Shown: in pieces, positions 1 through 64,000 of the stretch | Position numbering within the stretch: position 1 is the stretch's first letter | How the letters are laid out: every line of letters starts with the position of its first letter | Source: Peronospora farinosa | Lineage: Eukaryota; Oomycota; Peronosporomycetes; Peronosporales; Peronosporaceae | Reading direction: 5' to 3' | DNA length: 64,000 bases | NCBI GenBank assembly: GCA_947646735.1 | Contig: CANTFK010000976.1 | Span: 141,542-205,541 of the forward strand | Position numbers and translations under genes: made by a program | The notes under the pieces: model-generated | Databases searched by the model: none | Told to the model about the DNA's origin: nothing | Seen by the model: only the letters and a program-made list of their open reading frames with translations

Positions 1-1233
1 TAGAGACTCTATCTGCTGCACTGGATTATACACTTTCTGCTTCGTAAAGCCACAGTCCACAACATATCGAACTCCATCAATAGTCAGGGACGTCTCGGCA
101 ATGTTCGTCGCAACAATCACTTTGCGTACGCAATCCACTGACACTGCATCAAAGATCTCACGCTGTCTTCGGCCTTGCAAAGCACCATACAGTGGTAAAA
201 CACGCAGCTTCATGCCATCACTTCGTCTCTCATTCTGGTCTCGATAAAGCGCTCGAATTTGTGCACACGCGTCTTCAATCTCACGTTGGCCTGTAAGAAA
301 GATCAAGATATGACCCGGCTCTTCACTATTGTGTATCTGCATCATCGTCTCGACAGCAGATCGTACATACGTCGACAATGGACCTCTGTGTCCCATGATC
401 TGCTGCTGTTTCGAATGGAAAATGTCTACCGGAAACACTCGTCCAGGGATCTTTACAATAGGACACGATGTCACCTTTTTCTTCTTTTTCTTGTCTCCAC
501 TTGATGTTGTGTGGCCAAAAAACTCGGCAAACCTGTCGGCATCCAACGTTGCAGACGTGATGAGCACCCGAAACTCTGGTCGTCGTTGCATTACTTGTTT
601 TAACAGACCAAAGAGTAAGTCTGTATGAATACTGCGTTCATGAGCTTCATCCAGCATCACGACACTGTATTTTTGGAGCAAGGGGTCGTTCAAACACTCT
701 CGAACCAGCACTCCGTCCGTCAGAAACTTGAGTCTTGTGTGGTCACTGCACCGTGACTCGAATCGAATGGAGTAACCTACAAAACCATCACCTCCGACTC
801 TTGTATTCATTTCCTCGGCCACTCGTTGAGCCACAGACACTGTAGCGACTCGTCTGGGTTGTGTAATGGCTACACAATGAGATATCCCACCTGGATCACG
901 TTTGGCATCGGTATAAGCTCCACAGGCGTCTAGAAATTGTGGAATTTGCGTAGTCTTTCCAGATCCAGTTTCTCCTACACATATGACTACTTGGTGAGCT
1001 ACTAGAGCGCTTAATAACTCCTCACGATGCGCTAGAGCAGGTAGAGGAGTGTCCAGCGTAGATTTCATCTCCTGAGTGCTAGAGACGTCAGATTTGGACG
1101 GAAATTGTCCAGGATGAAGAGAAGACGCAAGTGAAGAAGATGGTGGATCGTAGTGGTGACGATGGTGGGAGCGTGAGCGAGAGGACGACCTTGAACGTCT
1201 CCGCTTCCGATCGCGGTTATTGATCCCAGCCAT
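1..1233 (-). CDS. DEAH-box RNA helicase, N-terminal 411 codons (3' end cut by window edge)
   Basis: The gene reads from ATG at 1233 leftward and is still open at base 1. It begins with a short Arg/Ser-rich head (residues 8-26), followed by a DExH ATPase core: motif I GETGSGKT at 87-94, motif Ia TQPRRVA, motif II DEAH at 195-198, motif III SAT at 227-229, then ILIFLTGQ and motif V ATNIAETSLTI near the visible end. These motifs define the DEAH/RHA family of ATP-dependent RNA helicases used in spliceosome remodelling and ribosome biogenesis. The short head resembles Prp43/DHX15 or DHX35-type members more than Prp22/DHX8, which carries a long S1-bearing N-terminus. The C-terminal winged-helix, ratchet and OB domains lie outside the window, so the orthologue is not assigned. 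A lysine run at about 239-243 lies between motifs III and IV. The family is certain; the member is not. Confidence 0.95.
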   Translation of the reverse strand, partial: MAGINNRDRKRRRSRSSSRSRSHHRHHYDPPSSSLASSLHPGQFPSKSDVSSTQEMKSTLDTPLPALAHREELLSALVAHQVVICVGETGSGKTTQIPQFLDACGAYTDAKRDPGGISHCVAITQPRRVATVSVAQRVAEEMNTRVGGDGFVGYSIRFESRCSDHTRLKFLTDGVLVRECLNDPLLQKYSVVMLDEAHERSIHTDLLFGLLKQVMQRRPEFRVLITSATLDADRFAEFFGHTTSSGDKKKKKKVTSCPIVKIPGRVFPVDIFHSKQQQIMGHRGPLSTYVRSAVETMMQIHNSEEPGHILIFLTGQREIEDACAQIRALYRDQNERRSDGMKLRVLPLYGALQGRRQREIFDAVSVDCVRKVIVATNIAETSLTIDGVRYVVDCGFTKQKVYNPVQQIESL

Positions 1234-1635
1234 CGTGTTATATGACACGGAGATTATAAAGAGGTTTTTAACCAATGAATGAAGCGAGAGATAAACCTGT
1301 AATATTTAATACTGAAAGGTCGTAAAGATCCTTGATTGACACTAATTTTGATCCGAAGGCGATCACATTACAAGATGTTTTCGGGGCAAGAAGCTCAACT
1401 TGCTGTCAGCTGCATTTGATCCGTTATAGGCTCTACCAGCCGGCTTGATCATCATTGTCACAGTTTATTATTTCTCTGTTATTGTGTGAGACTTGAAGGT
1501 CCTTCATTTGTCACAGAGCCAGCAAGAATGATCGAAATGGATGCCTCAATGTGTTGAAATCGCAACGGCTTCGTCGTGGGCAATGTCCACCTCATCCAAC
1601 CAGCTACTTATCCCAAAGTCGCAACCTCTAGCTGT
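1234..1635. other. Intergenic, helicase start to NDUFV2 stop
   Basis: This 402 bp gap lies upstream of the helicase ATG and downstream of the NDUFV2 stop, with both genes on the minus strand. It should therefore hold the helicase promoter and the NDUFV2 3' UTR. I see no coding potential, RNA gene or repeat in it. Confidence 0.5.
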
Positions 1636-2702
<1,067 letters not shown>

Positions 2703-3010
2703 GGGGAAGAGATGTTACTTTACTTGCTAGACGGACCACCACGAACAAACGTGCGGTTATAAGGGCCTCTATAGACAAGAATGGTACATGGTACCAGTAT
2801 ACACAAATGGTACATGATACTAGTATACACAAATGGTACATGATACCAGTATACACGAATGGTACATGATACCAGAATACACGAACGGTACATGGTACCC
2901 GTATAGATATGGTACCATGTACCATTTGTGTAAAAACTTGCGGCGGAGAGAGAGAGACCCATTTTGTTGCTTGTCCCCAATTAGACTTCTCTTTGAACGT
3001 TGTTGAAAAA
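2703..3010. promoter_or_regulatory. Shared divergent promoter region of NDUFV2 and QCR6
   Basis: The two ATGs lie 308 bp apart on opposite strands, so this interval must carry the 5' ends of both respiratory-chain genes. Much of it is a 26-bp minisatellite (2781-2932). I recognise no clear oomycete initiator (TCAYTYY) on either strand. That it acts as a bidirectional promoter is inferred from gene arrangement only. Confidence 0.5.
2781..2932. repeat. 26-bp minisatellite, five direct units ending in an inverted copy
   Basis: Units start at 2781, 2807, 2833, 2859 and 2885, exactly 26 bp apart, with the core ATGGTACATGATACCAGTAT. Bases 2911-2932 (GGTACCATGTACCATTTGTGTA) are the reverse complement of the junction between units 1 and 2. 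The block can therefore fold into a hairpin. It sits in the NDUFV2/QCR6 divergent spacer. Confidence 0.9.
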
Positions 3011-3379
3011 TGGTGTGTACCTTATGTATACTACTGAGTATGTGTACAAGGTGATATGGCTAATATGTTCATGGGATTCATGTATGAAACAGTCTAATGA
3101 AGAGCCTGTCGATGTGATGCCTGCGATTCGCAAGGCATGCGAGCCCAAGTGTGAGCAGTCGTTCCGTGCCTATCGAGCGTGTGTGGACCGTGTCAAGAGC
3201 AAAGGCGTTGGCGCGTGTGACGGCCAGTACTTTGACTTCTTGCATTGTATTGACAAATGTGTACGTATTGTGTAGAGACTAGGGTTAAGTTGCGAGAAGG
3301 AGCGTATGTCTAATGATGATGTTGTTGTATGTGGGTATCATTGCAGTCCGTCCCTCAGATCATGAAGCACTTGAAGTAA
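3011..3379 (+). CDS. QCR6: Ubiquinol-cytochrome c reductase hinge protein (QCR6/UQCRH), three exons
   Basis: This is a small acidic/Cys-rich subunit of mitochondrial complex III that contacts cytochrome c1. The inferred exons are 3011-3013 (ATG only), 3093-3260 and 3347-3379, with introns of 79 bp (GTGTGT...ACAG) and 86 bp (GTACGT...GCAG). The product is 67 residues. Splicing directly after ATG yields MSNEEPVDVMPAIRKACEPK, which closely matches the plant-type start MADEEPVD; an unspliced alternative would start at ATG 3084 (MKQSNEEP). Two helices carry paired cysteines (CEPKC...CVD and CDGQYFDFLHCIDKC), the twin disulfide hairpin of the family. The tail SVPQIMKHLK matches the family C-terminus. 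Length is in the plant range (about 69) and shorter than animal precursors. Confidence 0.88.
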
Positions 3380-3846
3380 CACATGGTCATCTACTGCATG
3401 TGGAATCAATCAAATTGGCTGGATGACTCTGTTGAGTCACAGATGTGCCAGTGCGTGCGTGCGCACTGATGAAAGAGGTACACAAAAGTATTGCCTTGGG
3501 ACTGCTAGTTAGTTTTTCAAGGACAATACGACTTTTACTACCTTCCTACCTATCCAGCAACAGAAAAAATAACAATTCTCAATGGGTTTCCATGCCTTTT
3601 ATCTCTTAGTTTACGCTCAATTCAGTTATCATTGCTATGATAGCAGCAGCTACATATAGTCAGTCAGTCGGTCCTTCCTCATTCCCTCTCGAGAGTGACA
3701 GTAGAGTATCTCGACATCTCGCATCTGATTCGTTAATAAACATCCAATCATCTATCGGAACAAGTTGGTGGCAGCCAGCGCTTCACAAGCGTGATCCTTT
3801 GGACGAAATAAACTCAAATCAATTTGGAGAAAAGAACCAAGGAATC
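3380..3846. other. Intergenic, QCR6 to eS26
   Basis: This holds the QCR6 3' UTR and the eS26 promoter and 5' UTR. A TCATTCC at 3679-3685 fits the oomycete initiator core TCAYTYY, but no downstream CAWTTT flanking element follows it, so it is only a weak transcription-start candidate. I see nothing else. Confidence 0.4.
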
Positions 3847-4263
3847 ATGACTGTAAAGCGCCGCAACCATGGACGTAACAAGAAAGGCCGTGGCCATGTC
3901 AAGCGTGTACACTGTGTGTCTACGGCGAAACTGATTCCTAAGGATAAGGCCATCAAACGCTTTGTTGTTCGGTACGTCATCACGCGAAAATAACGCCAGT
4001 CGTGTCTTGAAAATGAAAAAAAACGTTTGATTGGGTTCTGAACGTCGTTATCATCTATATGTAGCAACATTGTAGACCAATCGGCTATCCGTGATCTGAA
4101 GGAGTCCTCTGTCTACGAGTCGTATGCTCTGCCCAAGATTTACATTAAGAACTACTATTGCGTGGAAGCCGCTATCCACCAGCGCATCGTACGTGGTCGT
4201 TCGGTTGAGGCCCGTAAAAGCCGTGCTCCGCCCCCACGTCGTTTCGCTCCGAAACGTACGTAA
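3847..4263 (+). CDS. RPS26: 40S ribosomal protein eS26, two exons
   Basis: This is a small-subunit protein that sits at the mRNA exit channel. Exons 3847-3971 and 4065-4263 are separated by a 93 bp intron (GTACGT...GTAG) that splits an Arg codon, giving 107 residues. The family blocks are clear: [18 protein letters not shown], then [12 protein letters not shown] across the splice junction into [11 protein letters not shown], then [13 protein letters not shown] and [11 protein letters not shown]. One feature is odd. Human eS26 binds zinc through CTNC and CVSC; here the equivalents read CVST and CVEA, so the second Cys of each pair is lost, along with the extra Cys before PKDK. The 5' UTR could be as long as about 165 bp if the TCATTCC at 3679 is the initiator. 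Confidence 0.96.
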
Positions 4264-5867
4264 ACTGTTCTGAGGTTACGGTACTAGCTGAAGCTGTTCA
4301 GGATTGGTAGCTTGCTGCATCTCGGTTGGTCTCTTGACTGATGGAAAGAGACATGACAGATATCTACTGTGGTAGCAAATTAAGATGCTTTCGGACAGGT
4401 ATTTGGGGACGCCAGTGATTTTCCTATGCCATAATAACAAGAGGCATTTTTCTCCAATGTGTCGATAGCGTTCGATTGGAATGGGTTGTGTCGTATATGT
4501 AGGTAGGTAGGTACGCGGTCTTGAGGATTCGTATCAAGTATCGTGCAGATGGGACGAGCTTGTATGAACCGTGCTTTTAGGGGTAGAATGATCACGTCGT
4601 ATCGAGGTCACACAAGTCGCTATAGCTTCAAGACCTTTCGTTTACGCGTCTAACTTGTCCCTTACTCTTCAACCGCGTAGTGAATACAGCATTCATGATC
4701 AAGGAGGCAGGAATAGAGACAGTACCCATGTAGGAAGATGCTAAAAAAGTTCCTCAGTCTCACATCTTTGCGGCATGTGCTGGCAACGTTATAAGCGACG
4801 TGTAAAGCATGTGGTTGTAAAATAAGAGACACGACCACAAAGCCATTCCTTGACCTCTTCTTAGCTTTTAATTCCATCAAGTCATGCCAGCACCTTATAG
4901 TGCATATCACGACATGAAGAGAACAAGTGTACCATATTCAATAGTAATGCTACATCAATTCCAATAACAAATACGTTCCAATCCCTCTCTCCTGCCACCT
5001 ACGACGTCTTACGAGAGTTTTTCTTCACCTTGTACATTCGACGTCAACGCCATTAGAACGCGTGGGTGCATTCTGAGACAACAGGCGATCAACGAACGAC
5101 AAATCCAAAAAAAGCAGCCATCTCAATGTGCGACGCTTCAAGCTCGCATAAGAGTCAGTGTCTACTAATCGATTGCAATACAAAACAAAGGATGGAAACA
5201 GTCAGTATCTTTCCATCTGTTCGAGTCAAGCGTCGCGACCGTTACGCGTTCTGCGAAACGACAACAAAATAATGTCGCGATTAAAAAGTTCCTGATAGAA
5301 AAATCGACTTTTTAGAGCTTCATAAGGTCTTAATAATCAGTAATTTTTCCACGATTGGGGTCAGATGTGAACGTCTTTGGAGCTCATGAACGCTCCGCCA
5401 ATCAGCCGATGAGGTACCACGAAGCGTAAGCGACGTGCAATTGGTGAAAGAGCCAGGATAAGACAAGCTGGCCTTCTCACCTGTCCCTTATTCCATCTGT
5501 TTAAAACACGGTGAGTGATGAAAGAAGGCAGCAATGGTAAATGTATACTATTTTGTACCCTCTTTTGATACTTTTTTAATAAAACGAAAGTGTATAACCT
5601 CACCTGGTTTTGGCAACGAACCTGTCCAATGTACTCACCCGGTCACAAACTGAGTTGCTCCCTTTTGTGCGCTGGGAAATCTCATCCACATCTCAAGAGG
5701 CAGAGAGACGGTGAAAGGAAACCCCGAGCCACCGTCAGCCTTTAAATCAGCCATCTCGTGGCGATTTTACTTGATTTTTGTATACTCGTGCGACCCTACC
5801 TTTATCGTACGTATCCCCTACTTTGTTTTCTCAACATTCATAGAGGGGGGAAGGCATTCATATAACC
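4264..5867. other. 1.6 kb intergenic without a supportable gene
   Basis: This lies between eS26 and the 639-residue gene, both on the plus strand. All reading frames here are short (80 codons or fewer) and none resembles a protein family I know. Minus-strand frames at 5361-5603 and 4662-4910 have no matching splice context or motif. I see no tRNA, rRNA or obvious repeat. It probably holds UTRs and a promoter. Confidence 0.4.
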
Positions 5868-7787
5868 ATGTCACAACAAGCAAAAGACATATACTCGGGT
5901 ATTAAAAAAATCTTCCCGAGCTCAAGTCGCAGCGGGAGTTTATCCCGTGCAAGTCGCATGAGTGCAACTAGTTTGGACACTGCTATAAGAACTGAAGGTC
6001 ACGCCATTGCTCGAGACAAAGCTACCAAGACAAAAGAAAGTCGTTCTAGTTTTTCCTTTTCGGGTTGGAAAGACAAACATCGAGCACCTTTGGAGCCTAC
6101 ACCTCCCATTGTAATGTCTCTTCCCTATGGGGCTACAGCAGCGACACCCAAGGCCAATAAATCATCTGAAGAGAGTGACAAAGGACCCCGTTCTTCACTG
6201 ACCCAAACACTGAATAATGCTCTTCATTCGACACCTCTTCGTAGCAGTTTATTTGGTAAAAGTAGCAACAAAGTAACGAGTACCAAGTCATCTCGTTGTC
6301 CATCCGTCCAATCCACTGGTAATACGTCGTCATTCTCGTCCACATCATTTGAATTACCATCCCAACCACCGAAACTTGGGACTAGATGTGTTAGTGAAGA
6401 ACGACCTTTTTGTATGGGCAATCGGACGCTTCGAAACAGTGGAGTTCATGGTACTATGACCACTAGTTCCTTATCTTCTGGAGGGGGTGGTATCTATCGT
6501 CAGGGACATAAGAATCAAGTCTGTGCAGTTAGTCGCAATCTCACAAGTTTCAGTTCAATGAAGACAGTTTCAAGCTCGTATCAATCAAGTTCAAGCTCTT
6601 TATCGAACCTTACAGCACCAAGTAACACAGTACATTCCGGTTCAGCTATCCTGTCACCCAAGAAGATAAGGGGAAAGAAAGAACGAGGCATGTCATTGTC
6701 GTTTTCTTCTTCTAGAAAAGCGAAGAAAGAGATGGAAGAGATGGAGAGACTGGACGCCAAATTCTCTACAGAAATGAGACCTCATGCTTCTACGTGGGAC
6801 TCGGACAGTGATGATGACTATGAAGACACAAAACGACCAACACAGGGACTTGGACGACGGTCTAATAGTATGGACTTTATGGAACAAGCACCAACGCACC
6901 TTATTGCGAAAATCTGGCGTAAATTACCAATCCAAGCACGTCTTATTGGTGGACGTGGTAATGTTGATTTGGATTTACAGAAGGATCGGACGAGCTTTTC
7001 ACGGAGTTCCGAGGCAAGGAAGTTTGCATTAGCAGCTCAAAAGGCCAAAGCTGCAGAATTGCATCGTCGTTCGCTTTCGAGTTCAAAGGAATTCTCTCCA
7101 GTTCCTGTTGATGAGGTGTTGGCACCTGGAGTTGCGAAACGTACACGGTTTGGTTCAAAACCTACAATTATTGCATCGAATGCAAATGACGGTGCTCCGG
7201 GTGCGTACACGGCACTGGAGAGCTACGATGATGTGCTAGTGCGTGTTTGTAAGTTTGCAGCTCATGATCAACGGCCAACTACGACGAAGGTACAGGAGTT
7301 TCTTGAACGCTCTATGGCTTTTCTTCACTGCACGCGCACTAAACACGGTAATGTTGTCAACATCTCGAACGGAGAGATCCGTATGTGGCGCCGATTGGCT
7401 TTGCATGACTGGACATTGGAGGAGGTGACAACGACGGAGGCTGCTGCTGCACTGGGAGTAAAGGGAAAAGATGTTGAAGCGCCGCGCAATAATTCTGTCG
7501 CGACGGAGAGCACTGATAGTGATAGTGACAGTCAGCATTCGAGAGGACGTCGGAGACTGCACAGTGCGATACTTCACCGATCTCTGAGTGCGAGTGTGGT
7601 TGAGGAAGAGCCTGAAATGGAGGGGGACGAGGACGAGGAATTGGAAGTGCCATCTAATATGAAATTTGCCAAGCTATGCGACGTGATCAATTGCTGTGTC
7701 AACTTTGGTGAGGTGCAGTTTACACCTGATGAGGTAAATGACTTGGTACGACTCGAGTTTATTGTGGAAGAGGACGGTTGGATTTAA
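5868..7787 (+). CDS. Unrecognised 639-residue Ser-rich protein with conserved C-terminal module (paralog of the 8052-9032 gene)
   Basis: No known family is recognised. Residues 1-270 are strongly Ser/Thr-rich and probably disordered. Lys/Arg stretches around 264-285 and an acidic patch near 310 follow. The C-terminal third is more ordered: YDDVLVRVCKFAAHD near 450, EFLERSMAFLHCTRT near 470, MWRRLALHDWTLEE near 507, and a final helix-like block CDVINCCVNFGEVQFTPDE at about 605-625. The MWRRLALHDW and DVINCCVNFGE blocks recur in the neighbouring minus-strand gene (KRWRRLAHFDWEAEE; LVDIVNSCVYCGQFKF), so the two are diverged paralogs arranged tail to tail. The ATG at 5868 is chosen because the Ser-rich frame starts there, after stops upstream. 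A single exon ends at TAA 7785-7787. Confidence 0.8.
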   Translation: MSQQAKDIYSGIKKIFPSSSRSGSLSRASRMSATSLDTAIRTEGHAIARDKATKTKESRSSFSFSGWKDKHRAPLEPTPPIVMSLPYGATAATPKANKSSEESDKGPRSSLTQTLNNALHSTPLRSSLFGKSSNKVTSTKSSRCPSVQSTGNTSSFSSTSFELPSQPPKLGTRCVSEERPFCMGNRTLRNSGVHGTMTTSSLSSGGGGIYRQGHKNQVCAVSRNLTSFSSMKTVSSSYQSSSSSLSNLTAPSNTVHSGSAILSPKKIRGKKERGMSLSFSSSRKAKKEMEEMERLDAKFSTEMRPHASTWDSDSDDDYEDTKRPTQGLGRRSNSMDFMEQAPTHLIAKIWRKLPIQARLIGGRGNVDLDLQKDRTSFSRSSEARKFALAAQKAKAAELHRRSLSSSKEFSPVPVDEVLAPGVAKRTRFGSKPTIIASNANDGAPGAYTALESYDDVLVRVCKFAAHDQRPTTTKVQEFLERSMAFLHCTRTKHGNVVNISNGEIRMWRRLALHDWTLEEVTTTEAAAALGVKGKDVEAPRNNSVATESTDSDSDSQHSRGRRRLHSAILHRSLSASVVEEEPEMEGDEDEELEVPSNMKFAKLCDVINCCVNFGEVQFTPDEVNDLVRLEFIVEEDGWI

Positions 7788-8051
7788 GTAGCCTGAGACG
7801 CTAGCAGATTTTTTTATTCAGATGGGTATAAGACAATTAACTGAAAAAACAGCTATGAGAGACACAAAATACAAACGAGTTCAAAGCTACTGCAATACGG
7901 ACAAAACATTGTGTTTGGCCACGAATGGACTGTTAAACTATTCTCTTTGCTACTATGTAGCCTTGCTCTCTCCTGTCTTCTTTCGTCAGGAGTGCAATGC
8001 AATAAAACGGATGAAGTCGCTCCGTGTTTTTGTGCAGCAGAGCTCTCGTAT

Positions 8052-9032
8052 TCAAATCTTGACATTGCAAAGACGTATAATGTCACGCTTTCGAAACTTG
8101 AACTGTCCACAGTACACGCACGAGTTGACAATGTCAACGAGCAGTCGTAAGCTTCGAGATGACGAGATTGGTGGCGGATTCAGCCACGACACGGGTTTGC
8201 GAACACTATGTTGATTCGGTTCCTCGACGCTTTCTATTGCAACTTCAGTCTCTTGTTCCACTGCATCGTTCAGATGCTGCTGTTCGTGATCCTGCTGCCG
8301 TTTGTGTTTGCGAATCCACCCAGTTACCGCACTTCGAAGTTTCATCTTTCCCGACACTTGACTATCTTGACTACGACTGCTTGAATCCGAATCGACACTA
8401 TCTTGTTGATTTTGCATTCGAAAGCTCGCTCCAATGGTCGATATGACGGACGTATGTCCATTTGATTCAACTGACTGAGTCCGTGTCAATCTTGGTGGAT
8501 GGTTTTTAAAAAACTCTTGTTCTTCGGCTTCCCAATCAAAATGTGCCAATCGTCGCCACCGTTTCACGTCATTACTTGAAAATTTCTTGTCTTCTCGAAA
8601 CCCCGGTAACCATGGAGTATCACCTTGTGGATGTCCTAGAAACATGGCCGATCGGTACAAAAATTCTGCAATCATAAGAGGAATGGACCGTTCCAGCGGT
8701 GGTTCAGGATCATAAAACTCATCCTCCGAGGAAAAACTTGCCGTTAATTCTTCCCCCCAGTCCTCCGGATCATGTAAAAATGACATGGTATGAAATAAAC
8801 CCGCAACATTAAACACAAGTTCATCATAACTCGTAACTTTTGACGGTGGGACCACATCAGGCGTGTACATGTTTTTAAACGTTACTTTCCGTTTTCGACG
8901 CGTTATTTTTTCCATTGATATCGTCGAGACGGATAATTGACGCGTTCGTGAAAGTCCTCGACGTCGAGGAGGGAAGACATTGTCACTGGCATGCTCAGGT
9001 TGTTTGGTCATGACGGAATTAGTCAATTGCAT
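8052..9032 (-). CDS. Unrecognised 326-residue protein, paralog of the 5868-7787 gene
   Basis: This intronless frame runs from ATG 9032 to the stop at 8052. A short basic head (RRRGLSRTRQ; ITRRKRKVTF) leads into an acidic central domain: SYDELVFNVAGLFHTMSFLH, then LMIAEFLYRSAMFLGHPQGD, then KRWRRLAHFDWEAEEQEFF near residues 160-175. A Ser/Gln-rich linker and the C-terminal block LVDIVNSCVYCGQFKFRKRD follow. The order of blocks (YD-L-V, EFL-RSM/AMF, WRRLA-DW, DI/DV-NxCV) matches the convergent 639-residue gene, which has a far longer Ser-rich head. Both genes end within 265 bp of each other. Function is unknown. The shared helical blocks suggest a small protein-interaction fold, but that is a guess. 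Confidence 0.8.
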   Translation of the reverse strand: MQLTNSVMTKQPEHASDNVFPPRRRGLSRTRQLSVSTISMEKITRRKRKVTFKNMYTPDVVPPSKVTSYDELVFNVAGLFHTMSFLHDPEDWGEELTASFSSEDEFYDPEPPLERSIPLMIAEFLYRSAMFLGHPQGDTPWLPGFREDKKFSSNDVKRWRRLAHFDWEAEEQEFFKNHPPRLTRTQSVESNGHTSVISTIGASFRMQNQQDSVDSDSSSRSQDSQVSGKMKLRSAVTGWIRKHKRQQDHEQQHLNDAVEQETEVAIESVEEPNQHSVRKPVSWLNPPPISSSRSLRLLVDIVNSCVYCGQFKFRKRDIIRLCNVKI

Positions 9033-9438
9033 CTGCTTTTGTCGTATTATTTATTTATTTAGTAGTAGTAGTATTATTATTTAGTATGGTCGTCTTTAGA
9101 GTCTGTCGGTTGAATTGGTATTCGATTGTCTTTTGTCATGTTTTTATTTCTTTTTACTACCGGATGTTGACAAAAAAAAACAGGTTTTAGAGTCGTGGAA
9201 GAAAAAAAAGACCATTTAGAGACGGACCCTTTTCACCAGATGGTAGAAGAGGGAGAGAGGTGCCCGACCTACATAAAAAAAATACCAGGCGCCATCTCAT
9301 GTATGTAACATACACGATGTTACTTAGGTTGGTATAATCTATCTCGATAGACTTTGGGACTGTAGGAACTGGCTGTTTATACATATTGTAGTCATTTTTT
9401 TCTTCTAGTGTTTTTTATTATACCTCTATGTTATTACT
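9033..9438. other. Intergenic with trinucleotide runs
   Basis: This is AT-rich sequence between the 326-residue gene and the 3' end of the GPCR-PIPK gene. It includes AGT/ATT trinucleotide runs at 9061-9083 and A-runs near 9172-9210. I see no gene. Confidence 0.5.
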
Positions 9439-12400
9439 TTATCCTGTAAAATCGGTCAAACTCAATTGACTCGTTTTCGTGATTAAACGTTGATTAAACG
9501 GGAGTAAAATCGGTTGGGGATTTCGACCCGTTTGTTCGAAGGAATCCCCGTCATCCACAGGATTCAATGAACCAGTCGTCTCTGTCGAATTTCCTCGACC
9601 ACGAGCTAATTTCCGTCGAACGTTTTGTGCAGCTGCCGCCTTTTCAAATGCTGCAGCTGCTTGCAAGACGGGACTAAGACGTTGCATGGATTCAAAAATC
9701 AGTGCTTCCTTTCGAACATTCCGTGGTTCGAAATGATAAAATTCCGTTGGAATCGCAATGATTTCACGCAACTTCGCTTCAAATCGACGTTGGTAGCGTA
9801 CTGGATCAATAGCTGAGAGCCCTTCTCCGTCCTTTTGATTGATCTTGACTTTCCAAAACCGTTCCAACTTCTTTTGTAGTGTCCATGTCTGTAGAATATC
9901 AATAATACCAACGTAATAGTACCCGGGTCCAAACACCCGTTGACTTTTTCGCATTGCACGCTTTCGTCGAGGTGCTTCAGTGGAAAAGAAATCTCGTGAC
10001 TGGTTTAAAGTGCTTGGAAGCTCTTGAAATAAGGAATGCACACTCGGTCCAATACTTGTTGTACCCAGGGGGTTGAAACCATTTGCCATTGATTCATTGT
10101 CGTTGTCAGGGTGACTCGACAATTCACTTGTCGAACTTTTCAACGACCAATTCGTAGACGAGACCAAACTGTCGGTCGTAACACTAGTGGTCGACAAGTT
10201 GGTCGCCCTATTAGTCATCGGGTTTGCAACCGTGTACTGACTAAAGGTCGACTTTATCGGTGGTTGGTCCACGGCAAATTCAATGTCCATGACCCCCAGG
10301 AGCAAACTGTAGTCCATAATTCCATGCTTGCAGAGAAATAAGGAGTCATCACGCAACTGCTCATACAGCTCGACACCTTCTTTTGTACCGATTCGCATTC
10401 TTGTGCGCAAATCATTGTCTTTCAACACCACATTCGGCTCGTGAAGTCCGACAACATTGGAGCACTGTAGCAACCTCTTCTTTGCGCCATACTTAAACAT
10501 CATTGAACAGTGCCGGCACTTGACCTTGGCTCCTAACCGTGGGCGCTTGTAGCTTCGGTTCACCCACGAACCTTTGATATCAAACCGGTGGTGGATCTGC
10601 ACGCCTTCTTCCATTGCATCAAAGAGGTTTTCCATAACGATAAAGTAGAAACGCTTGTCGTACATGGTAATCTTGAAACACCCATAAAACTTTGTAATGA
10701 GCGACGACGGCTTCAGCGTCAGATACTCTACGTACTTTTCAGCGATCTCACATAGGAAGCGTGCTTCTTCTTCAGCCATAGATTTCACAATATACTTCTT
10801 GTCACCACTGAAAAACATGAACGCACCACTTGCGCCTTCACTGATGTTGGGCTTCGTACTGGTTTGGAAAGATTTCATGAAATCGACTGCCTTGATTCCA
10901 TAAGCTTGACGAAGCTCAGCGAAAGCCTGCGGCTTATACGGCGTGAACCGAATAGACGCTGCCGTCGTGTCTGCAACTGGGAATTGCGATCGTGGGTCTA
11001 CTGATGTTGCAGCCGTTGAAGCAGACGAAGGATTCGAAGTACGACGCTTGACATTACATGGCTGTTGTATCGAGCGCTGATCTGCAGGAATATCAAAACT
11101 AAAGTCACCTTCCTTGCTGTTTTTCTTCTTCACAGCTCGTGTTTCTGCATCAGCACTGCTATTCCGACGAAGCCCAGCGTTAATAACCTCCTGTATGGTG
11201 TAGAGCATTCGGTTTCCCGGCCCATTGCGAAACAAATTGCTGCTACTTTCCGATCCGATGGGACCTGTAGCGGTTGTTGCAGCTTCAGCGAGACTCTGTG
11301 TCGACTTCCCGTCATCGTCACTGTCACTCGCACCCAACACAAGTTCCTGTGTCGGAGACCGCTCGCGTATGCGAATAAGGTCCTCTTCGGCGGTTTTTAC
11401 AGCACGTGTCATTCCCTCTATGGTAAAGTAAATCAGTTCCTCCTGCAGTGCAGTATTGAGCTGCGCGCTGAATTGCTTGTCCGCTGAATCGGACGTGAAC
11501 TTGAGCCAATTTGCTCGTATTAGACTCGGCTTGTTAATCATGAACCACACAAAATAGTCAACAGCACCACGAGCCGTTAGCGTGAACGAAAACCCTCGGA
11601 AAACATGACTCGGCGAAATGTGGCCGTTCTTGTCGTATGTCGTGCGCGTCTGAAATGACGCAGCGTACCAAATGAACACGACAGTCCAGTAAATGGTATA
11701 ACTCGTAATCGATAGCGTGCCGTTCCGTAGCATCTCGCGTCGACTTTGTAGTGTATCCCGCAGCCCCGAACGGAGTCGCTTGACACCGAACGTCAGTACT
11801 GCAATGCCCGAAATGTAAAACAAGATCATCCACGTATAGAACAGTAGCCAACTGCCCTTATTCAGGTGGAAAAAGTTTCGTTGAACGGGATCATTTATGG
11901 TTTTCCGCTTTGTCCAGCAGTAATTTCCATCGGCAAAGCCACGAATACTCGGCACAAAGGCCGCTAAAATACCCGTAAACACTCCAGTCGAGTACACCAA
12001 GATTTTGCACCTTCTTCGATTGGCCTTAACACTCATAAATGGATTCGTGAGCGACCAGTACAAGTCGAAAATTAGCGCAAAGTACCAGGAATCGCTGGAC
12101 AGATATAAAAATTGCGTGATGCCTGAGAGATAAGCACACGAGGCCTCGTCGTTTGCTCTGTAGACTCCCAATTCCAATAGCAATGGGTCCAATAGGAACC
12201 GAAGTGCTAGACAAATGTCAATGATACACTTGTAGTAAATGAGAGGGTTTGGATGCGTCTGAAAACTCTGGACACCATGATACGTCACAAAGACGCCGAA
12301 ACAAAGGATGAGAGTAACCAGTGATCCAAATACGAGACCAGGGTCGATAGTATAGCCATTGAGAGAGTCCGTGAGCTCTGTCAACCCAAACATTAGTAGC

Positions 12401-13068
12401 AGCAAAACAAGGCCGATACCAAGTACCGTATAGCCTTCAGTGGACCAATTTCGAAAGTTCACCTGAGGTTTCAAGATCTCACCAATGGTGTTCCCCATGC
12501 CACCACTTTCATCAATGACATCGAGGTTAAACTCTTGATCGGATGAAAGTTCGAGTGGGTCATTTACTAGAGGACCTCGTCCAATAACCCCAAAGAAACT
12601 CTCTCTTAGACCACCGACATTGGACGATACACGGGATAGTACCGAGTCCCGGACAGCAAAAGAGCTTTGAGTTGATGTTTTGCTATGGTCCGTTCGTGTC
12701 CGATGACCCCGTAACTTCACGGCTGAATCGACTGAAGGTTGTGACGTCCTTTGAGTCTCTTCATCCGGGCTTAAACCGATCTCAGGATGTTCAATTGAAA
12801 CACGTTTCGTGATGGTTTGATGCTTGAATGGACGATTTGGCGTTGAAAGAGCTGATTTTATTGACGATGTCGACTCTACCGATGAGATATCGACAATCGT
12901 GTTGATATGAGGTTCATGCATCGAATGCAATGGAGATTGAACCGGTGATGACGATATTGAAAAGGTCGAGTTCGTAGTGTCATCTATTGATTGATTCAAT
13001 GCAAGTGGACCTTGATATGCGATCATACACGCAGCTACATTTGAATGATCGTCAGTATCCGATTCCAT
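9439..13068 (-). CDS. GPCR-phosphatidylinositol phosphate kinase fusion (oomycete GK family), 1209 residues
   Basis: This is a membrane receptor joined to a lipid kinase. Residues 1-210 are a Ser/Thr-rich cytosolic-type head. Residues about 213-515 contain seven hydrophobic spans (first span VLGIGLVLLLLMFGL at 215-229) with a Dictyostelium RpkA/GK-like layout. A long linker follows. The PIP kinase domain covers about 715-1115: G-loop GASG at 745-748, Lys in YIVKSM just after, DIKGS at 830-834 (family DLKGS), MDYSLL at 918-923, IIDIL near 1045, and activation-loop DPVRYQRR from 1088. All catalytic landmarks are present, so it should phosphorylate phosphatidylinositol phosphates. After DIKGS there is a Cys-bearing stretch (KCRHCSMMF...LLQC) absent from animal PIP5Ks. 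Intronless. The fusion is known from oomycetes and Dictyostelium; ligand and coupling are unknown. The start is the first ATG, 265 bp from divergent eL39. Confidence 0.93.
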   Translation of the reverse strand: MESDTDDHSNVAACMIAYQGPLALNQSIDDTTNSTFSISSSPVQSPLHSMHEPHINTIVDISSVESTSSIKSALSTPNRPFKHQTITKRVSIEHPEIGLSPDEETQRTSQPSVDSAVKLRGHRTRTDHSKTSTQSSFAVRDSVLSRVSSNVGGLRESFFGVIGRGPLVNDPLELSSDQEFNLDVIDESGGMGNTIGEILKPQVNFRNWSTEGYTVLGIGLVLLLLMFGLTELTDSLNGYTIDPGLVFGSLVTLILCFGVFVTYHGVQSFQTHPNPLIYYKCIIDICLALRFLLDPLLLELGVYRANDEASCAYLSGITQFLYLSSDSWYFALIFDLYWSLTNPFMSVKANRRRCKILVYSTGVFTGILAAFVPSIRGFADGNYCWTKRKTINDPVQRNFFHLNKGSWLLFYTWMILFYISGIAVLTFGVKRLRSGLRDTLQSRREMLRNGTLSITSYTIYWTVVFIWYAASFQTRTTYDKNGHISPSHVFRGFSFTLTARGAVDYFVWFMINKPSLIRANWLKFTSDSADKQFSAQLNTALQEELIYFTIEGMTRAVKTAEEDLIRIRERSPTQELVLGASDSDDDGKSTQSLAEAATTATGPIGSESSSNLFRNGPGNRMLYTIQEVINAGLRRNSSADAETRAVKKKNSKEGDFSFDIPADQRSIQQPCNVKRRTSNPSSASTAATSVDPRSQFPVADTTAASIRFTPYKPQAFAELRQAYGIKAVDFMKSFQTSTKPNISEGASGAFMFFSGDKKYIVKSMAEEEARFLCEIAEKYVEYLTLKPSSLITKFYGCFKITMYDKRFYFIVMENLFDAMEEGVQIHHRFDIKGSWVNRSYKRPRLGAKVKCRHCSMMFKYGAKKRLLQCSNVVGLHEPNVVLKDNDLRTRMRIGTKEGVELYEQLRDDSLFLCKHGIMDYSLLLGVMDIEFAVDQPPIKSTFSQYTVANPMTNRATNLSTTSVTTDSLVSSTNWSLKSSTSELSSHPDNDNESMANGFNPLGTTSIGPSVHSLFQELPSTLNQSRDFFSTEAPRRKRAMRKSQRVFGPGYYYVGIIDILQTWTLQKKLERFWKVKINQKDGEGLSAIDPVRYQRRFEAKLREIIAIPTEFYHFEPRNVRKEALIFESMQRLSPVLQAAAAFEKAAAAQNVRRKLARGRGNSTETTGSLNPVDDGDSFEQTGRNPQPILLPFNQRLITKTSQLSLTDFTG

Positions 13069-13333
13069 GGGTACAAATTGTTTTATTGAGGAATGAGTGG
13101 ATACACTTTTTGCGTGTGGATTTTTTTACGTGCGTGCAGGTGATAGTGTACCCATTTCTAATTTTTTGCAATTTGAGAAACGCGAGTACGATGTGTACCA
13201 CACTGTCCCAAATGACTTGGTCCTCTTTTTTTTACGATCGCGTAATTACTCTCCCCATAAATTGGCTGGCTGACAGCTCGAGAGTCTCTGGGTTGTTGTA
13301 ATAGTGTGTCAGTCCGAATAACTTCCTTTTCAA

Positions 13334-13801
13334 ATGGTGCGTTTTTTACTGTCTATGGTCGCGTTTGAATGGGATTAAGTCGTCAATGAAGACGAATTAC
13401 AAAGTGGTGCAAATAGTTTTGAGCTCTGTATTAAGCTGTGCATTGCCTCAATCTTTTATCACGATCCGATTCGCTTTGAAAGCTCTTGAAAACATACAAA
13501 TGCGTAAAAGTTGGTGGGGTTGGATGTAAATCTCTCTAACTAGTTATATTTTTTCTAGCCATCGCACAAGACTTTCCGTACCAAGCGTATCCTGGCCAAG
13601 AAGGCCAAGCAAAATCGTCCGATTCCACAATGGATTCGCCTTCGTACTGACAATACGATCAAGTACGTGTTCAAGTGCTACAATTATTCTTATATAGGAG
13701 ATTAGATTTCTGACATGGAATATTCTTGTTCTGGTGGTATTATTGTTTAAAGGTACAATGCCAAGCGTCGTCACTGGCGCCGTACCAAGCTCGGTTTGTA
13801 A
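13334..13801 (+). CDS. RPL39: 60S ribosomal protein eL39, three exons
   Basis: This is a tiny basic large-subunit protein that lines the peptide exit tunnel. Exon 1 is only the ATG (13334-13336). A 222 bp intron (GTGCGT...CTAG) leads to exon 2 (13559-13662), and a 90 bp intron (GTACGT...AAAG) leads to exon 3 (13753-13801). The product is exactly 51 residues, the universal eL39 length: [43 protein letters not shown]. The split after ATG is required because the protein starts directly at the 13559 acceptor. The frame at the second junction is restored only by splitting a Lys codon (AA|G). It is divergent from the GPCR-PIPK gene. Confidence 0.96.
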
Positions 13802-14590
13802 GCATATTGGCACATGGATCAGGTGTCTCGATATGCTGTAGTTGGCTTGAGCGTGAATACGTTGCTGAGACCATCTCTTTGGTCATGAATGAAAGGATTG
13901 AAAGGACCCTTTTGTAGTTATTGAAAACATTCTTTTGCAAAGGACACTGTGGCCCATTTCTCGAGTGTACCTTTTTATTGTTATACATGTTTCAACCGGA
14001 ATAGCAGAAGAAGAGAAGGAAGCTGAAGCAGTGAGTGTTGATAGCAGTAAAAGTCTCGTCGATGGGTACACGTGACTGCTCTGGAATGCTTGAGGATAGC
14101 ACTTTGTCTTTCATTATGGACCTAGTAGTCGTGTCTTGTGAATGCATCATAAGTCATGACAAGTACGCTGGAAAAAAGTTTGCTGGACGTGCAATAACTC
14201 GTACAGTTGGGGCAAATTGTGCTTTGTAGCAGGGCTTACTACCAACGCAAGTGATTAGAAACCTTGTTGACTTCAAGTGTCAACATGCAACAGGTCGCAC
14301 GTTACGTTTGCACGGGATGCAGAGACAAGAAACGGTGTATGAAGGCATTCATTCCATGTACATTCAAACTCTAGCTATCATTTTACGGCTTAAATCATGC
14401 TTTTGTTAGTTAGTTTACTACGTTTCAACACCTCTGCCTTCATTCAAGGCCTCCTCTCCTGCTCACTGCACACTTACGGCACAGCGTTATCTACAGACAC
14501 TCGCATTTCAGCTACCCCCGACTCCCCTTCGCTAGAAAAAAAGCAAGTGTATCACAACAGTTGAGTTGCACCTGCCAAATCGTCCGTGTC
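13802..14590. other. Intergenic, eL39 to SAP-like gene (convergent)
   Basis: This is 3' flanking sequence of two convergent genes. Short frames such as 14035-14229 show no family resemblance. I see no RNA gene or repeat. Confidence 0.45.
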
Positions 14591-17264
14591 TCACTGCATC
14601 GTGCGTCGCAACTTGTTTCGAAACTCCTTCTTGAGCGCCGACAATACGTGGATATCGTCATGCAGGTCAGCGATCAGGTGGTCCGGAGCTTTGCTGTCTT
14701 TCCGTAGCGTTGCCAACAGCACCTTCTTGTTGTGCAAAGACTCAAAAATCACCTCAAAGTTCTGCAGCAGTAGGCCAAAGTATTTCTGCTCAGCTAAAGC
14801 AGCACGCATCGACACGTCCTGCGAGCTGTTGTTGCTCGCGTTCGAGTTGGCTGTGTTGCTACTGCTGCCTTCTTCACCCGTCGTTTCCGAATTCTCCGTA
14901 CTATTCTCCTCTGGCGAGTGACCGCGTGAGTCACCACTGCCTTGACCACACCCGTTGTCTCCATTGTTTCCTCCATCGGCTGCACGGGTTTCATTGGCCC
15001 CCGCCGCGCCGTCACGGAAGGCTGCGATGGCGCGTGCGCTGTTGTAGGCATCGGATGGAGGACCAGTCGGGTTTGATCGTTTGTAGCGCTTGTGATTGCG
15101 CATCATTGGACCAGCCGATCCGATCAAAGGTCCAGTCTGTTGCTTTTGCTGGGCTTGCTGCTGTTCGTGTGCAATGGACTCGGACGCATCGCTGGTGCAC
15201 TTCTCGTCAATGTACTCATTGGACTTGATCAGATGCAACAGATCTGGCCTAGCGTGCAGTCGCTGGTGCAGATAGTATACGTCTGGTCTGCCATCACAAA
15301 AGTTAATGTAGTCTCGATCTTCCACCCCTACAAAAATCACAAAGAGACGATAAACAATGAGTTAGTACATGCGTTTCATGCACATTGCCGTTATTGTCGC
15401 ATCTCATAATGGGGTTTCCACTCCTTGCTGCTCGTAACGCAATTTCGACAACGAGAAAGCTTCGACCCCCAGCAGTTGAAACGATATGCATATTATGCTC
15501 ACTCTTGTCCATACCAGCAGTGGTGAACTCGAAGCACGTCTTCGTGTACGCAAACGTCAGCTCTTTCCAGATCTCCCACAGCTGCATGCTACTCCACTTG
15601 AAATTACGTGAATTTGTAGCACTGCCTCCGGTGCCTGCTTCACCACTTGCACCTGCTGATCCGGGTGGATGCTGGCGACTAAGCAGCGCAATGTACATCT
15701 CGCGCACGTCTACCCAGAATTGCCAGCGCGATAGTTCAGCTGCCAATCGGTCAACAAATTCAGGCGACAGTACCACATCCACCAGACGAATCACGTCTTC
15801 AGACGTCACCGGCACTTCCTTGTATTGTGCTTCTGCCTTCGATTCATCATCGAGATAGTAGCCACTAGTTGATGGCTTGGAGGTGCCAGCTCGCTGGGGA
15901 CGCGAGCCACCACTATCTTCACCGCTTGACGGGGGCGACGGGCTCTGGCTGCCATAGTTGGCATAGCTGCGGGAACGCGAGGAGCTGTATTGTGACTGTG
16001 ACTGTGAGCCAGCATTACGCTGGTCAAACCGCGAATGGTACTGCATATCTGAGTGGGAGTCCACCATTGAACTTCCACTGATATTTGATGGTCGTCGCAC
16101 TTCCATCCGTCGTTGTTGCTGCTGCGGTGACAAAATCTGTTGTCGCAAAGCCACACCACCGTGATTGCTGCTGTTATCAGCACTGGCAGCGTCCGCCATG
16201 TCTTTAAGACGTTGATTCCGATAATAACGGTACAATGCTTCCACCATCACGTGCTTCTTGACATTTTTCAGGCCCCGTAGTTTCAAATGTGAGCATTTTT
16301 TACGGAGTTGCTTCGACGTCCATGTCTCGTATCTGGTGCTGTCTCGTGGATGACGTGCTTCACCCAATGGCTCGTATTGCATTGGATCTTCACTCGGTGG
16401 TGCTCCGTACATCATCGGCACTGGCCGAAGACGTGGTGTATTGCTACTGTTGTTACTGTTGACAAGACTTTTTGTGCCGTGAAGACTACTAGGTCCTCGA
16501 TGAGACATGGTCGTCGATCGTGTACCAGTGGAACTATCAGCTTTTTGCTGCGGTAGTCGTGTCCCTGGTACTCTGCCAAAACCATCATATAGAACTCCGT
16601 CATATTGCTGTGGCAAATGACGTTTAAGCCCACGTGTGGCTACACCACTTCCAATAGAGGCATTTTGTGCCCAGGATTCACCAGCCATAGCTGGTGAGGA
16701 TACTGGAGAGAGGTGGTTGTGGTTGTAGGACGACGGTCGGACCGTGACCCGACCACTCTCTATAGTGTCAAAGTATTGCGGCGGCATGTGCATAGATGGG
16801 GAGGATGTCGCTCCTCCATTATAGAGTCTTGTAAGTGGTTGCGATGGGTACAAATGACGGCGGTCCATTACCGTCAAGACCCGGTTACCGGTTGTACTTG
16901 GACCCAACGCATTGGATACTGTGGTTGTGGTTGTGGCACCGGTTGAAATACTGGTAGATCCACTAGGGTCCCGTAGGACCGGCGGTAGACGCCGTAGAGG
17001 ACTAGTACCTTTAGTATGAACAGTAGTAGGTTGGATGTTGTCGTCCAGATTACTGTTCGTAGTACCGGTAGTAGAAAGAGGGGCTACTATTGTTGCAGGT
17101 GTCGTTGTTGTTGTTGTCGTTGTTGTTGTTGTTACTGGTGAGGTCGTTGTCATAGCCGTGGAGCTGATGCTCGTCGTCATGGCTACAACACTTGTTAAAG
17201 GCAGTCTCTTGAACTTGTATTCTTGTTTTTTTTTCTGGACGCTAAGAGTGCGTGAAATAAACAA
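14591..17264 (-). CDS. SAP-like-domain protein, two exons, 828 residues, function unknown
   Basis: The exons are 17264-15515 and 15327-14591, joined across a 187 bp intron (GTATGG...GTAG) that turns FEFTTA into GVEDRDYINFCDG in frame. Residues 1-330 are low-complexity Thr/Ser/Pro with a long Thr run, from a GTT/GTC trinucleotide run at 17101-17139 on the plus strand. Near 335-375, TSKQLRKKCSHLKLRGL then VMVEALYRYY has the helix-turn-helix pattern of a SAP nucleic-acid-binding motif. A second ordered region (about 495-640) reads VTSEDVIRLVDVVLSPEF, SRWQFWVDVREMY and SMQLWEIWKEL, and continues after the intron. The C-terminal end is a charged helix (LLQNFEVIFESLHNKKVL). A role at chromatin or RNA is plausible from the SAP-like helix pair but unproven. 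An alternative start is the ATG 28 codons downstream (MTTSISS). Confidence 0.78.
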
Positions 17265-19922
17265 GCAGATCTCGTTATGTATTAAAAGGATGAGACACGG
17301 GGTGGCCCATCGCTTACCGACGCTACTGGGTGGCGACTGGTTGGTTGTTCTTCAGACTGCACGTTTGCTACTACTGCCGTCTCTTATGAAGAGGTTAAGA
17401 GACGAAGCCAACCGAATTCCGGGGCTTTTTTCCCTGTGTAAAGTGATAAACGGGGCCGGATACACGACCACCGGTCGCATCCGACAACCAAAAGGTGTAC
17501 CTATTTGGTTGTTGAAGCTGACGCGAGTGGAAAAGAAGCATGGAATGTATTTGTCCACCGAGTAAGAGAAACAATCAGCTCCTTCGTGTGACGCATATTT
17601 TTTTATTATTGAAAACTATAGTTCCTATAGATTCCGGTAACTGTTGCTATGTTACGGCGGCTAACGGATCGTTTGTGCTGAAAAATGTCGTGGTATGGGA
17701 AAAACGACTTTTCGTGGCAGCCGCAATTAGGACTTTCGAGGTGATTGAGATCCACAACAAAGGTTGTTTAGACGCATACTAAGTGCAAGGCTGTTGGTTA
17801 TGAGAGTGAGCATTCTGTAGTTCGTGACGTAGAAACGTGGTGAGACGATGAAAGAATGACTGTTTGTTTCAGACAAAACCGAGTCCACTGTAACGAATGA
17901 AGTCGAAGCACATGAAGAACCTCTGGTCCGATGATTCGGTAAGTGCCACCGCCAAGGAAGTCCATGGTGATCTTGAGTTATTTTTCACAAAGTCATATGT
18001 TTTGTACACGTTCCCACTGGGCTGAAACTTCGTGGGATAAATTTGACAAAGAGTCTTATTTTTTTCGTGCATCACCTCTGTGGGTGATCTTCATGAAAAA
18101 TATATATAACAATATAGAACCCAAGGCCGGTCCGGTCGGATTCTCTGGGTGTAACTGACTGCCATGGCCTCGACATATTGATCAGCGGGGCAAGCAAAGA
18201 GTGCCAATGCATATGATTAAATGCAGCATTCTTCATACTGGGTGCACCTCGCGGCCTAAAATGCACTGCATGTCGTCTTCGCAACTTGGGCGACAGGGCG
18301 CGCGACACGAATCGAGCAGAAACGGCTCGATTTGCCATAAGAAGACCAATTTAAAACTCATTGATGCTAAAATGTGACTACTTTTTACCACGACCAACCA
18401 TCCTTACTGAGCTTAAGCGAAATGCCCTTTGCCTGGCTACTTTGCAGGTCGTTTCCATGTCATCGCAGTAGACATCCTTGCAGTAGCGTAGAAGACACGG
18501 AGATAGTGCGGGCATTTGAAAAAGAACAAGGTCGAATTCCGAGTGCGAGTACAGTAGTCAGCCACCAACGCTAGCAGTCTCGGACTATGTATCGCGAACA
18601 CTCTATCAGTTATCCCGTACATTAAAGCAATGAAACGGATTCAAGAGGGTATGTATTTTAGAGTACCCACCTATTGCAGAAATTACAGAGTCAATATCCA
18701 CATCGTATACTAGACATGGGGCATTAATTTCTGCAAGATAGCGACAGGTCGGATTCCATGGCAATCCCTTTTAAAGTGATGGTCGTCTGAAGGCTTCCAG
18801 CTTGTTCGGTGCTTGTAAATCAATACAGTAATGCAATACAACTTCTAAAGAAATTGTTCTGTCGTGCAGTGCCTTCATGAAGGTGCATAAGAGCCCGTCC
18901 CGTCCTTTTATATACGCTCTGATTTGAGATCCCAAAAAAATTGCGTCGGGTAGGAAGATACAGCAACCAGTATCAGCAGGTGTTAAAGACATCAGCCGTC
19001 AAATTGTTGAGGGTTTGCTGGTCTGTCACCAAAGAAAATCCCACGGAGGAGAAAATCTCATGAAATCAATCGCTCGAGGAGCTCAAGCCGAGACTTGTTG
19101 CTTCTTGTTTGCGTTGAACGAGTCAAGCTTGACAGAAGAGCATCGAAGTTGGCTTCTTGCAATCAGAACGCGCCATATTGGAACCAGAATTCTAATTTAT
19201 GAGAAGGAGTGACTATGCATCATTCTTCTCCGTCAGAGCAGAATGGCATTGAGCAGCAGAAGCACGGCCGTCAATAGGTACTAGAACGCCATTGACGGGC
19301 CATGGCTGTTTACTTTAAAATGGTTGCAGGGAAGCATGTAGTCGAGACCACACTCACTGAACCCGGCACAGTCCACTACACTAAGAAAGCCGTTGTCGCT
19401 CTCAGCGTAACCACTTCACCCCAACTAATGGCAAAGTCACGGTCAAGCGAGCACTCATGGAGTAAAGTGTCATCACTGCATGTAGAAAGGGATAGAGTAG
19501 CTGGTCTCGATCAAGCTATAAGTAAAGCTTATTCTAGACGATACTTCCGTCAGAACTTGTAGACCTTGAATTCGTTCAATTTGTTGCAAATAAAAGCACC
19601 TTTTAAACTTATCATAACATTGTCTCCAGACGGCATCACATGGAGAATCGAAGAGGAACTCACGACGAGTACCTTGCACCATCAAATGCACAAAAAACAT
19701 CCTTTTGCGTTGTCTAAGATAAACATGCGCTGTTATCCAATGGTCGTTAGGTGTATATGGAGTGGTTCAACTTCAAAGAGACAGCAAACTTCAAGTTGGG
19801 TACACTTGATGTAGCCGTACGTAAATCAATGTAGCGTACGTCAACTTTATCCCTTCCTCGCGAATATAATAACACGAACTGACTCGAGCAGCTCCAAAAG
19901 TAGACGGCGATCGAATCGATCG
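17265..19922. other. 2.7 kb gene-poor stretch with decayed reading frames
   Basis: No frame here exceeds about 88 codons apart from one that overlaps the head of the SAP-like gene. Adjoining short frames on both strands (for example 19015-19212, 19302-19562 and 19566-19814) look like fragments of something decayed, possibly a retroelement. I cannot match any block to a named domain. I see no tRNA or rRNA. Confidence 0.4.
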
Positions 19923-20291
19923 ATGGAGGGCGACTACTCGCACTGCGATTTATCGGACCCGGATTTTGAAGGTGAGCTGACCAAGCGCAGCGTGTGGCTG
20001 AAAGAGTGGCGCAAGCGATACTTTGTGCTCAAGGGCAACAAGCTTTACTTTTGTCGTACACAGGGTGAGCCTGCCCATGGTCTCATCGATTTGGCGGACT
20101 GTTTGACAGTTAAATCGGCCGAGGAAAAGACCAATAAACGTTTTTGTTTCGAAGTGGCGACACCAGACTCGACTTTCTACATGTACGCAGAGAATGAGAA
20201 GCACAAGGACGAGTGGATTGGTGCCATTGGTCGTGCTATTGTCAAGTTCTCAAGTTCTTTCACAGGTGATCAAGATGACGAGATGAATTAA
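19923..20291 (+). CDS. Small PH-domain protein, 122 residues
   Basis: The whole protein is essentially one pleckstrin-homology domain. EGELTKRSVWLKEWRKRYFV (about 16-35) forms strands 1-2 with the basic cluster typical of phosphoinositide contact. LKGNKLYFC, GLIDLADCLTV and RFCFEVATPDSTFYMYAENE continue the barrel. KDEWIGAIGRAIVKF (about 95-110) is the C-terminal helix with the invariant Trp. No other domain is attached, so it is probably an adaptor that binds phosphoinositides or a protein. It is a single exon. It converges with the lipid kinase gene, whose N-terminal half also carries a PH-like region. The start is the first ATG; stops precede it. Confidence 0.93.
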   Translation: MEGDYSHCDLSDPDFEGELTKRSVWLKEWRKRYFVLKGNKLYFCRTQGEPAHGLIDLADCLTVKSAEEKTNKRFCFEVATPDSTFYMYAENEKHKDEWIGAIGRAIVKFSSSFTGDQDDEMN

Positions 20292-20330
20292 CCACAAGAC
20301 GGTGACGAAGAGAATGTGGTGTAGATGTAC

Positions 20331-20347
20331 ATATATATATATATATA
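20331..20347. repeat. (AT)n microsatellite
   Basis: This is a run of about eight AT dinucleotides just downstream of the PH-domain gene. Confidence 0.9.
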
Positions 20348-20479
20348 GTGCACTTACAAGTTACTTCAACTTGTGAGAATGAAAAAAAACAATATTTACA
20401 ACTTACATGCAGGATAAAAAAAAATCGTGACATATCCCTTGGTCACTAAAAGTACGGCATTCTTCGCAGACGACTCAGC

Positions 20480-22552
20480 TTATTTCTCAGATAGTACTTT
20501 AAAAAGACTTGGCACCACTTCCATACGCCAGGGACCACCTTCCAGCACTTCGCCATCAATGTTCATGCAATCCGTTGGATGATCAGGCTCAATCACGACG
20601 GCTTTGACCTTCAAGTACGAAATCAAATCACTCTGTAGCTCCTTACCCATAGTATACAACCCAAACAGCTTCATCGTACGCTTCATATTGCCCCTGCGGG
20701 TAAGTATTAGGTCCATATTGCCATCCGAAGGGTGCGAGTAGGCACCATCAGGCGCGATGTTTACAACGCCCACCACCACGTAATTGCTGCAGTCTTCCTT
20801 CCACAAAAACTCGGGATATCGCTTGTGGCTCGCTGGACTTGAAATGCTACCGGCAATGCCGGCCCAGGACTTGCGATGTGTGCTGAAACGGTCCGTATCG
20901 TACACAGTGCCTTCTTCCACTTCAAACTGGTCCAATGCACCAGCATCTGGGTAGTCGTCGTACCGAAGTAGCGGTGGCTGTGGCTCTGTCAGCACGTACC
21001 GAACTCGACCAGTGTGCTTTTTGGGCAAAATAGCCGAGCGCTTCACCTTCAGGAAAGCATATCGGAGTGTACCCATCCAACGATAGCGTTCCGACTCGGC
21101 CGCGATATCGCCTGCTACGCCCCAGCCTAAGCCGCAGTAGCTGTAGTGCACCACGTCCGGGTTGGCAGCAGACACAGCCGTCACGACATCCAGCGGGCGC
21201 ATTTTGCGCTTTAAGATACAGTAAAGCGCTGCATCCACTGTCGGGATACCGGCTCCTAACCCGAATGCATTTTGCGTACCCGCAGAAATCAGCGAGATCG
21301 GTGTCGATGCTACAATTTCACGCCATTCATGCTCCGGACGAGTCAGCAGTCCGTTCATAAACTCGCACAAAGTGCCATCGCCTCCAATAAAGACAAGAGC
21401 CTCAAATCCATCGTCAGCCGAGTAACTTTTTCCCATCTCGGCTCCATGGCCAAAATGTGTCGTTTCTTCCACGATACACTCAAAGTTGCCCAGATCTAGA
21501 AACGGCTTCACCTTTTCCTCCCAGATCCGTCGTGCCTGTCGTTTTCCCGAGTGCGGGTTCACAACTACCTTTAAACGCCGTTTCTCTGCAATTGGCGGTG
21601 CACGAGCCTGCCAGCGTACAAGTTCCTGGATGGCACCGACCCAACTGTCAATCACCTCTGTCTCCAAACAGTGAAAGTCCACGTACTGAGGTGTACGCAT
21701 CAAAGCCTTGGCTCCAGTGCCATGGCCCTTCTTAAAGTAGTGTACCCGGAACGTACTCGCCTTATTCTTAGCAATAATCTCCGCCCCTACGACATCATCC
21801 GTCGACAATTCACCAAGCACCTTTCCGCCTCTTGACCATGCAATCGTCTCCGGGTCGAATCGCAGCTCGGTTTTCCGCATTCGATGGCCGACCCTTACGA
21901 CCGTATGAAGTTCCGTGTCCAGTGGAGCTTCTCGTCTCGAATAGGCCGTCACGCGTCGAATACTCTCCCGTAAACAGCTACCTACAACCTCATGTAAGTT
22001 CTCAAATGTAAAGTCCCCAATCGAAGTCGAGCGCATACTGATCGCTGTCTTAGCCAATTCCCTGGCCGATTCCTTAGACAGTTGCTGCACGTGCGTCTGG
22101 CTACGTGTAGGCATGTTCCCTTGACCTCGACTACCAGCTTTTCCAGCACTACGCGTATGAGGTGACAGTGGTGGCAGCTGTAATTGACCTTGGACATATT
22201 GCTGATAACTCCTGCCTCCATCATATGTCAGACCCTGTGACAATGTAGGCAGCGAAAAGCCGCTTCGATTATGAACTTCATCCTCCTGTCCTTGAGGTGT
22301 CTTTGGTGTCGACAACTCCACATCAAGAGCGTGAATGCCTCCACCTAGTGACGATAACACGTTCGATGATGGTGACGATGTATATGACGCTTCTTCAAAA
22401 TGGACAGAACTATTCTTCCCATGTGAACTAGGTGGTGTACTCAAACCGTCCGTATAGAATGTAGCATTTCCATCTAATATGGTACTCACATTTTCTTCAG
22501 GTACAGCCAATGGGCCACGGCTAATTGCAAAACTCATGGAAAGATAATGCAC
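20480..22552 (-). CDS. Sphingosine/diacylglycerol kinase-family lipid kinase with PH-like N-terminus, 690 residues
   Basis: This is a lipid kinase of the DAGK catalytic superfamily, closest in layout to sphingosine and ceramide kinases. A Ser-rich head (1-170) is followed by a PH-like region at about 215-315 (TELRFDPETIAWSRGGK; a final helix around DSWVGAIQELV). The catalytic domain starts near 325 with VVVNPHSGKRQARRIWEE. Nucleotide-binding GGDGTL is at 390-395, and ISAGTQNAFGLG near 418-430 is the substrate/ATP loop. The C-terminal lobe holds YSYCGLGWGVAGDIAAESER and GNMDLILTRRG near the end. All recognisable motifs are intact. Whether the substrate is a sphingoid base, ceramide or diacylglycerol cannot be told from sequence. 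An alternative start is the ATG five codons downstream (MSFAIS). The gene is intronless. Confidence 0.92.
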   Translation of the reverse strand: MHYLSMSFAISRGPLAVPEENVSTILDGNATFYTDGLSTPPSSHGKNSSVHFEEASYTSSPSSNVLSSLGGGIHALDVELSTPKTPQGQEDEVHNRSGFSLPTLSQGLTYDGGRSYQQYVQGQLQLPPLSPHTRSAGKAGSRGQGNMPTRSQTHVQQLSKESARELAKTAISMRSTSIGDFTFENLHEVVGSCLRESIRRVTAYSRREAPLDTELHTVVRVGHRMRKTELRFDPETIAWSRGGKVLGELSTDDVVGAEIIAKNKASTFRVHYFKKGHGTGAKALMRTPQYVDFHCLETEVIDSWVGAIQELVRWQARAPPIAEKRRLKVVVNPHSGKRQARRIWEEKVKPFLDLGNFECIVEETTHFGHGAEMGKSYSADDGFEALVFIGGDGTLCEFMNGLLTRPEHEWREIVASTPISLISAGTQNAFGLGAGIPTVDAALYCILKRKMRPLDVVTAVSAANPDVVHYSYCGLGWGVAGDIAAESERYRWMGTLRYAFLKVKRSAILPKKHTGRVRYVLTEPQPPLLRYDDYPDAGALDQFEVEEGTVYDTDRFSTHRKSWAGIAGSISSPASHKRYPEFLWKEDCSNYVVVGVVNIAPDGAYSHPSDGNMDLILTRRGNMKRTMKLFGLYTMGKELQSDLISYLKVKAVVIEPDHPTDCMNIDGEVLEGGPWRMEVVPSLFKVLSEK

Positions 22553-23328
22553 CTAGTCGAATTTTAGTCGATCGATCGATTTATTTGTGTACAAGAGAGC
22601 GATTTCGAGACTGATGATTGCCAGAGACTATTATTATTATTATTATTATTATTTTGGAACTGTACGGGGGTAGGGAAGACCCAATTAGCTGACTCTACAT
22701 ACTTACAACATGAGTGACACAAACGGGCAAAAAAGACAATTGAATTAGGAGAATATTCGTTGTCAGTAGGACGTTATTAAGGACGTTTGTTGATGTTGCG
22801 ACAAAAAACTTCCCTCATCACTTGGTTTTATGCAGAAAATTAGGGAAACGCTTCGTCGGTTCAGAAGGTGCGAAACTACCTACTATTCTTTTTCTATAAC
22901 GAAATGCCGTGTTTCCATTTGAGTTTTAATCTGCGTCTTCCTCTGAATCGACTTCTAGCAATGATAGACATGTAGAAAGTCATTGTGATTTTAGATAATG
23001 CTCGTAGCGTAGAGACCACAACAAAGCAATGCAAACGTCAAGCGACTTGATACAGACAATTCTCTTTGTAGGATAATTCTAGATAACGGAATCGTCTTAC
23101 TTAGCGCTTAGTAGTAGAAATTCAGAATTAGTACTGTATAGTGATCATTAGCTGAGCAATGCTGCCCAGTATGGACTTTTATCCAGCAGTCATAGACGCT
23201 CTTGTACTTTTTTTCTGTCGTCACCATTATGCATATTGTAGCTATCAATTAAGACGGTAAAGCAAACTTATTGATATCCTTGCTAGTATCGTAAAGCACA
23301 AGCGGCTTACCTGAATTCGCCTCGACTA
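22553..23328. other. Intergenic with an ATT microsatellite
   Basis: This is the upstream region of the lipid kinase gene (likely promoter near 22560-22700). It has an (ATT)n run of about eight units at 22629-22654. No coding region is seen. Confidence 0.5.
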
Positions 23329-23735
23329 GTGTGGTGCCGAAGACTCGACGTCGAATTGTCTGACGTCGACACAGCGTTCCTGTACGTGAAATTGCTGGGA
23401 GGGCTTTTTGAGCTTATGAAACTGGTAGATACTGAAGGCAACGAGGACGATGGCTTCCTACTGCTCCAAAGTTTTCTTCGACTCAAAGAAGCGTCTCGTG
23501 TTTGTCATGAGATCATCGACACACATGGCAAGCCAATGTGGATCAAGACTACGAGTACGTTATGTGCCTTGACGTCGACGGCATGCTACTTTGCGTCAAC
23601 GAGAGAGGCATTCTCGCTTCGGTCTTGGTTGCGATCGTAAGAAATCCGGATCAAGGACCTAAGCCGAACACGATATCCTTGTCGGGCGGTGTCTGCCATC
23701 GCACCGCTCATAACTTTCTGTTCACCGTCTACTAG
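23329..23735 (+). pseudogene. Decayed Ty1/copia reverse-transcriptase fragment
   Basis: The frame opens with LDVELSDVDTAFLYVKLLGG, which resembles the copia RT block around QMDVKTAFLNG. FLRLKEASRVCHEIID follows, resembling YGLKQAPRxWxxxID. A +1-shifted frame (from about 23538) continues with CLDVDGMLLCVNERG, in place of the YVDD-containing strand. No intact YVDD, LTRs, integrase or gag are visible, so this is a short frameshifted relic. The resemblance is from memory of family blocks, not an alignment. Confidence 0.5.
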
Positions 23736-23874
23736 TCTGGTTACAGCTTCGTCGCTTCCGTCTGAACATTCTGCACGGTGACTACCGTACTACACGCTAC
23801 GCCACCTAAAAAGCCGCCGTTCACCGTAGCTCCGACTCCACTCCGCGTTGCCGTCATCTGCCGTCAAGCACACA

Positions 23875-24291
23875 ATGTCATACAGCCATCGACCACATCA
23901 TCCGCAATACCGTCGTCCACCACAAGAAGAACGCCATGATGCAGCATCATCTGAAGGCTTCACATATGCATGCAAGGGCCACGTTGATGTCGAAATAACT
24001 GCAATTGCAGCAGAAGGTAAAGCATTTGAATACATGAATTACTTCCTAGCGGCACACGTGATGGAGCTCATGACAAAAAAGTTATCTAGCGAGACATTTC
24101 TTCTCGTCGCTTTGCAAGTCTTAGGTAAATTCCACTCACTTTTTCGTTTTCTGAGTCACGAAACAGTCCCTGTAAGATCTCAATCGACATTTCGACCAAT
24201 TCCACCAAGAGCTCAAGTATGTGGCTCGACAATCAAGAAGAGTGTAGTCATAGTCAAAGTAGCCACAGTGAGGTACATCAGGACTTGCTAG
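23875..24291 (+). CDS. Uncertain hypothetical frame upstream of and overlapping the SLC44 gene
   Basis: The frame starts MSYSHRPHHPQYRRPPQEE, is His/Pro/Arg-rich, and continues with FTYACKGHVDVEITAIAAEG and FEYMNYFLAAHVMELMTKKL. The amino acid mix of residues 25-85 looks protein-like, but I recognise no family. Its 3' part overlaps SLC44 exon 1 in another frame from 24219, so if real it probably splices away before that point (a GTAAAT follows LQVL near 24125) or belongs to transposon debris next to the copia relic. Confidence 0.3.
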   Translation: MSYSHRPHHPQYRRPPQEERHDAASSEGFTYACKGHVDVEITAIAAEGKAFEYMNYFLAAHVMELMTKKLSSETFLLVALQVLGKFHSLFRFLSHETVPVRSQSTFRPIPPRAQVCGSTIKKSVVIVKVATVRYIRTC

Positions 24292-26584
24292 GGGAACGAC
24301 AACCTCTTTTAAGTCCCGATAGAGTGCGTACTGCCGCTGCATTGTCTCCTAGTACTGGATACTCGTCTAATCAATTGCATCGGAGCACTCGCCACCGACG
24401 TGGGTGTACGGACGTGTTATTCGTGGGGGTTTTCGCTACGTACTGGATTGGAATGGTGGCGTTAGCCATCACTGCTTTCACCCATGAAAGTAGTGGATCT
24501 TTTGCTCAAGAGATTGAAAGTGGTGTCGATTTTCATGGACAACCATGTGGACAAGATCGTTTTGTCTATTTTCCTGACTTTCAAGCGAATCCGGACTTTG
24601 GGTTCTGTGTGGATACGTGTCCACGTTACAATGGACAAGTTGTCACGGTGATTTTGCCATTGCAAACAGGAAAGAGAGGTGTGAATGGGTCGACTCATGA
24701 GTTGCAACAAGTACACTTTACATCCTATGCTACACATCCATGGGCATATGTATGTGCACCAGTTGGAGGTGAGTTCCTTGGTGGGTAATGAGAGACAAAA
24801 CAATACATTGATGGATTGATTGGTGGTGTTGGTGCTTTTGTGCAGTGCAATCGGAGGAAGTGATGATTTTGCAATTGCAAGATACGTTAGGACGCTTTGT
24901 GGGAGCTCTTGGAAGTGTAGGATTGGAAAAATTGTTATAGTTGGTGAGGTTTCGTGTTCATTGCTAACGCTTTCATACAGTGTTGGCAGGTGTTGGTGAT
25001 TGCGTCGGGAATCTCGCTGTCAACGGCGGGATTGTATCTTGTCTTATTGCGCTATTGTGGCTGTATTAGTGTCTTCCTCTCGACAGTGGCAATTGAATCC
25101 ACGCTGGCATACAGCAGTTATCGGCTGCTACATGCGGCATCAGATCCACTATCATACGAGAACGATCCGGCCATGTTGAGTTCGCTCCAGTTCTTTTCTG
25201 TTATCATGTGCTGCGCGGCGGTACTCTTTCTGCTCTTTGTGGTGGTCAATATGTCTCGACTACTACTTGCTGGCGCGTTTATTACGCATGCATCACGTGC
25301 GCTGTCCCAATTGAAGCGACTACTCGTGCTGCCGTTCATTTCCTACGTGCTGTTGTTACTGCTGTTTGGCTGGGGGATTCTTGTGACAGTTTGCATTTTT
25401 GGTGCTGGAGAGACGTCGACCCGTATTGCAACGATCTCAGCTACCGTTCCGTCCTCCATTCGTGTAGTGACTGAGTCGTTCCAAGTGAGTACGAAGCTAC
25501 GGTGGCTCTTCATTTACCATCTATGGGGAATGTACTGGTCGGTAAACTTTCTCTTGTCGATGAACGAGATGATCACGGCCACAGCGGTGTCGCTATGGTA
25601 TTTCTCTCCTCAAAACAAGATCACCGGTTTGAAAGACTTTGAAGAGGCAGACCCAGTGTCCTATTCAGCATACACGACTATCAAGTACCATCTCGGAACG
25701 TTAGCACTGAGCTCGGGTTCCGTCGCGCCAGTGGAGCACATCCGCTCATTCTTTTTGTACCTCGAAAACAAGAACGAATTTGACGCCAGCACTATAACAA
25801 AACTCGCGGCCAAGTGTTGCTGTGTAAGCAGCTGAGTTTGCTTCTTAGCATTGGGTATTTGTTTCTGACCATCGATTATCTTGTTCTGCTGTACACAGTG
25901 CTGTATTTGGTGCTTCAAACGCTGCCTGAAGTACATCTGCAAGGAAGCAGTCTACGTCACTGCAGTTCAAGGCACTGACTTTTACACATCCGGAAAGGTA
26001 TTGCATAGTTCCGTGTTCATCGCTTCACCTCGAATCTTGACACGTCTGCCATCTTTGTCTTGTCATTGATCACAGTTGGCATACACGCTAATTTCATCAA
26101 ACTTGCTCCGCGTCGGAGCCCTCAGTCATATTGGACATGCATCGGTCTTTCTAGGCAAATTGATCGTTTGTACCACGACGTGCCTCATCTCGTGGTTTCT
26201 CCTTGAAAATGTACGTTTGACACACCTTAGGGGCTTGCGTATCCAGGACTTTTGTTTGACGAGTGATGTGTTCGCTTTTGTGTATCAGGTCCCTTCGCCC
26301 ATCCTACCATTGGTCGTCATCGTGCTTTTCTCCTACAGTGTAGCGCACGCGTTTATGACGGTGAGCTTTTGTTTTGGTCAAGAGATTAGTAAAGTCTTGC
26401 TACTAAACTGCTGGTCAAACGTTTGTGTTGACAGATTTACGAGACTTCGATCAACATATTGCTCCTGTGTTTCACACTTGACGAAAACTTGCACGGCGGT
26501 CGAGGTAACTCGACCCACGCTTCGGCGCCGTTGATCCGATCGGTGAACGACCACTTGCGACCAAAGTGGCAGACAGTTTTGTAG
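24219..26584 (+). CDS. Choline transporter-like protein (SLC44/CTL family), seven exons, 639 residues
   Basis: This is a multi-span membrane protein of the CTL family (choline or related transport). The inferred exons are 24219-24768, 24846-24916, 24981-25823, 25899-25997, 26076-26210, 26289-26360 and 26435-26584. All introns are GT-AG, 64-78 bp, and phases sum to an open 640-codon frame. The first span is at about residues 66-88 (VLFVGVFATYWIGMVALAI), followed by a Cys-containing lumenal loop. The core spans lie in exon 3, including WSVNFLLSMNEMITATAVSLWYF. The diagnostic CTL block is in exon 4-5: CCIWCFKRCLKYICKEAVYV, then LLRVGALSHIG, then FLGKLIV. Exon 7 has the family ending IYETSINILLLCFTLDEN. 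The exon 2 donor (GTAGGA at 24917) is the least certain boundary; it is chosen because an in-frame TAG lies just beyond. Confidence 0.9.
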
Positions 26585-27124
26585 GTTTCGTTCACAAGTA
26601 AGTGCTCGATATTCTTCCACAAGACAGGTGGTCAAAAGCTGATAAAGTACTGAGAGGTTGTGCTTGTGACATTTTGTAGTCAGCATTTGTGCTGTCGACA
26701 AGGAAGAGGATGCACTTGTATCTCGTACGATGACATCCTCCACTTGGTTCCTTGAATCATTGTCTTGCAATGAACAAATCAGCAGCTGAATCAATAGGAA
26801 GCTGATCCATTTGCTTGAAGACACCTGGGAATCACTGGATACATGTCGGCTGCCAAGTCTTTCGCAAAGGATTACTCACCTGGAGCTTCTGACTTTCAAA
26901 TGCAGTAGGATTACTGAATAGCTAGTCTACAATATTAATGATCTGCTATTGCGACAGCACGAAAGGACAAACGAGACCCAATCAGTTCAGATCCATCATC
27001 ACATCGTAGGTTCAGTCCACCTGGTCACCCGTTACAAGTCTCACTTAGCAAGTCGATTGTATCCATTTCGGTTCATAACGGACACTCATCGAAACCACAT
27101 TTCCAGCTAGACGTTGGTGCACAG
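26585..27124. other. Intergenic, SLC44 to FYVE-GRAM-VASt gene
   Basis: This is the 3' flank of SLC44 and the promoter of the next plus-strand gene. A minus-strand frame starting at 26824 has a hydrophobic N-terminus but runs into antisense SLC44 exon 7, so I do not call it. Nothing else is seen. Confidence 0.45.
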
Positions 27125-29599
27125 ATGGAGACTTCATCTTTATCATCACCAAGATCGTTACAGTTGAAAAAACAGCACTTTGATGCAGCAACAATGATCA
27201 ATTTACCACACTTGATGCCATCAAAATCGACGTTACAGCAAGTAGACCATGCAGTTGGTCAAGAGATATCAACGTTACAAGTTTCAAGACCGATGAATGA
27301 CAAAGACTCGATTCCTTTACAGCATTCAGTCAATAATGTAGAGGAAATGTCACGTCCTGCATCATGTTCGTCACTCTCAAGTCCCGGTGGTGCTTCTTCT
27401 TCTTCTACCGCTGCGCAATATCGACACGCTCGAGTGTCAAACCCGTTACGTGGTGACACGAACCTCAAGATCTTTTTACCTAGTGACAACTTGGCGTTGA
27501 AAGCCATTCTATCACCTCAAAAGAAGGCAGTGTCGGGCAAGATAGAAGACGAAGACGTTGCAACGTTGAGCAGTTCGTCGAATTTGCTGGACAAATTACT
27601 CTTTCGCAATGGGATTCAGACCCCGACGGTGCCAATGATCACCAGAAAATCCATGGGGGAAAGTGTCGTAGAAGAAGACGTCGAGGTTATGAACGTCGTT
27701 GTCATGAACTCAAACCTACCGCCACCACCGTTTGCCAATATGTATGCGTGTGAATCCTGTCGCGAAGATATTGGATCACTGCTGTCCAAGAGACGACACC
27801 ATTGTCGAAACTGCGGTGGCTCCTTCTGCACCGACTGTACGACCAAATCGATTGTTGTACCTTATCAAGCTTATTTAACACGAGGAGAGCTGCGCGTGTG
27901 CGATGGCTGCTTCCATCGGATCCAGGAATTCCACCAGCAGGTGAAGAGCACAAGTGTTACATGGAGTGGACTCTCGCCACCGTCCATTGAGCAGATCGTT
28001 CGTGACTTTGATCTGTCGGTGGATGAAAATCCTGTTGCAATTTTCAACTGCGCGCTGTTCGTGGAGATGACGCCGTGTTACGGCCACCTTGTCTTTACAC
28101 GCGAACGTCTGTGTTTCCAGAGTTACTATGACTCGAAGAAACGCAAAGTGGCGTACTCTCAGGTCTTGTCGCTATTGAAACCGCAGTTCTACTATATCAA
28201 TGGCTTGCAGGTGAAGACGAAGCAGAAAGAAACTTTCTTCCTGGCTGAGTTTAATGGGCTTCGTGATACGTGTTTCCTGCGGTTGGACCAGCTCCTTCGG
28301 GCCTTTCAAGAAGCTAGTAAGTTGAAAGCTTTAGGGCCTGGAAAGTCCCCAAGCTCTAAGGAACTCCGGAGACAGGCACTTGATCGCCGACGCTCATATA
28401 AATTGATCTCGGAGCACGTATCTTCAATGGGATGTGCTGGAAGTTCAAGCGGTCCGCCTATGTCATCTTCATCTCCTATTTCTACCGTGGGGTATATTGA
28501 CGTCGATGGCGAGTCTTCCAATGCGGATGTGCCTCTCAGTAACATCACGGAGGATGGTGGCCACACCGATGACGATAAATCAACAGCCAGTGATGAAGAA
28601 CCATTTGAGCTGTTACCACCGGATCCGCTGCTCGAAAAAATGACAGTTCTTCTGGATTGCGATCTGCGGGCTGATGTGAAGCGAGTTTTCGATCTGTTGT
28701 GGAACGATGGCCCTGGTCAGGAATTCTTGTACACGAACATGGTGAAGGCACGCGACATTGACATTGATATTGAGTCGTGGAAAGCCATCGACAAAAATGA
28801 GCTTGTAAAAGCTGAAGAGATCCAAAAGGGTTTTGAGATCTCCAAGGAGGATGACTATACACTTTATCGTATCGTTCGATCTCAACATCCCCCCAAAACT
28901 TCATTTCCCGGTCTACCACCGTACGCTGGGTGCACAAGGACGCAACGATTTCGTCTTGACAAAAGCTCTCATGGTGAAGATAAATGGGATCGCTTTGTGA
29001 TCACTGAAGTGAACCGAATGAGTAAGATTCCGTTTAGCGATTACTTCGAGGTGGAGATGCGCTACGTGTTTTCTCGTGACGGTAACAACTACTGCCACGT
29101 TCAAGTTGGTTTAGTGGTTAATTTCCTCAAGGCAACGTGGTTCAAGTCGCAAATCAACTCGTCTGCGCGATCAGAGTCGAAAGAGGCGCTGGAGTCATGG
29201 ATGAAACAGTCAATCGAGTTCCTCGAGTCACAACGGAATCGTATCGTTTCACTGTCCCCAACGCTTGGGGCGTTGTCTACTTCTGAAAGCTTCAGCGAGC
29301 TCGAATCGGAGACAGGTACCACTTTTCGTCCTGTACTGAAGCATCAGGCACCGGGTGCGCCTCCTACACTCAAGCTTCTCAAGAGTGCGAATGCGCCAGC
29401 GACTGCCTCAAAAGCATCCTGTACTGCTCACATGAGTGCCATTAGGCATTTTTTGTCGCCACCGTCACTCGTACAATTGCTCCTGCTGGGTGCGCTGTGT
29501 TACGGGTGTTTGCTACTCCGAGGGAACCTAATGCAGATGCAGCAGCTCACTGACGCGACGACAAAATTGCTCGATCAGCTCCAGAGCAGCAGAGTATGA
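27125..29599 (+). CDS. FYVE-GRAM-VASt-TM protein (Lam/GRAMD1-like sterol-transfer family), 824 residues
   Basis: This is probably a lipid-transfer protein at membrane contact sites. A Ser-rich head (1-200) precedes a FYVE-type zinc finger at about 209-268 (CESC, then RRHHCRNCGGSFCTDC, then CDGC), which binds PI3P in the family. A GRAM domain lies at about 295-395 (FNCALFVEMTPCYGHLVFT; LCFQSYYDSKKRKVAYSQVL). An acidic Ser-rich linker leads to a VASt/StART-like domain at about 500-705 (CDLRADVKRVFDLLWND; TRTQRFRL; MRYVFSRDGNNYCHVQVGL). A single C-terminal span lies near 775-800 (LVQLLLLGALCYGCLLL), with a short helix after it. GRAM-VASt-TM is the Ysp/Lam/Aster layout, ER-anchored and sterol-binding. 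The added FYVE domain would tie it to endosomes. It is a single exon. No missing zinc ligands are seen, though the WxxD start of classical FYVE is absent. Confidence 0.9.
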   Translation: METSSLSSPRSLQLKKQHFDAATMINLPHLMPSKSTLQQVDHAVGQEISTLQVSRPMNDKDSIPLQHSVNNVEEMSRPASCSSLSSPGGASSSSTAAQYRHARVSNPLRGDTNLKIFLPSDNLALKAILSPQKKAVSGKIEDEDVATLSSSSNLLDKLLFRNGIQTPTVPMITRKSMGESVVEEDVEVMNVVVMNSNLPPPPFANMYACESCREDIGSLLSKRRHHCRNCGGSFCTDCTTKSIVVPYQAYLTRGELRVCDGCFHRIQEFHQQVKSTSVTWSGLSPPSIEQIVRDFDLSVDENPVAIFNCALFVEMTPCYGHLVFTRERLCFQSYYDSKKRKVAYSQVLSLLKPQFYYINGLQVKTKQKETFFLAEFNGLRDTCFLRLDQLLRAFQEASKLKALGPGKSPSSKELRRQALDRRRSYKLISEHVSSMGCAGSSSGPPMSSSSPISTVGYIDVDGESSNADVPLSNITEDGGHTDDDKSTASDEEPFELLPPDPLLEKMTVLLDCDLRADVKRVFDLLWNDGPGQEFLYTNMVKARDIDIDIESWKAIDKNELVKAEEIQKGFEISKEDDYTLYRIVRSQHPPKTSFPGLPPYAGCTRTQRFRLDKSSHGEDKWDRFVITEVNRMSKIPFSDYFEVEMRYVFSRDGNNYCHVQVGLVVNFLKATWFKSQINSSARSESKEALESWMKQSIEFLESQRNRIVSLSPTLGALSTSESFSELESETGTTFRPVLKHQAPGAPPTLKLLKSANAPATASKASCTAHMSAIRHFLSPPSLVQLLLLGALCYGCLLLRGNLMQMQQLTDATTKLLDQLQSSRV

Positions 29600-30734
29600 G
29601 GGTCTGAGAATACAACCAGAGTTCCGGAAAGATAGTTGCACGTGCAAAGTGTAACTGGTAAGCCCTTGTACGAGGGCAAAGCCGCAGATTCAAGCGATTG
29701 GAGTCGTCGTAAACGCAGTCAAGAAGCCGACGCCGTGTTTGCGAAAAAAATTGAGACATAAAAATTGAAACATGGTTGTAGTGGAAGCAGGACAAGTTTA
29801 ACAAGTTGAATGCGATGGAGAGACTGGAAAAGGCATGACCAACAATTTGCAAAGGAAAAAAGGAGCTACGCTGCTCATCGGATGGATTAACTAAACGAAT
29901 AACCCTCCAGCATACGAGCAAGACAGGAAAGGTCAAGGCATAAAATACCAAGGCGTAGCTGCAGCTTGAGCGAAATTACACTGCCGGCCAAACGTAAACG
30001 ATGAGGAAGGTTCTTGTCATGGGTTGTCAGAGTAGATGGTGCAGCTATGGAGGTATTTGCACGAGTCATCCCGATTTGGTCGACGGTGGCACAAACAGAG
30101 CGCTTCAGCTGGTATATCCAGAAAGGTGGTTGCTATCGAATCCAAGTCAGCTTAGATGGTGTAGATCGCATTCCTATCAGAATAACTGTGAAGACCTGGC
30201 AGTTGAGACATTAATCGTCGTCTAGGACAACAACCTCCTCTTTTGACTCACTTGAAAAATACCACTGGAGAATCGATTATCCAAGAGCGTCCCTTTCGAG
30301 CGTATCAAGCGGAATTTGGACAGATGATGTCAACGTTGTGGCAGTAGTTCCAGTGAATGATTATAGAAGACGTGAGAAGGCGACAAGACCCCTCAATGCA
30401 AACCATCTCGTAAAGCCCACGCGCTAATTGAAGCTACTGGTCCGGAATGATAGCGATCAGCATTCTCAGGCATTTCCTCCAGCGGTCAGAAGTGGTTGTT
30501 TAAGTCTTCTGCCTCTTTCAACATATACTCAGAAGCCATTCACAACAATCCAGTAGTGATGGGAAAATGAAGAGAGCCAAGTGCGGACATATTGGAGCCA
30601 AACTTGCACCAAGCCTCCTCTTATTTCTATGGTAGGAACTGGTACGAAGAAATACGATTGGCATTCCACTTGCCATAGCAGTTGTTTGGCAGCATAGTGC
30701 AAACTGCTACCATGTAATTTGCATGAGAACATCG
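29600..30734. other. 1.1 kb convergent intergenic region with coding-like debris
   Basis: This lies between the FYVE gene and the 3' end of the nucleotidyltransferase. A short plus frame near 29642-29760 (VTGKPLYEGKAADSSDWSRR onward) and another at 30014-30214 (YIQKGGCYRIQVSLDGVDRI) have protein-like composition. They lack starts, splice partners or a recognised family, and may be fragments of a decayed gene or element. Confidence 0.35.
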
Positions 30735-32609
30735 CTAGACTGGCGTTGGCGTGGTCGAGTCAATAGAAGAGGCGTTAGAGAGGCTCGCGCCGGCGCCATC
30801 GCATGTATTTAGCTTAGGACCTGTATCCTCTTCATACGCCCACGAAGCCAGTAAATTCACCTCCACATCCGGTTGTGAGAAAGCCAATTTGACTTCTTTA
30901 TCGTCCACGTTGCTCAGCGCAATGCACGCATGAGTAAACGCACAACGCAGTTGACTAAGTGCGCGTCTAGAACAGAGCATCCCCAGATCGCGTTCGGTCT
31001 CGACTGGGTCTTCCAGACAGAGTCGGGTGTCATTTCGACGAGACCAACCCTTGCTGGTCTTTGACATAATGTCGCCTGTGCGTAAGCTCACTACGGTGTG
31101 CTCGTAGTCGAACTCGCAAGCGTAGAAGCGGAAGAAGCCCCGTCGAAGTGCCAGCCAATCTCGCACCTTAGTGTTTTGCTCGTTGACGAGTATAAACTTC
31201 TTCTCAGCCGCTTCGAGTCGTTTATCGATTTCATCGTCCGTCAGTGTATGTAGCGAAACCTCATCTTCAACAACATATGCACTACAGTCAAGCACGGGTA
31301 GAACAGAAATACGTTGCAGGTAGTAGATAGCAAGCAGCATGAGTCCATACGAGCTCACGGCGTCACTAACCACACGCGCCTTGGCCCGACGCCACTTACG
31401 AAGCCAGTCACAGAATCGTCGCACATGTTGAAGCTGACGTTTTCGCTCTGAGGAATGTGCACCGACACCACCATACAAGAGCCATCGCAAAAGACGCGTG
31501 TTCCATAATGCAGAAACGTTGTTCACACAAAGGTCACATGGTAGATCGGTAGAAGGGTCCCAAAACTGCACAATAGGAATACGGGCTCCCGTGACTGCGA
31601 TAATCCTGTGCTCAGTTTCGTCCGTGCGATCAGGTAAGAAATAAATCGACAAATGCTCCATCACTTCAGTGACCAGAGACGCTGTTTCTTGGCAAAAATG
31701 TGGCGCTGACGGCAACAAAGCGCAGAGATCCACATCGGCAGGTTTTTGATCATCATCGTCGGGATCTGACAAAAGACCAGTGACTGAAGAACCAAATATT
31801 GTGACACGTGCATCTGGCCACATCAGACGAAGCACATTCTCCACACGATGAGCCGCTTGTTTTCGACGCTGTAGCTCCTTTTCTTTATCTTGATCAGCCC
31901 TTAAGAACGCCTCCTCCTCCTCATTTTCGAAGGCTACGTTAACAGAATCAACACTGATCTGATCAGCAAATGCTCGTGCATACATTGGCACAAAATAGAG
32001 CAATTTTCCTGTCTGCAGACATTGCGTCACTAAAGCACGTTGCAATTTCCGAGCTCGTTCCTTCTTGTCGTACATCTTGGCATCATTAGAGGCTGTCGGA
32101 TGCAGCATCAAGTGCACAGCTGCTTTCATCACTGTCTCGTCTTCTTTCTTCTCTTGTAACTGCAATACCCACGGCCATAGAAACTGTTCCAGACGTTCAC
32201 GAATTGCTAGTGTGTCTTCCTCCAATTCCACCAGAAATCGCGCCAATAAGAGCGGAGAAATCGTCCAACCAGACGAAAAAACAGCCACTAATTCGTCTCC
32301 TCGTACATTCAGACGCTTTGTATAATGTGCCGCTGCTTTCGGGGCCTTATGTTCTGTCAGAATCACACGGACGACAACTGTCCGTGCTTCAAGTGTCCCA
32401 ATTTGAAGGGCGAGACTTTGCGCGGTGTCCCATTCGTGACTAGAGCGGCTTTGCAGGACGTTGTGCAAAGTATCAATAGATACAGTTACGGGGTTTGATC
32501 GAGCCAAACGCTCGGTCTTTGACTTGCGACGTCCTCGTCTCTTCTTCTTGCACTTCGGAGCTGCTGCTGCTGGTGCTGGTGATTCACCGTGGCGCTTCAT
32601 TCTGGACAA
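30735..32609 (-). CDS. Cid1-type non-canonical poly(A)/uridylyl transferase, 624 residues
   Basis: This is an RNA 3'-nucleotidyltransferase of the DNA polymerase beta superfamily. A Lys/Arg-rich head (KCKKKRRGRRKSK, nuclear-signal-like) is followed by a 200-residue region without recognised domains. The catalytic domain starts near 260: FGSSVTGL at 272-279 is the Gly-Ser helix, ADVDLC supplies catalytic Asp 292 and 294, and LPCDLCVNN supplies the third Asp 359. The poly(A)-polymerase-associated segment follows (FCDWLRKWRRAK; SYGLMLLAIYYLQ near 425-445), typical of TUTase/Trf4/GLD-2 enzymes. An acidic insert DPDDDDQKPAD separates the Gly-Ser helix from the Asp pair. All three carboxylates are present, so activity is likely; A versus U preference cannot be read. 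The C-terminal 130 residues are unassigned. The gene is intronless. Confidence 0.9.
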   Translation of the reverse strand: MSRMKRHGESPAPAAAAPKCKKKRRGRRKSKTERLARSNPVTVSIDTLHNVLQSRSSHEWDTAQSLALQIGTLEARTVVVRVILTEHKAPKAAAHYTKRLNVRGDELVAVFSSGWTISPLLLARFLVELEEDTLAIRERLEQFLWPWVLQLQEKKEDETVMKAAVHLMLHPTASNDAKMYDKKERARKLQRALVTQCLQTGKLLYFVPMYARAFADQISVDSVNVAFENEEEEAFLRADQDKEKELQRRKQAAHRVENVLRLMWPDARVTIFGSSVTGLLSDPDDDDQKPADVDLCALLPSAPHFCQETASLVTEVMEHLSIYFLPDRTDETEHRIIAVTGARIPIVQFWDPSTDLPCDLCVNNVSALWNTRLLRWLLYGGVGAHSSERKRQLQHVRRFCDWLRKWRRAKARVVSDAVSSYGLMLLAIYYLQRISVLPVLDCSAYVVEDEVSLHTLTDDEIDKRLEAAEKKFILVNEQNTKVRDWLALRRGFFRFYACEFDYEHTVVSLRTGDIMSKTSKGWSRRNDTRLCLEDPVETERDLGMLCSRRALSQLRCAFTHACIALSNVDDKEVKLAFSQPDVEVNLLASWAYEEDTGPKLNTCDGAGASLSNASSIDSTTPTPV

Positions 32610-33389
32610 GTGAATGAAAGTGATTGGCTGAAAAGCAGTTCATACAAAATGTATATTGTATTGCAGGACAGATCAATTATAGCCAGTGGAACCTGTTTAA
32701 ATGAATACTCAAAGGGTGCCGATGATTCGAAACGAAAGATCCGGTAAGACTGAGCTGTTCTTGGAGAATGACGTCACGATGGGAATTGCTAGACAAAGCG
32801 TGATATAGAATAGTATTAGAAAGAGCTACGGGCTTTCGTACTGTCGTTTTAAAGGTCCATTGTGGTGTTTGCCCATCTGTTCTTCACTGCAAAGCAAAAA
32901 GGAGAGCACATTGGAGCTGACATCTGTGGCAAAGACGTCCACAAATACGACAAAGATGGTGTCTCACCGAAAATTAAAGGCCAATTGTGAGAACCATTGT
33001 GCGATTAGGACGCGATTCTCCGCCGTCTCAAGTTATTGTAACTGTTTGTGGAATTATTGGCGGAGTGAAGTAGGGCTTGATAACATATAGAACAACGGTA
33101 TTCGAGCTAGCCGCCCACCGAAATGTAAGGGCGGTCTCACCGTATGAAGCAATCCAATTGCAGGGGAGCTGGATCATGGACACCATCACGAGAAAACTGC
33201 TCCTTCCAATAAATGTGCCCAGTTTTGTCGCATCTGGTCTCACCATCCAAAGCTTGGCGGTAGATTATACGCGAGGTATCCAGTTTGAGCTCCTCAACCT
33301 CATCCTATCTACTTGTGCTGTTAGCCTCCTCAAATTACAATTCTCGTCCAACAGCAGAAGTCATTAAGTCGCATTGTCACCGTTCGTCA
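32610..33389. other. Intergenic, divergent between nucleotidyltransferase and secreted protein
   Basis: This should hold both promoters. Short frames (32860-33090, 33077-33367) match no family I know. The in-frame upstream extension of the secreted protein (from 33285) lacks a signal peptide at its own start, so the later ATG is preferred. No RNA gene or repeat is seen. Confidence 0.45.
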
Positions 33390-33938
33390 ATGCGTTTCTA
33401 CTACGTCGCACTAGTTGCTGCTTCTGCATTATATACAAGCATTGATGGTGTTCAGGCTGTTCCCAGCGTGGCCGTGCCCACTTCGCTCAGAGGGACCACC
33501 AACAACATACCGCTGTCCAACGGCGAAGAGATGACCAACCGTTTTTTGATTGCCGAAGATGAAACAATTGACGATGATCCGTTGCCAGAGAGAAGTATCA
33601 AAAGTTTAAAAAAGATAGGAAAGAAGATAAACAAGGGAAGACGTCGAGAAGAAAACGAAGAAGAAAACGAAGAAGAAAACGAAGAAGAAGACAGCATCAA
33701 CCCTGAATCTGAAGACGAATCTGACGACGAATTTGACGACGAATCTGATGACGAATCTGACGACGAATCTGATGACGAATCTGACGACAAGGCTAACAAC
33801 AAGTCTAACAATGAATATGTCAAAGCTGAAAAAACGGACAAAGATGACAAAGATGACAAATACGACGACCCTGACGACTCTGACGATTCTGACCGTCGCC
33901 AACACCATCACTTTTTTGGCTTTCATCGCGGAGATTAA
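33390..33938 (+). CDS. Small secreted acidic repeat protein with degenerate RXLR/EER-like leader, 182 residues
   Basis: ATG 33390 begins MRFYYVALVAASALYTS, a clear signal peptide with likely cleavage after VQA (about residue 23). Then come SLRG near 33, NRFLIAEDE near 51 and DPLPERS near 65. NRFL plus PER is reminiscent of, but does not meet, the RXLR...EER host-targeting signature of oomycete effectors. A basic stretch (SLKKIGKKINKGRRR) is followed by acidic low-complexity repeats: about four ENEE units, then about seven DDESD-type units encoded by a 12-bp tandem repeat near 33717-33788. The tail is His-rich (RRQHHHFFGFHRGD). It is secreted and effector-like by architecture; its function is unknown. 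It is the last host gene before the Helitron, 2.3 kb away. An earlier in-frame ATG at 33285 would bury the signal peptide. Confidence 0.75.
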   Translation: MRFYYVALVAASALYTSIDGVQAVPSVAVPTSLRGTTNNIPLSNGEEMTNRFLIAEDETIDDDPLPERSIKSLKKIGKKINKGRRREENEEENEEENEEEDSINPESEDESDDEFDDESDDESDDESDDESDDKANNKSNNEYVKAEKTDKDDKDDKYDDPDDSDDSDRRQHHHFFGFHRGD

Positions 33939-34741
33939 CTTTACTCCAAAGTGGTACTTATTTGCTGATTGTTGGCTACCTCCTTTCTCTAGCTGACCGA
34001 CCACAGGTTGCGCACGTACCTGGATTAACAGAATAATACACTTTTGACTTGCTTATCATTGTAAGAGGTTTTGTGCTACTGAAATATTGTTCCCCCCAAA
34101 GTGTGGTGCCTCTGACCAAGGAAATACTTTAGTAAATCTATAAATGAGTACTTAATTTACAAACGAGATGCTACAAAACGACGGTGCGAAAAGTAATATA
34201 TATACTGTAGGAATCCTTATAAATTTTGATGCTGCCCGTCGTTTCGACGCATACGTGCGCGAATTCTCCGCGGATAGTATATTGGCCCATCATTTTACCT
34301 TATTTTATATTTAGTTTAATAAAGTAAATTGATACATTTGAAAGTCAATGTGTACCTGTCATTCCGACGGACATGGTGAGTAAAGTCTGCTTTTTGATAT
34401 TCGTGCCCATCTATTAAATTTAGAATATTTGGTTGACTCTGATAAGTTAATATGTATGATGCAATACATAGGGGTCACTTCGCTTTTTTGCAACTGAATC
34501 CAGTTCAACCTGATGACAACGCTTGCTCTTGCCATGTTCAAGTGTATTAATAAAGTACTGAGCTTATATTTTGAAACGAATCTAAAGCATGTGTTTCATT
34601 TAATATATAAGAAAATGCTGTGTTTGATGTAGCAATATATATCAAGGGTATGAAGGTTGATGTGTACCCATCGTTTCGAGGATGTATTATATAAAAAAGC
34701 ACGGAATACGAACACATGGGATGGACTATATTCTGTTATGC
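33939..34741. other. AT-rich gene-free DNA
   Basis: No coding region, RNA gene or recognised element is seen. The sequence has many TATA/ATTA runs and differs in base composition from the gene-dense region to its left. Confidence 0.5.
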
Positions 34742-35060
34742 AAATCTGATTGGGTTATTATCAATGCAGAATGCAAAATCAGCCAATGCAAAACTAGCCA
34801 ATAATGTAAAATTAGCTAATCCAAATGCCGGAGAAGGAGCACTACGGACGGACGGACTGACAGGCGGACACAATTCGTTATCTTCTATATAATAAAAGAA
34901 TTGTGTCCGTCCGTCCGTCCGTCTGTTCGTCCGTCCGTCCGTCTGTCCGTCCGTCCGTAGTGCTCCTTTTCCGGCATTCGGATTGGCTAATTTTGCATTA
35001 TTGTCTAATTTTGCATTGGCTGATATTGTATTTTGCATAGATAATATTATAAGCTGATTT
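34742..35060. repeat. About 320 bp imperfect palindrome (fold-back/MITE-like) with (CCGT)n tract
   Basis: The left arm (from 34742) and right arm (to 35060) are imperfect reverse complements. Left ATCAGCCAATGCAAAACTAG pairs with right-arm reverse complement ATCAGCCAATGCAAAATTAG, and left CGGAGAAGGAGCACTACGG pairs with CGGAAAAGGAGCACTACGG. The centre is GGACACAATTC, then about 22 bp of AT-rich loop, then GAATTGTGTCC (about 34867-34908). The right arm carries a longer (CCGT/CTGT)n tract at 34908-34970 than the left, so it has expanded on one side. There is no ORF inside. It could be a fold-back element or a rearranged Helitron terminus. Confidence 0.8.
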
Positions 35061-36238
35061 TTCGAATATATACTGTAGTAAAATTGCCTACGTCCATACT
35101 AATTGCGTAGAACATGCGTACCTATCGGTCGGAACGACTGGCAGATCTAAGTTCGGTTTGACGAATTTTGTAATATTAATGCGAGCAGGTCTCCGTTACA
35201 GAATTCAGCTTCGAAAGGCGGCAAAAAGCTGTTAAGACACCCTTTAATATAATTAAACTATCTTTTATTTAATTAAAGAAAAGTATTTATCCGTTTGCCA
35301 TCGTGCTTTTTCTAGGAATTCGAATTGACTGATTTTGCGTTTTATATTCATTCATATTTGCTAATATGCATTGAAAAACGTATTTGATCGATATATTTGG
35401 ATGTCTGAAATATATAACGAATCTTATTTGTGAAATCTGATAGGGTGAAGTAAGATTATTTGGAGTAAAAAGTACCTATGAGCCTGGGGACGACGTCCCA
35501 TCGGTGGTGCAATGGTTTGCTTACCATGTATACAGGTCTGTGTAATGGGCACGGGCTCAATACCCGCTGCCTGCCAAATCGGGCATATTGGAAATTTGGG
35601 TAGTTCTCTTAGTCGAACTTTGGGCTGCTTGCGGTAAACACTTTCGAGTGCTGTCGTGTGGTAGTCGTTACTTAACCCTTGCATGAAAACGAGAGTCCGT
35701 CCCCCAAGCTTGCTTGGGTCTCACACTGAATATCTTCTTCGGAAGGTGGATGGTAGTAGTGCTATAACGGTAGAAGCCGAAGGCGTAAAGGTCCGTAATA
35801 ACGGTAGGGCCCGTGTCCCTTCAATATGACTTCGTAATAAGTGACGCAAATCGGCTTAAGCCGTGACCTCACACGGGCGCATTAGCATACCAATACGATT
35901 AATGAGGAAAAAACAAAGACCGATAAGCCAAATAGGCAGGTATAAACCAAAAGCGAATCTCCAAATCCTCTTCCTGAAAGGGTAAAGGTGTAAGGCAAAA
36001 ACCACTTGCAAAGGCCAAAAGCCAACTACCAATACCCGCAAGGGTAAAGGCTATAGTCCGAACGTCTAAATACACTTGATTACCTAAATAATATTAAAAA
36101 TGGTGTACGACCATCCTTTCATATATTTTAGGCATGTTGATTGGCCAACTTTATATTTTGCAATAACTGGTGTATGTCGCACTTTGCATTAAGATCTCTA
36201 CTAAAGATTTAAGTCCTTACGTGGTGCTACAATTAAAG
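35061..36238. other. Upstream region of the Helitron frame, AT-rich, with SINE-like repeat
   Basis: No protein-coding frame is supportable. It contains the tRNA-like head described separately. A G/C-richer segment at about 35690-36060 has short A-rich/CGG motifs (GGTAGAAGCCGAAGGCGTAA). AT-rich tracts around 35330-35380 and 36130-36170 share TGATTTTGC/TTGGCCAA-like words with the 34.7 kb palindrome. It probably includes the 5' non-coding part of the Helitron. Confidence 0.45.
35490..35600 (+). repeat. tRNA-derived SINE-like head
   Basis: TGGTGCAATGG at 35505-35515 fits the pol III A box (TRGYNNARNNGG). GGCTCAATACC at 35554-35564 fits the B box (GGTTCRANTCC) at 8 of 11 positions, about 50 bp downstream. 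No cloverleaf with paired acceptor arms is evident, so this is not a functional tRNA gene. SINEs with tRNA heads are known in Phytophthora. The body may extend to about 35700-36060, but I cannot define its end. Confidence 0.45.
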
Positions 36239-39200
36239 ATGGAAAGCCCACGGTCGCGCCGAAATCGTCTTGCCTGGGAGCGACGTTCTCGGCAGCGTGC
36301 CAAGGAGACGGAAGAACAGCGAGCCGCACTACGGCAAGAAGCGCGCCGTGCGCAACGCACCCGGCGGCGACAATATAAGAACGTGGCAGCAGAGCGCGAG
36401 CGCAACCGAGTGGCGCACGCGGCACGACGAGCCGAAATGAGCCACGAAGATGCAACGCTTGAGCGCGAGCGCAACCGAGCGAGGCAGGCGGCACGACGAG
36501 CCGAAATCAGCCACGAAGATGCAACGCTTGAGCGCGAGCGCAACCGAGTGGCGCACGCGGCACGACGAGCCGAAATGATCCACGAAGATGCAACGCTTGA
36601 GCGCGAGCGCAACCGAGTGGCGCACGCGGCACGACGAGCCGAAATGACACGCTAAGACGCAACGCTTGAGCGCGAGCGCAACCGAGCGAGGCACGCGGCA
36701 CGACGAGCCGAAATGACCCACGAAGATGCAACGCTTGAGCGCGAGCGCAACCGAGTGGCGCACGCGGCACGACGAGCCGAAATGAGCCACGAAGATGCAA
36801 CGCTTGAGCGCGAGTGCAACCGAGTGGGGCACGCGGCACGACGTACCGAAATGACCCACGAAGATGCAACGCTTGAGCGCGAGCGCAACCGAGCGAGGCA
36901 CGCGGCACGACGAGCCGAAATCAGCCACGAAGATGCAACGCTTGAGCGCGAGCGCAACCGAGCGAGGCACGCAGCACGACGAGCCGAAATCAGCCACGAA
37001 GATGCAACGCTTGAGCGCGAGCGCAACCGAGTGGCGCACGCGGAACGAAGAGCCGAAATGAGCCACGAAGATGCAACGCTTGAACGCGAGCGCGACCGAG
37101 TGGCGCACGCGGCACGACGAGCCGAAATGAGCCACGAAGATGCAACGCTTGAGCGCGAGCGCAACCGAGCGAAGCACGCGGCACGACGAGCCGAAATGAG
37201 CCACGAAGATGCAACGCTTGAGCGCGAGCGCAACCGCGTGGCGCACGCGGCACGACGAGCCGAAATGAGCCACGAAGATGCAACGCTTGAGCGCGAGCGC
37301 AACCGAGTGGCGCACGCGGCACGAAGAGCCGAAATGAGCCACGAAGATGCAACGCTTGAGCGCGAGCGCAACCGAGTGGCGCACGCGGCACGACGAGCCG
37401 AAATGAGCCACGAAGATGCAACGCTTGAGCGCGAGCGCAACCGAGCGAAGCACGCGGCACGACGAGCCGAAATGAGCCACGAAGATGCAACGCTTGAGCG
37501 CGAGCGCAACCGAGCGAGGCACGCGGCACGACGAGCCGAAATGAGCCACGAAGATGCAACGCTTGAGCGCGAGCGCAACCGAGCGAGGCACGCGGAACGA
37601 CGAGCCGAAATGAGCCACGAAGATGCAACGCTTGAGCGCGAGCGCAACCGAGCGAAGCACGCGGCACGACGAGCCGAAATGAGCCACGAAGATGCAACGC
37701 TTGAGCGCGAGCGCAACCGAGCGAAGCACGCGGCACGACGAGCCGAAATGAGCCACGAAGATGCAACGCTTGAGAGCGAGCGCAACCGAGTGGCGCACGC
37801 GGCACGACGAGCCGAAATGACCCACGAAGATGCAACGCTTGAGCGCGAGCGCAACCGAGCGAGGCACGCGGCACGACGAGCCGAAATGAGCCACGAAGAT
37901 GCAACGCTTGAGCGCGAGCGCAACCGAGCGAGGCACGCGGCACGACGAGCCGAAATGAGCCACGAAGATGCAACGCTTGAGCGCGAGCGCAACCGAGCGA
38001 GGCACGCGGCACGACGAGCCGAAATGACCCACGAAGATGCAACGCTTGAGCGCGAGCGCAACCGAGCGAGCGCACGCGGCACGACGAGCCGAAATGAGCC
38101 ACGAAGATGCAACGCTTGAGCGCGAGCGCAACCGAGCGAGGCACGCGGCACGACGAGCCGAAATGAGCCACGAAGATGCAACGCTTGAGCGCGAGCGCAA
38201 CCGAGCGAGGCACGCGGCACGACGAGCCGAAATGAGCCACGAAGATGCAACGCTTGAGCGCGAGCGCAACCGAGCGAGGCACGCGGCACGACGAGCCGAA
38301 ATCAGCCACGAAGATGCAACGCTTGAGCGCGAGCGCAACCGAGCGAGGCACGCGGCACGACGAGCCGAAATGAGCCACGAAGATGCAACGCTTGAGAGCG
38401 AGCGCAACCGAGTGGCGCACGCGGCACGACGAGCCGAAATGACCCACGAAGATGCAACGCTTGAGCGCGAGGCAACCGAGCGAAGCACGCGGCACGACGA
38501 GCCGAAATGAGCCACGAAGATGCAACGCTTGAGCGCGAGCGCAACCGAGCGAGGCACGCGGCACGACGAGCCGAAATGAGCCACGAAGATGCAACGCTTG
38601 AGCGCGAGCGCAACCGAGCGAGGCACGCGGCACGACGAGCCGAAATGACCCACGAAGATGCAACGCTTGAGCGCGAGCGCAACCGAGCGAGGCACGCGGC
38701 ACGACGAGCCGAAATCAGCCACGAAGATGCAACGCTTGAGCGCGAGCGCAACCGAGTGGCGCACGCGGCACGACGAGCCGAAATGAGCCACGAAGATGCA
38801 ACGCTTGAGCGCGAGCGCAACCGAGTGAGCGCACGCGGCACGACGAGCCGAAATGACCCACGAAGATGCAACGCTTGAGCGCGAGCGCAACCGAGCGAGG
38901 CACGCGGCACGACGAGCCGAAATGAGCCACGAAGATGCAACGCTTGAGCGCGAGCGCAACCGAGTGGCGCACGCGGCACGACGAGCCGAAATGACCACGA
39001 AGATGCAACGCTTGAGCGCGAGCGCAACCGAGCGAGGCACGCGGCACGACGAGCCGAAATGAGCCACGAAGATGCAACGCTTGAGCGCGAGCGCAACCGA
39101 GTGGCGCACGCGGCACGACGAGCCGAAATGAGCCACGAAGATGCAACGCTTGAGCGCGAGCGCAACCGAGCGAGGCACGCGGCACGACGAGCCGAAATGA

Positions 39201-42200
39201 CCCACGAAGATGCAACGCTTGAGCGCGAGCGCAACCGAGTGGCGCACGCGGCACGACGAGCCGAAATCAGCCACGAAGATGCAACGCTTGAGCGCGAGCG
39301 CAACCGAGCGAGGCGCGCGGCACGACGTACCGAAATGACCCACGAAGATGCAACGCTTGAGCGCGAGCGCAACCGAGCGAGGCACGCGGCACGACGAGCC
39401 GAAATGACCCACGAAGATGCAACGCTTGAGCGCGAGCGCAACCGAGCGAGGCACGCAGCACGACGAGCCGAAATCAGCCACGAAGATGCAACGCTTGAGC
39501 GCGAGCGCAACCGCGTGGCGCACGCGGCACGACGAGCCGAAATGACCCACGAAGATGCAACGCTTGAGAGCGAGCGCAACCGAGTGGCGCACGCGGCACG
39601 ACGAGCCGAAATGACCCACGAAGATGCAACGCTTGAGCGCGAGTGCAACCGAGCGAAGCACGCGGCACGACGAGCCGAAATGAGCCACGAAGATGCAACG
39701 CTTGAGCGCGAGCGCAACCGCGTGGCGCACGCGGCACGACGAGCCGAAATGAGCCACGAAGATGCAACGCTTGAGCGCGAGCGCAACCGAGCGAGGCACG
39801 CGGCACGACGAGCCGAAATGACCCACGAAGATGCAACGCTTGAGCGCGAGCGCAACCGAGCGAGGCACGCGGCACGACGAGCCGAAATCAGCCACGAAGA
39901 TGCAACGCTTGAGCGCGAGCGCAACCGCGTGGAGCACGCGGCACGACGAGCCGAAATGAGCCACGAAGATGCAACGCTTGAGAGCGAGCGCAACCGAGTG
40001 GCGCACGCGGCACGACGAGCCGAAATGACCCACGAAGATGCAACGCTTGAGCGCAAGTGCAACCGAGCGAGGCACGCGGCACGACGAGCCGAAATGAGCC
40101 ACGAAGATGCAACGCTTGAGAGCGAGCGCAACCGAGCGAGGCACGCGGCACGACGAGCCGAAATGAGCCACGAAGATGCAACGCTTGAGCGCGAGCGCAA
40201 CCGAGCGAGGCACGCGGCACGACGAGCCGAAATGAGCCACGAAGATGCAACGCTTGAGCGCGAGCGCAACCGAGTGGCGCACGCGGCACGACGAGACGAA
40301 ATGAGCCACGAAGATGCAACGCTTGAGCGCGAGCGCAACCGAGTGGCGCACGCGGCACGACGAGCCGAAATGAGCCACGAAGATGCAACGCTTGAGCGCG
40401 AGCGCAACCGAGCGAGCGCACGCGGCACGACGAGCCGAAATGAGCCACGAAGATGCAACGCTTGAGCGCGAGTGCAACCGAGCGAAGCACGCGGCACGAC
40501 GAGCCGAAATGAGCCACGAAGATGCAACGCTTGAGCGCGAGCGCAACCGCGTGGCGCACGCGGCACGACGAGCCGAAATGAGCCACGAAGATGCAACGCT
40601 TGAGCGCGAGCGCAACCGAGTGGCGCACGCGGCACGACGAGCCGAAATGAGCCACGAAGATGCAACGCTTGAGAGCGAGCGCAACCGAGTGGCGCACGCG
40701 GCACGACGAGCCGAAATGAGCCACGAAGATGCAACGCTTGAGCGCGAGCGCAACCGAGTGGCGCACGCGGCACGACGAGCCGAAATGACCCACGAAGATG
40801 CAACGCTTGAGCGCGAGTGCAACCGAGCGAAGCACGCGGCACGACGAGCTGAAATGAGCCACGAAGATGCAACGCTTGAGCGCGAGCGCAACCGCGTGGC
40901 GCACGCGGCACGACGAGCCGAAATGACCCACGAAGATGCAACGCTTGAGCGCGAGTGCAACCGAGCGAAGCACGCGGCACGACGAGCCGAAATGACCCAC
41001 GAAGATGCAACGCTTGAGCGCGAGCGCAACCGAGCGAGGCACGCGGCACGACGAGCCGAAATGAGCCACGAAGATGCAACGCTTGAGCGCGAGCGCAACC
41101 GCGTGGCGCACGCGGCACGACGAGCCGAAATGACCCACGAAGATGCAACGCTTGAGCGCGAGTGCAACCGAGCGAAGCACGCGGCACGACGAGCCGAAAT
41201 CAGCCACGAAGATGCAACGCTTGAGCGCGAGCGCAACCGAGTGGCGCACGCGGCACGACGAGCCGAAATGAGCCACGAAGATGCAACGCTTGAGCGCGAG
41301 CGCAACCGAGTGGCGCACGCGGCACGACGAGCCGAAATGAGCCACGAAGATGCAACGCTTGAGAGCGAGCGCAACCGAGTGGCGCACGCGGCACGACGAG
41401 CCGAAATGAGCCACGAAGATGCAACGCTTGAGCGCGAGTGCAACCGAGCGAAGCACGCGGCACGACGAGCCGAAATGAGCCACGAAGATGCAACGCTTGA
41501 GCGCGAGCGCAACCGAGTGGCGCACGCGGCACGACGAGCCGAAATGAGCCACGAAGATGCAACGCTTGAGCGCGAGCGCAACCGAGTGGCGCACGCGGCA
41601 CGACGAGCCGAAATGACACGCTAAGACGCAACGCTTGAGAGCGAGCGCAACCGAGCGAGGCACGCGGCACGACGAGCCGAAATGACCCACGAAGATGCAA
41701 CGCTTGAGCGCGAGCGCAACCGAGTGGCGCACGCGGCACGACGAGCCGAAATGACCCACGAAGATGCAACGCTTGAGCGCGAGCGCAACCGAGTGGCGCA
41801 CGCGGCACGACGAGCCGAAATCAGCCACGAAGATGCAACGCTTGAGAGCGAGCGCAACCGAGCGAGGCGCGCGGCACGACGTACCGAAATGACCCACGAA
41901 GATGCAACGCTTGAGCGCGAGCGCAACCGAGCGAGGCACGCGGCACGACGAGCCGAAATCAGCCACGAAGATGCAACGCTTGAGCGCGAGCGCAACCGAG
42001 CGAGGCACGCAGCACGACGAGCCGAAATCAGCCACGAAGATGCAACGCTTGAGCGCGAGCGCAACCGCGTGGCGCACGCGGCACGACGAGCCGAAATGAC
42101 CCACGAAGATGCAACGCTTGAGAGCGAGCGCAACCGAGTGGCGCACGCGGCACGACGAGCCGAAATGACCCACGAAGATGCAACGCTTGAGCGCGAGTGC

Positions 42201-45200
42201 AACCGAGCGAAGCACGCGGCACGACGAGCCGAAATGAGCCACGAAGATGCAACGCTTGAGCGCGAGCGCAACCGCGTGGCGCACGCGGCACGACGAGACA
42301 AAATGAGCCACGAAGATGCAACGCTTGAGCGCGAGCGCAACCGAGCGAGGCGCGCGGCACGACGTACCGAAATGACCCACGAAGATGCAACGCTTGAGAG
42401 CGAGCACAACCGAGCGAGGCACGCGGCACGACGAGCCGAAATGAGCCACGAAGATGCAACGCTTGAGCGCGAGCGCAACCGAGTGGCGCACGCGGCACGA
42501 CGAGCCGAAATGACCCACGAAGATGCAACGCTTGAGCGCGAGCGCAACCGAGTGGCGCACGCGGCACGACGAGCCGAAATGACCCACGAAGATGCAACGC
42601 TTGAGCGCAAGTGCAACCGAGCGAGGCACGCGGCACGACGAGCCGAAATGACCCACGAAGATGCAACGCTTGAGCGCGAGCGCAACCGAGCGAGGCACGC
42701 GGCACGACGAGCCGAAATGAGCCACGAAGATGCAACGCTTGAGAGCGAGCGCAACCGAGTGACGCACGCGGCACGACGAGCCGAAATGACCCACGAAGAT
42801 GCAACGCTTGAGCGCGAGTGCAACCGAGCGAAGCACGCGGCACGACGAGCCGAAATGAGCCACGAAGATGCAACGCTTGAGCGCGAGCGCAACCGCGTGG
42901 CGCACGCGGCACGACGAGACGAAATGAGCCACGAAGATGCAACGCTTGAGCGCGAGCGCAACCGAGCGAGGCGCGCGGCACGACGTACCGAAATGACCCA
43001 CGAAGATGCAACGCTTGAGAGCGAGCACAACCGAGCGAGGCACGCGGCACGACGAGCCGAAATCAGCCACGAAGATGCAACGCTTGAGCGCGAGCGCAAC
43101 CGCGTGGCGCACGCGGCACGACGAGCCGAAATGACCCACGAAGATGCAACGCTTGAGCGCGAGCGCAACCGAGTGGCGCACGCGGCACGACGAGCCGAAA
43201 TGACCCACGAAGATGCAACGCTTGAGCGCAAGCGCAACCGAGCGAGGCACGCGGCACGACGAGCCGAAATGACCCACGAAGATGCAACGCTTGAGCGCGA
43301 GCGCAACCGAGCGAGGCACGCGGCACGACGAGCCGAAATGAGCCACGAAGATGCAACGCTTGAGAGCGAGCGCAACCGAGTGGCGCACGCGGCACGACGA
43401 GCCGAAATCAGCCACGAAGATGCAACGCTTGAGCGCGAGTGCAACCGAGCGAAGCACGCGGCACGACGAGCCGAAATGACCCACGAAGATGCAACGCTTG
43501 AGCGCGAGCGCAACCGCGTGGCGCACGCGGCACGACGAGACGAAATGAGCCACGAAGATGCAACGCTTGAGCGCGAGCGCAACCGAGCGAGGCGCGCGGC
43601 ACGACGTAGCCGAAATGACCCACGAAGATGCAACGCTTGAGCGCGAGCGCAACCGAGCGAGGCACGCGGCACGACGAGCCGAAATGAGCCACGAAGATGC
43701 AACGCTTGAGCGCGAGCGCAACCGCGTGGCGCACGCGGCACGACGAGCCGAAATGACCCACGAAGATGCAACGCTTGAGCGCGAGCGCAACCGAGTGGCG
43801 CACGCGGCACGACGAGCCGAAATGACCCACGAAGATGCAACGCTTGAGCGCAAGTGCAACCGAGCGAGGCACGCGGCACGACGAGCCGAAATGACCCACG
43901 AAGATGCAACGCTTGAGAGCGAGCGCAACCGAGTGGCGCACGCGGCACGACGAGCCGAAATGACCCACGAAGATGCAACGCTTGAGCGCAAGTGCAACCG
44001 AGCGAGGCACGCGGCACGACGAGCCGAAATCAGCCACGAAGATGCAACGCTTGAGCGCGAGCGCAACCGAGCGAGGCACGCAGCACGACGAGCCGAAATC
44101 AGCCACGAAGATGCAACGCTTGAGCGCGAGCGCAACCGCGTGGCGCACGCGGCACGACGAGCCGAAATGACCCACGAAGATGCAACGCTTGAGAGCGAGC
44201 GCAACCGAGTGGCGCACGCGGCACGACGAGCCGAAATGACCCACGAAGATGCAACGCTTGAGCGCGAGTGCAACCGAGCGAAGCACGCGGCACGACGAGC
44301 CGAAATGAGCCACGAAGATGCAACGCTTGAGCGCGAGCGCAACCGCGTGGCGCACGCGGCACGACGAGACAAAATGAGCCACGAAGATGCAACGCTTGAG
44401 CGCGAGCGCAACCGAGCGAGGCGCGCGGCACGACGTACCGAAATGACCCACGAAGATGCAACGCTTGAGAGCGAGCACTACCGAGCGAGGCACGCGGCAC
44501 GACGAGCCGAAATCAGCCACGAAGATGCAACGCTTGAGCGCGAGCGCAACCGCGTGGCGCACGCGGCACGACGAGCCGAAATGACCCACGAAGATGCAAC
44601 GCTTGAGCGCGAGCGCAACCGAGTGGCGCACGCGGCACGACGAGCCGAAATGACCCACGAAGATGCAACGCTTGAGCGCAAGTGCAACCGAGCGAGGCAC
44701 GCGGCACGACGAGCCGAAATGACCCACGAAGATGCAACGCTTGAGCGCGAGCGCAACCGAGCGAGGCACGCGGCACGACGAGCCGAAATGAGCCACGAAG
44801 ATGCAACGCTTGAGAGCGAGCGCAACCGAGTGGCGCACGCGGCACGACGAGCCGAAATGAGCCACGAAGATGCAACGCTTGAGCGCGAGCGCAACCGCGT
44901 GGCGCACGCGGCACGACGAGCCGAAATGACCCACGAAGATGCAACGCTTGAGAGCGAGCGCAACCGAGTGGCGCACGCGGCACGACGAGCCGAAATGACC
45001 CACGAAGATGCAACGCTTGAGCGCGAGTGCAACCGAGCGAAGCACGCGGCACGACGAGCCGAAATGAGCCACGAAGATGCAACGCTTGAGCGCGAGCGCA
45101 ACCGCGTGGCGCACGCGGCACGACGAGACAAAATGAGCCACGAAGATGCAACGCTTGAGCGCGAGCGCAACCGAGCGAGGCGCGCGGCACGACGTACCGA

Positions 45201-46306
45201 AATGACCCACGAAGATGCAACGCTTGAGCGCGAGCGCAACCGAGCGAGGCACGCGGCACGACGAGCCGAAATCAGCCACGAAGATGCAACGCTTGAGCGC
45301 GAGCGCAACCGCGTGGCGCACGCGGCACGACGAGCCGAAATGACCCACGAAGATGCAACGCTTGAGCGCGAGCGCAACCGAGTGGCGCACGCGGCACGAC
45401 GAGCCGAAATGACCCACGAAGATGCAACGCTTGAGCGCGAGCGCAACCGAGCGAGGCACGCGGCACGACGAGCCGAAATGACCCACGAAGATGCAACGCT
45501 TGAGCGCGAGCGCAACCGAGCGAGGCACGCAGCACGACGAGCCGAAATCAGCCACGAAGATGCAGCGCTTGAGCGCGAGCGCAACCGAGCGAGGCACGCG
45601 GCACGACGAGCCGAAATGACCCACGAAGATGCAACGCTTGAGAGCGAGCGCAACCGAGTGGCGCACGCGGCACGACGAGCCGAAATGACCCACGAAGATG
45701 CAACGCTTGAGCGCGAGTGCAACCGAGCGAAGCACGCGGCACGACGAGCCGAAATCAGCCACGAAGATGCAACGCTTGAGCGCGAGCGCAACCGCGTGGC
45801 GCACGCGGCACGACGAGACAAAATGACCCACGAAGATGCAACGCTTGAGCGCGAGTGCAACCGAGCGAAGCACGCGGCACGACGAGCCGAAATCAGCCAC
45901 GAAGATGCAACGCTTGAGCGCGAGCGCAACCGAGTGGCGCACGCGGCACGACGAGCCGAAATCAGCCACGAAGATGCAACGCTTGAGCGCGAGCGCAACC
46001 GCGTGGCGCACGCGGCACGACGAGCCGAAATGACCCACGAAGATGCAACGCTTGAGAGCGAGCGCAACCGAGTGGCGCACGCGGCACGACGAGCCGAAAT
46101 GACCCACGAAGATGCAACGCTTGAGCGCGAGTGCAACCGAGCGAAGCACGCGGCACGACGAGCCGAAATCAGCCACGAAGATGCAACGCTTGAGCGCGAG
46201 CGCAACCGCGTGGCGCACGCGGCACGACGAGACAAAATGAGCCACGAAGATGCAACGCTTGAGCGCGAGCGCAACCGAGCGAGGCACGCGGCACGACGTA
46301 GCCGAA
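36239..46306 (+). pseudogene. Proximal, disrupted part of the Helitron Rep-helicase frame
   Basis: ATG 36239 starts a 66-codon unique basic head (MESPRSRRNRLAWERRSRQR; then RRQYKNVAAERERNR), followed by 23-residue units. The frame is closed by TAA at 36653-36655 inside an altered unit. It resumes in the same frame, then is shifted by single-base insertions near 38070, 38826, 40416, 43608 and 46300 and deletions near 38470 and 38990. The same TAA-bearing unit recurs at 41622-41624. The net of these seven 1-bp changes is +3, so the start codon and the Helitron domain lie in the same frame. As it stands, translation from 36239 yields only 139 codons. Whether the breaks are biological or assembly errors is discussed in the findings; the copied ones argue for biology. 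Confidence 0.8.
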
Positions 46307-49300
46307 ATGACCCACGAAGATGCAACGCTTGAGCGCGAGCGCAACCGAGCGAGGCACGCGGCACGACGAGCCGAAATGACCCACGAAGATGCAACGCTTG
46401 AGCGCGAGTGCAACCGAGCGAGGCACGCGGCACGACGAGCCGAAATCAGCCACGAAGATGCAACGCTTGAGCGCGAGCGCAACCGCGTGGCGCACGCGGC
46501 ACGACGAGCCGAAATGACCCACGAAGATGCAACGCTTGAGCGCGAGTGCAACCGAGCGAAGCACGCGGCACGACGAGCCGAAATCAGCCACGAAGATGCA
46601 ACGCTTGAGCGCGAGCGCAACCGCGTGGCGCACGCGGCACGACGAGACAAAATGAGCCACGAAGATGCAACGCTTGAGCGCGAGCGCAACCGAGCGAGGC
46701 GCGCGGCACGACGAGCCGAAATGACCCACGAAGATGCAACGCTTGAGCGCGAGCGCAACCGAGCGAGGCACGCGGCACGACGAGCCGAAATGAGCCACGA
46801 AGATGCAACGCTTGAGCGCGAGCGCAACCGAGCGAGGCACGCGGCACGACGAGCCGAAATGACCCACGAAGATGCAACGCTTGAGCGCGAGCGCAACCGA
46901 GCGAGGCACGCGGCACGACGAGCCGAAATGAGCCACGAAGATGCAACGCTTGAGCGCGAGCGCAACCTCGTGGCGCACGCGGCACGACGAGCCGAAATGA
47001 GCCACGAAGATGCAACGCTTGAGCGCGAGCGCAACCGAGCGAGGCACGCGGCACGACGAGCCGAAATCAGCCACGAAGATGCAGCGCTTGAGCGCGAGCG
47101 CAACCGAGCGAGGCACGCGGCACGACGAGCCGAAATGACCCACGAAGATGCAACGCTTGAGCGCGAGTGCAACCGAGCGAAGCACGCGGCACGACGAGCC
47201 GAAATGAGCCACGAAGATGCAACGCTTGAGCGCAAGCGCAACCGAGTGGCGCACGCGGCACGACGAGCCGAAATGACCCACGAAGATGCAACGCTTGAGC
47301 GCAAGCGCAACCGAGTGGCGCACGCGGCACGACGAGCCGAAATGACCCACGAAGATGCAACGCTTGAGCGCGAGCGCAACCGAGCGAGGCACGCGGCACG
47401 ACGAGCCGAAATGACCCACGAAGATGCAACGCTTGAGCGCGAGCGCAACCGAGTGGCGCACGCGGCACGACGAGCCGAAATGACCCACGAAGATGCAACG
47501 CTTGAGCGCGAGTGCAACCGAGCGAAGCACGCGGCACGACGAGCCGAAATGAGCCACGAAGATGCAACGCTTGAGCGCAAGTGCAACCGAGTGGCGCACG
47601 CGGCACGACGAGCCGAAATGACCCACGAAGATGCAACGCTTGAGCGCAAGTGCAACCGAGCGAGGCACGCGGCACGACGAGCCGAAATGACCCACGAAGA
47701 TGCAACGCTTGAGCGCGAGCGCAACCGAGCGAGGCACGCGGCACGACGAGCCGAAATGACCCACGAAGATGCAACGCTTGAGAGCGAGCGCAACCGAGCG
47801 AGGCGCGCGGCACGACGAGCCGAAATGACCCACGAAGATGCAACGCTTGAGCGCGAGCGCAACCGAGCGAGGCACGCGGCACGACGAGCCGAAATGAGCC
47901 ACGAAGATGCAACGCTTGAGAGCGAGCGCAACCGAGCGAGGCGCGCGGCACGACGAGCTGAAATGAGCCACGAAGATGCAACGCTTGAGAGCGAGCGCAA
48001 CCGAGTGGCGCACGCGGCACGACGAGCCGAAATGAGCCACGAAGATGCAACGCTTGAGAGCGAGCGCGACCGAGTGGCGCACGCGGCACGACGAGCCGAA
48101 ATGACCCACGAAGATGCAACGCTTGAGCGCGAGCGCAACCGAGCGAGGCACGCGGCACGACGAGCCGAAATGAGCCACGAAGATGCAACGCTTGAGAGCG
48201 AGCGCAACCGCGTGGCGCACGCGGCACGACGAGCTGAAATGAGCCACGAAGATGCAACGCTTGAGAGCGAGCGCAACCGAGTGGCGCACGCGGCACGACG
48301 AGCCGAAATGAGCCACGAAGATGCAACGCTTGAGAGCGAGCGCGACCGAGTGGCGCACGCGGCACGACGAGCCGAAATGACCCACGAAGATGCAACGCTT
48401 GAGCGCGAGTGCAACCGAGCGAGGCGCGCGGCACGACGAGACGAAATGACCCACGAAGATGCAACGCTTGAGCGCGAGTGCAACCGAGCGAAGCACGCGG
48501 CACGACGAGCTGAAATGACCCACGAAGATGCAACGCTTGAGCGCGAGCGCAACCGAGCGAGGCACGCGGCACGACGAGCCGAAATGACCCACGAAGATGC
48601 AACGCTTGAGCGCGAGCGCAACCGCGTGGCGCACGCGGCACGACGAGCCGAAATCAGCCACGAAGATGCAACGCTTGAGCGCGAGCGCAACCGAGCGAGG
48701 CACGCAGCACGACGAGCCGAAATCAGCCACGAAGATGCAGCGCTTGAGCGCAACCGAGCGAGGCACGCGGCACGACGAGCCGAAATGACCCACGAAGATG
48801 CAACGCTTGAGCGCGAGCGCAACCGAGCGAGGCACGCGGCACGACGAGCCGAAATGACCCACGAAGATGCAACGCTTGAGCGCGAGCGCAACCGAGTGGC
48901 GCACGCGGCACGACGAGCCGAAATGAGCCACGAAGATGCAACGCTTGAGCGCGAGCGCAACCGCGTGGCGCACGCGGCACGACGAGCCGAAATGAGCCAC
49001 GAAGATGCAACGCTTGAGCGCGAGCGCAACCGAGCGAGGCACGCAGCACGACGAGCCGAAATCAGCCACGAAGATGCAGCGCTTGAGCGCGAGCGCAACC
49101 GAGCGAGGCACGCGGCACGACGAGCCGAAATGACCCACGAAGATGCAACGCTTGAGCGCGAGTGCAACCGAGCGAAGCACGCGGCACGACGAGCCGAAAT
49201 GACCCACGAAGATGCAACGCTTGAGCGCGAGCGCAACCGAGCGAGGCACGCGGCACGACGAGCCGAAATCAGCCACGAAGATGCAACGCTTGAGCGCGAG

Positions 49301-52300
49301 CGCAACCGTGTGGCGCACGCGGCACGACGAGACGAAATGACCCACGAAGATGCAACGCTTGAGCGCGAGCGCAACCGAGCGAGGCGCGCGGCACGACGAG
49401 CCGAAATGACCCACGAAGATGCAACGCTTGAACGCGAGCGCAACCGAGCGAGGCACGCGGCACGACGAGCCGAAATGACCCACGAAGATGCAACGCTTGA
49501 GCGCGAGCGCAACCGCGTGGCGCACGCGGCACGACGAGCCGAAATGAGCCACGAAGATGAAACGCTTGAGCGCGAGCGCAACCGAGCGAGGCACGCAGCA
49601 CGACGAGCCGAAATCAGCCACGAAGATGCAGCGCTTGAGCGCGAGCGCAACCGAGCGAGGCACGCAGCACGACGAGCCGAAATGACCCACGAAGATGCAA
49701 CGCTTGAGCGCGAGCGCAACCGAGCGAGGCACGCGGCACGACGAGCCGAAATGACCCACGAAGATGCAACGCTTGAGCGCGAGCGCAACCGAGCGAGGCA
49801 CGCGGCACGACGATCCGAAATGACCCACGAAGATGCAACGCTTGAGCGCGAGCGCAACCGAGTGGCGCACGCGGCACGACGAGACGAAATGACCCACAAA
49901 GATGCAACGCTTGAGAGCGAGCGCAACCGAGTGGCGCACGCGGCACGACGAGCCGAAATGACCCACGAAGATGCAACGCTTGAGCGCGAGCGCAATTGCG
50001 TGGCGCACGCGGCACGACGAGCTGAAATGACCCACGAAGATGCAACGCTTGAGAGCGAGCGCAACCGAGCGAGGCACGCAGCACGACGAGCCGAAATGAC
50101 CCACGAAGATGCAACGCTTGAGCGCGAGCGCAACCGCGTGGCGCACGCGGCACGACGAGCCGAAATGAGCCACGAAGATGCAACGCTTGAGCGCGAGCGC
50201 AACCGAGCGAGGCACGCAGCACGACGAGCCGAAATCAGCCACGAAGATGCAGCGCTTGAGCGCGAGCGCAACCGAGCGAGGCACGCGGCACGACGAGCCG
50301 AAATGACCCACGAAGATGCAACGCTTGAGCGCGAGCGCAACCGAGCGAGGCACGCGGCACGACGAGCCGAAATGACCCACGAAGATGCAACGCTTGAGCG
50401 CGAGCGCAACCGAGTGGCGCACGCGGCACGACGAGCCGAAATGAGCCACGAAGATGCAACGCTTGAGCGCGAGCGCAACCGAGCGAGGCACGCAGCACGA
50501 CGAGCCGAAATCAGCCACGAAGATGCAGCGCTTGAGCGCGAGCGCAACCGAGCGAGGCACGCGGCACGACGAGCCGAAATGAGCCACGAAGATGCAACGC
50601 TTGAGCGCGAGCGCAACCTCGTGGCGCACGCGGCACGACGAGCCGAAATGAGCCACGAAGATGCAACGCTTGAGCGCGAGCGCAACCGAGCGAGGCACGC
50701 AGCACGACGAGCCGAAATCAGCCACGAAGATGCAGCGCTTGAGCGCGAGCGCAACCGAGCGAGGCACGCGGCACGACGAGCCGAAATGACCCACGAAGAT
50801 GCAACGCTTGAGAGCGAGCGCAACCGAGCGAGGCACGCAGCACGACGAGCCGAAATCAGCCACGAAGATGCAACGCTTGAGCGCGAGCGCAACCGAGTGG
50901 CGCACGCGGCAAGACGAGACGAAATGAGCCACGAAGATGCAACGCTTGAGCGCGAGCGCAACCGAGCGAGGCACGCGGCACGACGAGCCGAAATCAGCCA
51001 CGAAGATGCAACGCTTGAGAGCGAGCGCAACCGAGTGGCGCACGCGGCACGACGAGCCGAAATGACCCACGAAGATGCAACGCTTGAGAGCGAGCGCAAC
51101 CGCGTGGCGCACGCGGCACGACGTACCGAAATGACCCACGAAGATGCAACGCTTGAGCGCGAGTGCAACCGAGGGAAGCACGCGGCACGACGAGCCGAAA
51201 TGAGCCACGAAGATGCAACGCTTGAGCGCGAGCGCAACCGCGTGGCGCACGCGGCACGACGAGCCGAAATGACCCACGAAGATGCAACGCTTGAGAGCGA
51301 GCGCAACCGAGTGGCGCACGCGGCACGACGAGCCGAAATGACCCACGAAGATGCAACGCTTGAGCGCGAGTGCAACCGAGCGAAGCACGCGGCACGACGA
51401 GCCGAAATGACCCACGAAGATGCAACGCTTGAGCGCGAGCGCAACCGAGCGAGGCACGCGGCACGACGAGCCGAAATGACCCACGAAGATGCAACGCTTG
51501 AGCGCGAGCGCAACCGCGTGGCGCACGCGGCACGACGAGACGAAATGACCCACGAAGATGCAACGCTTGAGAGCGAGCGCAACCGAGTGGCGCACGCGGC
51601 ACGACGAGCCGAAATGACCCACGAAGATGCAACGCTTGAGCGCGAGCGCAACCGCGTGGCGCACGCGGCACGACGAGCTGAAATGACCCACGAAGATGCA
51701 ACGCTTGAGAGCGAGCGCAACCGAGCGAGGCACGCGGCACGACGAGCCGAAATGACCCACGAAGATGCAACGCTTGAGCGCGAGTGCAACCGCGTGGCGC
51801 ACGCGGCACGACGAGACGAAATGACCCACGAAGATGCAACGTTTGAGAGCGAGCGCAACCGAGCGAGGCACGCGGCACGACGAGCCGAAATGACCCACGA
51901 AGATGCAACGCTTGAGCGCGAGCGCAATCGAGTGGCGCACGCGGCACGACGAGCCAAAATGACCCACGAAGATGCAACGCTTGAGCGCGAGTGCAACCGC
52001 GTGGCGCACGCGGCACGACGAGCCGAAATGACCCACGAAGATGCAACGTTTGAGAGCGAGCGCAACCGAGTGGCGCACGCGGCACGACGAGCCGAAATGA
52101 GCCACGAAGATGCAACGCTTGAGAGCGAGCGCAACCGAGTGGCGCACGCGGCACGACGAGCCGAAATGACCCACGAAGATGCAACGCTTGAGCGCGAGCG
52201 CAACCGTGTGGCGCACGCGGCACGACGAGACGAAATGACCCACGAAGATGCAACGCTTGAGCGCGAGTGCAACCGAGCGAAGCACGCGGCACGACGAGCC

Positions 52301-55300
52301 GAAATGACCCACGAAGATGCAACGCTTGAGCGCGAGCGCAACCGCGTGGCGCACGCGGCACGACGAGCCGAAATGACCCACGAAGATGCAACGCTTGAGC
52401 GCGAGCGCAACCGCGTGGCGCACGCGGCACGACGAGCTGAAATGACCCACGAAGATGCAACGCTTGAGAGCGAGCGCAACCGAGCGAGGCACGCGGCACG
52501 ACGAGCCGAAATGACCCACGAAGATGCAACGCTTGAGCGCGAGTGCAACCGCGTGGCGCACGCGGCACGACGAGACGAAATGACCCACGAAGATGCAACG
52601 CTTGAGAGCGAGCGCAACCGAGCGAGGCACGCGGCACGACGAGCCGAAATGACCCACGAAGATGCAACGCTTGAGCGCGAGTGCAACCGCGTGGCGCACG
52701 CGGCACGACGAGACGAAATGACCCACGAAGATGCAACGTTTGAGAGCGAGCGCAACCGAGCGAGGCACGCGGCACGACGAGCCGAAATGACCCACGAAGA
52801 TGCAACGCTTGAGCGCGAGCGCAATCGAGTGGCGCACGCGGCACGACGAGCCAAAATGACCCACGAAGATGCAACGCTTGAGCGCGAGTGCAACCGCGTG
52901 GCGCACGCGGCACGACGAGCCGAAATGACCCACGAAGATGCAACGTTTGAGCGCGAGCGCAACCGAGTGGCGCACGCGGCACGACGAGCCGAAATGACCC
53001 ACGAAGATGCAACGCTTGAGAGCGAGCGCAACCGAGTGGCGCACGCGGCACGACGAGCCGAAATGACCCACGAAGATGCAACGCTTGAGCGCGAGCGCAA
53101 CCGAGCGAGGCACGCGGCACGACGAGCCGAAATGACCCACGAAGATGCAACGCTTGAGCGCGAGCGCAACCGAGTGGCGCACGCGGCACGACGAGCCGAA
53201 ATGACCCACGAAGATGCAACGCTTGAGCGCGAGCGCAACCGAGCGAGGCACGCGGCACGACGAGCCGAAATGACCCACGAAGATGCAACGCTTGAGCGCG
53301 AGCGCAACCGCGTGGCGCACGCGGCACGACGAGACGAAATGACCCACGAAGATGCAACGCTTGAGAGCGAGCGCAACCGAGTGGCGCACGCGGCACGACG
53401 AGCCGAAATGACCCACGAAGATGCAACGCTTGAGCGCGAGCGCAACCGCGTGGCGCACGCGGCACGACGAGACGAAATGACCCACGAAGATGCAACGCTT
53501 GAGAGCGAGCGCAACCGAGCGAGGCACGCGGCACGACGAGCCGAAATGACCCACGAAGATGCAACGCTTGAGCGCGAGCGCAATCGAGTGGCGCACGCGG
53601 CACGACGAGCCGAAATGACCCACGAAGATGCAACGCTTGAGCGCGAGTGCAACCGCGTGGCGCACGCGGCACGACGAGACGAAATGACCCACGAAGATGC
53701 AACGTTTGAGAGCGAGCGCAACCGAGCGAGGCACGCGGCACGACGAGCCGAAATGACCCACGAAGATGCAACGCTTGAGCGCGAGCGCAACCGAGTGGCG
53801 CACGCGGCACGACGAGCCGAAATGACCCACGAAGATGCAACGCTTGAGCGCGAGCGCAACCGAGCGAGGCACGCGGCACGACGAGCCGAAATGACCCACG
53901 AAGATGCAACGCTTGAGCGCGAGCGCAACCGAGTGGCGCACGCGGCACGACGAGCCGAAATGACCCACGAAGATGCAACGCTTGAGCGCGAGCGCAACCG
54001 AGCGAGGCACGCGGCACGACGAGCCGAAATGACCCACGAAGATGCAACGCTTGAGCGCGAGCGCAACCGAGTGGCGCACGCGGCACGACGAGACGAAATG
54101 ACCCACGAAGATGCAACGCTTGAGAGCGAGCGCAACCGAGTGGCGCACGCGGCACGACGAGCCGAAATGACCCACGAAGATGCAACGCTTGAGCGCGAGC
54201 GCAACCGCGTGGCGCACGCGGCACGACGAGCTGAAATGACCCACGAAGATGCAACGCTTGAGAGCGAGCGCAACCGAGCGAGGCACGCGGCACGACGAGC
54301 CGAAATGACCCACGAAGATGCAACGCTTGAGCGCGAGTGCAACCGCGTGGCGCACGCGGCACGACGAGCCAAAATGACCCACGAAGATGCAACGCTTGAG
54401 CGCGAGTGCAACCGCGTGGCGCACGCGGCACGACGAGCCGAAATGACCCACGAAGATGCAACGTTTGAGAGCGAGCGCAACCGAGTGGCGCACGCGGCAC
54501 GACGAGCCGAAATGACCCACGAAGATGCAACGCTTGAGCGCGAGCGCAACCGAGCGAGGCACGCGGCACGACGAGCCGAAATCAGCCACGAAGATGCAAC
54601 GCTTGAGAGCGAGCGCAACCGAGTGGCGCACGCGGCACGACGAGCCGAAATGAGCCACGAAGATGCAACGCTTGAGCGCGAGCGCAATCGAGTGGCGCAC
54701 GCGGCACGACGAGCCGAAATGACCCACGAAGATGCAACGCTTGAGCGCGAGTGCAACCGCGTGGCGCACGCGGCACGACGAGACGAAATGACCCACGAAG
54801 ATGCAACGTTTGAGAGCGAGCGCAACCGAGCGAGGCACGCGGCACGACGAGCCGAAATGACCCACGAAGATGCAACGCTTGAGCGCGAGCGCAACCGAGT
54901 GGCGCACGCGGCACGACGAGCCGAAATGACCCACGAAGATGCAACGCTTGAGCGCGAGCGCAACCGAGCGAGGCACGCGGCACGACGAGCCGAAATGACC
55001 CACGAAGATGCAACGCTTGAGCGCGAGCGCAACCGCGTGGCGCACGCGGCACGACGAGACGAAATGACCCACGAAGATGCAACGCTTGAGAGCGAGCGCA
55101 ACCGAGTGGCGCACGCGGCACGACGAGCCGAAATGACCCACGAAGATGCAACGCTTGAGCGCGAGCGCAACCGCGTGGCGCACGCGGCACGACGAGCTGA
55201 AATGACCCACGAAGATGCAACGCTTGAGAGCGAGCGCAACCGAGCGAGGCACGCGGCACGACGAGCCGAAATGACCCACGAAGATGCAACGCTTGAGCGC

Positions 55301-58300
55301 GAGTGCAACCGCGTGGCGCACGCGGCACGACGAGACGAAATGACCCACGAAGATGCAACGTTTGAGAGCGAGCGCAACCGAGTGAGGCACGCGGCACGAC
55401 GAGCCGAAATGACCCACGAAGATGCAACGCTTGAGCGCGAGCGCAATCGAGTGGCGCACGCGGCACGACGAGCCAAAATGACCCACGAAGATGCAACGCT
55501 TGAGCGCGAGTGCAACCGCGTGGCGCACGCGGCACGACGAGCCGAAATGACCCACGAAGATGCAACGTTTGAGAGCGAGCGCAACCGAGTGGCGCACGCG
55601 GCACGACGAGCCGAAATGACCCACGAAGATGCAACGCTTGAGCGCGAGCGCAACCGAGCGAGGCACGCGGCACGACGAGCCGAAATCAGCCACGAAGATG
55701 CAACGCTTGAGAGCGAGCGCAACCGAGTGGCGCACGCGGCACGACGAGCCGAAATGAGCCACGAAGATGCAACGCTTGAGCGCGAGTGCAACCGAGCGAA
55801 GCACGCGGCACGACGATCCGAAATGACCCACGAAGATGCAACGCTTGAGCGCGAGTGCAACCGAGCGAAGCACGCGGCACGACGATCCGAAATGACCCAC
55901 GAAGATGCAACGCTTGAGCGCGAGCGCAACCGAGTGGCGCACGCGGCACGACGAGCCGAAATGACCCACGAAGATGCAACGCTTGAGCGCGAGCGCAACC
56001 GCGTGGCGCACGCGGCACGACGAGCTGAAATGACCCACGAAGATGCAACGCTTGAGAGCGAGCGCAACCGAGCGAGGCACGCGGCACGACGAGCCGAAAT
56101 GACCCACGAAGATGCAACGCTTGAGCGCGAGTGCAACCGCGTGGCGCACGCGGCACGACGAGACGAAATGACCCACGAAGATGCAACGTTTGAGAGCGAG
56201 CGCAACCGAGCGAGGCACGCGGCACGACGAGCCGAAATGACCCACGAAGATGCAACGCTTGAGCGCGAGCGCAATCGAGTGGCGCACGCGGCACGACGAG
56301 CCAAAATGACCCACGAAGATGCAACGCTTGAGCGCGAGTGCAACCGCGTGGCGCACGCGGCACGACGAGCCGAAATGACCCACGAAGATGCAACGTTTGA
56401 GAGCGAGCGCAACCGAGTGGCGCACGCGGCACGACGAGCCGAAATGACCCACGAAGATGCAACGCTTGAGCGCGAGCGCAACCGAGCGAGGCACGCGGCA
56501 CGACGAGCCGAAATCAGCCACGAAGATGCAACGCTTGAGCGCGAGCGCAACCGTGTGGCGCACGCGGCACGACGAGACGAAATGACCCACGAAGATGCAA
56601 CGCTTGAGCGCGAGTGCAACCGAGCGAAGCACGCGGCACGACGAGCCGAAATGACCCACGAAGATGCAACGCTTGAGCGCGAGCGCAACCGCGTGGCGCA
56701 CGCGGCACGACGAGCCGAAATGACCCACGAAGATGCAACGCTTGAGCGCGAGCGCAACCGCGTGGCGCACGCGGCACGACGAGCTGAAATGACCCACGAA
56801 GATGCAACGCTTGAGAGCGAGCGCAACCGAGCGAGGCACGCGGCACGACGAGCCGAAATGACCCACGAAGATGCAACGCTTGAGCGCGAGTGCAACCGCG
56901 TGGCGCACGCGGCACGACGAGACGAAATGACCCACGAAGATGCAACGTTTGAGAGCGAGCGCAACCGAGCGAGGCACGCGGCACGACGAGCCGAAATGAC
57001 CCACGAAGATGCAACGCTTGAGCGCGAGCGCAATCGAGTGGCGCACGCGGCACGACGAGCCGAAATGACCCACGAAGATGCAACGCTTGAGCGCGAGTGC
57101 AACCGCGTGGCGCACGCGGCACGACGAGCCGAAATGAGCCACGAAGATGCAACGCTTGAGAGCGAGCGCAACCGAGTGGCGCACGCGGCACGACGAGCCG
57201 AAATGACCCACGAAGATGCAACGTTTGAGAGTGAGCGCAACCGAGTGGCGCACGCGGCACGACGAGCCGAAATGACCCACGAAGATGCAACGCTTGAGCG
57301 CGAGCGCAACCGAGCGAGGCACGCGGCACGACGAGCCGAAATCAGCCACGAAGATGCAACGCTTGAGCGCGAGCGCAACCGCGTGGCGCACGCGGCACGA
57401 CGAGCTGAAATGACCCACGAAGATGCAACGCTTGAGAGCGAGCGCAACCGAGCGAGGCACGCGGCACGACGAGCCGAAATGACCCACGAAGATGCAACGC
57501 TTGAGCGCGAGTGCAACCGCGTGGCGCACGCGGCACGACGAGACGAAATGACCCACGAAGATGCAACGTTTGAGAGCGAGCGCAACCGAGCGAGGCACGC
57601 GGCACGACGAGCCGAAATGACCCACGAAGATGCAACGCTTGAGCGCGAGCGCAATCGAGTGGCGCACGCGGCACGACGAGCCGAAATGACCCACGAAGAT
57701 GCAACGCTTGAGCGCGAGTGCAACCGCGTGGCGCACGCGGCACGACGAGCCGAAATGACCCACGAAGATGCAACGTTTGAGAGCGAGCGCAACCGAGTGG
57801 CGCACGCGGCACGACGAGCCGAAATGACCCACGAAGATGCAACGCTTGAGCGCGAGCGCAACCGAGCGAGGCACGCGGCACGACGAGCCGAAATCAGCCA
57901 CGAAGATGCAACGCTTGAGCGCGAGCGCAACCGTGTGGCGCACGCGGCACGACGAGACGAAATGACCCACGAAGATGCAACGCTTGAGCGCGAGTGCAAC
58001 CGAGCGAAGCACGCGGCACGACGAGCCGAAATGACCCACGAAGATGCAACGCTTGAGCGCGAGCGCTACCGCGTGGCGCACGCGGCACGACGAGCCGAAA
58101 TGACCCACGAAGATGCAACGCTTGAGAGCGAGCGCAACCGAGTGGCGCACGCGGCACGACGAGCCGAAATGAGCCACGAAGATGCAACGCTTGAGCGCGA
58201 GTGCAACCGAGCGAAGCACGCGGCACGACGATCCGAAATGACCCACGAAGATGCAACGCTTGAGCGCGAGCGCAACCGAGTGGCGCACGCGGCACGACGA

Positions 58301-61300
58301 GACGAAATGACCCACGAAGATGCAACGCTTGAGAGCGAGCGCAACCGAGTGGCGCACGCGGCACGACGAGCCGAAATGACCCACGAAGATGCAACGCTTG
58401 AGCGCGAGCGCAACCGCGTGGCGCACGCGGCACGACGAGCCGAAATGACCCACGAAGATGCAACGCTTGAGAGCGAGCGCAACCGAGTGGCGCACGCGGC
58501 ACGACGAGCCGAAATGACCCACGAAGATGCAACGCTTGAGCGCGAGTGCAACCGAGCGAACCACGCGGCACGACGAGCCGAAATGACCCACGAAGATGCA
58601 ACGCTTGAGCGCGAGCGCAACCGAGCGAAGCACGCGGCACGACGAGCCGAAATGACCCACGAAGATGCAACGCTTGAGAGCGAGCGCAACCGAGTGGCGC
58701 ACGCGGCACGACGAGACGAAATGACCCACGAAGATGCAACGCTTGAGCGCGAGCGCAACCGAGTGGCGCACGCGGCACGACGAGCCGAAATGACCCACGA
58801 AGATGCAACGCTTGAGCGCGAGCGCTACCGCGTGGCGCACGCGGCACGACGAGCTGAAATGACCCACGAAGATGCAACGCTTGAGAGCGAGCGCAACCGA
58901 GTGGCGCACGCGGCACGACGAGCCGAAATGAGCCACGAAGATGCAACGCTTGAGCGCGAGTGCAACCGAGCGAAGCACGCGGCACGACGATCCGAAATGA
59001 CCCACGAAGATGCAACGCTTGAGCGCGAGTGCAACCGAGCGAAGCACGCGGCACGACGAGCCGAAATGAGCCACGAAGATGCAACGCTTGAGCGCAAGCG
59101 CGACCGAGTGGCGCACGCGGCACGACGAGACGAAATGACCCACGAAGATGCAACGCTTGAGAGCGAGCGCAACCGAGTGGCGCACGCGTCACGACGAGCC
59201 GAAATGAGCCACGAAGATGCAACGCTTGAGCGCGAGCGCTACCGCGTGGCGCACGCGGCACGACGAGCTGAAATGACCCACGAAGATGCAACGCTTGAGA
59301 GCGAGCGCAACCGAGTGGCGCACGCGGCACGACGAGCCGAAATGACCCACGAAGATGCAACGCTTGAGCGCGAGTGCAACCGAGCGAAGCACGCGGCACG
59401 ACGAGCCGAAATGACCCACGAAGATGCAACGCTTGAGAGCGAGCGCAACCGAGCGAGGCACGCAGCACGACGAGCCGAAATCAGCCACGAAGATGCAACG
59501 CTTGAGCGCAAGCGCGACCGAGTGGCGCACGCGGCACGAAGAGACGAAATGAGCCACGAAGATGCAACGCTTGAGAGCGAGCGCAACCGAGTGGCGCACG
59601 CGGCACGACGAGACGAAATGACCCACGAAGATGCAACGCTTGAGAGCGAGCGCAACCGAGTGGCGCACGCGTCACGACGAGCCGAAATGACCCACGAAGA
59701 TGCAACGCTTGAGCGCGAGCGCTACCGCGTGGCGCACGCGGCACGACGAGCTGAAATGACCCACGAAGATGCAACGCTTGAGAGCGAGCGCAACCGAGTG
59801 GCGCACGCGGCACGACGAGCCGAAATGAGCCACGAAGATGCAACGCTTGAGCGCGAGTGCAACCGAGCGAAGCACGCGGCACGACGATCCGAAATGACCC
59901 ACGAAGATGCAACGCTTGAGCGCGAGTGCAACCGAGCGAAGCACGCGGCACGACGAGCCGAAATGAGCCACGAAGATGCAACGCTTGAGCGCGAGCGCTA
60001 CCGCGTGGCGCTCGCGGCACGACGAGCCGAAATGAGCCACGAAGATGCAACGCTTGAGCGCGAGCGCAACCGAGCGAAGCACGCGGCACGACGATCCGAA
60101 ATGACCCACGAAGATGCAACGCTTGAGCGCGAGTGCAACCGTGTGGCGCACGCGGCACGACGAGCCGAAATGACCCACGAAGATGCAACGTTTGAGAGCG
60201 AGCGCAACCGAGTGGCGCACGCGGCACGACGAGCCGAAATGACCCACGAAGATGCAACGCTTGAGCGCGAGCGCAACCGAGCGAGGCACGCGGCACGACG
60301 AGCCGAAATGAGCCACGAAGATGCAACGCTTGAGCGCGAGTGCAACCGAGTGGCGCACGCGGCACGACGAGCCGAAATGACCCACGAAGATGCAACGCTT
60401 GAGCGCGAGCGCAACCGAGCGAAGCACGCGGCACGACGAGCCGAAATGACCCACGAAGATGCAACGCTTGAGCACAAGCGCGACCGAGTGGCGCACGCGG
60501 CACGACGAGACGAAATGACCCACGAAGATGCAACGCTTGAGCGCGAGCGCAACCGAGCGAGGCACGCGGCACGACGAGCCGAAATGACCCACGAAGATGC
60601 AACGCTTGAGCGCGAGCGCAACCGCGTGGCGCACGCGGCACGACGAGCCGAAATGAGCCACGAAGATGCAACGCTTGAGCGCGAGCGCAACCGCGTGGCG
60701 CACGCGGCACGACGAGCCGAAATGAGCCACGAAGATGCAACGCTTGAGCGCGAGCGCAACCGAGCGAGGCACGCAGCACGACGAGCCGAAATCAGCCACG
60801 AAGATGCAGCGCTTGAGCGCGAGCGCAACCGAGCGAGGCACGCGGCACGACGAGCCGAAATGACCCACGAAGATGCAACGCTTGAGCGCGAGTGCAACCG
60901 AGCGAAGCACGCGGCACGACGAGCCGAAATGACCCACGAAGATGCAACGCTTGAGCGCGAGCGCAACCGAGCGAGGCACGCGGCACGACGAGCCGAAATC
61001 AGCCACGAAGATGCAACGCTTGAGCGCGAGCGCAACCGTGTGGCGCACGCGGCACGACGAGACGAAATGACCCACGAAGATGCAACGCTTGAGCGCGAGC
61101 GCAACCGAGCGAGGCACGCGGCACGACGAGCCGAAATCAGCCACGAAGATGCAACGCTTGAGCGCGAGCGCAACCGTGTGGCGCACGCGGCACGACGAGA
61201 CGAAATGACCCACGAAGATGCAACGCTTGAGCGCGAGCGCAACCGAGCGAGGCGCGCGGCACGACGAGCCGAAATGACCCACGAAGATGCAACGCTTGAG

Positions 61301-63529
61301 CGCGAGCGCAACCGAGCGAGGCACGCGGCACGACGAGCCGAAATGACCCACGAAGATGCAACGCTTGAGCGCGAGCGCAACCGCGTGGCGCACGCGGCAC
61401 GACGAGCCGAAATGAGCCACGAAGATGCAACGCTTGAGCGCGAGCGCAACCGCGTGGCGCACGCGGCACGACGAGCCGAAATGAGCCACGAAGATGCAAC
61501 GCTTGAGCGCGAGCGCAACCGAGCGAGGCACGCAGCACGACGAGCCGAAATCAGCCACGAAGATGCAGCGCTTGAGCGCGAGCGCAACCGAGCGAGGCAC
61601 GCGGCACGACGAGCCGAAATGACCCACGAAGATGCAACGCTTGAGCGCGAGTGCAACCGAGCGAAGCACGCGGCACGACGAGCCGAAATGACCCACGAAG
61701 ATGCAACGCTTGAGCGCGAGCGCAACCGAGCGAGGCACGCGGCACGACGAGCCGAAATCAGCCACGAAGATGCAACGCTTGAGCGCGAGCGCAACCGTGT
61801 GGCGCACGCGGCACGACGAGACGAAATGACCCACGAAGATGCAACGCTTGAGCGCGAGCGCAACCGAGCGAGGCGCGCGGCACGACGAGCCGAAATGACC
61901 CACGAAGATGCAACGCTTGAGCGCGAGCGCAACCGAGCGAGGCACGCGGCACGACGAGCCGAAATGACCCACGAAGATGCAACGCTTGAGCGCGAGCGCA
62001 ACCGTGTGGCGCACGCGGCACGACGAGCCGAAATGACCCACGAAGATGCAACGCTTGAGCGCGAGTGCAACCGAGCGAAGCACGCGGCACGACGAGCCGA
62101 AATGACCCACGAAGATGCAACGCTTGAGCGCGAGTGCAACCGAGCGAAGCACGCGGCACGACGAGCCGAAATGACCCACGAAGATGCAACGCTTGAGCGC
62201 GAGCGCAACCGCGTGGCGCACGCGGCACGACGAGCCGAAATGAGCCACGAAGATGCAACGCTTGAGCGCGAGCGCAACCGCGTGGCGCACGCGGCACGAC
62301 GAGCCGAAATGACCCACGAAGATGCAACGCTTGAGCGCGAGTGCAACCGGGCCAAGCACGCGGCACGACGAGCCGAAATGACCCACGAAGATGCAACGCT
62401 TGAGCGCGAGCGCAACCGAGCGAGGCACGCGGCACGACGAGCCGAAATGAGCCACGAAGATGCAACGCTTGAGAGCGAGCGCAACCGCGTGGCGCACGCG
62501 GCACGACGAGCTGAAATCAGCCACGAAGATGCAGCGCTTGAGCGCGAGCGCAACCGAGCGAAGCACGCGGCACGACGATCCGAAATGACCCACGAAGATG
62601 CAACGCTTGAGCGCGAGCGCAACCGTGTGGCGCACGCGGCACGACGAGCCGAAATGACCCACGAAGATGCAACGCTTGAGAGCGAGCGCAACCGCGTGGC
62701 GCACGCGGCACGACGTACCGAAATGACCCACGAAGATGCAACGCTTGAGCGCGAGTGCAACCGAGCGAAGCACGCGGCACGACGATCCGAAATGACCCAC
62801 GAAGATGCAACGCTTGAGCGCGAGCGCAACCGAGTGGCGCACGCGGCACGACGAGACGAAATGACCCACAAAGATGCAACGCTTGAGAGCGAGCGCAACC
62901 GAGTGGCGCACGCGGCACGACGAGCCGAAATGACCCACGAAGATGCAACGCTTGAGCGCGAGCGCAACCGAGCGAGGCACGCGGCACGACGAGCTGAAAT
63001 GACCCACGAAGATGCAACGCTTGAGAGCGAGCGCAACCGAGTGAGGCACGCAGCACGACGAGCCGAAATCAGCCACGAAGATGCAACGCTTGAGCGCGAG
63101 CGCAACCGAGTGGCGCACGCGGCAAGACGAGACGAAATGAGCCACGAAGATGCAACGCTTGAGCGCGAGCGCAACCGAGTGGCGCACGCGGCACGACGAG
63201 CTGAAATCAGCCACGAAGATGCAACGCTTGAGCGCGAGCGCAACCGAGCGAGGCACGCGGCACGACGAGCCGAAATGACCCAGGAAGATACAACGCTTGA
63301 GAGCGAGCGCAACCGAGTGGCGCACGCGGCACGACAAGACGAAATGAGCCACGAAGATGCAACGCTTGAGCGCGAGCGCAACCGCGTGGCGCTCGCGGCA
63401 CGACGAGACGAAATGAGCCACGAAGATGCAACGCTTGAGCGCGAGCGCAACCGAGCGAGGCGCGCGGCACGACGTACCGAAATGACCCACGAAGATGCAA
63501 CGCTTGAGCGCGAGCGCAATAGAGTGGCG
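36437..63529 (+). repeat. 392 full 69-bp tandem units plus a terminal partial unit (27.1 kb minisatellite)
   Basis: The unit begins ATGACCCACGAAGATGCAAC and has 23 codons: M/I-T/S-H-E-D-A-T-L-E-R/S-E-R/C-N-R-A/V-R/K/A-H/R-A-A-R-R-A/D/S/T-E. The first ATG is at 36437 and the last at 63482. The distance of 27,045 bp equals 392 x 69 minus 3, exactly explained by five 1-bp insertions, two 1-bp deletions and one 6-bp deletion. A degenerate leading unit (36389-36436) and a trailing 16-codon unit (63482-63529) flank the array. HEDATLE and AARR are nearly invariant, while about eight codon sites carry two to four alternative states in mosaic combinations. Higher-order blocks of 8-16 units are visible. 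The minus strand of the consensus unit has no stop codon in any frame. Confidence 0.97.
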
Positions 63530-64000
63530 CACCAGCAAGCTCGCGCGGCCGAACCAGACCTTCCGGTCGCACGTCGCGCCGTTTTAGCTGACGCGCCGAC
63601 GCAACGCTATGTGCTGAATCGGGCAGATGTGGTCTGCCGCAACTGCGCAGCACTTCATTGGATTCAGGAGCGAGTGCAGGCTCCAGGCTCAACCCTGGCA
63701 AACCCGCAATTTTCGCTGTGCTGTGAACGCGGCAAGGTTGCTAATATTCCACCGCTAGCGCAACCACCTGAGCCGCTACGGACCCTGCTGCGGGATCAGA
63801 CGCCCATCGCCCGGGCTTTCCGGCAAAACATTCGTGCGTACAACAACGCGCTCTCTTTTACGTCTTTGGGTGCCAAACTGGACGATCGCTTTACTCAAGG
63901 TGGCGTTTACACGTTCCGACTGCAAGGCGCCCTATACCACCATATGGGTGCGCTCCTCCCGGAGGCAGGACATGCAAGGAAGTTTGCCCAGCTTTACATG
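46307..64000 (+). CDS. Uninterrupted Helitron frame: about 249 23-residue repeats running into the Helitron N-terminal domain (open at window edge)
   Basis: From ATG 46307 I find no in-frame stop or frameshift to base 64000: 5,898 codons, continuing beyond the window. About 5,725 codons are tandem 23-residue units (consensus MTHEDATLERERNRARHAAR plus RAE). They are followed by a half-unit and then the unique sequence QQARAAEPDLPVARRAVLAD and the Cys/Helitron_like_N region. The only length change in this stretch is a 6-bp in-frame deletion near 48747. Every unit starts with Met or Ile (ATG/ATC), so many internal start codons exist, and where translation starts, if at all, is unknown. The product would be very basic/acidic mixed, Ala/Arg/Glu-rich and predicted helical. 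A retained frame over 17.7 kb suggests either selection for translation or very recent expansion from an open unit. Confidence 0.8.
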   Translation, partial: MTHEDATLERERNRARHAARRAEMTHEDATLERECNRARHAARRAEISHEDATLERERNRVAHAARRAEMTHEDATLERECNRAKHAARRAEISHEDATLERERNRVAHAARRDKMSHEDATLERERNRARRAARRAEMTHEDATLERERNRARHAARRAEMSHEDATLERERNRARHAARRAEMTHEDATLERERNRARHAARRAEMSHEDATLERERNLVAHAARRAEMSHEDATLERERNRARHAARRAEISHEDAALERERNRARHAARRAEMTHEDATLERECNRAKHAARRAEMSHEDATLERKRNRVAHAARRAEMTHEDATLERKRNRVAHAARRAEMTHEDATLERERNRARHAARRAEMTHEDATLERERNRVAHAARRAEMTHEDATLERECNRAKHAARRAEMSHEDATLERKCNRVAHAARRAEMTHEDATLERKCNRARHAARRAEMTHEDATLERERNRARHAARRAEMTHEDATLESERNRARRAARRAEMTHEDATLERERNRARHAARRAEMSHEDATLESERNRARRAARRAEMSHEDATLESERNRVAHAARRAEMSHEDATLESERDRVAHAARRAEMTHEDATLERERNRARHAARRAEMSHEDATLESERNRVAHAARRAEMSHEDATLESERNRVAHAARRAEMSHEDATLESERDRVAHAARRAEMTHEDATLERECNRARRAARRDEMTHEDATLERECNRAKHAARRAEMTHEDATLERERNRARHAARRAEMTHEDATLERERNRVAHAARRAEISHEDATLERERNRARHAARRAEISHEDAALERNRARHAARRAEMTHEDATLERERNRARHAARRAEMTHEDATLERERNRVAHAARRAEMSHEDATLERERNRVAHAARRAEMSHEDATLERERNRARHAARRAEISHEDAALERERNRARHAARRAEMTHEDATLERECNRAKHAARRAEMTHEDATLERERNRARHAARRAEISHEDATLERERNRVAHAARRDEMTHEDATLERERNRARRAARRAEMTHEDATLERERNRARHAARRAEMTHEDATLERERNRVAHAARRAEMSHEDETLERERNRARHAARRAEISHEDAALERERNRARHAARRAEMTHEDATLERERNRARHAARRAEMTHEDATLERERNRARHAARRSEMTHEDATLERERNRVAHAARRDEMTHKDATLESERNRVAHAARRAEMTHEDATLERERNCVAHAARRAEMTHEDATLESERNRARHAARRAEMTHEDATLERERNRVAHAARRAEMSHEDATLERERNRARHAARRAEISHEDAALERERNRARHAARRAEMTHEDATLERERNRARHAARRAEMTHEDATLERERNRVAHAARRAEMSHEDATLERERNRARHAARRAEISHEDAALERERNRARHAARRAEMSHEDATLERERNLVAHAARRAEMSHEDATLERERNRARHAARRAEISHEDAALERERNRARHAARRAEMTHEDATLESERNRARHAARRAEISHEDATLERERNRVAHAARRDEMSHEDATLERERNRARHAARRAEISHEDATLESERNRVAHAARRAEMTHEDATLESERNRVAHAARRTEMTHEDATLERECNRGKHAARRAEMSHEDATLERERNRVAHAARRAEMTHEDATLESERNRVAHAARRAEMTHEDATLERECNRAKHAARRAEMTHEDATLERERNRARHAARRAEMTHEDATLERERNRVAHAARRDEMTHEDATLESERNRVAHAARRAEMTHEDATLERERNRVAHAARRAEMTHEDATLESERNRARHAARRAEMTHEDATLERECNRVAHAARRDEMTHEDATFESERNRARHAARRAEMTHEDATLERERNRVAHAARRAKMTHEDATLERECNRVAHAARRAEMTHEDATFESERNRVAHAARRAEMSHEDATLESERNRVAHAARRAEMTHEDATLERERNRVAHAARRDEMTHEDATLERECNRAKHAARRAEMTHEDATLERERNRVAHAARRAEMTHEDATLERERNRVAHAARRAEMTHEDATLESERNRARHAARRAEMTHEDATLERECNRVAHAARRDEMTHEDATLESERNRARHAARRAEMTHEDATLERECNRVAHAARRDEMTHEDATFESERNRARHAARRAEMTHEDATLERERNRVAHAARRAKMTHEDATLERECNRVAHAARRAEMTHEDATFERERNRVAHAARRAEMTHEDATLESERNRVAHAARRAEMTHEDATLERERNRARHAARRAEMTHEDATLERERNRVAHAARRAEMTHEDATLERERNRARHAARRAEMTHEDATLERERNRVAHAARRDEMTHEDATLESERNRVAHAARRAEMTHEDATLERERNRVAHAARRDEMTHEDATLESERNRARHAARRAEMTHEDATLERERNRVAHAARRAEMTHEDATLERECNRVAHAARRDEMTHEDATFESERNRARHAARRAEMTHEDATLERERNRVAHAARRAEMTHEDATLERERNRARHAARRAEMTHEDATLERERNRVAHAARRAEMTHEDATLERERNRARHAARRAEMTHEDATLERERNRVAHAARRDEMTHEDATLESERNRVAHAARRAEMTHEDATLERERNRVAHAARRAEMTHEDATLESERNRARHAARRAEMTHEDATLERECNRVAHAARRAKMTHEDATLERECNRVAHAARRAEMTHEDATFESERNRVAHAARRAEMTHEDATLERERNRARHAARRAEISHEDATLESERNRVAHAARRAEMSHEDATLERERNRVAHAARRAEMTHEDATLERECNRVAHAARRDEMTHEDATFESERNRARHAARRAEMTHEDATLERERNRVAHAARRAEMTHEDATLERERNRARHAARRAEMTHEDATLERERNRVAHAARRDEMTHEDATLESERNRVAHAARRAEMTHEDATLERERNRVAHAARRAEMTHEDATLESERNRARHAARRAEMTHEDATLERECNRVAHAARRDEMTHEDATFESERNRVRHAARRAEMTHEDATLERERNRVAHAARRAKMTHEDATLERECNRVAHAARRAEMTHEDATFESERNRVAHAARRAEMTHEDATLERERNRARHAARRAEISHEDATLESERNRVAHAARRAEMSHEDATLERECNRAKHAARRSEMTHEDATLERECNRAKHAARRSEMTHEDATLERERNRVAHAARRAEMTHEDATLERERNRVAHAARRAEMTHEDATLESERNRARHAARRAEMTHEDATLERECNRVAHAARRDEMTHEDATFESERNRARHAARRAEMTHEDATLERERNRVAHAARRAKMTHEDATLERECNRVAHAARRAEMTHEDATFESERNRVAHAARRAEMTHEDATLERERNRARHAARRAEISHEDATLERERNRVAHAARRDEMTHEDATLERECNRAKHAARRAEMTHEDATLERERNRVAHAARRAEMTHEDATLERERNRVAHAARRAEMTHEDATLESERNRARHAARRAEMTHEDATLERECNRVAHAARRDEMTHEDATFESERNRARHAARRAEMTHEDATLERERNRVAHAARRAEMTHEDATLERECNRVAHAARRAEMSHEDATLESERNRVAHAARRAEMTHEDATFESERNRVAHAARRAEMTHEDATLERERNRARHAARRAEISHEDATLERERNRVAHAARRAEMTHEDATLESERNRARHAARRAEMTHEDATLERECNRVAHAARRDEMTHEDATFESERNRARHAARRAEMTHEDATLERERNRVAHAARRAEMTHEDATLERECNRVAHAARRAEMTHEDATFESERNRVAHAARRAEMTHEDATLERERNRARHAARRAEISHEDATLERERNRVAHAARRDEMTHEDATLERECNRAKHAARRAEMTHEDATLERERYRVAHAARRAEMTHEDATLESERNRVAHAARRAEMSHEDATLERECNRAKHAARRSEMTHEDATLERERNRVAHAARRDEMTHEDATLESERNRVAHAARRAEMTHEDATLERERNRVAHAARRAEMTHEDATLESERNRVAHAARRAEMTHEDATLERECNRANHAARRAEMTHEDATLERERNRAKHAARRAEMTHEDATLESERNRVAHAARRDEMTHEDATLERERNRVAHAARRAEMTHEDATLERERYRVAHAARRAEMTHEDATLESERNRVAHAARRAEMSHEDATLERECNRAKHAARRSEMTHEDATLERECNRAKHAARRAEMSHEDATLERKRDRVAHAARRDEMTHEDATLESERNRVAHASRRAEMSHEDATLERERYRVAHAARRAEMTHEDATLESERNRVAHAARRAEMTHEDATLERECNRAKHAARRAEMTHEDATLESERNRARHAARRAEISHEDATLERKRDRVAHAARRDEMSHEDATLESERNRVAHAARRDEMTHEDATLESERNRVAHASRRAEMTHEDATLERERYRVAHAARRAEMTHEDATLESERNRVAHAARRAEMSHEDATLERECNRAKHAARRSEMTHEDATLERECNRAKHAARRAEMSHEDATLERERYRVALAARRAEMSHEDATLERERNRAKHAARRSEMTHEDATLERECNRVAHAARRAEMTHEDATFESERNRVAHAARRAEMTHEDATLERERNRARHAARRAEMSHEDATLERECNRVAHAARRAEMTHEDATLERERNRAKHAARRAEMTHEDATLEHKRDRVAHAARRDEMTHEDATLERERNRARHAARRAEMTHEDATLERERNRVAHAARRAEMSHEDATLERERNRVAHAARRAEMSHEDATLERERNRARHAARRAEISHEDAALERERNRARHAARRAEMTHEDATLERECNRAKHAARRAEMTHEDATLERERNRARHAARRAEISHEDATLERERNRVAHAARRDEMTHEDATLERERNRARHAARRAEISHEDATLERERNRVAHAARRDEMTHEDATLERERNRARRAARRAEMTHEDATLERERNRARHAARRAEMTHEDATLERERNRVAHAARRAEMSHEDATLERERNRVAHAARRAEMSHEDATLERERNRARHAARRAEISHEDAALERERNRARHAARRAEMTHEDATLERECNRAKHAARRAEMTHEDATLERERNRARHAARRAEISHEDATLERERNRVAHAARRDEMTHEDATLERERNRARRAARRAEMTHEDATLERERNRARHAARRAEMTHEDATLERERNRVAHAARRAEMTHEDATLERECNRAKHAARRAEMTHEDATLERECNRAKHAARRAEMTHEDATLERERNRVAHAARRAEMSHEDATLERERNRVAHAARRAEMTHEDATLERECNRAKHAARRAEMTHEDATLERERNRARHAARRAEMSHEDATLESERNRVAHAARRAEISHEDAALERERNRAKHAARRSEMTHEDATLERERNRVAHAARRAEMTHEDATLESERNRVAHAARRTEMTHEDATLERECNRAKHAARRSEMTHEDATLERERNRVAHAARRDEMTHKDATLESERNRVAHAARRAEMTHEDATLERERNRARHAARRAEMTHEDATLESERNRVRHAARRAEISHEDATLERERNRVAHAARRDEMSHEDATLERERNRVAHAARRAEISHEDATLERERNRARHAARRAEMTQEDTTLESERNRVAHAARQDEMSHEDATLERERNRVALAARRDEMSHEDATLERERNRARRAARRTEMTHEDATLERERNRVAHQQARAAEPDLPVARRAVLADAPTQRYVLNRADVVCRNCAALHWIQERVQAPGSTLANPQFSLCCERGKVANIPPLAQPPEPLRTLLRDQTPIARAFRQNIRAYNNALSFTSLGAKLDDRFTQGGVYTFRLQGALYHHMGALLPEAGHARKFAQLYM
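63530..64000 (+). other. Helitron Cys-rich motif and start of Helitron_like_N domain
   Basis: This is the unique sequence after the array, in the same frame. RYVLNRADVVCRNCAALHWI is followed by FSLCCERGKV, the CxxC...CCxxGK(V/I) zinc-finger-like motif preceding the Helitron N domain. Then RAFRQNIRAYNNALSFTSLG, GVYTFRLQGALYHHMGALLP and FAQLYM match the conserved Helitron_like_N block (RxYNxxxxFTSxG...G.xxFxxxGxxYHxxGxLxP). This identification does not depend on the repeats. The Rep catalytic HUH motif and the helicase lie downstream of the window. Confidence 0.93.

Follow-up and report, generated by a model that had tools for sequence, protein, structure and literature searches.

Known Helitrons and related peptide repeats

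Helitrons start with a 5'-TC placed beside a host A and end with a 3' hairpin followed by CTRR and a host T. The 5'-TC is also given in the accessible part of PMC5148889. In the bat element Helraiser, the transposase without its first 489 residues failed to bind single-stranded DNA, and the available portions of its description mention no tandem array (PMC4778049). The rice Mothra Helitrons, which are non-autonomous and 1.25-2.74 kb long, contain blocks of tandem repeats that vary between copies; as far as the accessible text extends, no transposase-coding array is described there (PMC4683698). Another source of comparison is the score-and-three peptide repeat (STPR, PF21107) of silkworm FMBP-1 (PDB ID: 5d23, 5d2q, and 5d2s), in which a Glu4-Arg9 pair forms a salt bridge according to the available part of PMC4821344. 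The literature search retrieved no paper containing both "Helitron" and "STPR", nor one with "STPR domain" and "transposon".

The locus described here lies in a 64,000-nucleotide stretch of Peronospora farinosa DNA (the window; all features are on its plus strand), and contains 393 units of a 23-codon repeat within a Helitron. Like Helraiser and other canonical RepHel elements, so far as these are covered by the accessible descriptions, the array copy has 5'-TC after a host A and an N-terminal cysteine pattern, while a sister copy has the 3' hairpin, CTAG before T, Rep (Helitron_like_N), and the PIF1 helicase. Unlike Helraiser as described there, it carries the 393 in-gene units, and its predicted length is ~33 kb, compared to 6.3 kb for the sister. 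It shares tandem repeats inside a Helitron with Mothra, but differs in that they lie within transposase-coding sequence.

Host element of the array

The Helitron copy spans 34881..64000, from an exact 5' terminus, A|TCTTCTATATAATAAAAG, to the end of the contig, where the assembly truncates it. Sister copies have the same terminus, and a genome-wide search allowing two mismatches locates it at 42 places. The sister element L011 measures 6340 bp from its 5' to its 3' end and terminates in CCGTCG-GTA-CGACGG followed by CTAG|T; such 3' ends are found at 188 genome places with at most three mismatches, recurring at intervals of ~2.2 kb at C205 and C37. The flanks of the array copy match L011 with 95.8% identity over 1475 bp and, directly after the array, 98.5% over 471 bp; array length is therefore the main difference seen between the two elements. 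Since L011 continues from this point into Helitron_like_N (E 1.2e-64) and PIF1 (E 3.3e-77), the array, judged by sequence similarity, is situated in a Helitron transposase gene. This bears out the original prediction of such a gene with an extreme in-gene minisatellite.

The Helitron_like_N domain, into which the array had been thought to read, is absent from the window because the contig ends at base 64000, inside the Helitron and 495 bp past the array. No Pfam match to it is present in 63002-64000, and the 30 places listed by a genome-wide search are all on other contigs. What stands is that the array is followed by Helitron transposase sequence and that the sister copies carry the domain, which would thus be expected here as well. 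The segment at 63539..64000 corresponds to a conserved N-terminal part of the transposase, upstream of the Helitron_like_N start in sister copies. It contains no Pfam domain, yet displays CxxC ... CC cysteines, three of which are invariant and the fourth conserved at 90% or more among 19 aligned proteins. The sister copy suggests that ~4.0 kb more of the array-bearing element lies beyond the contig end.

Extent of the array and its sister copies

Tandem Repeats Finder detects a single array at 36392-63532 (393.4 copies with a period of 69, 93% matches). Anchor-based splitting yields 393 units at 36392..63505 (consensus ERERNRVAHAARRAEMTHEDATL), comprising 385 units of 69 bp, five of 70, two of 68, and one, at 48746, of 63 bp, which keeps the frame. 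A terminal half-unit common to the sister copies (ERERNRVAHQQ, 63506..63538) follows. The distance from the leader to this half-unit equals 392.96 x 69, which makes the array continuous; the 392 units proposed previously for one continuous array were off by one at most. As far as the assembly goes, the array is real, its copy number being the assembled one. Net charge per unit is only +0.11 (K+R-D-E), with about two additional histidines.

Units between the leader and the terminal half-unit were counted in all copies by the same rule. Thirteen loci were examined, two of which gave no count; the eleven counted sister copies contain 5, 4, 8, 2, 1, and 1 units in the same subfamily (n=6) and 4, 1, 1, 6, and 2 in a second one (n=5). 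Comparing copy numbers between elements, as proposed with the original prediction, thus recovers the unit in sister copies, but in numbers of 1-8, which makes the array copy a roughly 50-fold outlier. As all eleven hold it, the 23-residue unit has long belonged to this transposase. Tandem units of the same period and in the same place, upstream of Helitron_like_N, occur in the Helitron proteins P0086 (about nine), P0072 (about four), and Peronospora effusa P0002 (about two), far fewer than in the array copy. The AHAARRAE-like core common to the two subfamilies suggests, at the sequence level, constraint over longer times.

Reading frame and selection

The transposase leader (36239..36391) consists of the start codon and a basic segment, MESPRSRRNRLAWERR...KETEEQRAALRQ...KNVAA; similar sequences are found in sister copies and P. 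effusa P0002. An in-frame TAA (36653..36655) interrupts unit 4 (36599-36667). This nonsense unit is present a second time, at 41568 (unit 76); the stop was therefore copied along. Indels of +1 or -1 affect units 25, 31, 36, 38, 59, 105, and 144 (at 38048, 38463, 38807, 38946, 40394, 43569, and 46261, respectively), all within 38048..46330. They sum to +3, which brings the sequence back into frame beyond the final indel. A single open frame of 5917 codons (46250..64000) begins off the unit frame, joins it at the unit 144 indel, and encompasses 249 in-frame units and the Helitron segment, remaining open at the contig end. The minus strand across the array is likewise open for 4863 codons; an open frame by itself is hence weak evidence for coding. 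The array as assembled cannot be translated as one piece: the frame described originally as running through the whole array is broken within the first 144 units, by the stop and by seven indels, and holds for the last 249, so that one open frame with protein exists only in 46250-64000. The full array would probably not be translated from the natural start codon, and any long protein made would presumably start inside it.

Array variant types include 36 amino-acid-changing or stop changes versus 14 silent ones, i.e., 2.6 to 1 against an expected 2.6-2.9 to 1, and pN/pS is 1.78 over 4000 random unit pairs. The dN/dS of the 471-bp tail is 0.33-0.56 in six comparisons with resolved dS (that with L011 involves only three silent and three changing differences), and that of the helicase part is 0.34; for the Rep part, the values are as high as 0.57 and 0.70, obtained from copies that are broken themselves. 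The N:S pattern of the array looks neutral, next to a constrained gene body. Confinement of all seven frameshift units to the first 144 of 393 has a chance of ~0.0009 if they are independent and ~0.007 if two look-alike pairs represent single events; the last 249 units may therefore be kept open by selection.

Similarity of the unit to STPR

The array unit resembles STPR in its 23-residue period (all but eight of the 393 units measure exactly 69 bp), in Thr/Ser at the helix start, and in Glu at position 4; the leader contains one E-T-E-E-Q-R motif, close to that of STPR. Unlike FMBP-1, which has four units, the array is near-neutral in charge and has 393. In the profile alignment, Glu4 is accompanied by Glu rather than Arg at position 9; the L011 leader (E-T-E-E-Q-R-A-A-R) has both Glu4 and Arg9, whereas the leader in the window carries Leu at the latter position. 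PF21107 has no match in the array's final 493 residues, and its genome search gave no passing candidate. A few other Helitron proteins do have STPR domains; P0086 exceeds the cut-off (40.3 bits vs 27). With the STPR profile, the scores of the array end and the L011 N terminus are matched by none of 300 whole-sequence shuffles. Five copies of the consensus unit are matched by 7/1000 (full score) and 9/1000 (best domain) shuffled-unit arrays, or by 26/1000 and 10/1000 if bias correction is omitted. The second subfamily's unit is not significant (249/1000 and 188/1000), and neither is the Helraiser N terminus. Comparison by hhalign of six N termini with STPR gave 93.4%.

For units at the end of the array, AlphaFold2 models five consecutive 21-residue helices with a 23-residue step, whereas the first 52 residues form a single continuous helix (pLDDT per block 81-93 for residues 11-160, pTM 0.30); the model matches no PDB fold. 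Most units are predicted to form one 21-residue helix each, broken at Met-Thr/Ser, similarly to the STPR DNA-binding repeat. Given this predicted likeness, segments of a few units would act as a putative DNA-binding N-terminal part of the transposase in the short copies.

Origin of the array

The longest run of identical units found at two places is eight, compared to at most four in 100 shuffles of unit order, and unit identity peaks at distances of 9 and 11 units (0.086 and 0.099 vs at most 0.068 when shuffled). Multi-unit blocks repeated without change a short distance apart point to duplication of whole blocks. At the DNA level, such repeated duplication likely brought the 69-bp repeat to 393 copies, rather than any selective advantage of a longer protein; the units may have been copied by unequal exchange or by template switching from one to another. 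Among the mechanisms proposed originally, neutral runaway expansion agrees best with the neutral N:S and the duplicated blocks. Slippage driven by strand secondary structure, the form of slipped replication considered, is unsupported, as two consensus DNA units fold no better than shuffles on either strand (z = 0.41 and 0.38).

An assembly error, with a true locus of far fewer or more units, is unlikely. The contig end within the Helitron shortly past the array could reflect failed assembly, and the indels cluster in one part; false duplication, however, would leave long identical blocks, whereas even the two most similar 20-unit blocks show 27 differences over 1380 sites, and no identical run exceeds eight units. 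An exact 19-base unit probe has 166 forward matches genome-wide, of which the window accounts for 157; the remaining nine, with three reverse matches, could not make up another array this large. The +1 indels were also considered as hybrids of two unit variants; three of five are exact hybrids vs 44% of random insertions, which is not above chance. It is quite improbable that the array is a by-product of Helitron rolling-circle replication, built up as the single strand displaced during transposition underwent template slippage. Although the family has many ends in the genome and its 3' ends recur at regular spacing, the units fold no better than shuffles, and the eleven sister copies, moved by the same process, all have at most eight units.

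Selected amplification, in which a very long DNA- or RNA-binding arm benefits the transposase and the 5917-codon frame is translated, would account for the intact last 249 units, the STPR-like unit with its predicted helix, and the STPR profile scores of the N termini of sister copies and relatives. It is nonetheless a doubtful explanation: N:S is at its neutral value, the stop in unit 4 cuts off the natural start codon, and the antisense frame is similarly open. The low net charge and the lack of a purifying signal also weaken the amplified nucleic-acid-binding arm suggested originally. More far-reaching, and very improbable, is that Helitron transposases of this lineage bind DNA via an STPR-type domain of freely tunable copy number, the array copy producing a giant protein with a minimum of 5,900 residues and at least 249 helical units as a near-micrometre multivalent DNA tether; if true, no transposase would be known to have a longer binding arm.

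Implications for Helitron transposases

The sister transposons of a single genome form a natural series of 1, 2, 4, 5, 6, 8, and 393 units of one repeat, in which the limits on in-gene repeats, and the circumstances of their escape, can be addressed directly. The predicted similarity of the unit would also link the N terminus of some Helitron transposases, a region required for single-stranded DNA binding in Helraiser according to the accessible part of its description, to STPR, a repeat family with solved structures.

Structure and growth of the array

The region at 36392-63532 is called by TRF as a single tandem array of 69-bp units (393.4 copies, 93% matches), in agreement with the original prediction of one continuous array. 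Counting by anchors yields 393 units, where 392 had first been given: 385 of 69 bp, five of 70 bp, two of 68 bp, and one of 63 bp. The 69-bp units comprise 105 different DNA sequences. In the searched genome (46.85 Mb, 274 contigs), an exact 19-base unit probe has 166 forward and three reverse matches. The window, which corresponds to bases 141542-205541 of its contig, C257, accounts for 157 of the forward matches; at least one lies on C116, at least one on C183, and seven more outside the window, and the three reverse matches are all on C178.

The order of the units is non-random. The longest run of identical units found at two places comprises eight units (at most four in 100 shuffled orders), and unit identity peaks at spacings of 9 and 11 units (0.086 and 0.099, versus a shuffled maximum of 0.068). 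Among the 25 identical runs of at least four units, 14 are spaced by up to 30 units, nine by 31-100, and two by more than 100. These patterns fit successive duplications of blocks some 9-20 units long, by which the array probably grew, with unequal exchange or template switching as the putative means of copying. Duplication by the assembler appears disfavoured, because no long identical block is present in the array: even the two most similar 20-unit blocks have 27 differences in 1380 sites.

The Helitron carrying the array

The array-bearing element is a Helitron. Its exact 5' terminus, TCTTCTATATAATAAAAG preceded by A, is located at 34881 and is found at 42 genomic places with up to two mismatches. 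A sister copy, L011 (C178, minus strand), is 6340 bp long; it starts with the shared 5' terminus and ends in a hairpin and CTAG, followed by T. This 3' end occurs at 188 genomic places with up to three mismatches. Two further open frames of L011 contain Helitron_like_N (E 1.2e-64) and a PIF1 helicase (E 3.3e-77). The window copy is 95.8% identical to it over 1475 bp 5' of the array and 98.5% identical over 471 bp 3' of the array. As the contig terminates precisely at window base 64000 and the comparison with L011 puts approximately 4008 bp of the element beyond this point, the full length would be about 33.1 kb. The Helitron_like_N domain expected downstream of the array was not recovered within the window: Pfam detects none in the tail, and none of its 30 places genome-wide is on this contig.

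In the region 34770-35020, the bases directly 5' of the Helitron start, judged by eye, repeat the beginning of the element in inverted orientation (AATGCCGG...GGACGGAC), perhaps the mark of an adjoining inverted Helitron end. On three other contigs (C205:132739-139987, C37:193520-198908, and C83:166378-172930), Helitron 3' ends with hairpin and CTAG recur in the same orientation every ~2.2 kb, which looks like head-to-tail Helitron arrays. Ordinary gene families occupy the remainder of the window (9439-32609), as identified by Pfam: PIP5K (9439-13068), diacylglycerol kinase (20480-22552), choline transporter (24954-25835), FYVE/VASt (27125-29599), and poly(A) polymerase (30735-32609). Of the eight long open frames that were scanned, three have no Pfam match.

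Reading frame and selection

The array was originally described as reading in frame into a Helitron_like_N domain; an unbroken frame holds for its later part only. The frame from the ATG at 36239 ends at a stop at 36653 in unit 4, whose stop-bearing sequence reappears as unit 76, and +1/-1 indels (sum +3) are present in units 25, 31, 36, 38, 59, 105, and 144. After the last of these, a plus-strand frame of 5917 codons (46250-64000) is open to the contig end. Openness in so even an array is weak evidence, since the open-frame scan also yields 4863 codons on the minus strand (43408-57999), a caution against calling such frames genes.

In the array, 35 variant types change an amino acid, one introduces a stop, and 14 are silent, with the linked sites of codon 8 scored singly; random changes to the consensus would give 68-71%, 3-4%, and 26-28%, respectively. 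The pN/pS of unit pairs is 1.78. The gene body flanking the array is constrained: dN/dS of the tail is 0.35 against L011, and 0.33, 0.50, 0.45, 0.56, and 0.40 against the related loci L014, L015, L016, L022, and L024. The helicase part gives 0.34 (L011 versus L010) and the Rep part 0.70 and 0.57; second-subfamily comparisons, in which dS is saturated, were dropped. Two observations stand against pure neutrality: all seven frameshifts cluster in units 1-144, which for independent events has a chance of ~0.0009, and both subfamilies have the core of the unit in common.

Resemblance to STPR

A search with an STPR consensus retrieved FMBP-1 in the PDB (5d23, 5d2q, and 5d2s; E 4.6e-6) and 42 proteins, some of which appear to combine STPR with Helitron sequence. 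The source name links P0133 to Helitrons; P0164 has, adjoining STPR, the domain DUF6570, which is associated with Helitrons; and P0124 and P0151 are linked by eye only. A profile of 75 FMBP-1-like stretches from the 42 proteins reached 10 bits in the first 350 residues of four of 120 other Helitron proteins (P0086, P0072, P0002, and P0095) and in 0 of 2400 shuffled controls, so the signal is absent from most of them. P0086 contains about nine 23-residue units and scores 40.3 bits with Pfam STPR (cut-off 27).

The case for the window's unit is weaker. With the same profile, the actual end of the array and the N terminus of L011 each outscore all 300 whole-sequence shuffles, but the consensus unit is equalled by 7 and 9 of 1000 shuffled-unit arrays, and the score of the second-subfamily unit is not significant. 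Six N termini compared by profile with 17 STPR proteins gave 93.4%, the alignment running via the leader and first units. AlphaFold2 (mean pLDDT 73.4, pTM 0.30) models the last ~seven units and the tail as an unbroken 52-residue helix, then five 21-residue helices with a 23-residue step and breaks at Met-Thr/Ser. The unit is called STPR-like, not an STPR member, because Pfam reports no PF21107 match in it, a few shuffled-unit arrays attain its score, the model has no PDB match, and the unit is missing Arg9, the salt-bridge partner of Glu4 in FMBP-1, which has four 23-residue repeats (PMC4821344).

Unit number among relatives

The Helraiser protein without its first 489 residues failed to bind ssDNA (PMC4778049); Helitrons are also treated in Fusarium (PMC5148889), and tandem repeats are reported in rice Mothra elements (PMC4683698). 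No literature joining Helitrons with STPR, or the STPR domain with a transposon, was found. Among the matches listed from the oomycete, tandem-repeat, coding-minisatellite, and RepHel N-terminal-repeat literature, no title or abstract opening describes a comparable in-gene array in Helitrons.

Units were counted from the distance between leader (KNVAA) and terminal half-unit (ERERNRVAHQQ), or equivalent marks in the second subfamily. The 13 sister loci measured gave 11 counts (broken loci L021 and L037 have none); further, more degraded copies at the 39 places found are outside this count. Sisters of the same subfamily have 5, 4, 8, 2, 1, and 1 units, and those of the second 4, 1, 1, 6, and 2. 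The comparison between element copies envisaged at the outset thus sets 1-8 units in 11 sisters against 393 in the window. The unit was also located, as sought, in another oomycete: the Peronospora effusa protein P0002, with a similar start, has two. P0002 is the closest oomycete-named protein, which makes it likely that the genome belongs to a downy mildew; the best match, P0001, is assigned to the plant Kalanchoe fedtschenkoi, as is P0003. These two are 79% and 76% identical to the oomycete-type Helitron and may represent downy-mildew contamination of the plant genome. Judging from the counts, the 23-residue repeat is old, and its high copy number in the window new.
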